64,000 nucleotides of DNA. Origin: Watersipora subatra (lineage: Eukaryota > Bryozoa > Gymnolaemata > Cheilostomatida > Watersiporidae). Made by a program: the position numbers and the translations under genes. The notes below the pieces were generated by a model. The model worked only from the letters and a program-made list of their open reading frames with translations, ran no database searches and was not told the origin of the DNA. The stretch is from positions 29,519,191 through 29,583,190 of the forward strand of contig NC_088708.1 in NCBI RefSeq assembly GCF_963576615.1, read 5' to 3'. This document shows, in pieces, positions 1 through 64,000 of the stretch; within the stretch, counting starts at the first letter, position 1, and every line of letters begins with the position of its first letter.

Positions 1-611
1 GTTATCATATTCCTATTGTCAAAATATTAATAATTTATTATTGGTTTTCTGAATTACCTGTTCACCCGGAGAGTTGTCCTTTCAATGATTATCCTACTTT
101 TACGTGTCATAGATCTGTGCAGGAAGTTTTATCTGAAAAAATGACGCCAATGGGTCACCACAAAAATCTTCCAGCTATGGCTTACCTACACTTGTGTTCC
201 TGTCGATATCTGGACAAAATCAACAAAATATTGATTTTTGAAAATTATGTAATGAAATTTTTAAAATTGTTTTAAATTTATATTTGTCAATAAAGCTTAG
301 CTAGCGCTGTTATTTTCAGAGTCAGTGAGTGCAAACTGAATAAAGGAACGCTTTATTGGCATGCGAACTGTTTATGAATGATGTTTAGACAAGGCCATAG
401 ACATAGATACACTATCTCTATTACAAGCTGAAACGGTGTCACGCATCAAAGCGATCAATTCAAAGTCCTTTGGAATCCTTTACTTAATGAGATTTATTAT
501 CGGCTGCACAGTTGATGAATAAACGGTTGATCTGCGATTTTATTACTGCAAATGCTTAGAATCAAAGATATACCAATCATAATTGTCCTTTTGATTATTT
601 ATAGTTTACAG
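1..611. other. Noncoding, presumed intron of the TPD52-like gene
   Basis: I see no convincing exon here. The next exon begins in phase 0 after an acceptor at 610-611, so this is most simply the intron before it. The coiled-coil exons expected upstream in a TPD52 gene are not recognisable and should lie to the left of the window. Confidence 0.5.
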
Positions 612-694
612 AAAACTAACCAAGCATTCAAGTCAGCGGGTGAAAAGACAAGCGCTGCCTTTTCCAACATCGGTAAACGCTTCGTTGATGTCAG
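612..694 (+). CDS. TPD52-like exon a (conserved D52 block)
   Basis: Acceptor TTTACAG ends at 611 and donor GTATGG starts at 695. The exon starts in phase 0 and ends after two bases of a codon. It encodes 27 residues and a split Arg, beginning KTNQAF and including GEKTSAAFSNIGKRF, the clearest D52-family signature in the window. The Met upstream at 552 is intronic and not a start. Confidence 0.75.
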
Positions 695-3600
695 GTATGG
701 TAGCCGGTATTTCAGCTCCTCTAGAAGGCATCTTCATGGCATCACCACTCGGTGTCCCGTGTTACACCGAGTGCAATTAGCTAAGTTAGCCTAGCATTGC
801 TTTCCATTATTTCTACGATTCTTACTGGACTTTAAAAGGTTTTCGCTGTCTTATCTAGATTGCAGCATGGCTGAGTGTGTCTGCCCAAGTACTCATAATG
901 CACTTCATTGATTAACTATGGGTCAGGTACTGTTTTCCAAATTAGCTTTGTATTTTTGCTGTGGTCACAAAGCTATATTTAGTCAGCATTCCTTTTCACT
1001 TCATACCAACATTGGCGCTGAAAAAACAATTCATACAGGTAGGTTTTGATTCCTTACTGGTTGTGTGAGCTGTCAGGCATTTGGTTTTAGAATTTGACAC
1101 CTTGGCAATGGAGACGTGAGAGTGGAGACTCCTATGTGCTATGGCCTAGCTGACTACTAGTGTCAAACTTTTTTGTGATCGTTAGTCAAACTAAATTGGA
1201 TGTTTAAACTCCTTATTTTTAAAAAAAGTAGTAAAATATTTTAACAACTGACTCAACCAGCTCTACCACTGACTCAACTAGTTTTACAACTGACTACTAG
1301 TTTTACAAATACTAAAAGCTGATCACTTCACTGATTACTTTGACTCACTGCTTTTAAACTTTTGAATAATCTGAAGTTTTACTCTTTTACCGGCCCAATC
1401 AAGTGTATTTGCCGATATATAAGCTCTTTGCATCCATGTTGACAGTTTGTTGAGCTACACTAAAGCTGTCATGAATGCTTTATGCGTGATAACCCAAATA
1501 TTATTGCCATATTTCGAGAAGGGGTTTTGCATGGAATCTACTCATAAATCTTAAGTTTACAGCTAACATTGGAGTAATCAAAAAGTTGGATTACTCGACC
1601 CTGATAGAGTGTTTCACTGAGAGCTGCTTGCTAGGTATATCAGTGACTAGTCATTCTTTTGTACGAGTTTTAGGCACTTATTTCCAAGCGTTCAGCCTTT
1701 ACTTGTGTTACACAGTATCATATCTAGTACCGCATTTTGTTTTAGAGGTTGACATGGTGACATGGAATCCATTTTAACTGACACGTTTACTCGGTGGTTA
1801 CAGTTATGACCGAAATTTAGTTCAGTGTATATGTAGATGATATCTTATGCAATAAAATGTTTTAGGACCAAAATAGGTGTGAGCATCGGATCATCCCTGA
1901 ACAATGTAAAGGTAAGTTGTACAACTCACTTGCGGCTTAGCGTGATGGACAACTTTTGATAAGTCGAGTGGTTGAGTGGTCTTCAAAAAGTAGGTTGTCT
2001 CATCTTTATCTATAACTATTAATGAATTTAAGAGTGGCATGAAAACCAGTACAGTTATTGTTTTATGACTTGCTTCCTGTTACCCAACTATTATCATGCT
2101 TGCTCATTAGTAATCAGTGACTGCTACTCTTGGCCTCGACATCTATTAGTTCCTGATGGCATCTAGCATGCTCTACATTCCTTAGTTGAACTAGTCTAGT
2201 AGAACTAGATTTGTCGATTTAAAGGAAGGTAGTTGCGCCAACTCTTTTTACCGGAGCTTGCATTCAAGTCTCTACGTAGGAAGTTCATTTGTTCTGATTT
2301 CAACTTTTTATGATAAAAGAGGTGCATGTTGGAGCAAATATTTCTATAGGAATATACTGCAAGTTGTATAACTTGTTCTATAGACAAAATGTATGGTACT
2401 TTTTTGATAATTACTGCAGCTAATTAGGAATAGTATTAAAGCAGGCTTATTATATAGAACTAGGCACAAAAATGGAAAGAAGATAATTAATAAAAATTAA
2501 TAAAATGATTATAGAAAATGATATTTTTACTTTATTTTCAATACACATAGAAAGTATAGTTTTGGCGATGCATAGATTTAGAAATAGAAGCGATAGAGAT
2601 GTACATTAACTTATACTCTGTTCTAACTTAGACTCTGTTCTAACTTAGACTCTACTCTAACTTATACTCTGTTCTAACTGAGACTCTGTTCTAACTTAGA
2701 CTCTACTCTAACTTAGACTCTGTTCTAACTTAGACTCTGTTCTAACTTAGACTCTGTTTTAACTTAGACTCTGTTCTCACTTAGACTCTGTTCCAACTTA
2801 GACTCTGTTCTAACTTAGACTCTGTTCTAATTTAGACTCTGTTCTAACTTAGACTCTACTCTAACTTAGACTCTACTCCAACTTAAACTCTACTCCAACT
2901 TAGACTCTACTCCAACTTAAACTCTACTCTAACTTAGACTCTACTCTGACTTAGACTCTACTCTGACTTAGACTCTACTCTGACTTAGACTCTACTCTGA
3001 CTTAGACTCTACTCTAACTTAGACTCTACTCTGACTTAGACTCTACTCTGACTTAGACTCTACTCTAACTTAAACTCTACTCTGACTTAGACTCTACTCT
3101 GACTTAGACTCTACTCTAACTTAGACTCTACTCTAACTTAGACTCTACTCTTACTTAGACTCTACTCTTACTTAGACTCTACTCTTACTTAGACTCTATC
3201 ATAACCTAAACCAGGTAAAGTTTAAACTAACTTACTGTAATTTTTTCTTACATATTTGTACATTTTACTATGTGTTATTTTAGATTTTCATTTTCACCTA
3301 AAAAGCTACATGATTTTGAGAAACTTAGATGATCATATGTTTGAAATAATTTTCTGTGTAGAGTTAAGCATTTTCTCAAGTTTTATATCCTTTGCTTCTA
3401 AATTTTTCAAGTGGAGGTGATTGTAAGTAAACTTTTGACTCCCATAAAAACTTGATCACATAGAAGTTGAAGTTTGTCTCTGAAATAGCGTTGGTAACTT
3501 GAATAGCTTTACTTTGGGAAAACACCAAATCCGACTGGAGTGTTTGCCATGGCAACATCTTTGAGGGAAAGAATACAAACATACATGTGAGAGTAGATAA

Positions 3601-6600
3601 CTCCTCAATGAAACAAAGATGAGCTCCAGTTTTAGCAGGCATGGCATCTCTTGTTGTTTTTTGTATATTTCTAATAGCTGCTGGCTCTCTCGCTTTTGGC
3701 ATGTGTAGGTGTTACGGGCTGCTTGCCCATCTCCCAAAGCCGTATAGCTTGTAAGGAGAGTAGCAATGAGAAATTTGTACATGTAGGTATTTCGCTATAT
3801 CTTATTTCTAGAAGTCAAAGTCGTTATTCACTCTACCTTCAGAGGTACCTGTTTGTTGTACTCATGTTGTAAATGCAAAGCTGTTTCTTAATATTCATAT
3901 TATTTTATTAAGTTAATTCACATTAACATACCTAGAATGAACTCTAAGAAGTCAAAGGAATTCTGTTGAAACAATCTCAGATTTGACAATGTGAAAGAGC
4001 TGTGTGGCAAGTTTGATTACTCAAATAAGATATTTCCTAGTTCCTAAATACTTTCAATTTATTAAATACGTATATCAAAAGTAATAAATTTATATTTTTG
4101 CTTCAATAAAATTTTTGAAAGTGTCGATAGTCTTTCTATCTTTGATGATTAATAAAAGTTTGCATTACAAAAGTGTTCAAGGTCACCAAAAGTTCAACAT
4201 TTCCAAGAAGTAAAGTACATTATTCAAAAAATATATATTTATTTAGCCAGTCCTCAAGGATGTGCTTTTGGTTTAAATTGTCATATATTGAAGACCGTAA
4301 TCTAATCACGGTTACCTATTTGCTATATGTATAAAAACAAATCTGGTAAGAAGGTATTTTCTGCTACTTAGGTCACATTTCATAAACAATTAATAAGTTT
4401 TCATACAGTGAAAGCGTAGCAAGGCAACCCCATATGGCGCTGCAGTTTCACCATGGAAATAGCTGTGTTGCTGTCATTCCGGTGTGATTCGGTGCGATTC
4501 GGTGCCACGGTTTGGAAGCGAAACACTCATGCGATATGTCATGTTTGCGACAAACGGCATCGCACTTGTGCGTGCGCATAGGTCTCGCTTTCCTGCTGCT
4601 CCATACGCAGACATATGCCTTGACATAACGAGTTGCACAACCATGGCTCTACTATAGCACCCAATAACATAACCTGCTTGTCAGCCCAGCGTAGCACTTT
4701 GGCGCGGGTCCACCCAGGTGTCGCCACATTATTGCTTTATAGAACTTGGTAATTATTTCAACTCGGCTCCAGTTTAAATTATCCACTAGCATTTTGTGAG
4801 TAAGGAATAGTTTGTAGGAGTTGTCTACTTATATCTCATTCTCCACGACTGTTGCACTAGCTATCTAATACTTGCATTGTATGCTAAGTCATGTCCGGCT
4901 GAAGGTTACAGCGCTGTAATCCAGCGGCAATAATTTTTGAATTGAAGTCTGAGCTTGGTCAAATCAGCTCCTATAGTTTTATAGTTTACAAAGAATAGCA
5001 GATTAAACAGATCAAGCATTTCACACAATTTTCCCATGTTAGAAAATGCTAGTGAAATGAACATTTGCTAGTTTTTTATACTCAACAATTTCTGTTGACT
5101 TAGTCTGGTTCATATTGGTTGCTATTCACTGACAAAATAAGTGTGATATAAATAAACATGTTTGGTTTGATCAGACTTTCTCATCTGTGTTATGCATCTT
5201 CTGAGCATGATAGAGTTATCATTGTGAACTGGGTTTAAACCTAGTTAACAAAATAGATTGCTGGTTACTTTTTTCAGTATCCAATGTCATATTTCGGTGA
5301 ATTATCTGTAGAGAGGAAATGTAGAGGACGAAGGTGTGTAAGACATTGTAACAATCCTTTGGCTGATGCTTTGCTATTTTCATTTTCTTTTGTAGTCTTC
5401 TTGGTTCTCTATTATAGCTCACAGATACCTACTGCATAACCGCGACCGCTCTTGGAGCTTTTCTGACACTCAAAGGTCAATGGCCTCAAGTGTTTAGCTG
5501 GCATTTTCTAGATATTACATTGAGTAGTGAAAAGATTTCTTCAAGACTCCATAATAAATCAGAAAGATTCGTAGTTTTTAGAAAGTAAAATAGTTGAAGT
5601 AGTTCGACCCTTGCGTACTCCGATCATAAGATCGTCTAATGGTATAAAAAACTGCTTCAAAATTTATGATTGTGGAAGACCTTAGACAAGAGCAGTGTTT
5701 TGTTATGAAACCGGGATTTCTCCATGCTTTGTTGTTCTGATATTCACTCAGGTAGACAGAAAAGTCATAGAAGTCATAGAAGTTTGCTATTGATAAAAGA
5801 TCTTTACACAAAATGCCGCTAACTTGCGTGGTAGTTTTGGATAAGCTCCTGCTAACATTAATACTCACAATTTTTGTCCAAACCAACTAAAAACAAGAAA
5901 AGTCTGAGCTTTTATCTATTAGTAAACTATTTTTATTTTTAGCAAGTTCTACTTAGATTTAACATACTCATTTAATTTTCCCCGCAAAAAGCCATCAATA
6001 ATTTTTTATAGTTTTTTTACATGCAATGATATTTTCCAAAAACAAAAAAGTAAGATTTTCAATGATTTTGTTATTTGAAGACCAACAAGGTAATAAACTT
6101 TGTTGGTCTTCAGCCTTTGCCTGCACACAGCTAACAGATTATATTTTGTTTTAACTTCCAAATGTGTTGTGATTTTGTTAGCCGGTATTGTTTAGTACTT
6201 TCGCTGCAGTAATTATAAACATGAGCTGATGTGAGCGATATTGTGATTGTTACAGTCATGTTAGCGGATACCTGCTCTGGCTATTTGACTAGGCTATGTA
6301 TCCTAACTCTACTACAAACTTGATGAAGTTGTAGTGTTTATATATTTATCTTTACCGCAATAAAAACTTTCTCTGACTAGTGGTTTGTGAATGAAAAGAC
6401 AAATGCTTTATCATTTTGTGTTTTTCAAAAAATCTGGCAAATGAGTTTCACCACCTTGAAATTTATGTTACTCTTTTTAAAATTTAGCTATAAAATTAAT
6501 TTTTTTGTGTCTTTGAAAGAATATTGATGTTGAAATTATCAATTGCCTACTTGGCCTCTTTTAAAATTTAATTACATGTATTTTTATAGCAGTGAGAATC

Positions 6601-9267
6601 ATTTCAAATAATATTTGAATTCTGAATTTTCTACGAATCTCACAGAGTCAATGTACTGCTAGCTGTATTGCCTCTATCATTTAACACATGCTGTGTCATC
6701 AAATGAAAACATTGTTTTAACACTCTTTGGATATGAGGCTTAATGGAGGTAGAATTGGCTCGATATAGTTTTTATTAAATTAGAAGCATTTCTGGGGCAG
6801 TTACAGGTAAACCAAAGTTTTACGTTAAAGTGATTTGCTTTGATTTTCTTTTAACGATAATAATGTAATTATTATTGTTATTTTCCTGTTGAAATTTGAA
6901 AAATGCAGCCAAAGTGTTAAGCGTGTACGTTGTTGTGATCCAAAAAGTTGATTATACTCAGTGCAGATTGCTGTATTACATATCGGGTTAAATTATGATC
7001 AAATTACTAACTCAGATCCAGTCAAGACAATTGATCCAGTCAAGTACCTCAGGTCAATACCTTTGACTGACAATGAAACATTGATTGTCGTCATGCAATT
7101 ATGTCCAAATTGACAGACAGTTTGATTGGTAACAAGGAAATCACATTGGAGTAGTCAGCATTTACAGTTATAAGCAAAATGCTGCATTTCATTGCAAACT
7201 TACAGACAAAGTTAACTAGTTTGATGGATACCATGCTTAGTAAAAAGGAATAATCGTTACAGACGTAAATATTCCATTATCTAGAATATATAGTATCTCA
7301 TTGGGGGCAGTATTTTACAGGCACGGATGAACAATGGGAGCAGATCTGATGGACTCCCCGGCAGCAATCGCAACTCATTAGTTAGGACCGACTCTCTCGT
7401 TTCATCGACTATAGATGAAGAGGTAGAACCAGGTTATTAGGTCTGCTCTCTGTCGCTGATCGTATCTACTTACAATTTTGCTGCAGATTTCTTCTATTCA
7501 CATCGTAACTATTAGTTATATTCATTTGCATCATTACTGCAGATCACATCTAACTAGATTTTTGCTGCAGATTCATGTAATTTGCATTCTGGCTGTTGAC
7601 TATACTCACTTATAACTTAGCTCCTCACTTATGTATCTTTTTTCTGCTGATTACACCTTTACTTTTGGCTGCTGATTATACTTCTATGATTGGCTGATTA
7701 TTGCTGCTAGAATTTTCAATAATGTTGCTGAGTATACCTACACATACCTGGCTACTGATTGCACATACACCCATTTATCAGGTTTGCAATCATTTTTGCT
7801 ATCTGTCAATGGATAATATAGTTTGAAATATTTAATTCGTAAGTTGATGTAAGAAATTGTTGCTTGCTTTAATATTAATTTATTGTAACTCGTTTATCTT
7901 TGAAAGGATCTCAACACCCAACAAGCCACCTTTTCTACAATACAGTCTAATCTACACACTTTTTTTGCTACACTTTAATCTGTGAATTCGATTGACTTTC
8001 GTATTATATTTATGTATTATTGATGTCTTACTATACCAATAAGTAATAAACTTGTTGTACCTGTGGAGACACACGGTATAGATTCTCAGTATCTCTATTG
8101 AAAACAGGAAATAGCAAAAATATAAGTCTGATCAATATTAGTGCCGTTTATAACATAATAAAAATGCTATAAACATTTTTGTCATCATAGAGATTATCCA
8201 TGATTAATGACAATGTATTGCAGTAGTCTTAAAACTGCCTACAGTAGATAATGGAATCTAAAAGTTACTTTAAAGTGTAGCGTATGTCCTTGTAAAACAG
8301 ACTTATCTAACCCTGAGTAGGTGGCCGTTGGAGTACTTTAGCCAAATCAAACAGGTATGTTAGTCATGATCAAGTCTTTAGTTTCAAATGGCTTTAACCG
8401 GAATTTGGTTAAAGATGGCTGTTTCCAATTTGCTATAACAATACTAGGCAGTCGTTCGTGTCAGCTTTGTCATTGTCATCCGTAGCTTGCCACCTTTCAG
8501 AAAATTTCTGGAACTGTCATCTTTGTTTGATTGTATTAACGAGAGTTAAAATTTACTCTTTAAAATTTAGCAAATAATGTGGTTCTCTGAAAATTTCTAG
8601 AAATAATTTTTATATTTGATTCCGCGTTCTGAAAACAGTAGGACAATTCATTGTGTAATGCAGAAAATCATTTAGGCTTTTACACTCCTATTGAGATAAT
8701 ATTCTCAAATCAACGCCAAATCTATCTCAAACCAAATTCTGTTCATTTTGCATTTTGATCAACTTTTTCTAGGATCTGCTTCCAGTTGATTTTCTGATGA
8801 CAATGTTCCTAGGTGTTAGTCAGTTAGGAAAGATAGTACTCTCTAGCAGCCAATTCGGACACCAAACCAAGGATGCACATGTCATGTGATTGTCATGTCA
8901 TGGTAGAAAACTTCGCTCAACTAAGTGGGTCTTGTTCTCAGGGATTGGTTATGAATGAGTCCTTTACGAAATTTTTAGTTTACCCGCCGTCTTCCCATTT
9001 CGCTCTAATAATCCTTGCAAGGATCTTTATGCTAGTACCATGCCAGTTTGCCTGTTTTTATTACAGGCCATATTCTACCTGATCGACTATGTTTGTAACA
9101 AAAGTAGTCTTTTCCTAATCGAGACAACTTCTGTTCTTTTATATTGTTGCTCTCTTTTCTTGGTTATATTGATGTTTGACAGCGTCTTTGTGTTAAAATA
9201 GGACATCAGTTTATATGAAGACCTGGATGAGAGTCCGTATGACTATCTGAGTTCAGAAGGGATGTGA
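612..9267 (+). CDS. TPD52-like gene, 3' portion, four exons
   Basis: This is a spliced gene model with exons 612-694, 1866-1911, 7321-7422 and 9202-9267 (99 codons including the stop). TPD52 (D52) family proteins are small coiled-coil adaptors implicated in vesicle trafficking. The call rests on the first exon, which reads FKSAGEKTSAAFSNIGKRF and matches the conserved AGQKTSAAFSxxG block just after the D52 coiled coil. The three later exons join it in frame across GT-AG introns but do not show the usual NSPTFKSFEE block, so the tail is divergent or that exon is skipped or missed. The 5' exons are outside the window. The first exon is fairly secure; the later three are inferred from splice sites and phase. 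Confidence 0.6.
695..1865. other. Intron of TPD52-like gene, nothing recognised
   Basis: The intron has donor GTATGG and acceptor TGTTTTAG. I looked for the FKSFEE exon of D52 proteins here and did not find it. There is no transposon or array. Confidence 0.4.
1866..1911 (+). CDS. TPD52-like exon b
   Basis: The first base completes the split Arg codon. Then come TKIGVSIGSSLNNVK and a strong donor GTAAGT. The TKIG and NNVK parts recall the TKVGG and IKTKV segments after the FKSFEE block in D52 proteins. The phase fits exons a and c. Confidence 0.5.
1912..7320. other. Large intron of TPD52-like gene
   Basis: Apart from the 17-bp minisatellite at 2604-3203, I see only AT-rich unique sequence. 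A more GC-rich stretch at about 4420-4740 has no gene signature. Short open frames at 3376-3782 and 5219-5886 show no protein family. Confidence 0.45.
2604..3203. repeat. 17-bp minisatellite
   Basis: About 35 tandem copies of a unit close to ACTCTGTTCTAACTTAG. Copies at the left end read CTGTTCTAAC and those at the right read CTACTCTGAC or CTACTCTTAC, so variants are grouped, as expected from local amplification. The array is intronic in the TPD52-like gene. Confidence 0.9.
7321..7422 (+). CDS. TPD52-like exon c
   Basis: Acceptor ATTTTACAG ends at 7320. The exon encodes 34 in-frame residues, hydrophilic and rich in Ser, Asn and Arg (begins ARMNNGSRSDGL, ends SSTIDEE), then donor GTAGAA. If the donor is not used, translation continues VEPGY to a TAG at 7438-7440, giving an alternative C terminus. 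The exon is inferred from phase and splice sites rather than from recognised homology. Confidence 0.5.
7423..9201. other. Intron of TPD52-like gene
   Basis: From about 7440 to 7800 there is a degenerate repeated CTGCTGATTA/CTGCAGATT theme, too diverged to give a clean period. The rest is unique AT-rich sequence. The open frame at 8873-9082 has no recognisable product. Confidence 0.4.
9202..9267 (+). CDS. TPD52-like terminal exon
   Basis: Acceptor TAAAATAG is followed by a phase-0 frame of 21 residues (DISLYEDLDE, then SPYDYLSSEGM) and stop TGA at 9265-9267. It is acidic and Tyr-rich. An ATTAAA at 9320-9325 could serve as the polyadenylation signal. The terminal assignment is an inference. 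Confidence 0.5.
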   Translation, partial: DISLYEDLDESPYDYLSSEGM

Positions 9268-9403
9268 CATCAGCAGGTTCCACTAACACGACAGCGAAAT
9301 AACACCAGCAAGTATGCTTATTAAAAACATATATATACATATATAATAGAGAGTAACTATTACATATAACAGCTAAGAAACATTTGGAGTTATTCCTACT
9401 TGG

Positions 9404-10873
9404 CTACATAGCTTCATTAGCATAAGCTCCAAAGGTTTTCATGGCCTCACTACATTCAGTGACACAAATTGGGCACTTGCATGTGCACCTCGTTTGCGCT
9501 AACAATGAAAATGTACTACTTGATGATGTAGTTACGTCCTCCGCTAGTTTCACTGTTACTACCGATGGAGCTTTGGTTGAACTTGTAGTACTTCTGCTGC
9601 TTATGTTACTAGGAGTAGCAGAATGCCTTCGAGTATGTTTTACCAATGGAACGGCAGTTACAGTGAATATAGACTTGAGTAACTCTATGCTGTTCGACTT
9701 TTCTCTGCTGGTTGCTGTCTGTTGAGTACGTTCTGTATCTACACGAGTGTACTTTTTTATCGACACTTGTCTTATGAGATGACTGCGAAACTGTTTGGAC
9801 ATACCAACATAAATAAAAAAGTTTGTAGGATAGCTGATCAGTACGACAAAGTTGAAGATTGTTGTCAACATTTCCTGCTGTTCTTGATTCAAATTTATTC
9901 CTTTATTCTCATTCTGGTTTTTTGTGACGGTAAGCAGCATCAGTGAGCCAATCGGAACTTCGACTATAATAAACACTGATACGACGACGACTAAAAGAAG
10001 GGTCGTACAATTAGCTTCTCGAACTTTTCTCCACTCGCTATTGCGATTTTGTAGTATGAGTCGTCTTCTTCTGCGGCTGCTGGTTTTTATCACCGCTATG
10101 AGGATGATCGTGAGGATGATAAGTCCGATAGTCGGAATAAGATGCACAGTCACGAGCCGTATCCAATAATATACCGGAAAATAAACTGTTTTGGTGTATT
10201 CAGCCCAATCCTGAAGCACCTCGACGCAAGTCTCCATCCTGTCACCATCATCGTCTGAATATATCGACACCATGACAAAACTAGAGTCAAACAACCTCGG
10301 GCTGTGGAAGAAAAAGCTGATGATAAAAACGGAAATGCTTGCGCGAACCATGCGTTTAACCGTGCAGAGGGTTTTAGCCCTCAGTGAGTGGCACAGATAC
10401 ATGTAACGCTGGACTGCTAGCGTGAGAGTCAGCCATACAGAAACGGTATGAAATATAGTTGGCAGAATTCCTGAACAGAGTTTTTGAACATAGCACCAGT
10501 GATAGGGCACGTAATCTGCTCTATTTCCTATTGAGTAAAAGTACATATAGTAAGGTAGAGCCGTGAGTCCAGTCATCGTATCAGAAATGGCAAGCGCTGC
10601 CAAAATAACATTTACGCTGCTTCTCATGCTAGGCTTGATCAGGATACAAAAAACACAGACATTAAGGAAGGTAGTAAGAATGATAACGCCTGGGAGAAGA
10701 TAACCCATAAGAATCTGTGAATAGCCTCCATTTCTTGGTTGTATGAAGAGTGGTAGGAAGTTTGATAGATTACCTGAGACTTGTTCGTCTTCTGACAGCC
10801 ATAACTCTGCGCCGTTGTTGTCCATGGTCTCATTCTCAGTTGCATATTCTGCTAGAGTTGTGAACGCTGCCAT
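9404..10873 (-). CDS. Sex peptide / myoinhibitory peptide receptor-like GPCR
   Basis: A complete, intronless class A GPCR of 489 aa. By family knowledge it would be a plasma-membrane receptor for MIP/allatostatin-B type neuropeptides, coupling to G proteins. Seven hydrophobic segments lie at about 53-79, 86-111, 131-156, 175-191, 238-263, 289-315 and 335-356. TM3 ends FHTVSVWLTLTLAVQRY, with QRY in place of DRY as in the sex peptide receptor family. Conserved Cys 127 or 133 can pair with Cys 216. TM6 is preceded by REANCTTLLLVVVVSVF, and TM7 has SYPTNFFIYVGMSKQFR. Sequons lie at Asn14 and Asn35. The long C tail is Ser/Thr-rich, suiting phosphorylation. A possible acceptor (GATTTAG) four bases upstream of the ATG suggests a 5'UTR intron. 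It is convergent with the TPD52-like gene. Confidence 0.88.
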   Translation of the reverse strand: MAAFTTLAEYATENETMDNNGAELWLSEDEQVSGNLSNFLPLFIQPRNGGYSQILMGYLLPGVIILTTFLNVCVFCILIKPSMRSSVNVILAALAISDTMTGLTALPYYMYFYSIGNRADYVPYHWCYVQKLCSGILPTIFHTVSVWLTLTLAVQRYMYLCHSLRAKTLCTVKRMVRASISVFIISFFFHSPRLFDSSFVMVSIYSDDDGDRMETCVEVLQDWAEYTKTVYFPVYYWIRLVTVHLIPTIGLIILTIILIAVIKTSSRRRRRLILQNRNSEWRKVREANCTTLLLVVVVSVFIIVEVPIGSLMLLTVTKNQNENKGINLNQEQQEMLTTIFNFVVLISYPTNFFIYVGMSKQFRSHLIRQVSIKKYTRVDTERTQQTATSREKSNSIELLKSIFTVTAVPLVKHTRRHSATPSNISSRSTTSSTKAPSVVTVKLAEDVTTSSSSTFSLLAQTRCTCKCPICVTECSEAMKTFGAYANEAM

Positions 10874-12545
10874 GTGGCTAAATCTAAAACCTCGGTGTGT
10901 GTTAATAAGTCATCACATGTGACAAACGAGTTATGAAAGCGTCACATGAGAAGTCATTGTTAATATTATAATTCTATTTATTAAAGACTAATGAATGAAA
11001 TAAGGCAAATTTGTTTCGAACATGCTGAACAAAAGTGCGAAGTGTGATTGCTTGCAGGGTGAAAATAGCGCAACGTTAATGATAAAATATGATTAGAGCA
11101 GGGAGTCGGAGTAAAAGGTACAAAAGGAGACAAGTCTGGGCTCGTGTTGCATCATCATAAGATGAAGTGCCTGATTCGGCAATGAGACATCAAGCGTTGA
11201 AAATCAATATTACCAGGTTACAGGAGATGAGGTCCCTGAAACCTAGACTAATGAAAACATCACAGAGATATTGTAGAGACAAAGTCTACCTAGGCACGTC
11301 TGCTGATTGTACAAGCTTGTTTGACGTGTGGCATTAAGTGGCCGCTGTTCAGTCATCTTAAAACCTCTCAGTGACGAATTTAAACAAACAGACGAGCGCC
11401 AAGTGCGAAACAGCGTTGCAGCTGCTATCAGAAACTTAAGTTATGTAAAAACTGTCTACTTTTAATATACTCAACTTTTAGAGTTCGGAGTTTCATTTTT
11501 AATTTAATTAATTTAAAACAATATACATATATACAGTAAATGTATATTAGGTATAGATGTACTCATCACACAAAAGCTAACTTTGTGATTTAAAACAGTG
11601 TTAATTTACGTTTTGATAAAAATTTATGCTTATGACAAAAATTGCTTTTTAAAAAAAATGTCTCGCTTGTTCCACAGATTACACCTGAGATGATCAGTAA
11701 TCTAACATGACTGATTTGAAGCAACTAGTCACCATCAATTAATAAGTTGAAGTAATGGCTTTTCTTAGAATTTCCTAAATTTATCGATTACTCCTTTTCC
11801 GTCTATCAATTTTACCACCCTAACAATTAATTTTTAAGATAATATGAATGTTAACCAATAATACTATTAGCTGTTTGACAGTAAACTATATTCAAGCCTT
11901 GAATAAGCAAGTCATGTCTTAAAAATTGTTTTTGTAAAAAACTGCATTGTTTCACAACATCATTAGTTTTTCTTAAAAGATTTGGACAAAAATAACACAT
12001 GTGTAACTCAATTGAAACAGAATACGATTTATTCTTTGGTTCATTGTCTTTGATATTATTAATTTTGCTGTGATTTGTTTTTAATATAATATTTTACTAA
12101 ATACGTTCAGCACTTTTTAGAAGCTATTTCAAGAGGTGAAGTGCTAACAGCCTAACAGCCCTAACACCATATACACAAATCTCAATGATAAGAAAAACTA
12201 TTCTCTAGTGTATTTAAAAGGGAAACTGCTCATTGATGGAAATGAAGCCAAGCTTACTGCGTGTTTGAGTCTGTTGTAAGTGGTTTATTGAAGAAGGCTT
12301 ATCATAATCAGTTTAAAATGAAACCTACCTACGGGCAAGTTTCTGGTTGCATCTTTATCAAACATTTCCTTTAACCTTTCAGCTGATGGTTTTTAACAAA
12401 AGTTGACCAATCTCTGGCAAATTTACTCGCAGCTTATGCAAAATCTTATTGCTAAAAATATTTAGTGTGGAAAGTGTTTGAAATGGCTTATTGTTTGCGA
12501 TAAAATAAAATTACACTCGCAGTACTGCAGGCTTTTTTATCCTTA
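10874..12545. other. Intergenic, no gene seen
   Basis: AT-rich DNA lying 5' of the GPCR and 3' of the large minus-strand gene. It must hold the GPCR promoter, but I cannot place a start site. No array or transposon is seen. Confidence 0.4.
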
Positions 12546-12780
12546 CTAGTACCCTGGAAGTTTGGAGCACCATGTGAGATCGTCAGGCGTGCCAATAACG
12601 CCCGGAGAATGAGTATCTTCCCAATAACTATAATACCCAGAAATGGAGATGATTGGTGCGTGGTAGCATACCAGGTGGCTTTGCCGAATATCATGGGTTT
12701 GAATCCTAGATGAAGTGATATTTTTCAACCTCCCACCGTGGCTTTGGGTAGACAGACATTCTGACACCGTCCTTACTAGA
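12546..12780 (+). repeat. Family-B interspersed element with tRNA-like module
   Basis: It shares the block GTCAGGCGTGCCAATAA, then about 100 bp further on a tRNA-like segment (GATTGGTGCGTGGTAGCATA, with B-box-like GGTTTGAATCC), with copies at 59830-60075 and 60185-60350. Such a layout suggests a tRNA-derived SINE. It is diverged and clearly not a functional tRNA. Confidence 0.6.
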
Positions 12781-13149
12781 GTAAATATTGCAATGAAACA
12801 ATAATTGTTACATAATCAGCTTAACAGAGGACTGATTTATCAACAAGTTTCCGATCCAATATTTTTAGTTGATTGGGTGATTGAGTTTTTAACCAAATCT
12901 AGTTAGATAACCACACACAGCTTGCGTGACCTTGCTTTAAGATGCTGCTGTATACCCACTCTATAGCGAATCAACCTTCTAATACATTTCTTATATTTAA
13001 ACTAGCGACAAGCATAGACATAGATATCAGTTGATAAAACCATTGTTATAAAACATCATTAGTAAAACTCGTTAACACAAGACTTGTCAACAAAATGCTG
13101 CTCTGTTGAACTTATACGAATGAATAAGTCTTTCAAAGAAAAATGAAAC

Positions 13150-13155
13150 TTTATT
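13150..13155 (-). promoter_or_regulatory. Candidate polyadenylation signal of the RGM-like gene
   Basis: AATAAA on the minus strand, 224 bp beyond the stop codon of the large gene. It is the nearest clear hexamer I see. No other feature was recognised between 12781 and 13378. Confidence 0.4.
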
Positions 13156-13378
13156 ATAAAAAACAAGCGGCTTAAAAGTCATACAATATTTAGAGCAAAT
13201 CTTTAAGAACTTGTAAAGCTAGTGAAAAATCAGGTTCTTAAAAAATTGAAATTGTACAGCAAACCACCAAAAGCTACGCGGTGTAGAAGTACACTAATTA
13301 TAAAAGCTATAGCGAAGTAAAGACTAATACAATATAGTCGAGCAGCTTAGCTCCGTATGGAAGATATGGTTGTGGGAA

Positions 13379-13582
13379 CTAGCGGACAAGCAGCAGCGAG
13401 GTGAGAAGCATACAGGTAGTGGATAGTAAAACGTGGCCAGCTGAACTATCTGTACCATCTGTACTAGATGGAGCGACAACCGTTGTTGTCTCATCCAAAT
13501 CAGGCAGCCAAATGGTTATCTTAACATCATCTTCAACAATAACCTCTTCCACTGCTATCGCCCCACTGTGAGCTTCCCCAAC
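13379..13582 (-). CDS. RGM-like gene exon 26 (GPI tail, stop)
   Basis: Phase 0 start after acceptor TGCATTAG; 67 residues and TAG at 13379-13381. The acidic stretch EEVIVEDDVKITIW is followed by a Thr/Ser-rich stalk, small residues SSAG near 1135-1138, and a hydrophobic end VLLSTTCMLLTSLLLVR with nothing charged but the final Arg. This is the expected shape of a GPI-attachment signal. Confidence 0.8.
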   Translation of the reverse strand, partial: VGEAHSGAIAVEEVIVEDDVKITIWLPDLDETTTVVAPSSTDGTDSSAGHVLLSTTCMLLTSLLLVR

Positions 13583-16500
13583 CTAATGCAGACAGTAAAC
13601 TCAGTGTAAATTGATGCCCAGTATTGGTACAATACCATGTATAGCTGTTTTACAAAGCTGAGTCTACTATAACAAAGAATGCAAAACGTTGCAGTCTTAG
13701 CATTTGCTAGTGAGCATAGACTGGTGACCTCTATTATTAATGGGTGCCATGACTGCTGTCCTCAACTGACCAGTACCTTGGCTAAAGGAAACTATTTTTA
13801 AACTCATTTTGATGTTCATAGCACGCTATTCATCATTGCAACTTCGACTCTAGATCAAAAATATCAAAGGCCTGTTGGAAGGTTACTGTATATACAACAC
13901 ACTATTATCCAGATAATGGCATCTAGAGTATTGTATGAGTATACAACCCAGTATTATTCAGATAATGCCATCTATAGTAGAAGACTATATGCAACACGAT
14001 ATTATCCTGATAACGCCATATAGAGTACTGTATATACAACACTCTATTATCCAGATAATGGCATCTAGAGTATTGTATGAGTATACAACCCAGTATTATC
14101 CAGATAATGCCATCTATAGTAGAAGACTATATACAACACAGTATTATCCTGATAATGCCATATAGAGTACTGTATATACAACACACTATTAGACAGATAA
14201 TGCCATCTAGACAACAGTATCTGAACACTGCAATTATGCTTTCATATTAGAGGTTGGTTATAAAAGTTTATAAATGAAAACCGGATATAATTTGTTATTA
14301 TTATCATGTTTTATTGTTCTATAAGATTTACGGTGTGTGTGAAGGAGTTAAACAAGTACGTTATTTAGATGTTAGCTTGTCACCTGGTGTAGTCATTAGA
14401 TAGGTATTCACCAAACTTACTCTTAATTGACCTACTTAAGGGTAAGGCCAGTTTAGCAGATTTTTCTTGACATCGTATCTTTTGGCTGTGAAAATAGAGT
14501 TACATAATGCTAGAAATCGTAAAGGGGCCATATTAACTTACTTGTAAGTCCTCCAGAGTGAAACAGTCATATGTACACTCTTCCCGAAGTATTTCAGGGA
14601 TTTCAAGACAGGCTGCTTGGCATTCATCAAATGTTACCGTCGATCTTTTGCGACGCCTGCCTGTAAAGCATGAGAATCATTTGACCATTCTAGAACATTC
14701 TAGAACATTCTTTTACTTCTGCTGCAGGTGTAAAATCTGTTAGTATATGTTTTTTTAAGTTTGATCATGACCTATTGTAACGCCACTAATCATAACTATT
14801 ACTCTCTGTTGATACTCACAATGACTCTCTACTAACCACTACTATTACTCACTGTGACTCTCTACTGGTTATAACTATTACTCTCTGTTGATATTCAGCG
14901 TGACACTCTACTGGTCATAGCTATTGCTCTCTGTTGATACTCACTGTGACTCTCTACTGGTCATAACTATTACTCTCTGTTGATACTCACTTTGACTCTC
15001 TACTGGTCATAACTATTACTCTCTGTTGATACTCACTTTGACTCTTTACTGGTCACTACTATTACTCTCTGTTGATACACACTGTGACTCTCTACTGGTC
15101 ATAACTATTACTCTCTGTTGATACTCACTTTCACTCTTTACTGGTCACTACTATTACTCTCTGTTGATACTCACTGTGACTCTCTACTGGTCATAACTAT
15201 TACTCTCTGTTAATACTCACAGTGACTCTCTACAGGTTATAACTATTACTCTTTGTTGATACTCAGCATGACTCTCTACTGCTTATAACTATTAATCTCT
15301 GTCGATACTCACTGTCACTTTCACTGGTTACTGCAGCATTGGCATTGAGCTCTGTGATGTCAACAGCAGAAGAACCGCACCCGGCAATCAAAAGTCCAGT
15401 TGCAGTCTCGGCATAGCTCCGTGATGTTCTCATCACCATGTTGAAAAAATCACTAAAATGCAAATGAATGAATAATAACACAAACAAATGTATTTACCTA
15501 GTGTTCTCAAACATAGCATATTAAATATATTACAAATACTGCTTGTTTCGTAATTTGAGAACAAGTACGCTGACCTATAAAGTTTGAACATTCTTGTCGA
15601 TAAACTAAAAGTTAAGAGATTGAAGTGGCTCACAAGGTAAAAGAAGATTAAGTACGGACCAGACAGCTGTCTTACATGACGGTATAAACAATAGATTCTC
15701 TTGAATGCACATAAATCATCACCTTGCCTTGCCGCTGTAACAGAAGCTTACACAATGCTGCTCCGCTAGAGTTACATCGACCAGGTATATAGAGAAAGAT
15801 ATTTGAAAAGGTATGCCATAGTTACGCTAAGTGACAAAGAGACCGCGGCAAGCAACTATGACTTCAGTAAAAAAGAAGACAACTTCATCATATTAACAAT
15901 AAACTATTGTAATAATAATAGTAATAACAATGGTGAATTAGCTTTAATCTACAAATATCTGCTTAGTTTCTGAAACTTTAATGAACTATGAACTCTGGCA
16001 GGGCAAAAGTCTGACTCTAGCTACAGCTAGAAGCTAAGGAAATAAGTACTGGCAGAATATTGACATCCAACAGCTAAAAATCCTCACAAAAACAAGTATA
16101 ATATGCAAGGTAACTACGTCAATGGAAGGGTGAACCATCCAGACCTTGGTGAAAGCCAAACAGGATCGGTCATCACCAGACTAGTGGCAGAAAAGAGGCA
16201 GCTCGGCAGCGAAGAAGCTCTCGAAAGAAAATGTTAATACAATCACACTGAGCAGACGCTGCGATAGCTCAAGACTTTTCTACGATTATTGTGAGTCCAT
16301 ATTTTTCTTTATCTGCAAAGTTCTATGAAGTATTTAATCTTTTAGTGTCATTAATAAGATAACTAATATTGTTGCTTGTTATACTTTGAGACTATTTGTT
16401 GCAAATCCTGTGTAATAGCTTCAGTGTGCATATTATTATATAAAATGACACGAGTAAAGTTTTGTTAAATATTACAGATGCATCTATCACTATGATGCAT

Positions 16501-19500
16501 GTTTTTATGTTTAGCTTGCACGCGCTTTGAAACGAGGCTATCACTGGTCAGGTTCTGATTACTTCATGCGTAATCCAAAAATTTTCAAAATTTTCTTTAT
16601 TTAGGCACTTCTTTAATGCAGTAGACACATATAGCACAGATAGCATTACACATGACTGTAATGCAGTAGACACATATAGCACAGATAGCATTACACATGA
16701 CTGTAATGCAGTAGACACATATAGCACAGATAGCATTACACATGACTGTAATGCAGTAGACACATATAGCACAGATAGCATTACACATGACTGTAATGCA
16801 GTAGACACATATAGCACAGATAGCATTACACATGACTGTAATGCAGTAGACACATATAGCACAGATAGCATTACACATGACTGTAATGCAGTAGACACAT
16901 ATAGCACAGATAGCATTACACATGACTGTTTGCAACATTTAGGTTTAGTCCGATTTATATAGAAACTTTTCATTATTTTGGCCTCAATATGTCTGAGTTT
17001 GAGTTATTATTTGGCGTTCAATTAGCATTCATAAAATGCATCTGTTCGAGATAAATTCCCTTACTTGAATCCCTGAATGGCAATGAATGTTCCAGAATTG
17101 ACGTTTTGAATGACGACAGTCTTTCCATTGTCTCTCGTTTCTATGAAGATAGAAAACTGGCCAACAACAACATCTGTCTCTCCGCTATCAAACGCAGGTT
17201 TGATAGCTCCGTCTTTAATTGTATAGTTGAGCACAGATGCATCTGTGTAAGCCGCCCCGGGTGCCCAGACCTTGAAGTATATCTACAAAACAAGCAACAG
17301 ATTGCACATTGTTGGAAAAGGCTTACATATCGCATACTTGTATTTTGGCAGGAGTTGTTTAGCCTTGTGAAGAATGGTCTACATGAGAGTACATATATAC
17401 GCATATACATGCATATGCAGGTTGACAAACAATATCTTAAGAACAAAGTGCTGTCAAAGTATGAGAGCATTTTTTAAAAATCTTATTTGAAATACTAAAA
17501 ATATTAAAGTCATCGAAAACCTGACAAACTTAGCTATACACCTTTAAATCATTTCTGAACTAAGATAGTTGATTGTGTTATTAACTTATTATTATTATCT
17601 CTTTTATTATTATTGCAATTATTACCTTTTACTATCATTAGCGTTATTAGTATTGTTACCATTAGCGTTATTAGTATTGTTATTATTAGTGTTATTATTA
17701 TTGTTACCATTAGCGTTATTAGTATTGTTACCATTAGCGTTATTATTATTGTTACCATTAGCGTTATTAGTATTGTTACCATTAGCGTTATTAGTATTGT
17801 TATCATTAGCGTTATTACTATTGTTATCATTAGCGTTATTAGTATTGTTTTCATTAGCGTTATTAGTATTGTTATCATTAGCGTTATTAGTATTGTTTTC
17901 ATTAGCGTTATTAGTATTGTTATCATTAGCGTTATTAGTATTGTTATCATTAGCGTTATTAGTACTGTTATCATTAGCGTTATTAGTATTGTTATCATTA
18001 GCGTTATTAGCATTGTTTTCATTAGCGTTATTAGTATTGTTATCATTAGCGTTATTAGTATTGTTACCATTAGCGTTATTAGTATTGTTACCATTAGCGT
18101 TATTAGTATTGTTTTCATTAGCGTTATTAGTATTGTTATGATTAGCGTTATTAGTATTGTTATCATTAGCATTATTAGTATTGTTACCATTAGCGTTATT
18201 AGTACTGTTATCATTAGCGTTATTACTATTGTTATCATTAGCGTTATTATTATTGTTATTATTAGCGTTATTAGTATTGTTATTATTAGCGTTATTAGTA
18301 TTGTTACCATTAGCGTTATTAGTATTGTTACCATTAGCGTTATTAGTATTGTTACCATTAGCGTTATTAGTATTGTTACCATTAGCGTTATTAGTATTGT
18401 TACCATTAGCGTTATTAGTATTGTTACCATTAGCGTTATTAGTATTGTTACCATTAGCGTTATTAGTATTGTTACCATTAGCGTTATTAGTATTGTTATT
18501 ATTAGCGTTATTATTATTGTTACCATTAGCGTTATTAGTATTGTTATTATTAGCGTTATTATTATTGTTACCATTAGCGTTATTAGTATTGTTACCATTA
18601 GCGTTATTAGTATTGTTACCATTAGCGTTATTAGTATTGTTATCATTAGCGTTATTAGTATTGTTATCATTAGCGTTATTAGTACTGTTATCATTAGCGT
18701 TATTAGTATTGTTATCATTAGCGTTATTAGTATTGTTTTCATTAGCGTTATTAGTATTGTTATTATTAGCGTTATTAGTATTGTTATTATTAGCGTTATT
18801 AGTATTGTTATCATTAGCGTTATTAGTATTGTTACCATTAGCGTTATTAGTATTGTTATCATTAGCGTTATTAGTATTGTTATCATTAGCGTTATTAGTA
18901 CTGTTATCATTAGCGTTATTAGTATTGTTATCATTAGCGTTATTAGTATTGTTTTCATTAGCGTTATTAGTATTGTTATTATTAGCGTTATTAGTATTGT
19001 TATTATTAGCGTTATTAGTATTGTTATCATTAGCGTTATTAGTATTGTTATCATTAGCGTTATTAGTATTGTTATCATTAGCGTTATTAGTATTGTTATC
19101 ATTAGCGTTATTAGTATTGTTTTCATTAGCGTTATTAGTATTGTTATCATTAGCATTATTATTATTGTTACCATTAGCGTTATTAGTATTGTTACCATTA
19201 GCGTTATTAGTATTGTTACCATTAGCGTTATTAGTATTGTTACCATTAGCGTTATTAGTATTGTTACCATTAGCGTTATTAGTATTGTTACCATTAGCGT
19301 TATTAGTATTGTTACCATTAGCGTTATTAGTATTGTTACCATTAGCGTTATTAGTATTGTTACCATTAGCGTTATTAGTATTGTTACCATTAGCGTTATT
19401 AGTATTGTTACCATTAGCGTTATTAGTATTGTTACCATTAGCGTTATTAGTATTGTTACCATTAGCGTTATTAGTATTGTTACCATTAGCGTTATTAGTA

Positions 19501-22500
19501 TTGTTACCATTAGCGTTATTAGTATTGTTATCATTAGCGTTATTAGTATTGTTACCATTAGCGTTATTAGTATTGTTACCATTAGCGTTATTATTATTGT
19601 TACCATTAGCGTTATTAGTATTGTTACCATTAGCGTTATTAGTATTGTTATCATTAGCGTTATTAGTATTGTTACCATTAGCGTTATTAGTATTGTTTTT
19701 ATTAGCGTTATTATTATTGTTACCATTAGCGTTATTAGTATTGTTATTATTAGCGTTATTATTATTGTTACCATTAGCGTTATTAGTATTGTTATCATTA
19801 GCGTTATTAGTATTGTTATCATTAGCGTTATTAGTACTGTTATCATTAGCGTTATTAGTATTGTTATCATTAGCGTTATTAGTATTGTTTTCATTAGTGT
19901 TATTAGTATTGTTATCATTAGCGTTATTAGTATTGTTATCATTAGCGTTATTAGTATTGTTATCATTAGCGTTATTAGTATTGTTTTCATTAGCGTTATT
20001 AGTATTGTTATCATTAGCATTATTATTATTGTTACCATTAGCGTTATTAGTATTGTTACCATTAGCGTTATTAGTATTGTTACCATTAGCGTTATTAGTA
20101 TTGTTTTCATTAGCGTTATTAGTATTGTTATCATTAGCGTTATTAGTATTGTTTTCATTAGCGTTATTAGTATTGTTATCATTAGCGTTATTAGTATTGT
20201 TATCATTAGCGTTATTAGTACTGTTATCATTAGCGTTATTAGTATTGTTATCATTAGCGTTATTAGCATTGTTTTCATTAGCGTTATTAGTATTGTTATC
20301 ATTAGCGTTATTAGTATTGTTACCATTAGCGTTATTAGTATTGTTACCATTAGCGTTATTAGTATTGTTTTCATTAGCGTTATTAGTATTGTTATGATTA
20401 GCGTTATTAGTATTGTTATCATTAGCATTATTAGTATTGTTATCATTAGCGTTATTATTATTGTTATTATTAGCGTTATTAGTATTGTTATTATTAGCGT
20501 TATTAGTATTGTTACCATTAGCGTTATTAGTATTGTTACCATTAGCGTTATTAGTATTGTTACCATTAGCGTTATTAGTATTGTTACCATTAGCGTTATT
20601 AGTATTGTTACCATTAGCGTTATTAGTATTGTTACCATTAGCGTTATTAGTATTGTTACCATTAGCGTTATTAGTATTGTTACCATTAGCGTTATTAGTA
20701 TTGTTATTATTAGCGTTATTATTATTGTTACCATTAGCGTTATTAGTATTGTTATTATTAGCGTTATTATTATTGTTACCATTAGCGTTATTAGTATTGT
20801 TACCATTAGCGTTATTAGTATTGTTACCATTAGCGTTATTAGTATTGTTATCATTAGCGTTATTAGTATTGTTATCATTAGCGTTATTAGTACTGTTATC
20901 ATTAGCGTTATTAGTATTGTTATCATTAGCGTTATTAGTATTGTTTTCATTAGCGTTATTAGTATTGTTATCATTAGCGTTATTAGTATTGTTATCATTA
21001 GCGTTATTAGTATTGTTATCATTAGCGTTATTAGTATTGTTTTCATTAGCGTTATTAGTATTGTTATCATTAGCATTATTATTATTGTTACCATTAGCGT
21101 TATTAGTATTGTTACCATTAGCGTTATTAGTATTGTTACCATTAGCGTTATTAGTATTGTTACCATTAGCGTTATTAGTATTGTTACCATTAGCGTTATT
21201 AGTATTGTTACCATTAGCGTTATTAGTATTGTTACCATTAGCGTTATTAGTATTGTTACCATTAGCGTTATTAGTATTGTTACCATTAGCGTTATTAGTA
21301 TTGTTACCATTAGCGTTATTAGTATTGTTACCATTAGCGTTATTAGTATTGTTACCATTAGCGTTATTAGTATTGTTACCATTAGCGTTATTAGTATTGT
21401 TACCATTAGCGTTATTAGTATTGTTATCATTAGCGTTATTAGTATTGTTATCATTAGCGTTATTAGTACTGTTATCATTAGCGTTATTAGTATTGTTATC
21501 ATTAGCGTTATTAGTATTGTTTTCATTAGTGTTATTAGTATTGTTATCATTAGCGTTATTAGTATTGTTACCATTAGCGTTATTAGTATTGTTACCATTA
21601 GCGTTATTATTATTGTTACCATTAGCGTTATTAGTATTGTTACCATTAGCGTTATTAGTATTGTTATCATTAGCGTTATTAGTATTGTTACCATTAGCGT
21701 TATTAGTATTGTTACCATTAGCGTTATTAGTATTGTTATCATTAGCGTTATTAGTATTGTTATCATTAGCGTTATTAGTACTGTTATCATTAGCGTTATT
21801 AGTATTGTTATCATTAGCGTTATTAGTATTGTTTTCATTAGTGTTATTAGTATTGTTATCATTAGCGTTATTAGTATTGTTATCATTAGCGTTATTAGTA
21901 TTGTTATCATTAGCGTTATTAGTATTGTTTTCATTAGCGTTATTAGTATTGTTATCATTAGCATTATTATTATTGTTACCATTAGCGTTATTAGTATTGT
22001 TACCATTAGCGTTATTAGTATTGTTACCATTAGCGTTATTAGTATTGTTACCATTAGCGTTATTAGTATTGTTACCATTAGCGTTATTAGTATTGTTACC
22101 ATTAGCGTTATTAGTATTGTTACCATTAGCGTTATTAGTATTGTTACCATTAGCGTTATTAGTATTGTTACCATTAGCGTTATTAGTATTGTTACCATTA
22201 GCGTTATTAGTATTGTTACCATTAGCGTTATTAGTATTGTTACCATTAGCGTTATTAGTATTGTTACCATTAGCGTTATTAGTATTGTTACCATTAGCGT
22301 TATTAGTATTGTTACCATTAGCGTTATTAGTATTGTTATCATTAGCGTTATTAGTATTGTTACCATTAGCGTTATTAGTATTGTTACCATTAGCGTTATT
22401 ATTATTGTTACCATTAGCGTTATTAGTATTGTTACCATTAGCGTTATTAGTATTGTTATCATTAGCGTTATTAGTATTGTTACCATTAGCGTTATTAGTA

Positions 22501-25500
22501 TTGTTACCATTAGCGTTATTATTATTGTTACCATTAGCGTTATTAGTATTGTTACCATTAGCGTTATTAGTATTGTTACCATTAGCGTTATTAGTATTGT
22601 TACCATTAGCGTTATTATTATTGTTACCATTAGCGTTATTAGTATTGTTACCATTAGCGTTATTAGTATTGTTATCATTAGCGTTATTAGTATTGTTACC
22701 ATTAGCGTTATTAGTATTGTTACCATTAGCGTTATTATTATTGTTACCATTAGCGTTATTAGTATTGTTACCATTAGCGTTATTAGTATTGTTATCATTA
22801 GCGTTATTACTATTGTTATCATTAGCGTTATTAGTATTGTTATTATTAGCGTTATTAGTATTGTTATCATTAGCGTTATTAGTATTGTTATCATTAGCGT
22901 TATTAGTATTGTTATTATTAGTGTTATTAGTATTGTTATCATTAGTGTTATTAGTATTGTTATCATTAGCGTTATTAGTATTGTTATCATTAGCGTTATT
23001 AGTATTGTTATCATTAGCGTTATTAGCATTGTTATCATAAGCGTTATTAGCATTGTTATTATTAGTGTTACGGTATTAGTATTGATAGCATCACTGTTCT
23101 TAGTTTTATTATTATTGTTACTATTAATATTTGAATCTATAAAGATGAACTACTATTTGACGGAGATGCGGATATCAGTAATTGGTTGATCACTGATCAG
23201 CAGATCTGACTGCAAGTATTTCATCTACTGTGTAAACTTGCTAAATGTCTGACTCTAAATTAATGTCTGTGCTTCTAGGACAGATAGCAAATACATGTAT
23301 TTTATAAGGTACGTAAAAAATAGGCCTCACTTATTGATATATATAAATCTCAAAGTTTGTCGGTAGTTCATCTGTCCAGCTATAGCAATAAAGTTTTAGC
23401 CGTAGAAAATCTCTTCCGTACTACTGAAGATTGGAACTCACGACATTGAAATCACAAGACTACTAACAAGCGCGTGCGTAACAAGGCTAAACCGTTCTTG
23501 TCACATGAATTGCTCTTATCCAATACGACATGTATATATCTTTTTTCCGATTGCACACGCTAAATTATTAATTAATACAGTGCACCATCGGCTTACGATG
23601 TCTCTGCTATGACTTTTTCATCTTACTATATGGAACACACTGCTTTTTCGTCCCATTCAAAGTCAATTTTTTTAGACTTCCTTTTCCGCCATATGATATT
23701 AACCAAAATTCTTTTCAAAATTAAAATTTGGCAATCGATGTAGTGACTACGATGAAACGACAAAAGTCTCTCTCGTAAGGCATGAAAAAGATTTTCAGCG
23801 TTATTCATTATAAGTTATAGTAAAAACAAAACCGAAAACGGCTACATGTAGGCGATAAAACTTTAGCTGATGACAAATTTTAAATTTAGTAAAATACATC
23901 CTAAAACTTAGCTAAAAGTATGTGTTTCGTAAGCTAAATTAATTTCAGTTAAATTTAAAGTTTATGTTATATATCTGTCTCGAAGGTAACTCCCTACGGT
24001 ACGTACTGCACTAGTACACTGTAATGTTACATTTTATTGCAGATCATAACCACTAAATACACTAAAGTTACTGTAGGTAACTATATATTTACTAAGATTA
24101 ACATATTGTTTTGTTACTAATTTTTAATATGTACAGTTCATATATAAAATTTTGATGATTTTTACTAAAGGGCATTTGCATTAGATAATTACTATGGGTT
24201 TCTATACCACTCTATACAATATTTTCGCCTTACGATGCCTACACTGAAATGTATTAAAATCATATAATTGTATACCAAATAATTTTTCATTGTAACCGTA
24301 GCAAAACAGACTTAATTTAGCTAGTTATTTCACATTTACTGTACATTTAAACAACTTAAGAGTTGTTTTATTTTTTCTCTTTATCTATTTCAACTGCACA
24401 GAACACTTTTGTCATGATAGGAAGTTTGAAAGTTTGAATGGTAACTGTTTTTATATATTTAATAAAAATAAATTTTCTGTGCAAAGACTTTTTTTTCCTA
24501 GGCAATGCCGAGCATTCAGCCCCCATTCAGCTAGTTTGTATATATAAACTAATGTGTAAACATGAACAACTGAGCTGTCTTCTAGAACATCTAGAACATT
24601 CTTATATCATAAAACCTATTTAAATACTTTTGAATTTCCATGTTATTATTTTATTTAACTTACTTTCTTTTTTCTACATGGCTTGATTTACATTTGTCGG
24701 CATTAGTCAGTGAGATACAGTAAAGATAAAACCAAACCTTTCTTTTATATCAACTTAAAACAACAAACTAGCACCATTTGAATAATATTTAACAGAAGAT
24801 GAAAAGGATGTGCACCTCTTTGAGAACTGTAGCATTAGTGAACTCATTAGCAGCCACATTCTTTCCTTTTAATTCGAAGCGCGTTCCTTCTTCAGACAAG
24901 AAGTAGGTGGTAAGTCCATCAGCTTGGCAGTATGTAAATTTGGAGCCGTCCAGGATACGTATGTGGGGATCACCCACAACCCACATGCTCACTCTCTCTT
25001 TTGAGCCATAGTTCTGTGCAATAATACAGATGATATATTATAGCATACCAATATAACATAAATAGCATTCAAATACAGGTTTTACGGTGTGTATATATAC
25101 ATATATACGTATTTATATATATATACATCTCTATATATATATATATTTCACAAAGTTGGTATGTGCGTGTCCATCTATAGCTATTAAAATCTTGGAATTA
25201 AAATTCCACATTTTGATGGATAAGAACTCACGACAAATGCATTCGCATGTTATTTTATTCAAGCGCTCTACCACTGAGCTACATAAGGCATATTGACCAA
25301 AGAAGTTATCATATTCCGTATATCATATGCACACAATAATTATTTTAGCATTACGTCCACGCGTTACGATGCCCCTGTTAAGAAATATTTTTCGTAAGGT
25401 TCAATAACTATATCTTGGGTCAAGGCCAATTCTTTTCATGTGAACAATTATATTATCTCTGTGGGAAGAGCTTCGCCATTCTCTCACCGTTTGGTCAGGC

Positions 25501-28500
25501 ACCACAGTACGATATCTCATTCTTACATTTGTACCAGTATCGAGAGGTATCATCGTATTCAAAGTTTTGATGGATATCTTCTGGTGGAACAGTAACCTTT
25601 ATTTATACACACACACTTTTATGCAAGAATTATTATTATCAATTCAACATATTCAGAACTTATATTTCGTTTTCCCAGTTCATATTCAATGCATCATTAC
25701 CAAATCATATTTTATTGTAATCATAGCAAACCCGACTTAATTAAGCTACTATACTTGCTAATTATTCCACATTTATACCTAAACCCTTCTATAGTTGTTT
25801 TATTTTTTTTTAATTTATTTGACCTGCACAAAACATTTTTCTCATGATATGAAGTCTAAAAGTTACAGTTGTTTGACAAAGTTTAAAAACCTTTACAGCT
25901 GTTTTTATTTTCTCTTTAATTATTTTAACCACACAAAACACTTTTTTCATTATATGTAGTTTGAAAGATAGAATGGAAAATGTTGTTATATGTTAAACAC
26001 CAACCAATTTTCTGTCCAAAGACTTTTTTTATTACCCAGGCAACGCCGGATTATATATTTAAACGCCGAACTTTTTTTATTACCCTACCCGGTAATAAAA
26101 AAAGTTTATTACCTTTTTGCTATTACCCTACCCGGGCAACACCGGGTAGGGTAGCACAGGGTAGGGTAGGGTAGCACAGCTAGTGTATCTACGTATATAT
26201 ACTTTTCTCAAACTCCGACTGTCGTATGTCTGCATTCCGGTTATGACTATTAAAATCTTGATATAAAAATTCCGTGGTTTGATGGATTTGAACTCATGAC
26301 GAATGCATGGACAAGTTTCTTTTCTGGCTGCTCTACCACAGAGCGAGAGTGGCATATTTCATATACCGCATACCTCATGCGCATGCTAGTTATTTTAGCC
26401 TTATGCCCACACGTTACGATATCTCTGTTAAGAAATATTTTGGGACGTAAGTTTATGCGACACGATGCTTCTTCGTTTCATTTTTCGTTAGGGCTAGTTT
26501 ATTTTGCCCCACAATATCGACAATAATTTATCTCGAACTTAAAATTTGGCGATTTGTGTACTGATTCGTAGCTGAACTCGCCATGGAGAGTTATCCGTAT
26601 CCGTTGTACGGTATATCAGTTATACGTTAAAATAAAAACATTTCGCGATGCAAAAATTTCTGTTAAAAGTTTAAAGTTTACTAAAATACATCTTAAAACT
26701 TCTTTCAAGTATGTGTTTAGCAAACTAAATTCATTTAAATAAGATTCAGCATTTATGTTACACGTTTGTCTCGAAGGTCAAAACTCCCCATGTAGTACAT
26801 TGTAATGCTATCTTATCTTGGGCCAGCAGATCATAGCCACAAAATGCACTAAAGTCATTATAAGTACCAATAGTTACTAAGGCTAAAATAGTATTTTGGT
26901 ACTATTTTTAATGATGATGATTTTTACCAGGAGGTGATTGCATTAGATGATGACTATGGGTTTCTATACCACTCTATGTACGTCTATAGCCTACGATATT
27001 AGGCTACATGCCAATTTATGCAGGCTAACACTGAAACGAACTGAAATCATATAATTGTATACCAAGTAATATTTGATTGTAATTGCAGCGAAAGAGACTA
27101 TATTTAGCCATTACTTGCTAATGATTTTACATTTACATTTACATTTAAACTAGCATTTTCAAAATTTACATTATAAAAGACACTTACGACTTGTTGAGTA
27201 CTGATGAAATATTCCTTATCGACATTGAGCACGCCAGCAGTCGCTCTGTTGACGTGCACAAGTATCTTGTCTATGACGGCGCTCATGTCAATGCTCGGGC
27301 ATTGCTCCCCGACTACTTTAACAACGCATCGCATCGGACTCCTGGCTACCCTACAATAATATAGCACAGCAATCAGAGGGACTGGCTTGAGGTTTGCTCT
27401 ATGGTACTCCTTATTGATATGTAAACCTTACAGTTCACTGACCATTGTTTTCAAGCTAACACTTTATACAAATGCCCACATTTTGAGCAAAATACAGGTT
27501 AGTCATATGCGTTAAAAATAAATCAAAACTTAGAGAATTAAACCCAAATCAAGAACAACATCACAGTGTATTCAGACACAGAATTTTTCATTTTAGTTTA
27601 TGCAAAAACACAAAACTATAAATTTAGGACAGTATATAATTATATAAATTTTTATGGCACACATATGTTTATATACTTACCTGATTAGCTCCTGCACTTC
27701 AGACAATATCTCACCTCTTGTATCCTCTGCTATTGATGTCAGGCGGAAAAATATATTATCAAAGTCGCACCTGTTTAACATTTCCTACAACAAAAGTTTG
27801 TTTTAAAATTTCACTAATGGAAAGAACAAAAATACTGTGTTTCTGTTAACTCTTTGAATACCGTATTTTATTCCTAATCACGCTGAAAAGCCTGAATTTC
27901 AGGCTACTTAAAAATGAACTTGCACCATTGAATGAATGAAAATAATATTAATATAAAGCTAAAACATCAAGCTTCAATTTGATGTAGTTGTTGTCTTTGC
28001 AGACCTGCCCAGTTCAAAAATATTATAGTTTGAATGAGATCCTTTCCCTTGGAATACTCCAATTAAAGTGGAGGTACAATTTATGACGCCAATCATCACG
28101 CGCGGGTGGGGGGGGGTAAAGAGTTTATAAGTGATAAATATATGGTCTTTACCTTAGCCGATCATCACTTATATATAAGTGATGACATATGTCACATCAA
28201 TGTAATAACTTATATTTCTGGCACTTGTAATTTTTCCTTACACTGAAGCATCATGTGACACGCATTTAAGCCATTTCTAAAATGACACGAGTAAGACACT
28301 ACTAACACAAAACCCTCAAAATTGCGATGCTTGAAAAACCAAACCACCGGCAACAACAACAGTTGAAATGAAACACATTTTTTCGTAGTCTACTTACTGA
28401 GTACATTTTCTCAATTTTCTCCATGTTGAACTCGAAGGAATCTGTGTTTGTCAGATCAACAAAACAGGCAACTTCATCCATGAAAGCATCTCTCTCTCCA

Positions 28501-31500
28501 ACCATTGCTATAAAAGAAAATACAACTCCATAATAGGTATTAACAAGTAGCATAAAAAAGGGGTAAGTGTAAAAACATTTTCATCAGATAACAATTTGAA
28601 GAAAATGGAAAAGCTTGTGATCTAATTAGCAAATATAGGTAGCACTATGTGACCTAGTTAGTAAATATACGGTAGCACTATGTGACCTAGTTAACAAATA
28701 TATGGTAGGTAGCAGTAGTTGAACAAGATGGTAGCACCGCGAGAACAAGTTGCAAATATATTATGATTATTAGACTATTAAAAAGTTTAAAAGCAAAAAT
28801 AAAAACTGTCTTTTTTTTATTTTAAACTTATATTTTACCCAGTGTGCCAAACTTACGTGAATGTAGTGTTTAAAAATCAATGATGGCGAACTTTTTGGTT
28901 ATATCATAAAGCAAAAGATTTTTTATTAAAAAACTAGTCTCTGTTAAAAATTTTATGGCTCCTGTTATTTCAGAGTATCATGCTCACCAACTAAACAATG
29001 ATATTCTGGCCGAAAGTATATTTGCTTTTGTTATGTCCAAATGACAGCTGTTATGCCTACCACTATAGACAGTTTGTGACACTTGGGCAGAGTCCACACC
29101 AATTCCGGTACAATACCGCATCTTCAGTGGCTCTATATACTCTGTGATGATTTCTTCATGTGTGGTGAGACAGAATTCTGGCAATTTTCTCTCCATACAG
29201 CTAACCATTGGTTCTATGAATCTTTAAAAATGTTGAGAAATTAACAGCTGTAACATATTTCGAAAAACTAAGAAATTTTTCATTGGATGTCACATGAAAT
29301 ATTAATTATGACGGAGATATATTTTAAACATGTGAAGATAACTGCTCATTCTGTGTGTCAAACTTACTCGCAATGTCTGGTCATGGCGTTCATAAGCAAA
29401 GAGTTTTCAAGCATAGGGCGGAATACTGAGTTGGGAAGATCCATAAACGATCTAGCGGAATTTCCAGACATGAATTCCTCAACAAGGGCTGACATCCCAT
29501 ATAGGATATAGGGCTCGTATGCTGCCACGTCGATAAGGATCTCAGCAATAGCTAAAATGTATAAAAGTAAACATGGTCTGGTTGATTGTAACGAACAATA
29601 ATTTAAAAATGTATTTGCCACAAATCAGTGAATAGATAGAGAATATAAAGGGAAGACAACCACTAAAATGGCACACACTTTCCAAACCTTAAAACTCTAG
29701 CCATGTTAAAAGAGATTTATTATATTATTATAATTATTATATTAATTATTACTCAGTAATTAATTATAATTAATTAATTAATTATAATTAATTATTCTAA
29801 TCTGATGTAGACAGGTGTTGAATAAATTCTTGTTGTGTATAAATGAATTCATGTTGAGTATAATCTTTGTTGAATAAATTTAACAAGGATTACACACCTG
29901 TAGCTGTAAGTATGAAAATCAAACATCAAGTTTATGAACTTTCTGTTACTATCACATTCAATTCACCATCTCGACTCCTCATCAATACTCATTAATAACT
30001 CGTTAAATAATTTGGGATTTCTATCTTTTCATTTTTTTGGCAACAAAAATCATGATTCTGTTGATGGTTCCTAATGCCAATAAAAAGTTACATGTAAACA
30101 TACATACATACATATGTACATATGTACGTATGTTTGTATGTATGTAAATACATTTGTAAATGTATGTATGTAGGCTACACATGCGGATGTATGTATACAT
30201 ACATATGGTATGCATACATATGGATGTACACATATGTATGTATACATACATATGTATACATATGTATGTATACATACATATGTGTATACATACCTAACAT
30301 CCATATGTATGTAGATATATATGTACATATGTCCATATGTATGAACGTATGTACGTACATATGTACATATGTCCATACATACGTACATACATACATTCAT
30401 ACATACATACATTTGTACATACATATGTATGTACATGTGTATGTACATACATACATTTATACAAATGCTTGTTCATAGAGACTGATACAAATACACGTAC
30501 TTGCACTTGCACTGTAATTCAAACTGGGGCCAATTCCTGATGTCATGACTTCATATCCACATTCAGATCCAACGTTAATCAAAAAGCCGATTGTACTGCA
30601 CGGGGCATGCACCTCTCCGTCTGCATTGATGGCCCCATTCATGGAATCTCTAAAATTTCCAACAAATGCTAGTCAAGAACATGGAAACAGAGATATCACT
30701 TTGAACTATCTTACCAACAGTAATAAGGAGTCCTTGAAAACAAAGTGATCTTTAGTAATCTTACTCCTTGCTTTGCGGCCTGAGTTCATCACCAATTGAT
30801 TTCTAGCCTGAGTTCACCACTATTTGATAACAGTATTAAACACCAGGTTTAAAAGTGAATAAAAGCCATATTTATGCTTTAGACAAAGTTTCGACAAAAT
30901 GCCTTTTGTTTATTTTTAGTTATACATGTATATGGCAGATTGACAGCTATTATAATATCTGTGATATGTTTCTTGGAATACTGTAAACCATTCATACACA
31001 GTTTAGCTGAGGGGAGCCTTAATTGCAAACCACAATAATGGCCATTTTAATCAAGTTATTAATAGATCTTCATTCTATGTTTAATTCTGGGGTAATAGGT
31101 AACCAATCAGATGATTCTTCCACAAAAGCTGTGTTCACACTTGTCATAGTATAATACTGTCTATGCTTGCCATTATGGATGATAGCGAGATAATCTTGTC
31201 TGTGGTTCAAAATCACAAAAGTTTTTTTGGTGAAGATATATTAAACTGTCAGAGCGGAAGCAAGTGGATGTATTCATAAAATCCCATACATATTTATGTA
31301 CACCTGAACCTTTGACAAATGCACTATTAGAGAGGTTATTTAGTCTACAGAAGTCTGCATTATGACTTGTGTGTAATCTATAAATAGTATCACCTTGTTT
31401 TGTACCGTCTACATTTTTGTTTAAATGGTGGATGCTCTCTCACTGCCAGACATGCAAACTTATTTTACTAATATTGTGAGTTCAAAACACTGAGTGGTTT

Positions 31501-34500
31501 AACTCCTTCATACCTCTACGTATATAAATTCCAGGTCGGTATGTCCAGCTGTAACTATTAAAATTTTGGAATCAAAATTTCGCGTTTTGCTAGATTTGAA
31601 CTCGCGAAAATGTCAACTGCAGGTTTACAATCCAATGCTCTCCAATCACTACGAAAGTTCTTACAATTCATAGCTCTGACTGTTTAGCGTATGCACCCTT
31701 TTCACACCCAAAAGGGCGCGTTAATTGAATTTCTATGAGCTCTCTTAACGCTACGAATCATGATTTCGTGAACTTGTGTTTCCAGTTTTTCGTAAGGTTC
31801 AATTGCTAAATCCGCGGTCAAGGCCAACTCTTTTCACGCCGACAATTGTATTATCTCAAGTAAGAAGGTAAAATCTAGTCACTGATATATTTCAATTCTC
31901 AAGTACCAGATATCCAATTAGTGATGATTCTATTTTGTTCTTACCAAAAGATGCACTCAACAATTGTGTTGCTAATTCCTCTAATCTTGTGCCAAAAGAT
32001 ACAAGATATACCCAAACTTTTTAGTGTCAAGTCTTGTGTAAACTTTTGCTCTTGTGTTTACGACACCGCATGGCAATACCTTTCTTTGTATTTTTTGTGG
32101 CACCATACGTAAAACTTTTTTATAGCATTGATTATTGACTGCCCAATGAAAGTATATATGTATCTATTTAGTTGGTAAGGCGAACTTCGTAAACCTTAAT
32201 TGCTTCTAGTGTTCAGAGCCCCAGTCATCGTCTATGCCAGAGAAACAGCAGCAAACTTCTGTCTGTGGTTTGTTGTTCCAGACATCCTGTGCTTACAAAG
32301 GATATTCCCTCAGGTGCTGCTTCAAGTACTGTCAACTACTTACACCACTTGACAGAGCACTATACCGCACTGCATCATAAAACACCCTTTTATGGACAGC
32401 CACACTATGCAGTAGTGCGCTAGTAACTGATTTTTCGTTTAACAGGCCTATAGATTCCTTAGGTTCCCACTAACAACTTGTAGCTACAGAGGCTCATATT
32501 TGACAGCACTAATATTGGCCATAGGCTATCATGCTAATGTTTGAGTTGCCACCGCCCCTCACGGTCTCTTTACAATGTTTAGACTCACTGGTTATTTAAA
32601 TTAATAATAGCAACATCCTATTGTCCAATAAGGTTAGGTAAGGCTATTTTTAAAGACCCTTTTCTAATTATAGTTATTCCCAGTGAAAACATAATTAGAT
32701 CAAATTTTTTGAACAAAGATTTCTGCCAAACATGTCGCTGCCAAAAATCTGCCTGGGTGGTCTCATTATAATACTTTAATACCTGTCGTATAGAGCAGCT
32801 ACTCTGTCAAATGCTTCGAATTCTCTCATCTCGTCCACCATTCCAGTCTACAAATGTCAAACATTTTTTAGTTTTAAAGTTTTTCTCATGTAAACATCAT
32901 GGTATTGAGCCGAATTAAAAAGAAACACATGTTGACAGCAAGTAAAGCTAACCGGCGTACCTGCTGTGCGAGGCAGTCTAAAACACAGGGGTCACGCATA
33001 GTTGTCAAACTCTCACACAGTGTTTTACATTGGTCTGAGCCAAGTGCAGCAGCTGCAACTAAAATAAAGATAATAATATATTTAGTGTCATTAATAAATG
33101 ACACAACATGAACTAAGTGTGTCTTGCGACAGAAATTACCAAGTGCACACCAATGAGTAGGAACAAACAAGTTAGTCTATGTAGATTATTATAGGCCATA
33201 GCCAAATGGTGGCCGATATCAGTCCAATAAGCATACAACTATGAAATTATTACGCATTTTCAGTGAATGCTAAAAATTTGTTTTATGAGCATGATCATCT
33301 TTAAATTGCCCTTTAATGATCATGTCAGATGCATATTTGGAAATTGCAGAGAGGATAACTCCATGTTATGTGTAAGTCTCAAGGTATACACCATTTATTT
33401 TACACCTATGCCTTCGCCATAGGAATAGAGAAGCTAAGGAATGTATCTGAATTTTGCAGAACTTAGGCTAACAATGTTATATATAAGAATTGACAGCACC
33501 AAAGCTTCAATTTGTAGATCTGTTGACGTACTGACATAATTCTTTACTGTGTCATCCTCTTCTCCGCAGCCTTTCTCAAGTGCACCAAATCCTAGATCAT
33601 GTGCTCCACGTCCTGCGCGTACGTAAACCACCCAGTTGGAACTGTGAACATCAAGAATGCTTAGTCATGTCAAAGCTTGTTAGGAGTAGTAATGGAATAC
33701 TACCTAGTAATGTCTAACTGAAAGGGCTTATAACTTTTACTCACAAATTTTCGTTTGTACTAACTTTATATGCACAGTTGTTACGGCAAATGTCATTTTT
33801 TACTTTTTAGAAATTAAAAAAATATAATAGAACATGCAAAATCTAAATTTAAGCTAAGCATAATCAAAGTGAAAGCTAGCATGAATATGCCACAGAGCCG
33901 TAAAACTTGATTAACAATTATCATTAAGGTTCTAAGGCTTTTAAACATTTATATTTTTAAGCATAATAGCCTTCGATCCTAAATATTAGGTAAAGCAACT
34001 TTTTAAGACAGTGAACCATCTTGTCACTGTGAAAAATTTGGAATGAGTCAAATCGTACTCAACTTCAATACTCGCAATAAGTAAAATCACATATGGTAAC
34101 TTACCCAGATGGGTTCTCGATAGAAACAATCACACCCACAGTTGGATAGAAAAAGGAGAAAAAGTCCTCATAGTTGCTCTCTTCAAGTTCCTATATGAAA
34201 AACAAAACTTGGCTTGTTAAGGCAATATAGAGTATCAGCTCGATTAGTAAATAGAATGTTCTAGACTAGCTATTTATATTTCATATCAACTATAACACGA
34301 AGGTCATTAGAAACATGCCTGAAGAGCGATCGAGACAATATATTCGTGTTGAATAATGATAAGGTGAATAAATAAGGAAACTGTGAGACAGTGTTTAATA
34401 CTCACTCGCAGTAAGGTGTATGAATAAGGAAACTGTGAGACAGTGTTTAATACTCACTCGTAGTAAGGTGTATGAATAAGGAAACTGTGAGACAGTGTTT

Positions 34501-36204
34501 AATACTCACTCGTAGTAAGGTGTATAAATAAGGAAACTGTGAGACAGTGTTTAATACTCACTTTTAGTAATGTGTATGAATACCAGTTCTCATGTAAATC
34601 TTTTGTTATGCGGGCCACCTGCGGCCAGTAATTATTGTCCACATAATAAAGGAAGGCTCCTGAACAGACCAAAAGCAGTTACAGCAATTAGAAATGACCT
34701 GGTCTATTTAGTGTCCACGAGTCATAAACCATGAGGTTTGTTGTTAAAATTTAAATTCGGATGCTAAATGAAACTTATGAAATTAATGCTTTTAAAAACG
34801 AACTCACAGTCTCACATTGTTTTAGTTAAAACTGCACTTGGTGCTTTATATATATTATATATAGTGGTATGTATATATAATATATTATATATTAATATAT
34901 CTAGATATCTGTACATTATAGATATATTACATCTATAATATCTATTATAGATGTAATATATCTATAATATATTATAGATATATTACATCTATAATATCTA
35001 TTATAGATGTAATATATCTATAATAACTATATCATATGATATATATAAGATATTATATTACACCTATAATATAATATCTATTATAGATGTAATATATCTA
35101 TAGATGTATTACATCTATATATCTATAGTTATATAATTATATTATATAACTATAGATATATCTATAGTTATATAATATTATATAACTATAGTCTATAATT
35201 ATAGTTATAATATATCTATAGATATATTATAACTATAATATCTATATATATATTTCTCAAAGTTGGTCATAAGTATGTGTATGTACATCCAGCTATAGCT
35301 ATTAAAATTGTGTAATTAATATTTTCCGCGTTCTGATGTATTGGAACTCACGGTGATTGCTACTGCAAGTTTAAAATCCAAACACTTTACCACTGAGCCA
35401 TAGAAGATTTAAGAATCTGTGCCGTTTTCATCTATCATATATCTATATCGTATGGAGGCGATGACTATTTTAGCACTGCGCCCACGTGTTACGATGCCCG
35501 TATTAAGAAATATTTTTCATAAGGTTCAATTAATATATCTGGGGTCAAGGCCAATTATTTTCAAATTCTTTTCATTTCTTCCAAGCTTATATAATCTCCG
35601 TGGGAAGTGCCTCGATATTCCCTCTCTGTTCGGTCAGAAAACGCCAGTACGATATCTCATTTTTACATTTGTATCGGTATTGAGGAGTACCAGTATCGTC
35701 GTATTCAAAGTTTTGATGAATAGATTCTGCTGGAACAGTAACCTTTGTTTATACACACTTCTATGCATGAATTGTTATTATAAATTCAACATACTCAGGA
35801 TTTTTATTTTGTTTTCTCAGTTCGTATTAATTGTATCATTACTAAATCATCTTTTATTGTAAGCATAACAAAACCGACTTAATTTAGCAATTACTTGCTA
35901 ATTATTTCACATTTACATCTAAACCTCTTTTATAGTTGTTTTATTTTTTCAATTTATTTGACTTGCACAAAACATTTTCCTCATGATATGAAGTTTGAAA
36001 GTTACAGTTGTTTGACAAAGTTTAAAAACCTTTATAGTTGTTTTTATTTTTTCTTAAATTATTTCAACTAGACAAAACACTTTTCTGGTGATATGTAGTT
36101 TGAAAGCTAGAATGGCAAATGTTGTTATATATTAAATACAAATCAATTTTCTGTGCAGACTTTTTTATTACCCACGCAACGCCGGGTAGTACAGCTAGTA
36201 TATA

Positions 36205-36236
<32 letters not shown>

Positions 36237-39200
36237 CATATATATATATGTATATAATAAATAAAAGCTTATAAACATTACATAACTTACATTATCTTGC
36301 CTACTACATTACAGTTACACTACATTACTTGCAACTGTTTATAAGCTGTTTTTACTACCCGTGCAACACCAAGCACTCAGCCCTGAGGCCAGCTGGTAAT
36401 CTTTACTCCTTACAGATAAAACAATGCCATTCTGCGTATTTTAAATGATGTAATGAATATCTTCATTATTATTGATCCCTATGCTCAGTTGGATGCGTAG
36501 TCTTATGACAAAGTTTGCTGCCTCCAGAACTGAATAACTCGCCCTCGGATAAAATGTGAAATTTTATCTCGAACACATGGTTATGTGTTTTTAAAACGGA
36601 TTTGTTTGGTATGTTCCCACACAATGATAAATTGCTTTAGATAACTCAACACAACATCATTAACTCAAACAGTTATTTGCCCAATAGCTATGGGAACGGT
36701 TGTTATCGCTGTAGAATATCACTTTATTCCAAGCCTAAAGATAAACATCAACTTTTAGTAGTTCTTAGGCGTTATTATTATCATAATCAGCAAAATATTC
36801 TTGTTAAACTTATAAAGGTTTGCAAAAGGTCAAGTTTTACTAAACATCCGCTTGGCAATGGCCCATCGAAAGCGTGGAAATCTTAGGATGAACTTAAAAT
36901 AAAATCGGCAAAATTGATCTTTGTAGAAACACTCAAAAAAGATCTCTTTTGGGAGCATTTTAACTGTGGCCGAGTTTAGCCTATTTTAATCTGAAAATGT
37001 CCTGGCTGTCACATCACCTAAAACAAACAAATCTCAAATAATAGAAAAATATTTATACTTTCTGATACATTTTTTTAAAACTTTACATGAGAGGCCCGGT
37101 TGAGGTTCTACATGAAAGAAACCTGTTGGGGCTTAGAAGGGACCTAAAACCCCCCTTTCCAAACTCCCAGATGTTCATAACTAGTCGCCTAACATTTGCC
37201 GCTCCAACTTGCAACCAGGGAATACAAGCCTGAACAACAGTTTTGAATAAGAACACGTCCACTTTAAATATGCAAAACATTTAAAGACAGAACCATAGAT
37301 ATAGTAAACCCTAGATTGGCGAATAGCTATCATTAAAATGGAGCAAAAGTGAGGCCTATAATTGGCTGTTGTTTTCACGACGTTACGTCCTAGTGATGTG
37401 CATCACAGCATCAAGGCCTTCAATTGAGCAATAAGTTTGGTAGTGGAAGCACGCTTGGTATGCTAGTTTTCAAGTCATAAACGTAACAATAAGACCAAAT
37501 TCTTAGTGAAATGTCATCAGAAGAGACCACAACACCCCAGGTATTTCCTCAATTGCCCATAACAAGACAGAACTTCAACTCAAAACAAGAAGTTCTCAAC
37601 AATATCATAAGCTATCTATGCCGATTAAAGACACCAAGCTGAAAGATGCTAGTGGCAAATAATAGGAAAAACATCATCATTTCGTCATTGCTTCTGAGTC
37701 AGCACCCAAATCTGTACATGGCATTGCTCAATATCTTTTCAGCAACTACCCTTACATCAACTACTTCCTAACCTTTAAGATCAACCAGGATTACATTGAG
37801 ATTCTGCTTTCCACAATACAATCTAAGGGTGGCTATAACAATAACCCGGATGTGCAATGCTTTAGATCTGCACTTTGAGCACTGTTCATAAAAACAGATA
37901 TCACACGAAGTCCCAAAGTTAACTGTATTGATCTGGATGTGAGCAGGGCTGAAAAAACTGGCCAACTCCTGCTACATTCTCTGGCTAGAAAGAAAAAGAA
38001 AGAAGAGACAAAAGTTGAGGAAGGTGAAGATGAGGAGTTCGGTGATGAGGATTTTTTTCTAACTCAAATGTGATGAGTGTATCAAGTTTTTGACCGATGT
38101 AGAAGTAGTGGGAAGTAGAAATAGTGATGACATAACCCTAATCTCAGTTAAAAACAGAGGAGGATTGGTGACCAGATTGATAGGCCGGATATGTATTGCT
38201 GCAGAAAAGTGCCTACGTTCACACATGGATAACTATGGTATCACACAGAGAGCTTTTAAACAAGTAACAGACAATAACATGCATGTCTTATTACATGTAC
38301 ATAACCTCAAACAAGGTTTTACATGTACAGTGCATGCCAACAGTCTACTCAACACTATAGTAAATCGCTATACTAAAATCAGAATACACTATGCCGCTTC
38401 AAAGCAAGAATCTAGTTCAACCAACCTTAGACAAAAACTATCTCGTCTAGTTATTTTCAGTCATGTCTAATGGGTGTTTAATACAGTGGTCCAGCGTAAC
38501 TGCTTCTAAATCTCATTTGATTCATTAGTTTGTTATTAGTTTAATTTCTATTTGGTCACTCTTTGTATTATCAATGATATAGTCATTGATAATACAAAGA
38601 GTGACCAAATAGAATCTAAATCATTGGTATTATTCATTACCATGTGTGTAAGATTCTTGCCTTTCTCATCCAAAGTCATTACAGTCATACTTCGACTTAC
38701 GAGCTTAATGCGTTCAGAGACTGAGCTTATATGTCAATTTACTCGTATGTTGGTGCAATTTATTTATATATAGAACAATTAAATATATATTGATTGGTTT
38801 CCATACTCTAAAAATGCAAATAAAACACTCAAAACAATATATTGTAACAGAAAGAACATGTTGGTTATTGTCCTGACTTACCACATGCTTTCAAAAAGCA
38901 ACAAATAAAAAATAATGCAAGGAAATGTGATTAATTAAAATGTAAAATTAAATACATACAATAGCAGCTAAGGCAAGCATTTGCCAGAGAGGGAGAGATA
39001 AGTTATCCTTCATTACAACAGTTGACTTTGATAAATTTGGATTTTATCCAAGTCTTAAAAGCCAAACTTGAAAGCAAACATACGAGCAAACTTTAATCTT
39101 TAACTTAACGTAATTAAAATTTCTTCAGCGTTCATAGTTTGAAGTTTCTCGCTGGTTAGCTAATTTTTCTTTTGTTTTGCTCGCACGACCAGTCGGCCGT

Positions 39201-42200
39201 TTTAAGAGAAACCTATCTAAGGACGTTTGCCTTTGTCGCCCTTTCAACATGTTGCGATCAGGACGAACACAGGTGTCGTCACCAAGGGTTAATGCACTAC
39301 CACTAGCCAATTTGTCCGAATGTCTATTTTTATAGTCTTGATAGATAGCACCAGCCTTTTTACGTAGCATCGTTTCAGTTACGCAGTCACCGGCCAATTG
39401 TTTATCTTTTATCCAATGCCTGAGCAGTCTCTCCATCAGCGGTCGTGAAGATCGTTGCGTCGTTTAGAAACTATGGTTAGTCCTTTTGCAAATTAAATGC
39501 CTTGAATATAATCCTTGTGTTTGATAATTGTGGATGTATTTCTATCATATTGCCGAGCTAGCTCAATCACGCATACACATTTCGCATATTTTTCAATAAT
39601 TTTCCGTTTAATATCAATTGTTATCATTCACTTTTTCTTTGCATTATCTATCCTTTTACTGGCAAACTTTCGGTCTACGCACGATACTTTTAATTCACAT
39701 AATTCTGCACTGAAAATCGCGCACAAAAAACATGGTACAAAAGTATAATCTGAGCAGTTGAAAAATACAGAGTGATGCTGTTCTCATAAAACACCTCCGA
39801 CATACTTGGCAACTGACTCATGTGCTCGTATCTCAAACATGGCTCATGTGTTAGTGCTAAAACTTGCTTAAAAGCTGGCTCATACCTCAAGTTTTTTGTA
39901 TGTTAGGGCACTCGTAAGTTGAAGTATTACTGTATATAAGTTTTACATATTTTCAATAAAATATGCAGTCTCAGATGCACAAACTATGGAAAAATTGAGC
40001 AGTTTTTAGTGCTAAGTCAATAGGAGTTAATAGATCAGCTGATTCGCTTTGCACATCACCATGACGCTGCGTCATGCTAATTATAGGCCTCACTTGTTTT
40101 GATTATTGCATATCTAGGGTTTACTATATCTATGGACAGAACTATTGATTTTACTATAAACGTTTAAAGGAGCAAATGGAAGCATCAAATTAGTAATATA
40201 TTTCATATACTACTAATATATCTCATATATTAGTAATATATCTCATATATTACTAATATATCTCATATATTATTAGTAATATATCTCATATATTAGTAAT
40301 ATATCTCATATATTATTAGTAATATATCTCATATATTATTAGTAATGTATCTCATATATTATTAGTAATGTATCTCATATATTATTAGTAATATATCTCA
40401 TATATTATTAATGTATCTCATATATTATTAGTAATATATCTCATATATTAGTAATATATCTCATATATTATTAGTAATATATCTCATATATTATTAGTAA
40501 TATATCTCATATATTATTAGTAATGTATCTCATATATTATTAGTAATGTATCTCATATATTATTAGTAATGTATCTCATATATTATTAGTAATATATCTC
40601 ATATATTATTAGTAATGTATCTCATATATTATTAGTAATGTATCTCATATATTATTAGTAATATATCTCATATATTATTAGTAATGTATCTCATATATTA
40701 TTAGTAATGTATCTCATATATTATTAGTAATATATCTCATATATTATTAGTAATATATCTCATATATTATTAGTAATATATCTCATATATTATTAGTAAT
40801 GTATCTCATATATTATTAGTAATATATCTCATACATTATTAGTAATATATCTCATATATTATTAGTAATATATCTCATATATTATTAGTAATGTATCTCA
40901 TATATTATTAGTAATGTATCTCATATATTATTAGTAATGTATCTCATATATTATTAGTAATATATCTCATATATTATTAGTAATATATCTCATATATTAT
41001 TAGTAATGTATCTCATATATTATTAGTAATGTATCTCATATATTATTAGTAATATATCTCATATATTATTAGTAATATATCTCATATATTATTAATAATG
41101 TATCTCATATATTATTAGTAATATATCTCATATATTATTAATAATGTATGTCATATATTATTAGTAATATATCTCATATATTATTAATAATGTATCTCAT
41201 ATATTATTAGTAATATATCTCATATATTATTAATAATGTATCTCATATATTATTAGTAATATATCTCATATATTATTAATAATGTATCTCATATATTATT
41301 AGTAATATATCTCATATATTATTAATAATGTATCTCATATATTATTAGTAATGTATCTCATATATTATTAGTAATATATCTCATATATTATTAGTAATAT
41401 ATCTCATATATTATTAGTAATATATCTCATATATTATTAATAATGTATCTCATATATTATTAGTAATATATCTCATATATTATTAATAATGTATCTCATA
41501 TATTATTAGTAATATATCTCATATATTATTAGTAATATATCTCATATATTATTAATAATGTATCTCATATATTATTAGTAATATATCTCATATATTATTA
41601 ATAATGTATCTCATATATTATTAGTAATATATCTCATATATTATTAGTAATGTATCTCATATATTATTAGTAATATATCTCATATATTATTAGTAATGTA
41701 TCTCATATATTATTAGTAATGTATCTCATATATTATTAGTAATGTATCTCATATATTATTAGTAATGTATCTCATATATTATTAGTAATATATCTCATAT
41801 ATTATTAGTAATGTATCTCATATATTATTAGTAATGTATCTCATATATTATTAGTAATATATCTCATATATTAGTAATATATCTCATATATTATTAGTAA
41901 TATATCTCATATATTATTAGTAATGTATCTCATATATTATTAGTAATGTATCTCATATATTATTAGTAATATATCTCATATATTATTAGTAATGTATCTC
42001 ATATATTATTAGTAATGTATCTCATATATTATTAGTAATATATCTCATATATTAGTAATATATCTCATATATTATTAGTAATATATCTCATATATTATTA
42101 GTAATGTATCTCATATATTATTAGTAATATATCTCATATATTATTAGTAATATATCTCATATATTATTAGTAATATATCTCATATATTATTAGTAATATA

Positions 42201-45200
42201 TCTCATATATTATTAGTAATATATCTCATATATTATTAGTAATATATCTCATATATTATTAGTAATATATCTCATATATTATTAGTAATATATCTCATAT
42301 ATTATTAGTAATATATCTCATATATTATTAGTAATATATCTCATATATTATTAGTAATATATCTCATATATTATTAATAATATATCTATGTATATTTAAA
42401 GAAAAAAACTGCTGTTTAAGTAAAACTGTTTAAACCTACCTGTGCTGTTGAATAGAATTTGTTTACCATAGTAACCCCCTCCGACCAAAATCTACAAATG
42501 TTTAGCATATATTAGTTTAGTAAAAAGACCAATGAAAACAATAATAATTCATTAAGAATTAGCAACAATAACTAATTGAGAATTAACAGATTATATATAT
42601 TTTTCAAAGCATAGACAAACCAATAAAAAGTATGTGACTCTTTACACAATATTTATCACCATCATCATCCTTATCAGGAAGTTTTTCCATTTTTTGAAGA
42701 ATCAACCAATCAACTATTTTTTACTTTAAAAACTGTTAATGGTTATGTTACAGTTCAAACATCGTAGACATAGAAACTGCCAAACTTATCTTTTTCATCA
42801 AAGAGTGTAATAGAAGCTGTCAGGTCTGCTATGCATAGAGTTGAACTAACGAATGTGAATGAAAATTAATAGAGTTGTTGTATAATAGCATAATAACATG
42901 TACTTGTTAGAGCACACGTTGTCATTGACTGCTCCCCTTTGAGTTCAGTAACTGTTACAACTTTGTTAGTGATCTACATGACCTACATATATGCATATCT
43001 ACATGATCAACATATCTACATGGCCTACATATACACGTATTTACATGACCTACATCTCTACATATACAGGTACGCAGCTGCTAAATATAAACATTACCAC
43101 CAGTTGTTATGCTTGGGTAAATACATAGATATAGTAAAGTATAATACATAGATATAGAAAAGTATAATATATAGATATAGTATAGGGTTTACTATATCTA
43201 TGGGTAAATATTAGCTTCAGTTTTAATATATAGTTTCTCAAAAACTAGCAAATGAAAACGTATAGAATAGAACGTTCTTAAACCAAAAAAGTGCAGATAA
43301 TATATACTGTAACAAAAATTAGTAAGTTGTTAAATTAGACATGAAATTAATGCTAGCATACATAGTTCCCTAAAACATCAATGTAAAATTTTAAAATACT
43401 GTTCTGAGACTCTATGCCTTAATTGCTTCAAATGTTTATATACCGATATGTTTATATACCGTTAGTTGATTGGACAAAATAATTACTTATTATTTGTTAA
43501 CTGCTCTGGTTTTAGCCTTTGTATATCCTTTTTACACCATGTACGTTTTCATGAATTGCAAAATAAAGTATAGAGAAATTTTAGAAATTTATATAATAGA
43601 ACTGGAAGAATGCCAAATTGATAGACCGCTAGTAGTATATCAATGACATGTCAATTTTCACTACCACAAATATAATCATTCAAAATGACATTAATATTTT
43701 TAAAAATTACTGATGAGGAAGTATCAGTTTTATCATTTGGCAAATTAAAAACACTAAAAATAAATAACCAAGTAGCTGCTCACGTCGCCTTCTGGGGTTC
43801 TATAAATAGCTTTGGAGTCAAATGCCAGCAGCAATCTGTCATCTGATTGATACAAGCATGTAGTTATCCACTCATCCTGTTCTAGGTTATAGACATGATT
43901 ATTACCCAGCACTGCTAAACTGTATCGATCCGCTGAGGCCGTGTTCTACAAGACCAATATTCACAATAAAAAGTCTCAGTAGAATATAAAATGAAGCTTT
44001 AGTGTTACATTGTTAGACTGCGCTCCATACTCACTGGCTGAGGTCTCGGTGACATAATCATATTTTTTATGACATCTTGTATTTCAGGGAGGATAGGCAT
44101 CATGAATTTGATAGTGTCCATCAGCATGGTGGCTTGCTGAATGATGTCTATCGATGGACAGAGTCTCTCGGGCAATGGCATTACCTCATGAACATAACAA
44201 TCAGCTGTTGGCCGAATTAAACTACAATGTGAACATTATGGATTATATGAACAACTAGCAAAATTCCCAGCGTTGCATGGGTATTAAAAATCAGCTTATA
44301 AACAATGACGGGTAATGTAGTTGCCTGCCACTTACCATTAGCCTGGCACATTGCCAATGGCTAATTTGAGTAAGCTAGTTATCTATGGCTCTTACTAATA
44401 AGAGCTGTGAGAGCAAGCATTAAATGACATTGCACCGTAACGAAGAGTGGTAGCGTAATTTCACCCACATAGCGACATTTATTGGCCAATGAATCCATCA
44501 ATCTTGTGTATCTGTATCGATAAGATATTTGCATGGCAAACGGGAGGTTCTGAGATCAAATTCAGTTGGACGTGAGCTTATAATTTTAAGATTTTAATAG
44601 CTATAGCTGGACAGACTCGAAACATACAGACAAACTTTGAAATTTATATATAGATATGCAATCGACAGGTGGACAAGGCTGTATTCAAAGTTATGCATTA
44701 GATTTTGCAATTTTAGGAAGCTGCTATGACTTACACTATTTAAAAATAAAAAAATATCTACACCGTTTGCTGTATGTTATCAGGCATAATGTGCCACCAT
44801 CTGGCCAAAACTTCTACCCTTATTTCAATCAATTCGCTAATCTGAAGTGTGATGAGAGAGGTACCATTTATGTGTCAGCAAAAAAGACACTTGAATATCA
44901 ATTTAAATCCTGTGAACCTAACAACAGAGTTGTCTCCCTACCAATAGAGCTGTCTTCTATCAAGGAAGTTGTCTCCCATTAATGGAATTGTCTCCTAACA
45001 ATAGAGCTGTTTTTTAACAATAGAGTTGTTTTCTAACAATAGAGTTGTCTCATATTAATGGAGTTGTCTCATATTAATAGAATTGTCTTCTAACAATAGA
45101 GTTGTCTTTTAAAAATAGTTGCTTATTTTGGGTTTTTTACTAGTGCAAGATTTTCTTTTAGAGTTTGCATGACTTTTCAGGAGTCAAACCTTGGAAGCTG

Positions 45201-48200
45201 TTTTGCAAAAGAGTATAAGTTCAATACAGATAGTTTCAAAAGTTCAAGCACCAGTTGAAAAGTGAAAAAAGTGAATTCTCTAAGACAAAAACTAGCATGA
45301 CTTTTGCAAATCCTTATAAAAATAAATCATATAAACTAGTATCTTACTTATACAGTGAAAACTTTGAAGAATGTGAGAAATGTTGACCTAGTCAAATATT
45401 AACTGATTCAAGGTTGAAAATAAATTAGGTCAAGTATTGACCTTTGAATGCAGTTGTTTGCAATTTTTTTGACAGTTTACAATTTCTTTATATGTTATAG
45501 TGATTATATTTTTAACGCCTTATAGCCAAATAGATCAATACTATCTCAAAACATTTAACCTAAACTTGCTAGTGTCAGCATTTGTGTTTCAGGTTAGAAA
45601 ATACTGTGTAAACTATGCCCAGTATTTTTGTATTCATCTGCGTAATAAAGAAACAATCGGTCTATTCTAAACAGATTTAGATAAGACTTACTCTAAGAAT
45701 TGAGTTTGAATATCCATGTCTATGATCGTAAAGATGTTGAAGGTAGAGATGTTGAAGTTCTCGTCGAACATATCAACGAGCTCTTTGCCAGTAGGCCAGT
45801 CAACAACTGCTGGTCCAATAGCCAAACCATTGCACTGAGTTAAACAATAAACATATTTATTATCTAAACCAACTTATGTGTACGATTTGGCAAATGTTTA
45901 AAAACGTTTTTTCAAAGATGTGATGTTTAGCTAGAGTTGTCTACTCTATGATGGCAAGATTATGTGATGGGTCAGTTAGCTAATAAACTGGAGTTGTCTA
46001 CTATAAGACGACACGATTAGCTAATAGGTAACTGAAGTTGCCTACTATAGCAGACAAATGTGTACCAGCATAAAATGTTTGAAATTGTAGTTTTTATGAC
46101 TTGAGTATCTTCTCAATCGAGCAACTAACAATGCAATAAATCTTATTTATTCAAAAACATTTGTTTACATTGTGTGGTTTAGCTTTTAGTTTAATCTCAG
46201 TTTAACTTCTCTTTGATTAATATCGTTTCAGAAGGTTGTTTACTCAGCACCACTTGCACCCAACAAAGCGACAACTCCCATTTAGGCAGCTTAAATAATT
46301 AACTACATGCGTGATATGAGCAAAGTTTGGCTGGCTAAAATAAGTTTAATATTTTTACTATTTATATAACATGGTATCAGTAATTTTAATTTTAAAATTA
46401 GGAACAACTACTAATAATTTAAATTCATTGAAAACTAATTTACTAATATTAGTAATGTTAATAAGTTTACTAATAAATTATTATTATCAGTAATAAAATA
46501 TTAAGCTATTTTATTTATTTACAAAAATAAACAAAGTCACAAAGGTTTATATAAGTAGTTGTCTGCACCTACATGCCGTAAAGTTTAGTGAATCGTTTAT
46601 CTATAAAATTATGGAAAACTTATTGATTGTCCATTCATAGAACCGAACGGTCAAAACCCTATCAAAACCTATAACATTATATTAAATCACTGTGTAACAT
46701 CATGCCTTTCAAGTTAATAATTGTTCATTAAAATTAGTTATGTTATATATATTATATTTGGATAGTTTGTTGCTATTTTTATTTTTCCTTTCTGTATAGT
46801 GTATGACTTTTAGGCTGAACCATTTTCAAATGCTTCATGCAAGCCATGAGACTACACTTTTGAGAGATTATACGTTTTTAAGTTGTTCATGTCTCTGAAG
46901 AAAACAACTCCGTACAAACCAACCGGCCAGCCTAGCAATATCTTTTTATTAGCGAATTGATAGACGCCAAGTTTGCGTATAGATTCCACAGATTTCAGAA
47001 ATCAGATTCACAGTTCAATTCACAGATTCAATAGATTCACTGAAATCAGATTTACACCCGTAACAGAATCACTGATTCAATTATTAACTAAACTAGCACA
47101 TGCATAGATGTTCTATGCATGTGAACATCTATGCATGTGAACATCTATGCATGTGCACATCTATGTATGTGCACATTTATGTATGTGCACATACATAAAT
47201 GTGCACATACATAGATGTTCACATGCATAGATGTGCACATGCATAGATGTGCACATGCATAGATGTGCACTGTGGCAGTAAATTAAATGAAAAACAATCG
47301 GTAGCAGACAGGTTGGTGTTAAATAATTGTTCAAATATACAAATATACTGAGTTATAAAAATATATCACACAGCTCAACCTTAAAATATAGGGTAGAGCT
47401 GTATTATGTATTTATAGAGATTTATATTATACTATCATACTACAAACATATTGTAAATATTTTATAATACTACACATATATAATATTTAAAGTATTCTAT
47501 ACTTGTAGAGCCATTTATATATTTATATAAAATATATAAATGGCTCTGCCCTACTGAACTCTGAATTCTATGCTGATATTTCTTATAATAAGCAAAACTT
47601 TATATTGTTTTAAAAAGTTAACATTGCTCCTGTTTATTGATTAAACTTTTTTTCTCGTTCAAAGCCTTTTTAATGATAAAAATGCCTGCTAACCAAGAGT
47701 ATACTTAACACTGCATTTCATATTAATTTTTTCTTTACCTAGTTGACTAGTTGTGATAGTGCTATGAGTAGTCTTTTTGATAAGTCACTTGACCTCATCT
47801 GACCTCACCTATTCTCACCTGACATCACCTAACCTCACCTGACCTCACCTGGCTTCACGTAACCTCACCTGGCTTCACGTAACCTCACCTGACCTTACCT
47901 ATTTTCACCTGACATCACCTAACCTCACCTGACCTCACCTGACCTCACCTAACCTCACCTAGCCTGCAAACAGCAGGTTGGAAGTCAATTAAGAAAACTA
48001 GCAGTATTGACAAGAATGGCAACCAAACTTAAACTGCCTTTGGCAACTAGTCATGTCTATAGTTGACAAGGCTTCCTGGCTACTGGGCTCAAACATGTCC
48101 GACCAAGATAATAGAGACACTGTTTGTACAACAATGCTCTTGAAAACACGCACACATCATAATTGATCTTTGAGGGATTGCACACAACCTGCCATGCATG

Positions 48201-51200
48201 CACGCAGGCACACAGGCAAGCAAGTGCCCAGACACACGCGCGCACACTTCTACGCGTATAAAGAAAACAGATATAAAGAAACTTTGCCAAGCTAGTACTT
48301 TCAACTCAATAAGACTGCAAGCTTGTCTTAAAAGTTGAAAGTGCCAAAAGTTGTTTTCCGTATAAAAAATTTGCACTGATAATATAATTTTCTTTTGACT
48401 CTCTGTAACAGGTCTAGAATATATTTTAAAAGATTTTGCTTTGCCTATTCAAGGAAACAAAAATCTCATGCTTATAATATTTTAAAAAGTCATTCCACAA
48501 ACATTTTCTTAAACGCCTATTTAAAAAATACTGCGAATTCATTCTCCTATCATGCTCATTCCTATCACGTGAATTCATTCATTCACGCTCCACTTGACTC
48601 TATAGAAAGCAAATGAATTCTTTAATCATAAAAGTATTTGTTCATTCTTTTGCTGTGTATCTGCAGAGCATCTTTGTGAATTTCTTATGCTTTAAACAAC
48701 TTAAATAACAGAAAAGAATTCAAGCCCCTGGTTCATACACAATGCTACTATGGATGCTACATACGTACATTAGCAATGGCCAACACCAAATACTGTACCT
48801 TTGTAGTGATTCGCAGAATCTGCCGAATGATGGATTGGATGGTTGGGTCATTTACAAAGTCTATGAAATCCAGACGCTCTGGTGGGTGGTTAGGGTCAAC
48901 CACACATGTAAATGCTGAAGTCAGCCCTTCAGAATGCTCATTCATCCCTGGTACCAAAAATAACACAGATTCAAATCGTACAGTGTAGAACTAATCTGGA
49001 CCAAAATATTTTTACTAGATTTTTTTACCCTGGACTACTTGCTATTACCCTAAAGAATATTGACTAGCTGTAAGCTTGTACTTGGAACATGCAGTATCAC
49101 CTGAAAGTATGGCGTGACAAAGGGTTCAAGGCAATAAATATCTTTAAAACCAGCTATTTTTCTATATATGCATATAAAATACTAGTTTAGGTTTGACAAG
49201 ATGGAAGCTTATTGCAAACGAAACATGAAAGTGAAAATTTGTTAAAATGCATAAAACATGCTATCGTGGGATTTCATCCCACAACCTTACAGTGGTGGGT
49301 TGCGGGTTGTACCGTGCAGAACGTAAGCAATGTACATAATCTACCTTCAACTGCCATACATCATTGCTTAATATGACAAATAGAGAGCTACTTTGTAAGG
49401 TGAAATGAGGTTTCAATAAAAGAAGCGTTTTACATCAAATACTCGGTTGACATAAATCTTACTGATTTAATATTCGACACAAAAAACAATTGAGTTTTTA
49501 TTAAATAGGAAGTTTTTCTGAAAGATACCAAATTTTGTGTGTAATATGTCATGCCAAAACAAAAATTTCAAAAAGTAATAAAAGTCAGGTTATTGTCCAG
49601 TACTAACATTTGTGTTCATAAAATAATTACAAAAAATTCAATGTTGCATTTACCTTGTCAGACTTCAAGAAAAACAAAAATCCGAAATTATGTAAAAAAG
49701 CCTCTATTAATTTGCAATTCAATAAATTATAATCTGTTATAAATACTTAATAAATAATTTATATGTTATCATTCTTTTTAACAACTCGGCTAGCAAAAAC
49801 AGAGTAAGAGAATTACAGATTTTTTTGTTCAAGCGTTATCAAAGCTGAACTACACAGAGAGTTATCCTCTCTCATTGAAAATGCATTAGGCCACTTACAA
49901 TCTACTGAGGTACTCTTTACATCAGTGCCATCACAGAAAACTCCTATGAAAGGGTTGATGAATAAATCAATCATTTGTATTACATCACTGCTACTGGAAC
50001 ACCTCGCATTCAACTCTTCTATTATGCAGGTTGACAGCTCATCCAGGATTCTGAATCACAGAATATGACTGGGTAACATCACATCATCACAATACCTTGG
50101 GAAAAAAGGAGAAATAGAAGGAAGAGGGATGTGGGCTGACTAAAAAAGCTTACAGGCAACATGTTCCAGGGATGATGAAGATAGGATAACTCCTTACCAT
50201 TTTTTCTATTTATTGGAACATGCTCTCAGGGAAAATCAGAAAACATTTATTAAAAAACTGTTAAACAATTTTCCTTGGCATAGACTATGGACCAAATTTA
50301 CTCCCAATTTAAACAAACCTATTTACTTGAATGTTAGTAGTTATTTTACTATTTTGCATAATATTTTAGACATAAAGCTATGGTAACCTGACCATTCAGC
50401 AACGTTAATTAAGGTGAGTGAAGCTGCCATTGGCTGCCTCACAAAATAATGTAATCTTTATTATTAGCATAATCCACTAAATAAATTTGTTGTTTTCACA
50501 TACAGTAATTATATTGACTGGCCAAATACCCACTCACTTTGGTATCTGATCAGCCTCATAGATGACCAGTAAGGAATTATTTAGTTTTTGCTTGAAAATA
50601 TCTGAATACTTCTATAGTAACACTAGACTATTTATTCAAGCTCCTCTAGTTATACATATACATAATTATTTGTATTTATATTATTCAGAATATAAGTGTA
50701 TGAATAACTTTATTTATATAATATTATAACATAATATATAAATAAATATTATTCAGAATAAAAGTTTCATCATAAGCAATAATTAATATCAAATTATTGT
50801 GTTTTAATGGAATCTGACGGAATGTAGTGCAATATAAAACAATGTGTAGTGTATTACAAGTGTTGTGCCATGTAGTGATATGTAATACAAAGCAATGCCC
50901 GGTAATGAGATCTCCTGTAACATAATGCAATGAAAGGAAATGCAATGAAATGTACAGTTACTTGTACGTATATTTTGACTGAGGCAGAAAATATGAGACA
51001 GACAGGAACCAAACTCAATTCTCTGATGTCACAGTTGTGCCTGGGTTTTATCTCCACTATAAACATCACTTGAGATCTCCATACAGCCTATTAATGCTAA
51101 TGCGCTGCCAATGTATTGATTCCATATGGTGGGTAAATTGTCACTCTTTAATGTACTGTACTGGGTATGACTGTGTTCTATTGATTGACATCCAGTAGGT

Positions 51201-54200
51201 AAAGGTGAAAGCAGAAATAAGTACTTTAGCATAATGAGTGCGTCTCTCTGTACATGTGTAATAGATGCACAAGAATATCCATAATAGAGATATACCGGTC
51301 CTGAAAAACCTGCAATACATGGATTTCTATGCTGTAAGGATTATAATAGATGTATTTCTATGCTGTAAGGATTATAATACATGTATTTCTATGCTGTAAG
51401 GATTATAATACCGGTAGATGTACCTCTATGCTGTAAGGATCATAATAGATGTATCTCTATGCTATAAGAATTATAATAGATGTATGTATCTCTATGCTGT
51501 AAGGATTATAATAGATGTATTTCTATGTTGTAAAGATTAAATAGGTCTTATAGGGATTACAACGGTCTCATACCATCATTTAATTGTCTCATACCATCAT
51601 TTAGTGGTCTCATACCATCATTTAGTGGTCTCATACCATCATTTAGTAGCCTCACGCCATCATCTAGTGGTCTCATACCATCATTTAGTGGTCTCATACC
51701 ATCATTTAGTGGTCTCATACCTCCATTTAGTGGTCCCATACCATCATTTAGTGGTCTCATACCATCATTTAGTGGTCCCATACCATAATTTAGTGGTCCC
51801 ATACCATAATTTAGTAGTCTCATACCATCATTTAGTGGTCTCATACCATCATTTAGTAGTCTCATACCACCATTTAGTAGTCTCATACCATCATTTAGTG
51901 GTCCCATACCATCATTTAGTGGTCTCATACCATCATTTAGTGGTCTCATACCATCATTTAGTAGTCTCATACCATCATTTAGTGGTCCCATACCATCATT
52001 TAGTGGTCTCATACCATCATTTAGTAGTCTCATACCACCATTTAGTAGTCTCATACCATCATTTAGTGGTCCCATACCATCATTTAGTGGTCTCATACCA
52101 CCATTTAGTGGTCTCATACCATCATTTAGTGGTCTCATACCATCATTTAGTGGTCTCATACCATCATTTAGTAGTCTCATACCATCATTTAGTGGTCCCA
52201 TACCATCATTTAGTGGTCTCATACCATCATTTAGTAGTCTCATACCATCATTTAGTAGTCTCATACCATCATTTAGTGGTCTCATACCATCATTTAGTGG
52301 TCTCATACCATCATTTAGTAGTCTCATACCATCATCTAGTGGTCTCATACCATCATTTAGTAGTCTCATACCATCATTTAGTAGTCTCATACCATCATTT
52401 AGTGGTCCCATATCATCATCTAGTGGTCTCATACCATCATTTAGTAGTCTCATACCATCATTTAGTGGTCTCATACCATCATTTAGTGGTCTCATACCAT
52501 CATTTAGTGGTCTCATACCATCATTTAGTAGTCTCATACCATCATTTAGTGGTCCCATACCATCATTTAGTGGTCTCATACCATCATTTAGTAGTCTCAT
52601 ACCACCATTTAGTAGTCTCATACCATCATTTAGTGGTCCCATACCATCATTTAGTGGTCTCATACCACCATTTAGTGGTCTCATACCATCATTTAGTGGT
52701 CTCATACCATCATTTAGTGGTCTCATACCATCATTTAGTAGTCTCATACCATCATTTAGTGGTCCCATACCATCATTTAGTGGTCTCATACCATCATTTA
52801 GTAGTCTCATACCACCATTTAGTAGTCTCATACCATCATTTAGTGGTCCCATACCATCATTTAGTGGTCTCATACCATCATTTAGTGGTCCCATATCATC
52901 ATCTAGTGGTCTCATACCATCATTTAGTGGTCTCATACCATCATTTAGTGGTCTCATACCATCATTTAGTGGTCCCATATCATCATCTAGTGGTCTCATA
53001 CCATCATTTAGTAGTCTCATACCATCATTTAGTGGTCTCATACCATCATTTAGTGGTCTCATACCATCATTTAGTGGTCTCATACCATCATTTAGTAGTC
53101 TCATACCATCATTTAGTGGTCCCATACCATCATTTAGTGGTCTCATACCATCATTTAGTAGTCTCATACCACCATTTAGTAGTCTCATACCATCATTTAG
53201 TGGTCCCATACCATCATTTAGTGGTCTCATACCACCATTTAGTGGTCTCATACCATCATTTAGTGGTCTCATACCATCATTTAGTGGTCTCATACCATCA
53301 TTTAGTAGTCTCATACCATCATTTAGTGGTCCCATACCATCATTTAGTGGTCTCATACCATCATTTAGTAGTCTCATACCATCATTTAGTAGTCTCATAC
53401 CATCATTTAGTGGTCTCATACCATCATTTAGTGGTCTCATACCATCATTTAGTAGTCTCATACCATCATCTAGTGGTCTCATACCATCATTTAGTAGTCT
53501 CATACCATCATTTAGTAGTCTCATACCATCATTTAGTGGTCCCATATCATCATCTAGTGGTCTCATACCATCATTTAGTGGTCTCATACCATCATTTAGT
53601 GGTCTCATACCATCATTTAGTGGTCTCATACCATCATTTAGTGGTCCCATACCATAGTTTAGTGGTCCCATACCATAATTTAGTGGTCTCATACCATCAT
53701 TTAGTGGTCTCATACCATCATTTAGTAGTCTCATACCATCATTTAGTGGTCCCATACCATAATTTAGTAGTCTCATATCATCATTTAGTGGTCTCATACC
53801 CTCATTTAGTAGCCTCATACCATCATTTAGTAGTCTCATACCATCATTTAGTGGTCTCATACCACCATTTAGTAGTCTCATACCATCATTTAGTGGTCCC
53901 ATACCATAGTTTAGTGGTCCCATACCATAATTTAGTGGTCCCATACCATAATTTAGTAGTCTCATACCATCATTTAGTGGTCTCATACCCTCATTTAGTG
54001 GTCTCCTACCATCATTTAGTAGTCTCATACCATCATTTAGTAGTCTCATACCATCATTTAGTAGTCTCATACCATCATTTAGTAGTCTCATACCATCATT
54101 TAGAGGTCTCATATCATCATGTAATGGCCTCTTACTATCATGTAGTAGTCTCATACCATCATTTAACGCCTACCGACAGTGAGAGCTGAGTGATTCAGTA

Positions 54201-57200
54201 AGGAGAGCAGCCATATTTGACATGTCACCAAACATTGGACGGATGAATTGTTCATCAGTCAAGTCTTTCAGATGCTCATCATAGAAGCTTGATGCTAGCC
54301 ATATAAGGGCTGGTTCCAACTCGCCGAAGACCTTTATGAAAAAAGAGTTGATATATATGTTTAATTCTGAATGCTGCAAGGCGAATTTTTGGAACACAAG
54401 CTAATGTCTCTGAAGCTTGATTCAAGAAAATAATTAAAAAGGTGACTTCAAATCAGTCTGCGCACAGCAACTTCACATGTATAATTAACTAATAATTGTT
54501 CATTATTATTATTATTATTATTAAAATTATACAATAATTAGAATTTTATGTAGAGTTGATAGATTTTCAATCTATATCATGGTATGTACGTATAGCTTTT
54601 TATTGGTATTAGTAATTATCTACAAAATTTTGTTTTTCATTACATTTCATGAAAAAATGAAAAAAATTAAAAGACAGAAATCAGTAACTGTTGAGTGAGA
54701 TGAATAAAAGTGTTTTAAAAGTTGGTAATTTAATAGTATTGCGGAGGAGTCGGGATAGTGAATTAAAGGCGGTATGTATCAACAGAAATGTCATAAAGCT
54801 GAAACATATGATGGTGAATGTAGTATGTTGGTGTCACAAAATAGAAAATGATGCTTGTCATATGTGTGGAAGGATAAATACACATATTCTGGGCATATTT
54901 CAAATATATATACAAATTTAGCATCTTTCCAATGATCTCAACAATATATACATGTTGGTTGTTACTAAACGCGCAGTTAAGACATTCTAGCTGTTTGCAT
55001 ATTTCCTGCCTTTTATTCTAAAGCATGTAGAGCACATCATACCTGATCGTGTTGTGTTACCTCAACTTACAAGTGTACGACCTATTTTACTGGTTATACA
55101 TACCTCTATGTGAATTCACTATAGCAACATCACCCCAGTATATATGATAATCGCGATTTGATCTATTTGTTAAAATCTCTGTTAGCATATACTCAGTGGA
55201 AAGTAATTAGTCACCTGATACTTTCACAGAATCATATTGACTAGCTAAATACCAACTCGCTTTTGATATCTGATCAGCCTCATAGATGACTAGTAAGGAA
55301 TTATTTAGTTCCTGCTAGAAGAGAATTGAGTTCTTCCACAGTAACACTGGACCAGCCGTTCTTAACCTGGGTACAATCAAGCCCTAGTGATTTGATGAGT
55401 CACTCTCAGGAGTTCGGTAGAGGTGGAGGTCTCTCAAAGGCAACAGCAGAGGATGCACCGACTTACAAGCTCACTTCTTTATGAAAAGATATGCAATTTA
55501 TTTGCAAGGCCACGCCTTTATTTGTAGCGAGTTCATGCATTGTATTGGTTTTGTTCTTCGAACACAGCGATGTTAATGCACAGTTCATTTTGTGCACGTG
55601 TAAAACATATACCTAGGTCTTAAATGCGAAAAAGTTATATTTTATTTTTTAATAAAGAGGGTTTCGGTAAAACTGGTGAGGTTCAGTACATCCAACAAGG
55701 TTAAGAACCATTGCACCAAACTATTTATGCAGGCTTCTCTAGTTATTTATATACATTTATATAGATATTTCTCAAATTTGGGCGCATGTCAGTAGTTCCA
55801 GCTATAGCTGTTAAAATCTTGGAATAAAGAATCTGTATCGCAGAAGATTTAATTTCTGACCATCCGGTTTGCCAGTCCGACGCCTCATCAATTCAGCCAT
55901 ACGAGCTTGATGCATTCATTAGGCGATATATGTCTCCATATGGGAGCAAATATGTTACTGCTTTTCGTCCAGACGTAATGTGATGGCGTAACATCATGAG
56001 AGGTGGTAGCTCTTACTAGTAAGCTTACTCAAATTATCATTGGCAATGTGCCAGGCTAATAGCAAGTGGCAGGCAACTCTCATTACCTCTCATTGTTTAT
56101 AAGCTGATTTTTAACATCCCGGACAATGCCAGGTAGCACAGCTCGTGTATTTATATTATTCAGAATTAAAACTTTACCATACGAAATAGGCTAGTTAATA
56201 TAAAATAGTTGTGTTGTAATGGAATGTAATGCAATATAAATGTAAAGTAATGCAGTGCAACATAGTATAATGTAGTGAGAGAAACTACAAAATAATACTT
56301 TGTAAGGTAATCTTACGCAATGTAATGCAACGAAAGGGAATCCAATGAAATGTACATTGCTCTGTATGTTTTGACTGCTGTAGAAAAACACGACAGGTAC
56401 CGTGACAGCCACTAGCACAGATGGGTATCACAATAAACACTGATAAGTATTTTAGTAGACACAAACAGCTATTAATGACTGAGACATGCATGATTGGCAC
56501 TGGCAGGTATCCTGACCAGTGCTGAGAGTTGTTATTATTGGGTCAGAGAAATATCATGACAGGTGTTGACAGGTATCTTGGCTGATGCAGATGCAAATAA
56601 GAAACATGCCATGCAACATATTGCCTCAATTGGTTAATAACAAAAAAGTTTAAAGGTCCTTTTAGTAGACCGGAACTGTATTAATACTTTTATACAAAGC
56701 ATTAATGGCGGCTGAAATTCCAGTTTTGCGCATGATTGAGCTGCCAAATTAGTTGCACGTTTTGTTTCATTGAATGTCGTAATGCTGAAAAGTGCCTGAT
56801 GCACACCAATAACAAAGTCTTCATTTACACACATTGAAGATCCAACAATGAAACTAGGCCAATAAAACAATAAAGTCTTTCATTAATGTTTATCAATTAC
56901 CAAGCAACCATGTATTGATAGGTGTATTGAAATTTACCATTAAGTAAATATTGCAGATTCTTACACTGCGCAATAACAATAGACTTTTAATAATGCCTTC
57001 ATTGATAATCGTAACTTTATAACAATATGTATAACCGTATAATGATATGCATAACCGTATAATGACATGTATAACTGTATAATGAGATTTATAACCGTAT
57101 AATGATATATATAACCGTATAATGATATGTATAATCGTATTAATGTATCCATTTAGATTAAAGAAAATACTCATGAAGTTATATCATTTCATAACATTCA

Positions 57201-59255
57201 CAAAACAGAATGTGGCTGCATTTTTTCCTTGAAACAAATGAAACTATTATAAGCATATCGATTGATCAGTGAAACCGCCTACAGCAAAAGGTGAGGAGTC
57301 TTTTTTCACCTGTATCATGGATCAGCTGTTAGCAGCTGAAATTCACCACGTAGCACTGGCTTCCAAAACTACTGTTACAGCTGACAGCTACCCTATGCCT
57401 CAGAGTCTCATTGTGTAAATACTCTTTACTTTGAATACAAACAACTTTAGATCAAACCACAGGCCTCTTGCATCACTTATTTTATTCTGAAGAGTTCAGT
57501 GAATTCTTGTATAACAACTGACAGCAACAGTCAGTCTACACTTACCTATCACGCAGCTATGTGGTATAAAAACTATTATGGCACTCACCGTGAGCATTTC
57601 AGCGAATGTGTGGTCATTGAAGAATTCTTCGATGGTCTCTGCCTCTATAACAATAAAAATAAATGTCTAAAAAACCTATATTACCACAGCAAGCAGTAGC
57701 AGGCAAACTCATTTAACGAAACAGCACTTGTAGTACCTACAGTAAATGATACTGCCCATGAGAACATGTTTTAAATGTTGTTAGTGATGTACAGACTGTA
57801 TAACTCTCAGTTTCACTGTTTTAATAAACTGCAAAGTCTTTTTCAAATATTTTTGGTTTTCAGTGCTTCATTTTATATATCTTTTGAGATTTTGCAAATT
57901 TTTCAACAAATCTGTAGTTCCAAATACAGAAATTCTCTTTATTTGTCCAAGGTTCTTTCAAAGCTAGATGATTTGACAGCCTCAAATGCAAGAATATGTG
58001 AGATACACTGGCAGCCGTTTGTTTCTAACGTCAGCGCACGATGAATATTTGCAGATGAATCTTAGCAATGCATTCATTCTCATTACCACCACCTTAGAAT
58101 AGTGTGAAACTGTTCTCCTCATGTGCTAGTTTGTGTAACTGTTATGTACATTGAGCTATTGATATTTAGTAAACATCAAGTAGACGAGGTGGTGAACTTG
58201 TAAACTTTGTCTGACATACCCTCATGTGATTGAAGTTTTAAATTTCTTTAAAGAGCTTTTTACATATTAAATAAAATGCATAAGTTATATATATAATTTA
58301 TATATAAAATATAAATCTTATAAAAGATCTATAACTCTATATATTTCACTGCTAAACCAGCAGATTATTGTGTATTCTGACAATAACATAATAATAACTA
58401 TTGCAAGCAATTGCGCGTTCACAGCTATATATTATAATTTAGTTATTTGGTACATCTACTGCCAACACATACGCATGTCATTCTGATTATTTTCAAATAT
58501 TCAACGACTCATCATGAATATGCATTTGAATTGTTATCAATTTATTAATGTTTATGGAAATATTCATATTGGTTAGCTATGATAATAGTCATGGTTTATT
58601 AGTATAGAGTGCCGAATAAGGTCAGTGGTAATGACAGACAACTCCTAACTGGATAGATTTATAATCTTTACTATAATAAGAGCTTTGTTCGTCCGTCTGT
58701 CCAAAACCAGTTGGAGGTTGAAAAAACAAATACATCATACAGGTTTTGAGCCCACTACATGCGGCTTTGCCACCCAGCACACTAGCACTTGTGCCTATCA
58801 GTTACCTTTCATGGCTGCAGAATTATTGTGTGTATAGTTAATCTCTGTACTTTATTGAAACGCTTGACAATCTCTCACAGCACACCGGACGGCCAGGATA
58901 CTAATATACTAATATACTAATATTTAAATATATAGAGATTATAATAGATGAATAGTTTTTACCATAACCGTCAGTGGCGAGAACATCAATATAGCTGATG
59001 TATTTGGTGAGGTTGAATTCACCATCAGTGTTGAACCCGCAGGTCATACCACTATTCATAATTGCTTCTAGTTCACATCCGAGTGATGCTGAAATACATA
59101 GAACACAATTAATAGATGTAACAAATAACTATGAATATCAATTAAATCTCATATTCAAAAACAGTATCTATGTATGTAAAACGAGTATGTATCTAAAAAC
59201 ACTTACCTTTTGCTCCAAGTAATACCAACATTAGGTAAGCGAGTCTCCCACCCAT
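13379..59255 (-). CDS. Secreted, GPI-anchored two-unit RGM-like protein, 26 exons
   Basis: I joined 26 exons on GT-AG sites; phases agree throughout and the total is 3471 nt (1156 aa). Layout: signal peptide 1-17; unit 1 about 18-574 (helical Cys region, then a domain with GNNH at 364-367 and a CxxxC/CxxxC hairpin at 529-547); unit 2 about 575-1100 (same order, GDPH at 878-881, Cys893, hairpin Cys1063-1082); RRRKR at 1051-1055; small omega-type residues near 1135 and a hydrophobic tail ending in Arg, as in GPI-anchored proteins. The order GDPH, xTxC, beta-rich segment, CxxxC helix pair and GPI tail is that of the RGM family (neogenin ligands and BMP co-receptors that self-cleave at Asp-Pro). 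A generic VWD domain is the alternative. The N-terminal region is unlike known RGM N-termini. Function in guidance or BMP signalling is inferred only. Confidence 0.8.
13884..14215. repeat. Tandem repeat in intron 25, about 47 bp in blocks of about 142 bp
   Basis: Subunits contain ATTATCCAGATAATGCCATC and TATATACAACACA. The motif TACTGTATATACAACAC returns at 13884, 14028 and 14168, so three subunits form a larger block repeated about 2.3 times. The core CAGATAATG carries a short dyad. Remaining intron 25 DNA (13583-13883 and 14216-14541) shows nothing else. Confidence 0.85.
14542..14660 (-). CDS. RGM-like gene exon 25 (RRRKR and CxxxC hairpin, unit 2)
   Basis: Residues 1050-1089, phases 1 in / 0 out. 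It begins with a split Ser and RRRKRS, a possible proprotein convertase site. A helical hairpin follows with Cys at 1063, 1067, 1078 and 1082 (CxxxC, 10 residues, CxxxC). Homologous exon 14 has the same pattern with 9 residues between. The CTYDCFTLEDL end recalls the SCVFDLLTTGD region of RGMs. Confidence 0.82.
14783..15320. repeat. 46-bp array amplifying the exon 24 splice donor
   Basis: About 11.5 copies of a 46-bp unit containing ACTCTCTACTGGTCATAACT and TTGATACTCACTGTG. On the minus strand each unit reads CAGTGAGTATC, the same as the real exon 24 donor at 15312. The last copy runs about 20 bp into exon 24, so exon end and donor are part of the amplified unit. Between 14661 and 14782 nothing else is seen. 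Confidence 0.9.
15313..15452 (-). CDS. RGM-like gene exon 24
   Basis: Residues 1003-1049, phases 2 in / 1 out, acceptor ATTTTAG and donor GTGAGT. It encodes DFFNMVMRTSRSYAETATG, then LLIAGCGSSAVD, with Cys1028. This parallels the IRMPED...LCVNGCP segment at the end of the RGM beta-domain, and exon 13 of unit 1 (NWVVYVRAGRG, LEKGC, Cys509). Its 3' end overlaps the 46-bp array. Confidence 0.82.
15453..16613. other. Intron 23, acceptor side
   Basis: Unique AT-rich intron sequence. I see no exon, transposon or array apart from the 45-bp repeat next to it. Confidence 0.4.
16614..16928. repeat. Seven near-identical 45-bp repeats in intron 23
   Basis: 315 bp made of seven apparently identical 45-bp copies. 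Each contains TAATGCAGTAGACACATATA and AGCACAGATAGCATTACACA, so TAATGC and GCATTA form an inverted pair within the unit. The 45-bp length is a multiple of three, which leaves long false open frames on the minus strand. It lies 136 bp downstream of the exon 23 donor. Confidence 0.95.
17065..17282 (-). CDS. RGM-like gene exon 23 (beta-rich core, unit 2)
   Basis: Residues 931-1003, phases 0 in / 2 out. It starts IYFKVWAPGAAYTDASVLNY and includes KDGAIKPAFDSGETDVV and GKTVVIQNVNSGTFIAIQ. This resembles the RGM segment with VPxAFxDG followed by VEIQAxYIGTTIxIRQ. Sequon at Asn949. In unit 1 the same stretch is split into exons 10, 11 and 12 (236 nt against 218 nt), with the same outer phases. Confidence 0.85.
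17633..23070. repeat. Giant 24-bp minisatellite in intron 22
   Basis: About 226 copies of a unit near ATTAGCGTTATTAGTATTG plus TTACC. Variant third-base blocks (TTACC, TTATC, TTTTC, TTATT) are arranged in order. A rare TTATG variant followed by GCATT recurs at about 18137 and 20393, 2256 bp (94 units) apart. The marker GCATTATTATTATTG recurs at 19153, 20017, 21073 and 21961. As 24 is a multiple of three and no unit carries a stop in several frames, both strands are open for more than 5 kb; these are not genes. Confidence 0.97.
23335..24548 (-). mobile_element. Family-A interspersed element, copy 1 (intron 22)
   Basis: The left end has ATATAAATCTCAAAG and GTCCAGCTATAGCAAT. A minus-strand tRNA-like head lies near 23430-23510 (GTGAGTTCCAATC as B box). 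The right end has TAGGCAATGCCGAGC and CAGCTAG. Long internal stretches match copy 3 (for example TCATATAATTGTATACCAA). It has no intact coding capacity. Confidence 0.6.
24816..25013 (-). CDS. RGM-like gene exon 22 (GDPH exon, unit 2)
   Basis: Residues 865-930, phases 0/0. It begins NYGSKERVSMWVVGDPHIR, then SKFTYCQADGLTTYF. GDPH is at 878-881 and Cys893 follows 15 residues after the Gly, as in RGMs (GDPHLRTF...FQTC). In RGMs the Asp-Pro bond is self-cleaved. Sequon at Asn924. The donor is GTGCAC, weaker than most here. Homologous exon 9 has GNNH instead. Confidence 0.85.
25088..26190 (-). mobile_element. Family-A interspersed element, copy 2 (intron 21)
   Basis: It begins in a TA-rich tract and carries a minus-strand tRNA-like head at about 25213-25287 (GTAGCTCAGTGGTAGAGCGC as A box, GTGAGTTCTTATCC as B box). 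It ends in ACCCGGGCAACACCGGGTAG and CACAGCTAG. The right end contains a local GGGTAGGGTA duplication. Internal frames are closed. Confidence 0.7.
26191..27150 (-). mobile_element. Family-A interspersed element, copy 3 (intron 21)
   Basis: It directly follows copy 2, head to tail. The tRNA-like head at about 26280-26346 reads CGCTCTGTGGTAGAGC and GAGTTCAAATCC on the minus strand. The body resembles copy 1 (GTCTCGAAGGT, AATCATATAATTGTATACCA). The GGCGTTG-type terminus is missing, so it is truncated about 40 bp before exon 21. Confidence 0.6.
27188..27350 (-). CDS. RGM-like gene exon 21
   Basis: Residues 810-864, phases 2 in / 0 out. It encodes ARSPMRCVVKVVGEQCPSID with Cys818 and Cys827, then an amphipathic stretch. 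The CPSID motif (827-831) is repeated exactly in exon 8 (309-313), with the same phases. Confidence 0.82.
27681..27784 (-). CDS. RGM-like gene exon 20
   Basis: Residues 776-810, phases 0 in / 2 out, donor GTAAGT. It reads EMLNRCDFDNIFFRLTSIAE with Cys781. Helical, rich in Glu, Leu and Ile. It is the counterpart of exon 7 by position and phase, though identity is low. Intron 20 (27351-27680) shows nothing further. Confidence 0.78.
27785..28397. other. Intron 19
   Basis: Unique AT-rich sequence with a short G run near 28110. No exon or repeat array is seen. Confidence 0.4.
28398..28507 (-). CDS. RGM-like gene exon 19
   Basis: Residues 739-775, phases 1 in / 0 out. It reads MVGERDAFMDEVACFVDLTN. 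Met740 and Cys753 are 13 apart, exactly as Met182 and Cys195 in exon 6, and both continue FVD/VVD. Intron 18 (28508-29060) contains only a short diverged repeat, GCACTATGTGACCTAGTTA, near 28640-28700. Confidence 0.82.
29061..29221 (-). CDS. RGM-like gene exon 18
   Basis: Residues 685-738, phases 2 in / 1 out. Cys at 693, 702 and 722 in IEPMVSCMERKLPEFCLTTH and MRYCTGIGVDS. Exon 5 has Cys at 138, 147 and 169 with the same phases, and both carry a central I/F-x-P motif. Confidence 0.82.
29368..29551 (-). CDS. RGM-like gene exon 17
   Basis: Residues 624-685, phases 1 in / 2 out. It contains AAYEPYILYGMSALVEEF, FRPM at 667-670 and HC at 683-684. Exon 4 has EPALIW, FIRPM and HC in the same order. 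It corresponds to exons 3 plus 4 of unit 1 (184 nt against 214 nt, same outer phases). Confidence 0.82.
30090..30465. repeat. ACATAC/ACATATGT microsatellite in intron 16
   Basis: A long impure run of 4-6 bp units (TACATACA, CATATGTA, GTATGTAT) with much inverted symmetry. Its end is about 35 bp from the exon 16 donor. Open frames across it on both strands are low complexity and not genes. A palindromic ATTA-rich tract lies at about 29700-29800 in the same intron. Confidence 0.9.
30501..30649 (-). CDS. RGM-like gene exon 16 (start of unit 2)
   Basis: Residues 574-623, phases 2 in / 1 out, acceptor ATTTTAG, donor GTACGT. It reads DGEVHAPCSTIGFLINVGSE, then CGYE, with Cys591 and Cys604. Exon 2 has GCELEAIMNSGMTCGF with Cys21 and Cys33, so unit 2 restarts here. 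Contains a sequon NYS. Confidence 0.8.
30650..32782. other. Intron 15
   Basis: Apart from a fragment of family A at 31510-31880 I see unique AT-rich DNA. The short open frame at 31921-32112 has no recognisable product. Confidence 0.4.
31510..31880 (-). mobile_element. Family-A interspersed element, fragment (intron 15)
   Basis: It shares GTCCAGCTGTAACTATTAAA, CGCGTTTTGCTAGATTTGAA and the later TTTCGTAAGGTTCAAT with other copies. The right end with the GGCGTTG terminus is absent. Confidence 0.55.
32783..32847 (-). CDS. RGM-like gene exon 15
   Basis: Residues 553-574, phases 0 in / 2 out. It encodes TGMVDEMREFEAFDRVAALY, a short acidic helix closing unit 1. By position it matches the start of exon 26, which instead leads to the GPI tail. 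Confidence 0.75.
32961..33058 (-). CDS. RGM-like gene exon 14 (CxxxC hairpin, unit 1)
   Basis: Residues 520-552, phases 1 in / 0 out. GSDQCKTLCESL and MRDPCVLDCLAQQ give Cys529, 533, 543 and 547. The CxxxC, 9 residues, CxxxC pattern repeats that of exon 25. There is no basic cleavage motif in front of it, unlike unit 2. Confidence 0.82.
33532..33641 (-). CDS. RGM-like gene exon 13
   Basis: Residues 483-520, phases 2 in / 1 out. It reads NWVVYVRAGRGAHDLGFGAL, then EKGCGEEDD, Cys509. Two donors are possible: GTAAAG at 33547 (out of phase with exon 14) and GTACGT at 33531 (in phase). I chose the second, which also gives the phase of homologous exon 24. Intron 13 (33059-33531) and intron 12 (33642-34104) show nothing else. 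Confidence 0.75.
34105..34190 (-). CDS. RGM-like gene exon 12
   Basis: Residues 455-483, phases 0 in / 2 out. It reads ELEESNYEDFFSFFYPTVGV, then IVSIENPSG. Corresponds to the last part of exon 23 (TVVIQNVNSGTF), with the same exit phase. Confidence 0.75.
34361..34590. repeat. 52-bp array amplifying the exon 11 splice donor
   Basis: About 4.4 copies of a 52-bp unit containing AAGGAAACTGTGAGACAGTG and AATACTCACTCGTAGTAAGG. On the minus strand each copy contains GTGAGTATT, identical to the real donor at 34561, preceded by about 20 bp matching the end of exon 11. The last copy overlaps exon 11. Confidence 0.92.
34562..34659 (-). CDS. RGM-like gene exon 11
   Basis: Residues 422-454, phases 1 in / 0 out. 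It reads AFLYYVDNNYWPQVARITKD, then LHENWYSYTLLK. Beta-rich, Tyr/Trp-rich. Matches the middle of exon 23. Its last 20 bp are part of the 52-bp repeat unit, and the authentic donor is the first of several copies. Confidence 0.78.
34855..35245. repeat. AT-rich nested palindromes in intron 10
   Basis: Repeated inversions of TATAGATGTAATATATCTAT with its complement ATAGATATATTACATCTATA. Many cruciform-capable segments. It adjoins family-A copy 4. Confidence 0.8.
35246..36205 (-). mobile_element. Family-A interspersed element, copy 4 (intron 10)
   Basis: The best preserved long copy. Left: CTCAAAGTTGG, CCAGCTATAGCTATTAAAAT. The minus-strand tRNA-like head at about 35333-35402 has GGCTCAGTGGTAAAGTG (A box) and GTGAGTTCCAATAC (B box). 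Right terminus: TTATTACCCACGCAACGCCG, GGTAGTACAGCTAG. Open frame 35419-35862 crosses it without homology to a transposase. Confidence 0.7.
36206..36400 (-). mobile_element. Family-A terminal fragment (intron 10)
   Basis: After a (TA)n/TATACA tract comes only the right-hand end, TATAAGCTGTTTTTACTACC, CGTGCAACACCAAGC and GGCCAGCTGG. A degenerate tail without the tRNA-like head. From 36401 to 37285 I see nothing. Confidence 0.5.
37501..38470 (+). pseudogene. P-element-like transposase remnant
   Basis: The frame near 37774-37960 reads FKINQDYIEILLSTIQSKGG, then YNNNPDVQCFRSA, broken by a TGA where Arg would be expected. A later open segment (38090-38470) has VKNRGGLVTRLIGRICIAAE and HANSLLNTIVNRYTKIRIHY, ending LRQKLSRLVIF. 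These blocks resemble the C-terminal half of P-element/THAP9-type transposases. The catalytic N-terminal part is not recognisable. Frame changes and stops make it inactive. Confidence 0.72.
38547..38613. repeat. Perfect 31-bp inverted repeat, 5-bp loop
   Basis: Arms 38547-38577 and 38583-38613 are exact complements around TATAG. It lies inside the P-like element, just after the transposase remnant and 69 bp before the Tigger insertion. Confidence 0.95.
38682..39932 (-). mobile_element. Tigger/pogo element nested in the P element
   Basis: Terminal inverted repeats CAGTCATACTTCGACTTACG and, at the right end reversed, CAGTAATACTTCAACTTACG. TA occurs at both junctions (38680-38681 and 39933-39934), the TcMar-type target duplication. 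It is 1251 bp and carries a degenerate transposase on the minus strand. Confidence 0.88.
39125..39640 (-). pseudogene. Tigger-type transposase remnant
   Basis: The minus strand begins ITIDIKRKIIEKYAK, then IELARQYDRNTSTI, the pogo/CENP-B helix-turn-helix. After stops and a shift it continues as an open 103-codon frame, MERLLRHWIKDKQLAGDCVT and ETMLRKKAGAIYQD, the second CENP-B DNA-binding half, ending RQRQTSLDRFL. The DDE catalytic domain is absent. Confidence 0.82.
40191..42388. repeat. 23-bp AT-rich minisatellite in intron 10
   Basis: About 95 copies of TCATATATTATTAGTAATAT plus ATC. The core TATTATTAGTAATA is nearly its own complement, so each unit can fold back. Variants GTAATG/GTAATA and AATAATG alternate as a 46-bp dimer at about 41085-41340. 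It ends 52 bp from exon 10, on the donor side. Confidence 0.96.
42440..42491 (-). CDS. RGM-like gene exon 10
   Basis: Residues 405-422, phases 0 in / 1 out. It reads ILVGGGYYGKQILFNST. Short but flanked by ATTTGTAG acceptor and GTAGGT donor. Aligns with the start of exon 23 (IYFKVWAPG). Confidence 0.75.
43124..43202. mobile_element. 79-bp P-type miniature element (MITE), intron 9
   Basis: It begins CATAGATATAGTAAA and ends GGGTTTACTATATCTATG, the same ends as the P-like element at 37294-40134. It is flanked by a perfect 8-bp repeat GGTAAATA (43116-43123 and 43203-43210). The inside is made of the left end repeated about three times. The rest of intron 9 (42492-43783) shows no other element. 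Confidence 0.85.
43784..43945 (-). CDS. RGM-like gene exon 9 (GNNH exon, unit 1)
   Basis: Residues 351-404, phases 0/0. It reads ADRYSLAVLGNNHVYNLEQD, then EWITTCLYQSDDRLLLAFDS. GNNH at 364-367 stands where exon 22 has GDPH; Cys380 follows 16 residues after the Gly against 15 in exon 22. It has lost the Asp-Pro bond, so self-cleavage is not expected. Confidence 0.82.
44035..44221 (-). CDS. RGM-like gene exon 8
   Basis: Residues 288-350, phases 2 in / 0 out. It reads IRPTADCYVHEVMPLPERLC, then PSIDIIQQATMLMDTI. Cys296 and Cys309; CPSID at 309-313 as in exon 21. A Met-rich helix follows. Confidence 0.82.
44252..44655 (+). mobile_element. Family-A interspersed element, short copy, inverted (intron 7)
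   Basis: Opposite orientation to the other copies: it begins ACTAGCAAAATTCCCAGCGT, TGCATGGGTATTAAAAATCA, and ends TTTTAATAGCTATAGCTGGA, CAAACTTTGAAA. A plus-strand tRNA-like head is at about 44520-44578. About 400 bp, matching the copy at 55755-56150 (both have GCCTGGCACATTGCCAATG or its complement). Confidence 0.72.
44917..45118. repeat. 20-bp minisatellite in intron 7
   Basis: About ten imperfect copies of AACAATAGAGTTGTCTCCT with ATTAATGGAGTTGTCTC variants. Intronic; the rest of the intron (45119-45691) is unique. Confidence 0.85.
45692..45834 (-). CDS. RGM-like gene exon 7
   Basis: Residues 241-288, phases 0 in / 2 out. It reads CNGLAIGPAVVDWPTGKELV, then DMFDENFNISTFNIF. Cys241 and a sequon at Asn268. 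Same phases as exon 20. Confidence 0.8.
45835..47099. other. Intron 6, donor-distal part
   Basis: AT-rich unique sequence, with a loose repeat CAGATTTCAGAAATCAGATT near 46985-47060. No exon seen. Confidence 0.4.
47100..47272. repeat. Long palindromic repeat in intron 6
   Basis: Left half GTGAACATCTATGCATGTG repeated, right half its complement, centred near 47190 on TATGTGCACATA. The whole tract could fold as one hairpin of about 80 bp per arm. The 12-20 bp units are also direct repeats within each arm. Confidence 0.88.
47793..47966. repeat. CTCACCTGAC minisatellite in intron 6
   Basis: About 17 copies of a 10-bp unit, CTCACCTGAC or CTCACCTAAC, arranged partly as 15- to 30-bp blocks (CACCTGGCTTCACGTAAC). 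On the minus strand the unit reads GTTAGGTGAG or GTCAGGTGAG, which includes donor-like AGGTGAG. From 47967 to 48768 nothing else is seen beyond a CA-rich patch near 48190-48250. Confidence 0.88.
48769..48947 (-). CDS. RGM-like gene exon 6
   Basis: Residues 181-240, phases 1 in / 0 out. It reads MNEHSEGLTSAFTCVVDPNH, then a long helical stretch RLDFIDFVNDPTIQSII. Cys195. Homologous to exon 19 with an extra 23 residues at the end. Confidence 0.82.
48948..49898. other. Intron 5
   Basis: AT-rich, with a short dyad around 49268-49290 (GTGGGATTTCATCCCAC). No exon or transposon recognised. Confidence 0.4.
49899..50050 (-). CDS. RGM-like gene exon 5
   Basis: Residues 130-181, phases 2 in / 1 out, strong donor GTAAGT. 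It reads ILDELSTCIIEELNARCSSS, then DVIQMIDLFINPFIGVFCDG. Cys138, 147 and 169. Matches exon 18 in Cys spacing (9 then 22, against 9 then 20). Confidence 0.83.
50500..51030. repeat. Dispersed block, copy in intron 4
   Basis: Matches 55225-56430 over its length: GGTATCTGATCAGCCTCATA, GTAAGGAATTATTTAGTT, TTATATTATTCAGAAT, then the ATGCAATGAAAGGAAATGCA and GAAATGTACA part. This copy is uninterrupted. No coding potential. Confidence 0.8.
51315..51535. repeat. 31-bp minisatellite in intron 4
   Basis: About seven copies of ATAGATGTATTTCTATGCTG plus TAAGGATTATA, with small indels. It directly precedes the 21-bp array. Confidence 0.88.
51557..54165. repeat. 21-bp satellite in intron 4, touching exon 4 donor
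   Basis: About 124 copies of CCATCATTTAGTGGTCTCAT plus A. Markers show a 567-bp (27-unit) higher-order period: CATACCACCATTTAGTGG at 52094, 52661 and 53228; CCCATATCATCATCTAG at 52407, 52974 and 53541. The last unit ends within 8 bp of the exon 4 donor (54173). The 21-bp length leaves both strands open; these frames are not genes. Confidence 0.97.
54174..54331 (-). CDS. RGM-like gene exon 4
   Basis: Residues 78-130, phases 0 in / 2 out, acceptor ATAAAG, donor GTAGGC. It reads VFGELEPALIWLASSFYDEH, then FIRPM at 106-110 and SSHC at 126-129. Homologous to exon 17. Confidence 0.83.
54332..55224. other. Intron 3, acceptor side
   Basis: Unique AT-rich sequence with a short (ATT)n run near 54500. 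The open frame at 54691-54921 has no recognisable product. Confidence 0.4.
55225..56430. repeat. Dispersed block, copy in intron 3, split by family A
   Basis: Same block as 50500-51030 but interrupted: the left part (TGATATCTGATCAGCCTCAT) and the right part (TTATATTATTCAGAATT, GAAATGTACATTG) flank extra sequence and a family-A element at 55755-56150. Confidence 0.78.
55755..56150 (-). mobile_element. Family-A interspersed element, short copy (intron 3)
   Basis: Left: ATAGATATTTCTCAAATTTG, CCAGCTATAGCTGTTAAAAT. The minus-strand tRNA-like head at about 55850-55912 (TGGCTGAATTGATGAGGCGT) resembles Ser/Leu-type tRNA and differs from the heads of the long copies. Right: TAACATCCCGGACAATGCCA, GGTAGCACAGCTCG. 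Inserted in the dispersed block. Confidence 0.75.
57020..57150. repeat. 20-bp minisatellite in intron 3
   Basis: About six copies of ATAACCGTATAATGATATGT. The remaining intron DNA between 56431 and 57588 shows no other element. Confidence 0.88.
57589..57644 (-). CDS. RGM-like gene exon 3
   Basis: Residues 59-77, phases 1 in / 0 out, donor GTGAGT. It encodes AETIEEFFNDHTFAEMLT after a split Glu. Short acidic helix; corresponds to the start of exon 17 in unit 2 (TIAEIL). Confidence 0.75.
57645..58962. other. Intron 2
   Basis: AT-rich. A possible repeat end at about 58660-58720 (TATAATAAGAGCTTTGTTCG, TCCGTCTGTCC) recalls interspersed-element termini but I found no second copy in the window. 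The open frame at 57775-58044 is not supported. Confidence 0.4.
58963..59088 (-). CDS. RGM-like gene exon 2 (start of unit 1)
   Basis: Residues 17-58, phases 1 in / 1 out. It reads ASLGCELEAIMNSGMTCGFN, then TDGEFNLTKYISYIDVL. Cys21 and Cys33, sequon Asn42. Homologous to exon 16. Confidence 0.82.
59207..59255 (-). CDS. RGM-like gene exon 1 (signal peptide)
   Basis: The ATG at 59253-59255 is followed by MGGRLAYLMLVLLGAK and a split Ala, then donor GTAAGT. One Arg and a hydrophobic run make a typical signal peptide, with cleavage likely around residue 16-20. A TACTTAG 22 bp upstream could be the acceptor of a 5'UTR intron. Confidence 0.8.
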
Positions 59256-59829
59256 CTTGCCAAGAGTAGAGCGCTAAGTACAATGAAATAGCTATTGAAA
59301 AACATCTAGATGCATAGAAATGCAAATAAAAAATCAATTCACGATTCTAAAAAGTCAAACAAAAGGTGAATGTAAAATTACTTGTACACGTATGCTCGCT
59401 AGAGAGGCCATTATGTTTGTTCTAAACTGAGGAATTTTCTCACATGAATATAGAGTTTCACAAAAAGAGCCGTGTTTTATGTACATATTTGTTCATATCA
59501 CACACCTTTGTCTGGTGCCTGACAACCAGCCTCCAACAATCGCCATCAATAAGCGTATTCATGTTGTCACAAAAGTAGTGTTTCGATTTCTGATGAAAAT
59601 CTACACCCATGCTGCAGGTGAGCTGTGCTAGTAATCAATAAAATCAGAATATAGTAGTTAATGCTTCTTTGATTAGGAAACTAGAGTTAAAAATTAGGAT
59701 CTTGGCGCCGCTCACAAGATTGTGATAAACAATACTTATCAACTGCTGAAAAACTTGTCTTATGGTTTTTTGTATGGCTTGCTATATTTTAACATAATCG
59801 CCATAATCAGTACATGTTGTATCAGGTGT

Positions 59830-60075
59830 TATTAAAACTAGTAGCCTGGCATCCGTGAGTGGGGCGGGTGATCGTTAGGTGTACCAATAAAGCGCAGAGA
59901 GTAAGTATGTGCACAATAATTCCAAACTTCTGTAAGGTGAATGATTGGTGCAGGTGGTACTGGGCTGGGTGCTCAATGCCGAAGTTGTGGGTTCGTATGA
60001 TCTTTGAAAATGATCTTTGTTCCTAACCTCTGAACTTGACTTTGGAAAGACAAACATAAGGATACGGCTCTTATT
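59830..60075 (+). repeat. Family-B interspersed element, copy 2
   Basis: GTTAGGTGTACCAATAAAGC, then a tRNA-like part GATTGGTGCAGGTGGTACTG with GTGGGTTCGTATGATC. Same order as 12546-12780. Confidence 0.62.
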
Positions 60076-60184
60076 ATAGTAAAAACTAGGATGTACACTG
60101 GCAGTTCGCTGCACGGTGAAAACTCTTCGTGTGCTACCTGTACAATTATTCTGCGATTCAGTTATGTGGTCGAGTGTTCTGAGT

Positions 60185-60350
60185 AGCCCACTTGACTGAG
60201 AAGGTATAGTCAGGTGTGCCAATAAAGCACAGAGAATAAATATTGTCATAATAAGCCTAAAATGTGGTGGTTGAAGGATTGGCTCAGGGGTTAAAGTGGT
60301 GTTCATGGAGCCCAAAGGTGAGAGTTCGAATCCCTCAAAGGGGCACTTTA
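60185..60350 (+). repeat. Family-B interspersed element, copy 3, clear tRNA-like head
   Basis: GTCAGGTGTGCCAATAAAGC, then GATTGGCTCAGGGGTTAAAG (A box) and GAGTTCGAATCCCTC (B box). The best preserved pol III-type promoter of the family, but the arms do not close into a full cloverleaf. Confidence 0.68.
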
Positions 60351-60869
60351 ATAGGCACTTGAGTAACAGCATTCCATTGTCACAGTTTAAACATATCCAA
60401 CAGGTATTTTATCAGGTAAAATGTATAGCAGCTTATTAACATAATTTGTTGACAAAATTCAAAATAAAATTTAAATATTTTTTCCTCTTTCCGCAAACTA
60501 GTCAAGAAAACTTTAATTTTTTCGAATGTTACAAGCTTTAGCTGACAATCAGACCATTTCACCAATTCCAGTTTGCAATTTTGATTATTTGTATAGACCT
60601 AGACTTTTGGTTTTAGTTGCATACCTGATACAGTAGTTATACGCATTTAAAAAAAGTTGATGTAAAGGAACCTTACTAAGTTAGTACTTGCACTAGACAA
60701 TGTAGCTATGTATAGACTCTTTATAACTCTAAGTTGAAGATAAATAAAGTTGCTCTTGCCAAAAATATGAGATAAAATTAAAGAATGAGTTGGAAGTCTT
60801 CACACCTCTGGTAATAGATCCATCAAAACTTGAAACGCTCAAGCTCAAAATTTAGTGTACAGGTTTTCC
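60351..60869. other. Upstream flank, nothing recognised
   Basis: Unique AT-rich sequence upstream of the RGM-like gene. No promoter can be placed with confidence. Confidence 0.35.
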
Positions 60870-61195
60870 AATGCAGGTTTACAAATACAGGTATGTATGT
60901 ACAGGTGTACGTATACTGATAAACTATTGCAGGTATACACGCACAGGAATACATGAATGTGTGTGCAGGTGCACATGTACAGGTGTGCGTAAACAAATGT
61001 ACATGTATAGGTATACACATGAATGTGTACAGGTGCAGGTATATATATGCATATGTACATATACAAATGCAGATACACATATACAGGTATATGTATACAT
61101 GTGTATATGTAAACATGCACATAAACAGATGTACATATACAGATGTACACATACAGATGTACATTTGCAGATGTACATGTATAGATGTACATAAT
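60870..61195. repeat. Impure ACAGGTGTAC/ACATGTA repeat
   Basis: Loose 12-16 bp repetitions such as TGTACAGGTGTACG and ACATATACAGATGTAC, strongly self-complementary. It creates short Cys/Thr/Tyr-rich false frames on both strands. From 61196 to 61705 I see nothing further. Confidence 0.85.
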
Positions 61196-61705
61196 AACCT
61201 CAAACTTATGAATAACTTTTTATTGGCATTAATAATCGTCTACAAAATATGTTTTTTGTTACATGCCAAAAAACTGAAAAGAAAGAAATCTGGAATTATT
61301 GAGTGAGTCTCATATTCTACATGCTCTAGAATATGTTCTTAAAAGGTTTTGCTTTGTCTTCACAAGGAAACCAAAATTTCATGCTTTTAATTTAAAAATA
61401 AAGTTATTCAGTATGAGAAACAGTTTTATTAATTGAATAACTGCTTCCAGTGTTCTCGCTGCCCAATAAGATGCAAATAAAAATCAGATTAAACCATCAC
61501 GTTTGCACTATCAACTAGCAAGTAGACGTATTACTCTGTAAAGATAAATTGCGGAGAAAAAATTACTGAAATATTTGTTTCAACGAACGTAAATTTTCAG
61601 TTCATGATTATGCTCTGGTCTCTTATGATTCCGCTCATATTAAGCTCTCAGTCGAAGTACATAAGACTGTGATGTTTCAATTAATCATTTGCCACTTGAA
61701 CAGCC

Positions 61706-62060
61706 AGGGTAGCCATACCAGTAGCCGTACCAGTAGCCGTACTAGGAGCCATACCAGTAGCCTTACCAGTAGCCGTACCAGTAGCCATACCACTAGCCAT
61801 ACCACTAGCCATACCAGTGGCCATACTAGTAGCCATACCAGTGGCCATACCAGTAGCCATACCAGTAGCCATACCAGTAGCCATACCAGTAGCCATACCA
61901 GTAGCCATACCAGTAGCCATACCAGTAGCCATACCAGTAGCCATACCAGTAGCCATACCACTAGCCATACCAGTAGCCATACCAGTAGCCATACCAGTAG
62001 CCATACCAGTAGCCATACCTGTAGCCATACCAGTAGCCATACCGGTAGCCATACCAGTTC
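61706..62060. repeat. 12-bp minisatellite
   Basis: About 30 copies of AGCCATACCAGT with a few AGCCGTACCAGT and AGCCATACCACT variants at the left end. Open in several frames because 12 is a multiple of three (giving MATG or SSHT runs). Between 62061 and 62562 the DNA is unique. Confidence 0.95.
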
Positions 62061-62562
62061 AATTAGGTATTACAACAAAATATAGTAAACAATCGGCAGC
62101 TTCAACACAGTGATTTTATGGCTGACATTAAAATGTGAAACCTATTTCTTTTGTGGCACTTGATATGCTACACAAATATTTTTAAAAGCTCTGCAAATTT
62201 CCCCTTTGCAATCAATCTTTTGGGTTTCTCTCTACCTAATCAATACTCTGCACTGAGAGGGTGTTGGATCAATCGACCGCCATCACCAGGAAGTATGTTA
62301 CTGGCTTGTCGCTATGATAGCGAGTGAATGATGAATTGAGTTACATCAATAAATAATCTTTGTGGTAGTCTATGTGAGTTGAAGATACTCGTTTGTAATA
62401 GCACAGAGTATTGACATTTTCATTTTCAATTTGTTTATGCAAACAGTCATGTGATTACTCCAATATGATAGTGCTATGGTCTAATTGATCTATTCAGGGC
62501 TATGTCCCGACTTTGAGGGCATAGTAGACTCATGAACGTTGCTATGTAGTTACGTACCATTG

Positions 62563-64000
62563 TTCACTGGTCTCATACCATCATTTAGTAGTCTCATACC
62601 ATCATTTAGTGGTCCCATATCATCATTTAGTAGTCTCATACCATCATTTAGTAGTCTCATACCATCATTTAGTGGTCTCATACCATCATTTAGTGGTCCC
62701 ATATCATCATTTATTAGCCTCATACCATCATTTAGTAGTCTCATACCATCATCTAGTGGTCTCATACCATCATTTAGTGGTCCCATATCATCATTTAGTA
62801 GCCTCATACCATCATTTAGTAGTCTCATACCATCATTTAGTGGTCTCATACCATCATTTAGTGGTCCCATATCATCATTTATTAGCCTCATACCATCATT
62901 TAGTGGTCCCATATCATCATTTAGTGGTCCCATACCATCATTTAGTAGTCTCATACCATCATTTAGTAGTCTCATACCATCATTTAGTGGTCTCATACCA
63001 TCATTTAATGGTCCCATATCATCATTTAGTGGTCCCATACCATCATTTAGTAGTCTCATACCATCATTTAGTGGTCTCATACCATCATTTAGTGGTCTCA
63101 TACCATCATTTAGTGGTCTCATACCATCATTTAGTGGTCCCATATCATCATTTATTAGCCTCATACCATCATTTAGTAGTCTCATACCATCATCTAGTGG
63201 TCTCATACCATCATTTAGTGGTCCCATATCATCATTTAGTAGCCTCATACCATCATTTAGTAGTCTCATACCATCATTTAGTGGTCTCATACCATCATTT
63301 AGTGGTCTCATACCATCATTTAGTGGTCTCATACCATCATTTAGTGGTCCCATACCATCATTTAGTGGTCCCATATCATCATTTAGTAGCCTCATACCAT
63401 CATTTAGTAGTCTCATACCATCATTTAGTAGTCTCATACCATCATCTAGTGGTCTCATACCATCATTTAGTGGTCCCATATCATCATTTAGTAGCCTCAT
63501 ACCATCATTTAGTAGTCTCATACCATCATTTAGTGGTCTCATACCATCATTTAGTGGTCCCATATCATCATTTATTAGCCTCATACCATCATTTAGTGGT
63601 CCCATATCATCATTTAGTGGTCCCATATCATCATTTAGTAGCCTCATACCATCATTTAGTAGTCTCATACCATCATTTAGTAGTCTCATACCATCATCTA
63701 GTGGTCTCATACCATCATTTAGTGGTCTCATATCATCATTTAGTAGTCTCATACCATCATCTAGTGGTCTCATACCATCATTTAGTGGTCCCATATCATC
63801 ATTTAGTAGCCTCATACCATCATTTAGTGGTCCCATATCATCATTTAGTAGCCTCATACCATCATTTAGTAGTCTCATACCATCATTTAGTGGTCTCATA
63901 CCATCATTTAGTGGTCCCATATCATCATTTATTAGCCTCATACCATCATTTAGTGGTCCCATATCATCATTTAGTGGTCCCATATCATCATTTAGTAGCC
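62563..64000. repeat. 21-bp satellite, second locus, runs off the window
   Basis: About 68 copies in view of the same unit as at 51557-54165 and in the same orientation, with more CCCATATCATCATTTAG and CATTTATTAGCC variants. It lies about 3.3 kb upstream of exon 1 and continues past the window end. Not coding. Confidence 0.97.

Follow-up and report, generated by a model that had tools for sequence, protein, structure and literature searches.

The window analysed here, 64,000 nucleotides of the genome of the cheilostome bryozoan Watersipora subatra (contig NC_088708.1), contains two successive sets of minus-strand exons with corresponding landmarks, the second set ending in a GPI-like tail. 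The locus raises two linked questions: do the two sets, here units 1 and 2, belong to a single gene, and is the product related to the RGM proteins, which connect BMP and neogenin signalling? The reading we favour, with a probability of about 0.55, is one gene whose product, a diverged RGM family member or a near relative of that family, has an internally duplicated ectodomain.

Gene model and database coverage

On the minus strand, an ATG at 59255 is connected to a stop at 13379 by a chain of 24 phase-compatible exons with GT..AG boundaries, giving 3282 bases and 1093 residues with a single terminal stop. The strand, the start in a signal-peptide-like exon and the stop are those proposed in an earlier note on this DNA. 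That note had counted 26 exons, of which 24 are supported; the exon sequence for about 50 unit 1 residues, expected in the interval 43784-34190, was not located. Exon 1 (59207..59255), with the start codon and the signal-peptide-like sequence MGGRLAYLMLVLLGAK, has an open frame and a strong donor. The last exon (13379..13582) encodes an acidic linker, the GPI-like tail and the stop. Hydrophobicity was 2.84 for the N terminus and 2.06 for the C-terminal tail, both values being those of a hydrophobicity measure only and not of a predictor.

Most of unit 2 coincides with P0001, the NCBI/UniRef entry 'uncharacterized protein [Watersipora subatra]' of 506 aa, which is identical across all 506 residues to model residues 588-1093. 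P0001 is encoded by ten exons spanning 29471-13379 on the minus strand, starts at Met 29471 inside the FRPM..HC exon and covers unit 2 only. Ten of the 11 exons of unit 2 are confirmed by it, the earliest of them only from the internal Met on: the FRPM..HC exon (29368..29551, phases 1-2), the three-Cys exon (29061..29221, 2-1), the M-x12-C exon (28398..28507, 1-0), a 0-2 exon (27681..27784), the CPSID exon (27188..27350, 2-0), the GDPH exon (24816..25013, 0-0, with GDPH itself at 24974-24963), the beta exon (17065..17282, 0-2), the GC exon (15313..15452, 2-1), the exon with RRRKR and CxxxC/CxxxC (14542..14660, 1-0) and the last exon. The exons from GDPH to RRRKR are also covered by the RGM_C match described below. 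Outside P0001 lies the unit 2 C..C exon (30501..30649, 2-1; the alternative acceptor 30668 gives phase 1). P0001 lacks all of unit 1 and a signal peptide, yet has the GPI-like tail; because it starts at an internal Met and has no signal peptide, the entry is probably truncated. The public annotation of the locus is probably incomplete. Protein searches with the whole of unit 2 (at least 7994 candidates scored), with a query of most of unit 1 joined to a portion of unit 2 (at least 7995) and with the CPSID-GDPH part of P0001 (28 candidates) returned P0001 or nothing among the matches listed; unit 1 entries under about 382 aa fell outside the length limits of these searches, and their word filter misses distant relatives.

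The exons of unit 1 are supported in several ways. Block comparison with unit 2 supports the FIRPM..HC exon (54174..54294, 1-2), the three-Cys exon (49914..50050, 2-1), the CPSID exon (44035..44221, 2-0), the GNNH exon (43784..43945, 0-0) and the CxxxC/CxxxC exon (32961..33058, 1-0), the last of these also through RGM_C chimeras. The chain further includes the M-x12-C exon (48799..48947, 1-0), a 0-2 exon (45692..45834) and the GC exon (33532..33641, 2-1). The edge of the FIRPM..HC exon is uncertain, because 54294 is a poor acceptor (top 90.3% of AG, leave-one-out), and the C..C exon (58963..59088, 1-1) has a weak donor (top 33.2% of GT). In gap A, the single extra exon (57546..57644, 1-1) scored 16.5, a little below the 18.0 of an alternative with two exons, and the simpler form was retained. 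The second beta exon (34105..34190, 0-2) was common to 14 of the 14 gap B chains listed; here too the simpler form was kept over a chain with two extra tiny exons (18.6, vs 11.9 for 34190-34105 alone).

The two CPSID motifs fall at residues 296 and 764 in the 24-exon model and at 309 and 827 in the earlier reading; 13 residues of the difference arise ahead of the first CPSID and 50 between that motif and unit 2. The 50-residue difference is plausible, because from GNNH to the GC motif unit 2 exceeds unit 1 in length by about 50 residues. In the 9.6-kb intron 43784-34190, the scoring of 30 candidates by comparison with unit 2 revealed no convincing unit 1 exon; the best candidate for the missing strand exon, 38703-38560 (z 2.8), was rejected, as it enters a hairpin repeat. 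In tblastn searches with pieces of unit 2, the beta query gave self matches and noise among the matches listed. The direct jump from 43784 to 34190 maintains the reading frame.

Several other features occur in the introns and flanks. The hairpin, at 38540-38620 in the unit 1 intron that is missing an exon, is near-perfect, with 38-base arms that are 95% complementary and a 5-base loop. A transposase remnant lies in a unit 1 intron at 39128-39463 (minus strand; PF03221, Tc5 DNA-binding domain, 27.1 bits), and an ORF beside it, 39496-39627, had no match. A 24-base unit repeated about 227 times fills 17633-23070, within the unit 2 intron that separates the GDPH exon from the beta exon; because 24 is a multiple of 3, both strands have frames that stay open through this array for more than 1800 codons, which is an artefact. 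One 21-base minisatellite unit forms two arrays, of 124 copies at 51564-54165 in a unit 1 intron and of 68 copies at 62568-63996 upstream of the gene. The window also contains, at 9407-10909 (minus strand), a rhodopsin-type GPCR, about 500 aa long and encoded by a single exon (Pfam Srw 96.1 bits, 7tm_1 67.5 bits).

Homology of the two units

All of the landmarks listed in the earlier note were found, in identical order in the two units. The C..C pair is C21/C33 in unit 1 and C528/C541 in unit 2 (591/604 in the earlier numbering). FIRPM..HC in unit 1 corresponds to FRPM..HC in unit 2, and both units continue with a three-Cys exon, an M-x12-C exon and the CPSID motif. GNNH at 351, followed by Cys 367, stands in unit 1 where unit 2 has GDPH at 815 and Cys 830; the GC motif is KGC in unit 1 and AGC in unit 2, and CxxxC/CxxxC occupies residues 467-485 and 1000-1019, respectively.

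In a local alignment from which the last 60 residues were excluded, units 1 and 2 scored 99; shuffled sequences scored 39.6 ± 5.4 with a maximum of 65, and 0 of 2000 reached 99. When the N halves and the C halves were aligned alone, 0 of 2000 shuffles reached the score in either case. With the three junction residues taken out of unit 1, the whole, N and C alignments were reached by 0, 0 and 1 per 1000 shuffles. The exons were also compared as nine ordered blocks. A block's own partner scored best in six of the nine, and the diagonal sum was 244, as against 77 ± 32 for permuted pairings, a value reached in 0 of 50000 permutations. Taken individually, five block pairs were reached by 0-26 of 1000 shuffles; the C..C, M-x12-C, 0-2 exon and beta2/GC pairs were reached by 63-172 of 1000 and are not significant singly. 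The two-unit pattern is real and not a product of chance.

The phases of the homologous introns agree in 10 of 10 cases (1, 2, 1, 0, 2, 0, 0, 2, 1, 0). This agreement is not fully independent, because some unit 1 sites were chosen with the unit 2 phases in view; it supports homology of the units without proving it. The intron entering each unit, which is outside the ten, is of phase 1 in unit 1 and of phase 2 in unit 2 (phase 1 with acceptor 30668), and in the 24-exon model unit 1 has one additional intron, before 54294. Judged by their sequences, the two units are homologous and have diverged.

One gene or two

We consider it probable that both units are carried on one transcript. The doubled middle is flanked by one signal-peptide-like exon in front and one GPI-like exon behind, and fusion of the units into one gene is favoured by this single pair. 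No ORF with a hydrophobicity of at least 2.0 and a usable donor was found at 32.78-30.65 kb. Between the units there is a weak start-exon candidate at 30995-30926, with a hydrophobicity of 1.88 and a weak donor, and four further candidates, at 43094, 39787, 36225 and 34916, lie in unit 1 introns. Control intron sequence of 18,320 bases, with an overlap of 1.15 kb within it, contained 34 signal-peptide-like ORFs vs 2 at 33.0-30.5 kb; because such ORFs are common by chance, the lone signal-peptide exon is moderate evidence only.

A possible, though less likely, arrangement is that the locus consists of two neighbouring genes produced by tandem duplication of an RGM-like gene. Unit 1 would then be secreted and end soon after its Cys hairpin, and unit 2 would be transcribed alone from a start exon that went unrecognised. 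The existence of P0001 as a separate unit 2 model agrees with this arrangement, but that model lacks a signal peptide and has the GPI-like tail; moreover, whole-gene copies would each be expected to have signal-peptide and anchor exons, and one of each was found, a moderate argument for a single gene. Some features of the junction speak for two genes. The proposed bridge exon, which encodes the tail of unit 1 (32783..32847, 0-2), has an open frame and a coding score, but, of the 23 donors in the model, the one that it uses at 32783 ranks last (top 56.5% of all GT, leave-one-out), and this site is followed immediately by an in-frame stop with ATTAAA alongside. In-frame bridges are also easy to find, a further point for two genes: loose splice rules readily yield candidates. 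A bridge that pairs donor 32803 with a small exon at 32369-32344 is likewise in frame. Neither acceptor at the join is unusual (top 21.4% and top 14.9% of AG); those of P0001-confirmed exons reach 39.5%. A retained intron after 32961, which would supply unit 1 with a hydrophobic tail, was rejected, as the donor there is strong (top 0.2%).

It is improbable that one gene gives rise both to a full form with two units and to a short form with unit 2 alone, the latter arising from an internal promoter or from exon 1 spliced straight to 30668, in phase. The phase 1 donor of exon 1 does fit acceptor 30668 with an open frame, and P0001 does begin within unit 2, but the acceptor is weak (top 46.7% of AG), and neither exon 1 nor 30649-30501 is part of P0001.

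Relation to the RGM family and other known systems

Unit 2 matched Pfam RGM_C (PF06534) with 29.9 bits for the whole unit and 32.2 bits for the C half, above the cut-off of 27, and the C half covered positions 8-228 of the 237 in the profile. Pfam VWD gave no match at E≤10 in the C half of either unit. The profile check suggested in the earlier note thus found RGM_C, and not VWD, in unit 2, and this result, with the homology of the units, bears out the tandem duplication of an RGM-like unit proposed there. Without the last tail, the C half of unit 2 scored 33.0 bits; removal of the GDPH exon left 24.6 bits, and removal of the Cys hairpin and tail left 20.4. The hairpin-and-tail segment provides the largest single share (12.6 of 33.0 bits), and the score is spread across the domain. 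A search of the PDB by sequence gave no RGM chain at E≤10 and no match for the N half of unit 2; its sole match, a beta-glucuronidase chain (E 1.7 and 0.93), was regarded as chance. An NCBIfam search gave no match, and a single-sequence AlphaFold model of P0001 (mean pLDDT 34.5) was too poor for a fold search. By profile, unit 2 is RGM-like. That the product is instead a VWD-like extracellular protein unrelated to RGMs, matching RGM_C through a shared VWD fold only, is improbable: the RGM_C score is modest, BBS7_GAE appeared in the same Pfam search at E 0.0039 (below its own cut-off), and neither RGM_N nor an RGM chain was matched, but VWD itself is without a match, RGM_C is above cut-off across most of its profile, and hairpin and tail, rather than any other segment, make up its largest share.

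The earlier note's reading of unit 1 as a second RGM-like unit was not supported by direct recognition of an RGM domain: the C half of unit 1 had no Pfam match at E≤10 in a model from which about 50 residues of the domain are absent. Parts of unit 1 were also placed in unit 2 chimeras. The GNNH exon gave an RGM_C score of 23.6 bits, as against 23.7 for the reversed control, and with the beta/GC part the match was lost, as it was with the reversed control. When the hairpin and tail of unit 1 replaced those of unit 2, the score was 27.6 bits, and 21.4 when reversed, a gain of 7.2 bits vs 1.0; this was the only unit 1 part that added score, and the unit 1 hairpin therefore carries RGM_C signal. 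Unit 1 supplied with its missing strands from unit 2 still gave no RGM_C match. Unit 1 is RGM-like by way of its homology to unit 2, without direct recognition. RGM_N had no match at E≤10 in the N half of either unit, in searches whose HMMER filters drop most matches above E 0.1. A long Cys-rich region lies at the place of RGM_N, in keeping with the earlier suggestion that the usual RGM N-terminus has been replaced.

The GDPH of unit 2 matches the autocleavage motif of the RGM family. Unit 2 also has a furin-type site, RRRKR, between the GC motif and the last Cys hairpin, at what we take to be the place of the hemojuvelin furin site; no R-x-[KR]-R site was found in unit 1.

On the favoured reading, that of one gene, a single RNA would join the units, and the chain would run from a signal peptide through unit 1, unit 2 and an acidic linker to a GPI anchor. 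Unit 1 would consist of a Cys-rich region, a degenerate RGM-type domain with GNNH and a Cys hairpin, and unit 2 would follow the same plan with GDPH intact. Like RGM and other VWD domains, unit 2 would undergo self-cleavage at GDPH, and the GNNH of unit 1 would stay uncut. Cleavage at RRRKR by a furin-like protease may free the two units jointly. The product would be a GPI-anchored surface protein that acts as a ligand or co-receptor of RGM type and carries two modules per chain; because RGM_N was not found, neogenin-type binding would be more plausible than BMP binding.

PMC10880436 describes the GDPH cut, between Asp and Pro, in many VWD domains. That paper and PMC4395201 report cleaved GDPH in RGMB, partial GDPH cleavage of hemojuvelin to a disulfide-joined heterodimer, and furin cleavage of hemojuvelin at RNRR to a soluble form. 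In vertebrate RGMs the N-terminal domain binds BMP/GDF and the C-terminal domain binds neogenin, and a GDF5 dimer carries two RGMB, in a 2:2:2 complex with separate RGM molecules (PMC7354924). One speculative and rather doubtful suggestion is that the bryozoan protein is a covalent double RGM on one GPI-anchored chain, with a cleavable GDPH module and a GNNH module locked in the uncleaved state, that simultaneously engages the two halves of a BMP/GDF dimer or a pair of neogenins. No report of a two-unit RGM was found among the open-licence papers listed, and a chain with two units would be unusual for this known family of cell-signalling molecules. If there is one chain, the pairing of RGMs on a ligand dimer can be built into a single protein, and one of two RGM copies can lose the self-cleaving GDPH.

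VWD proteins with GDPH, such as FCGBP, MUC4 and SUSD2, have that motif in common with unit 2, but the Watersipora subatra protein has no Pfam VWD match and has an RGM-type C-terminal segment. With the RGM family (RGMA, RGMB, RGMC/hemojuvelin and DRAG-1 of C. elegans), the model would share a signal-peptide-like start and a GPI-like tail on one chain, and unit 2 shares the GDPH-bearing C-terminal RGM_C domain and a furin-type site ahead of the last Cys segment. Vertebrate RGMs have fewer Cys at the place of CxxxC/CxxxC. In sum, the model differs from the RGM family in that RGM_N is unmatched and a Cys-rich region of about 300 residues precedes each C-terminal domain, in that unit 1 has GNNH, has no R-x-[KR]-R and is unrecognised as RGM_C, and in that it contains two units in tandem.
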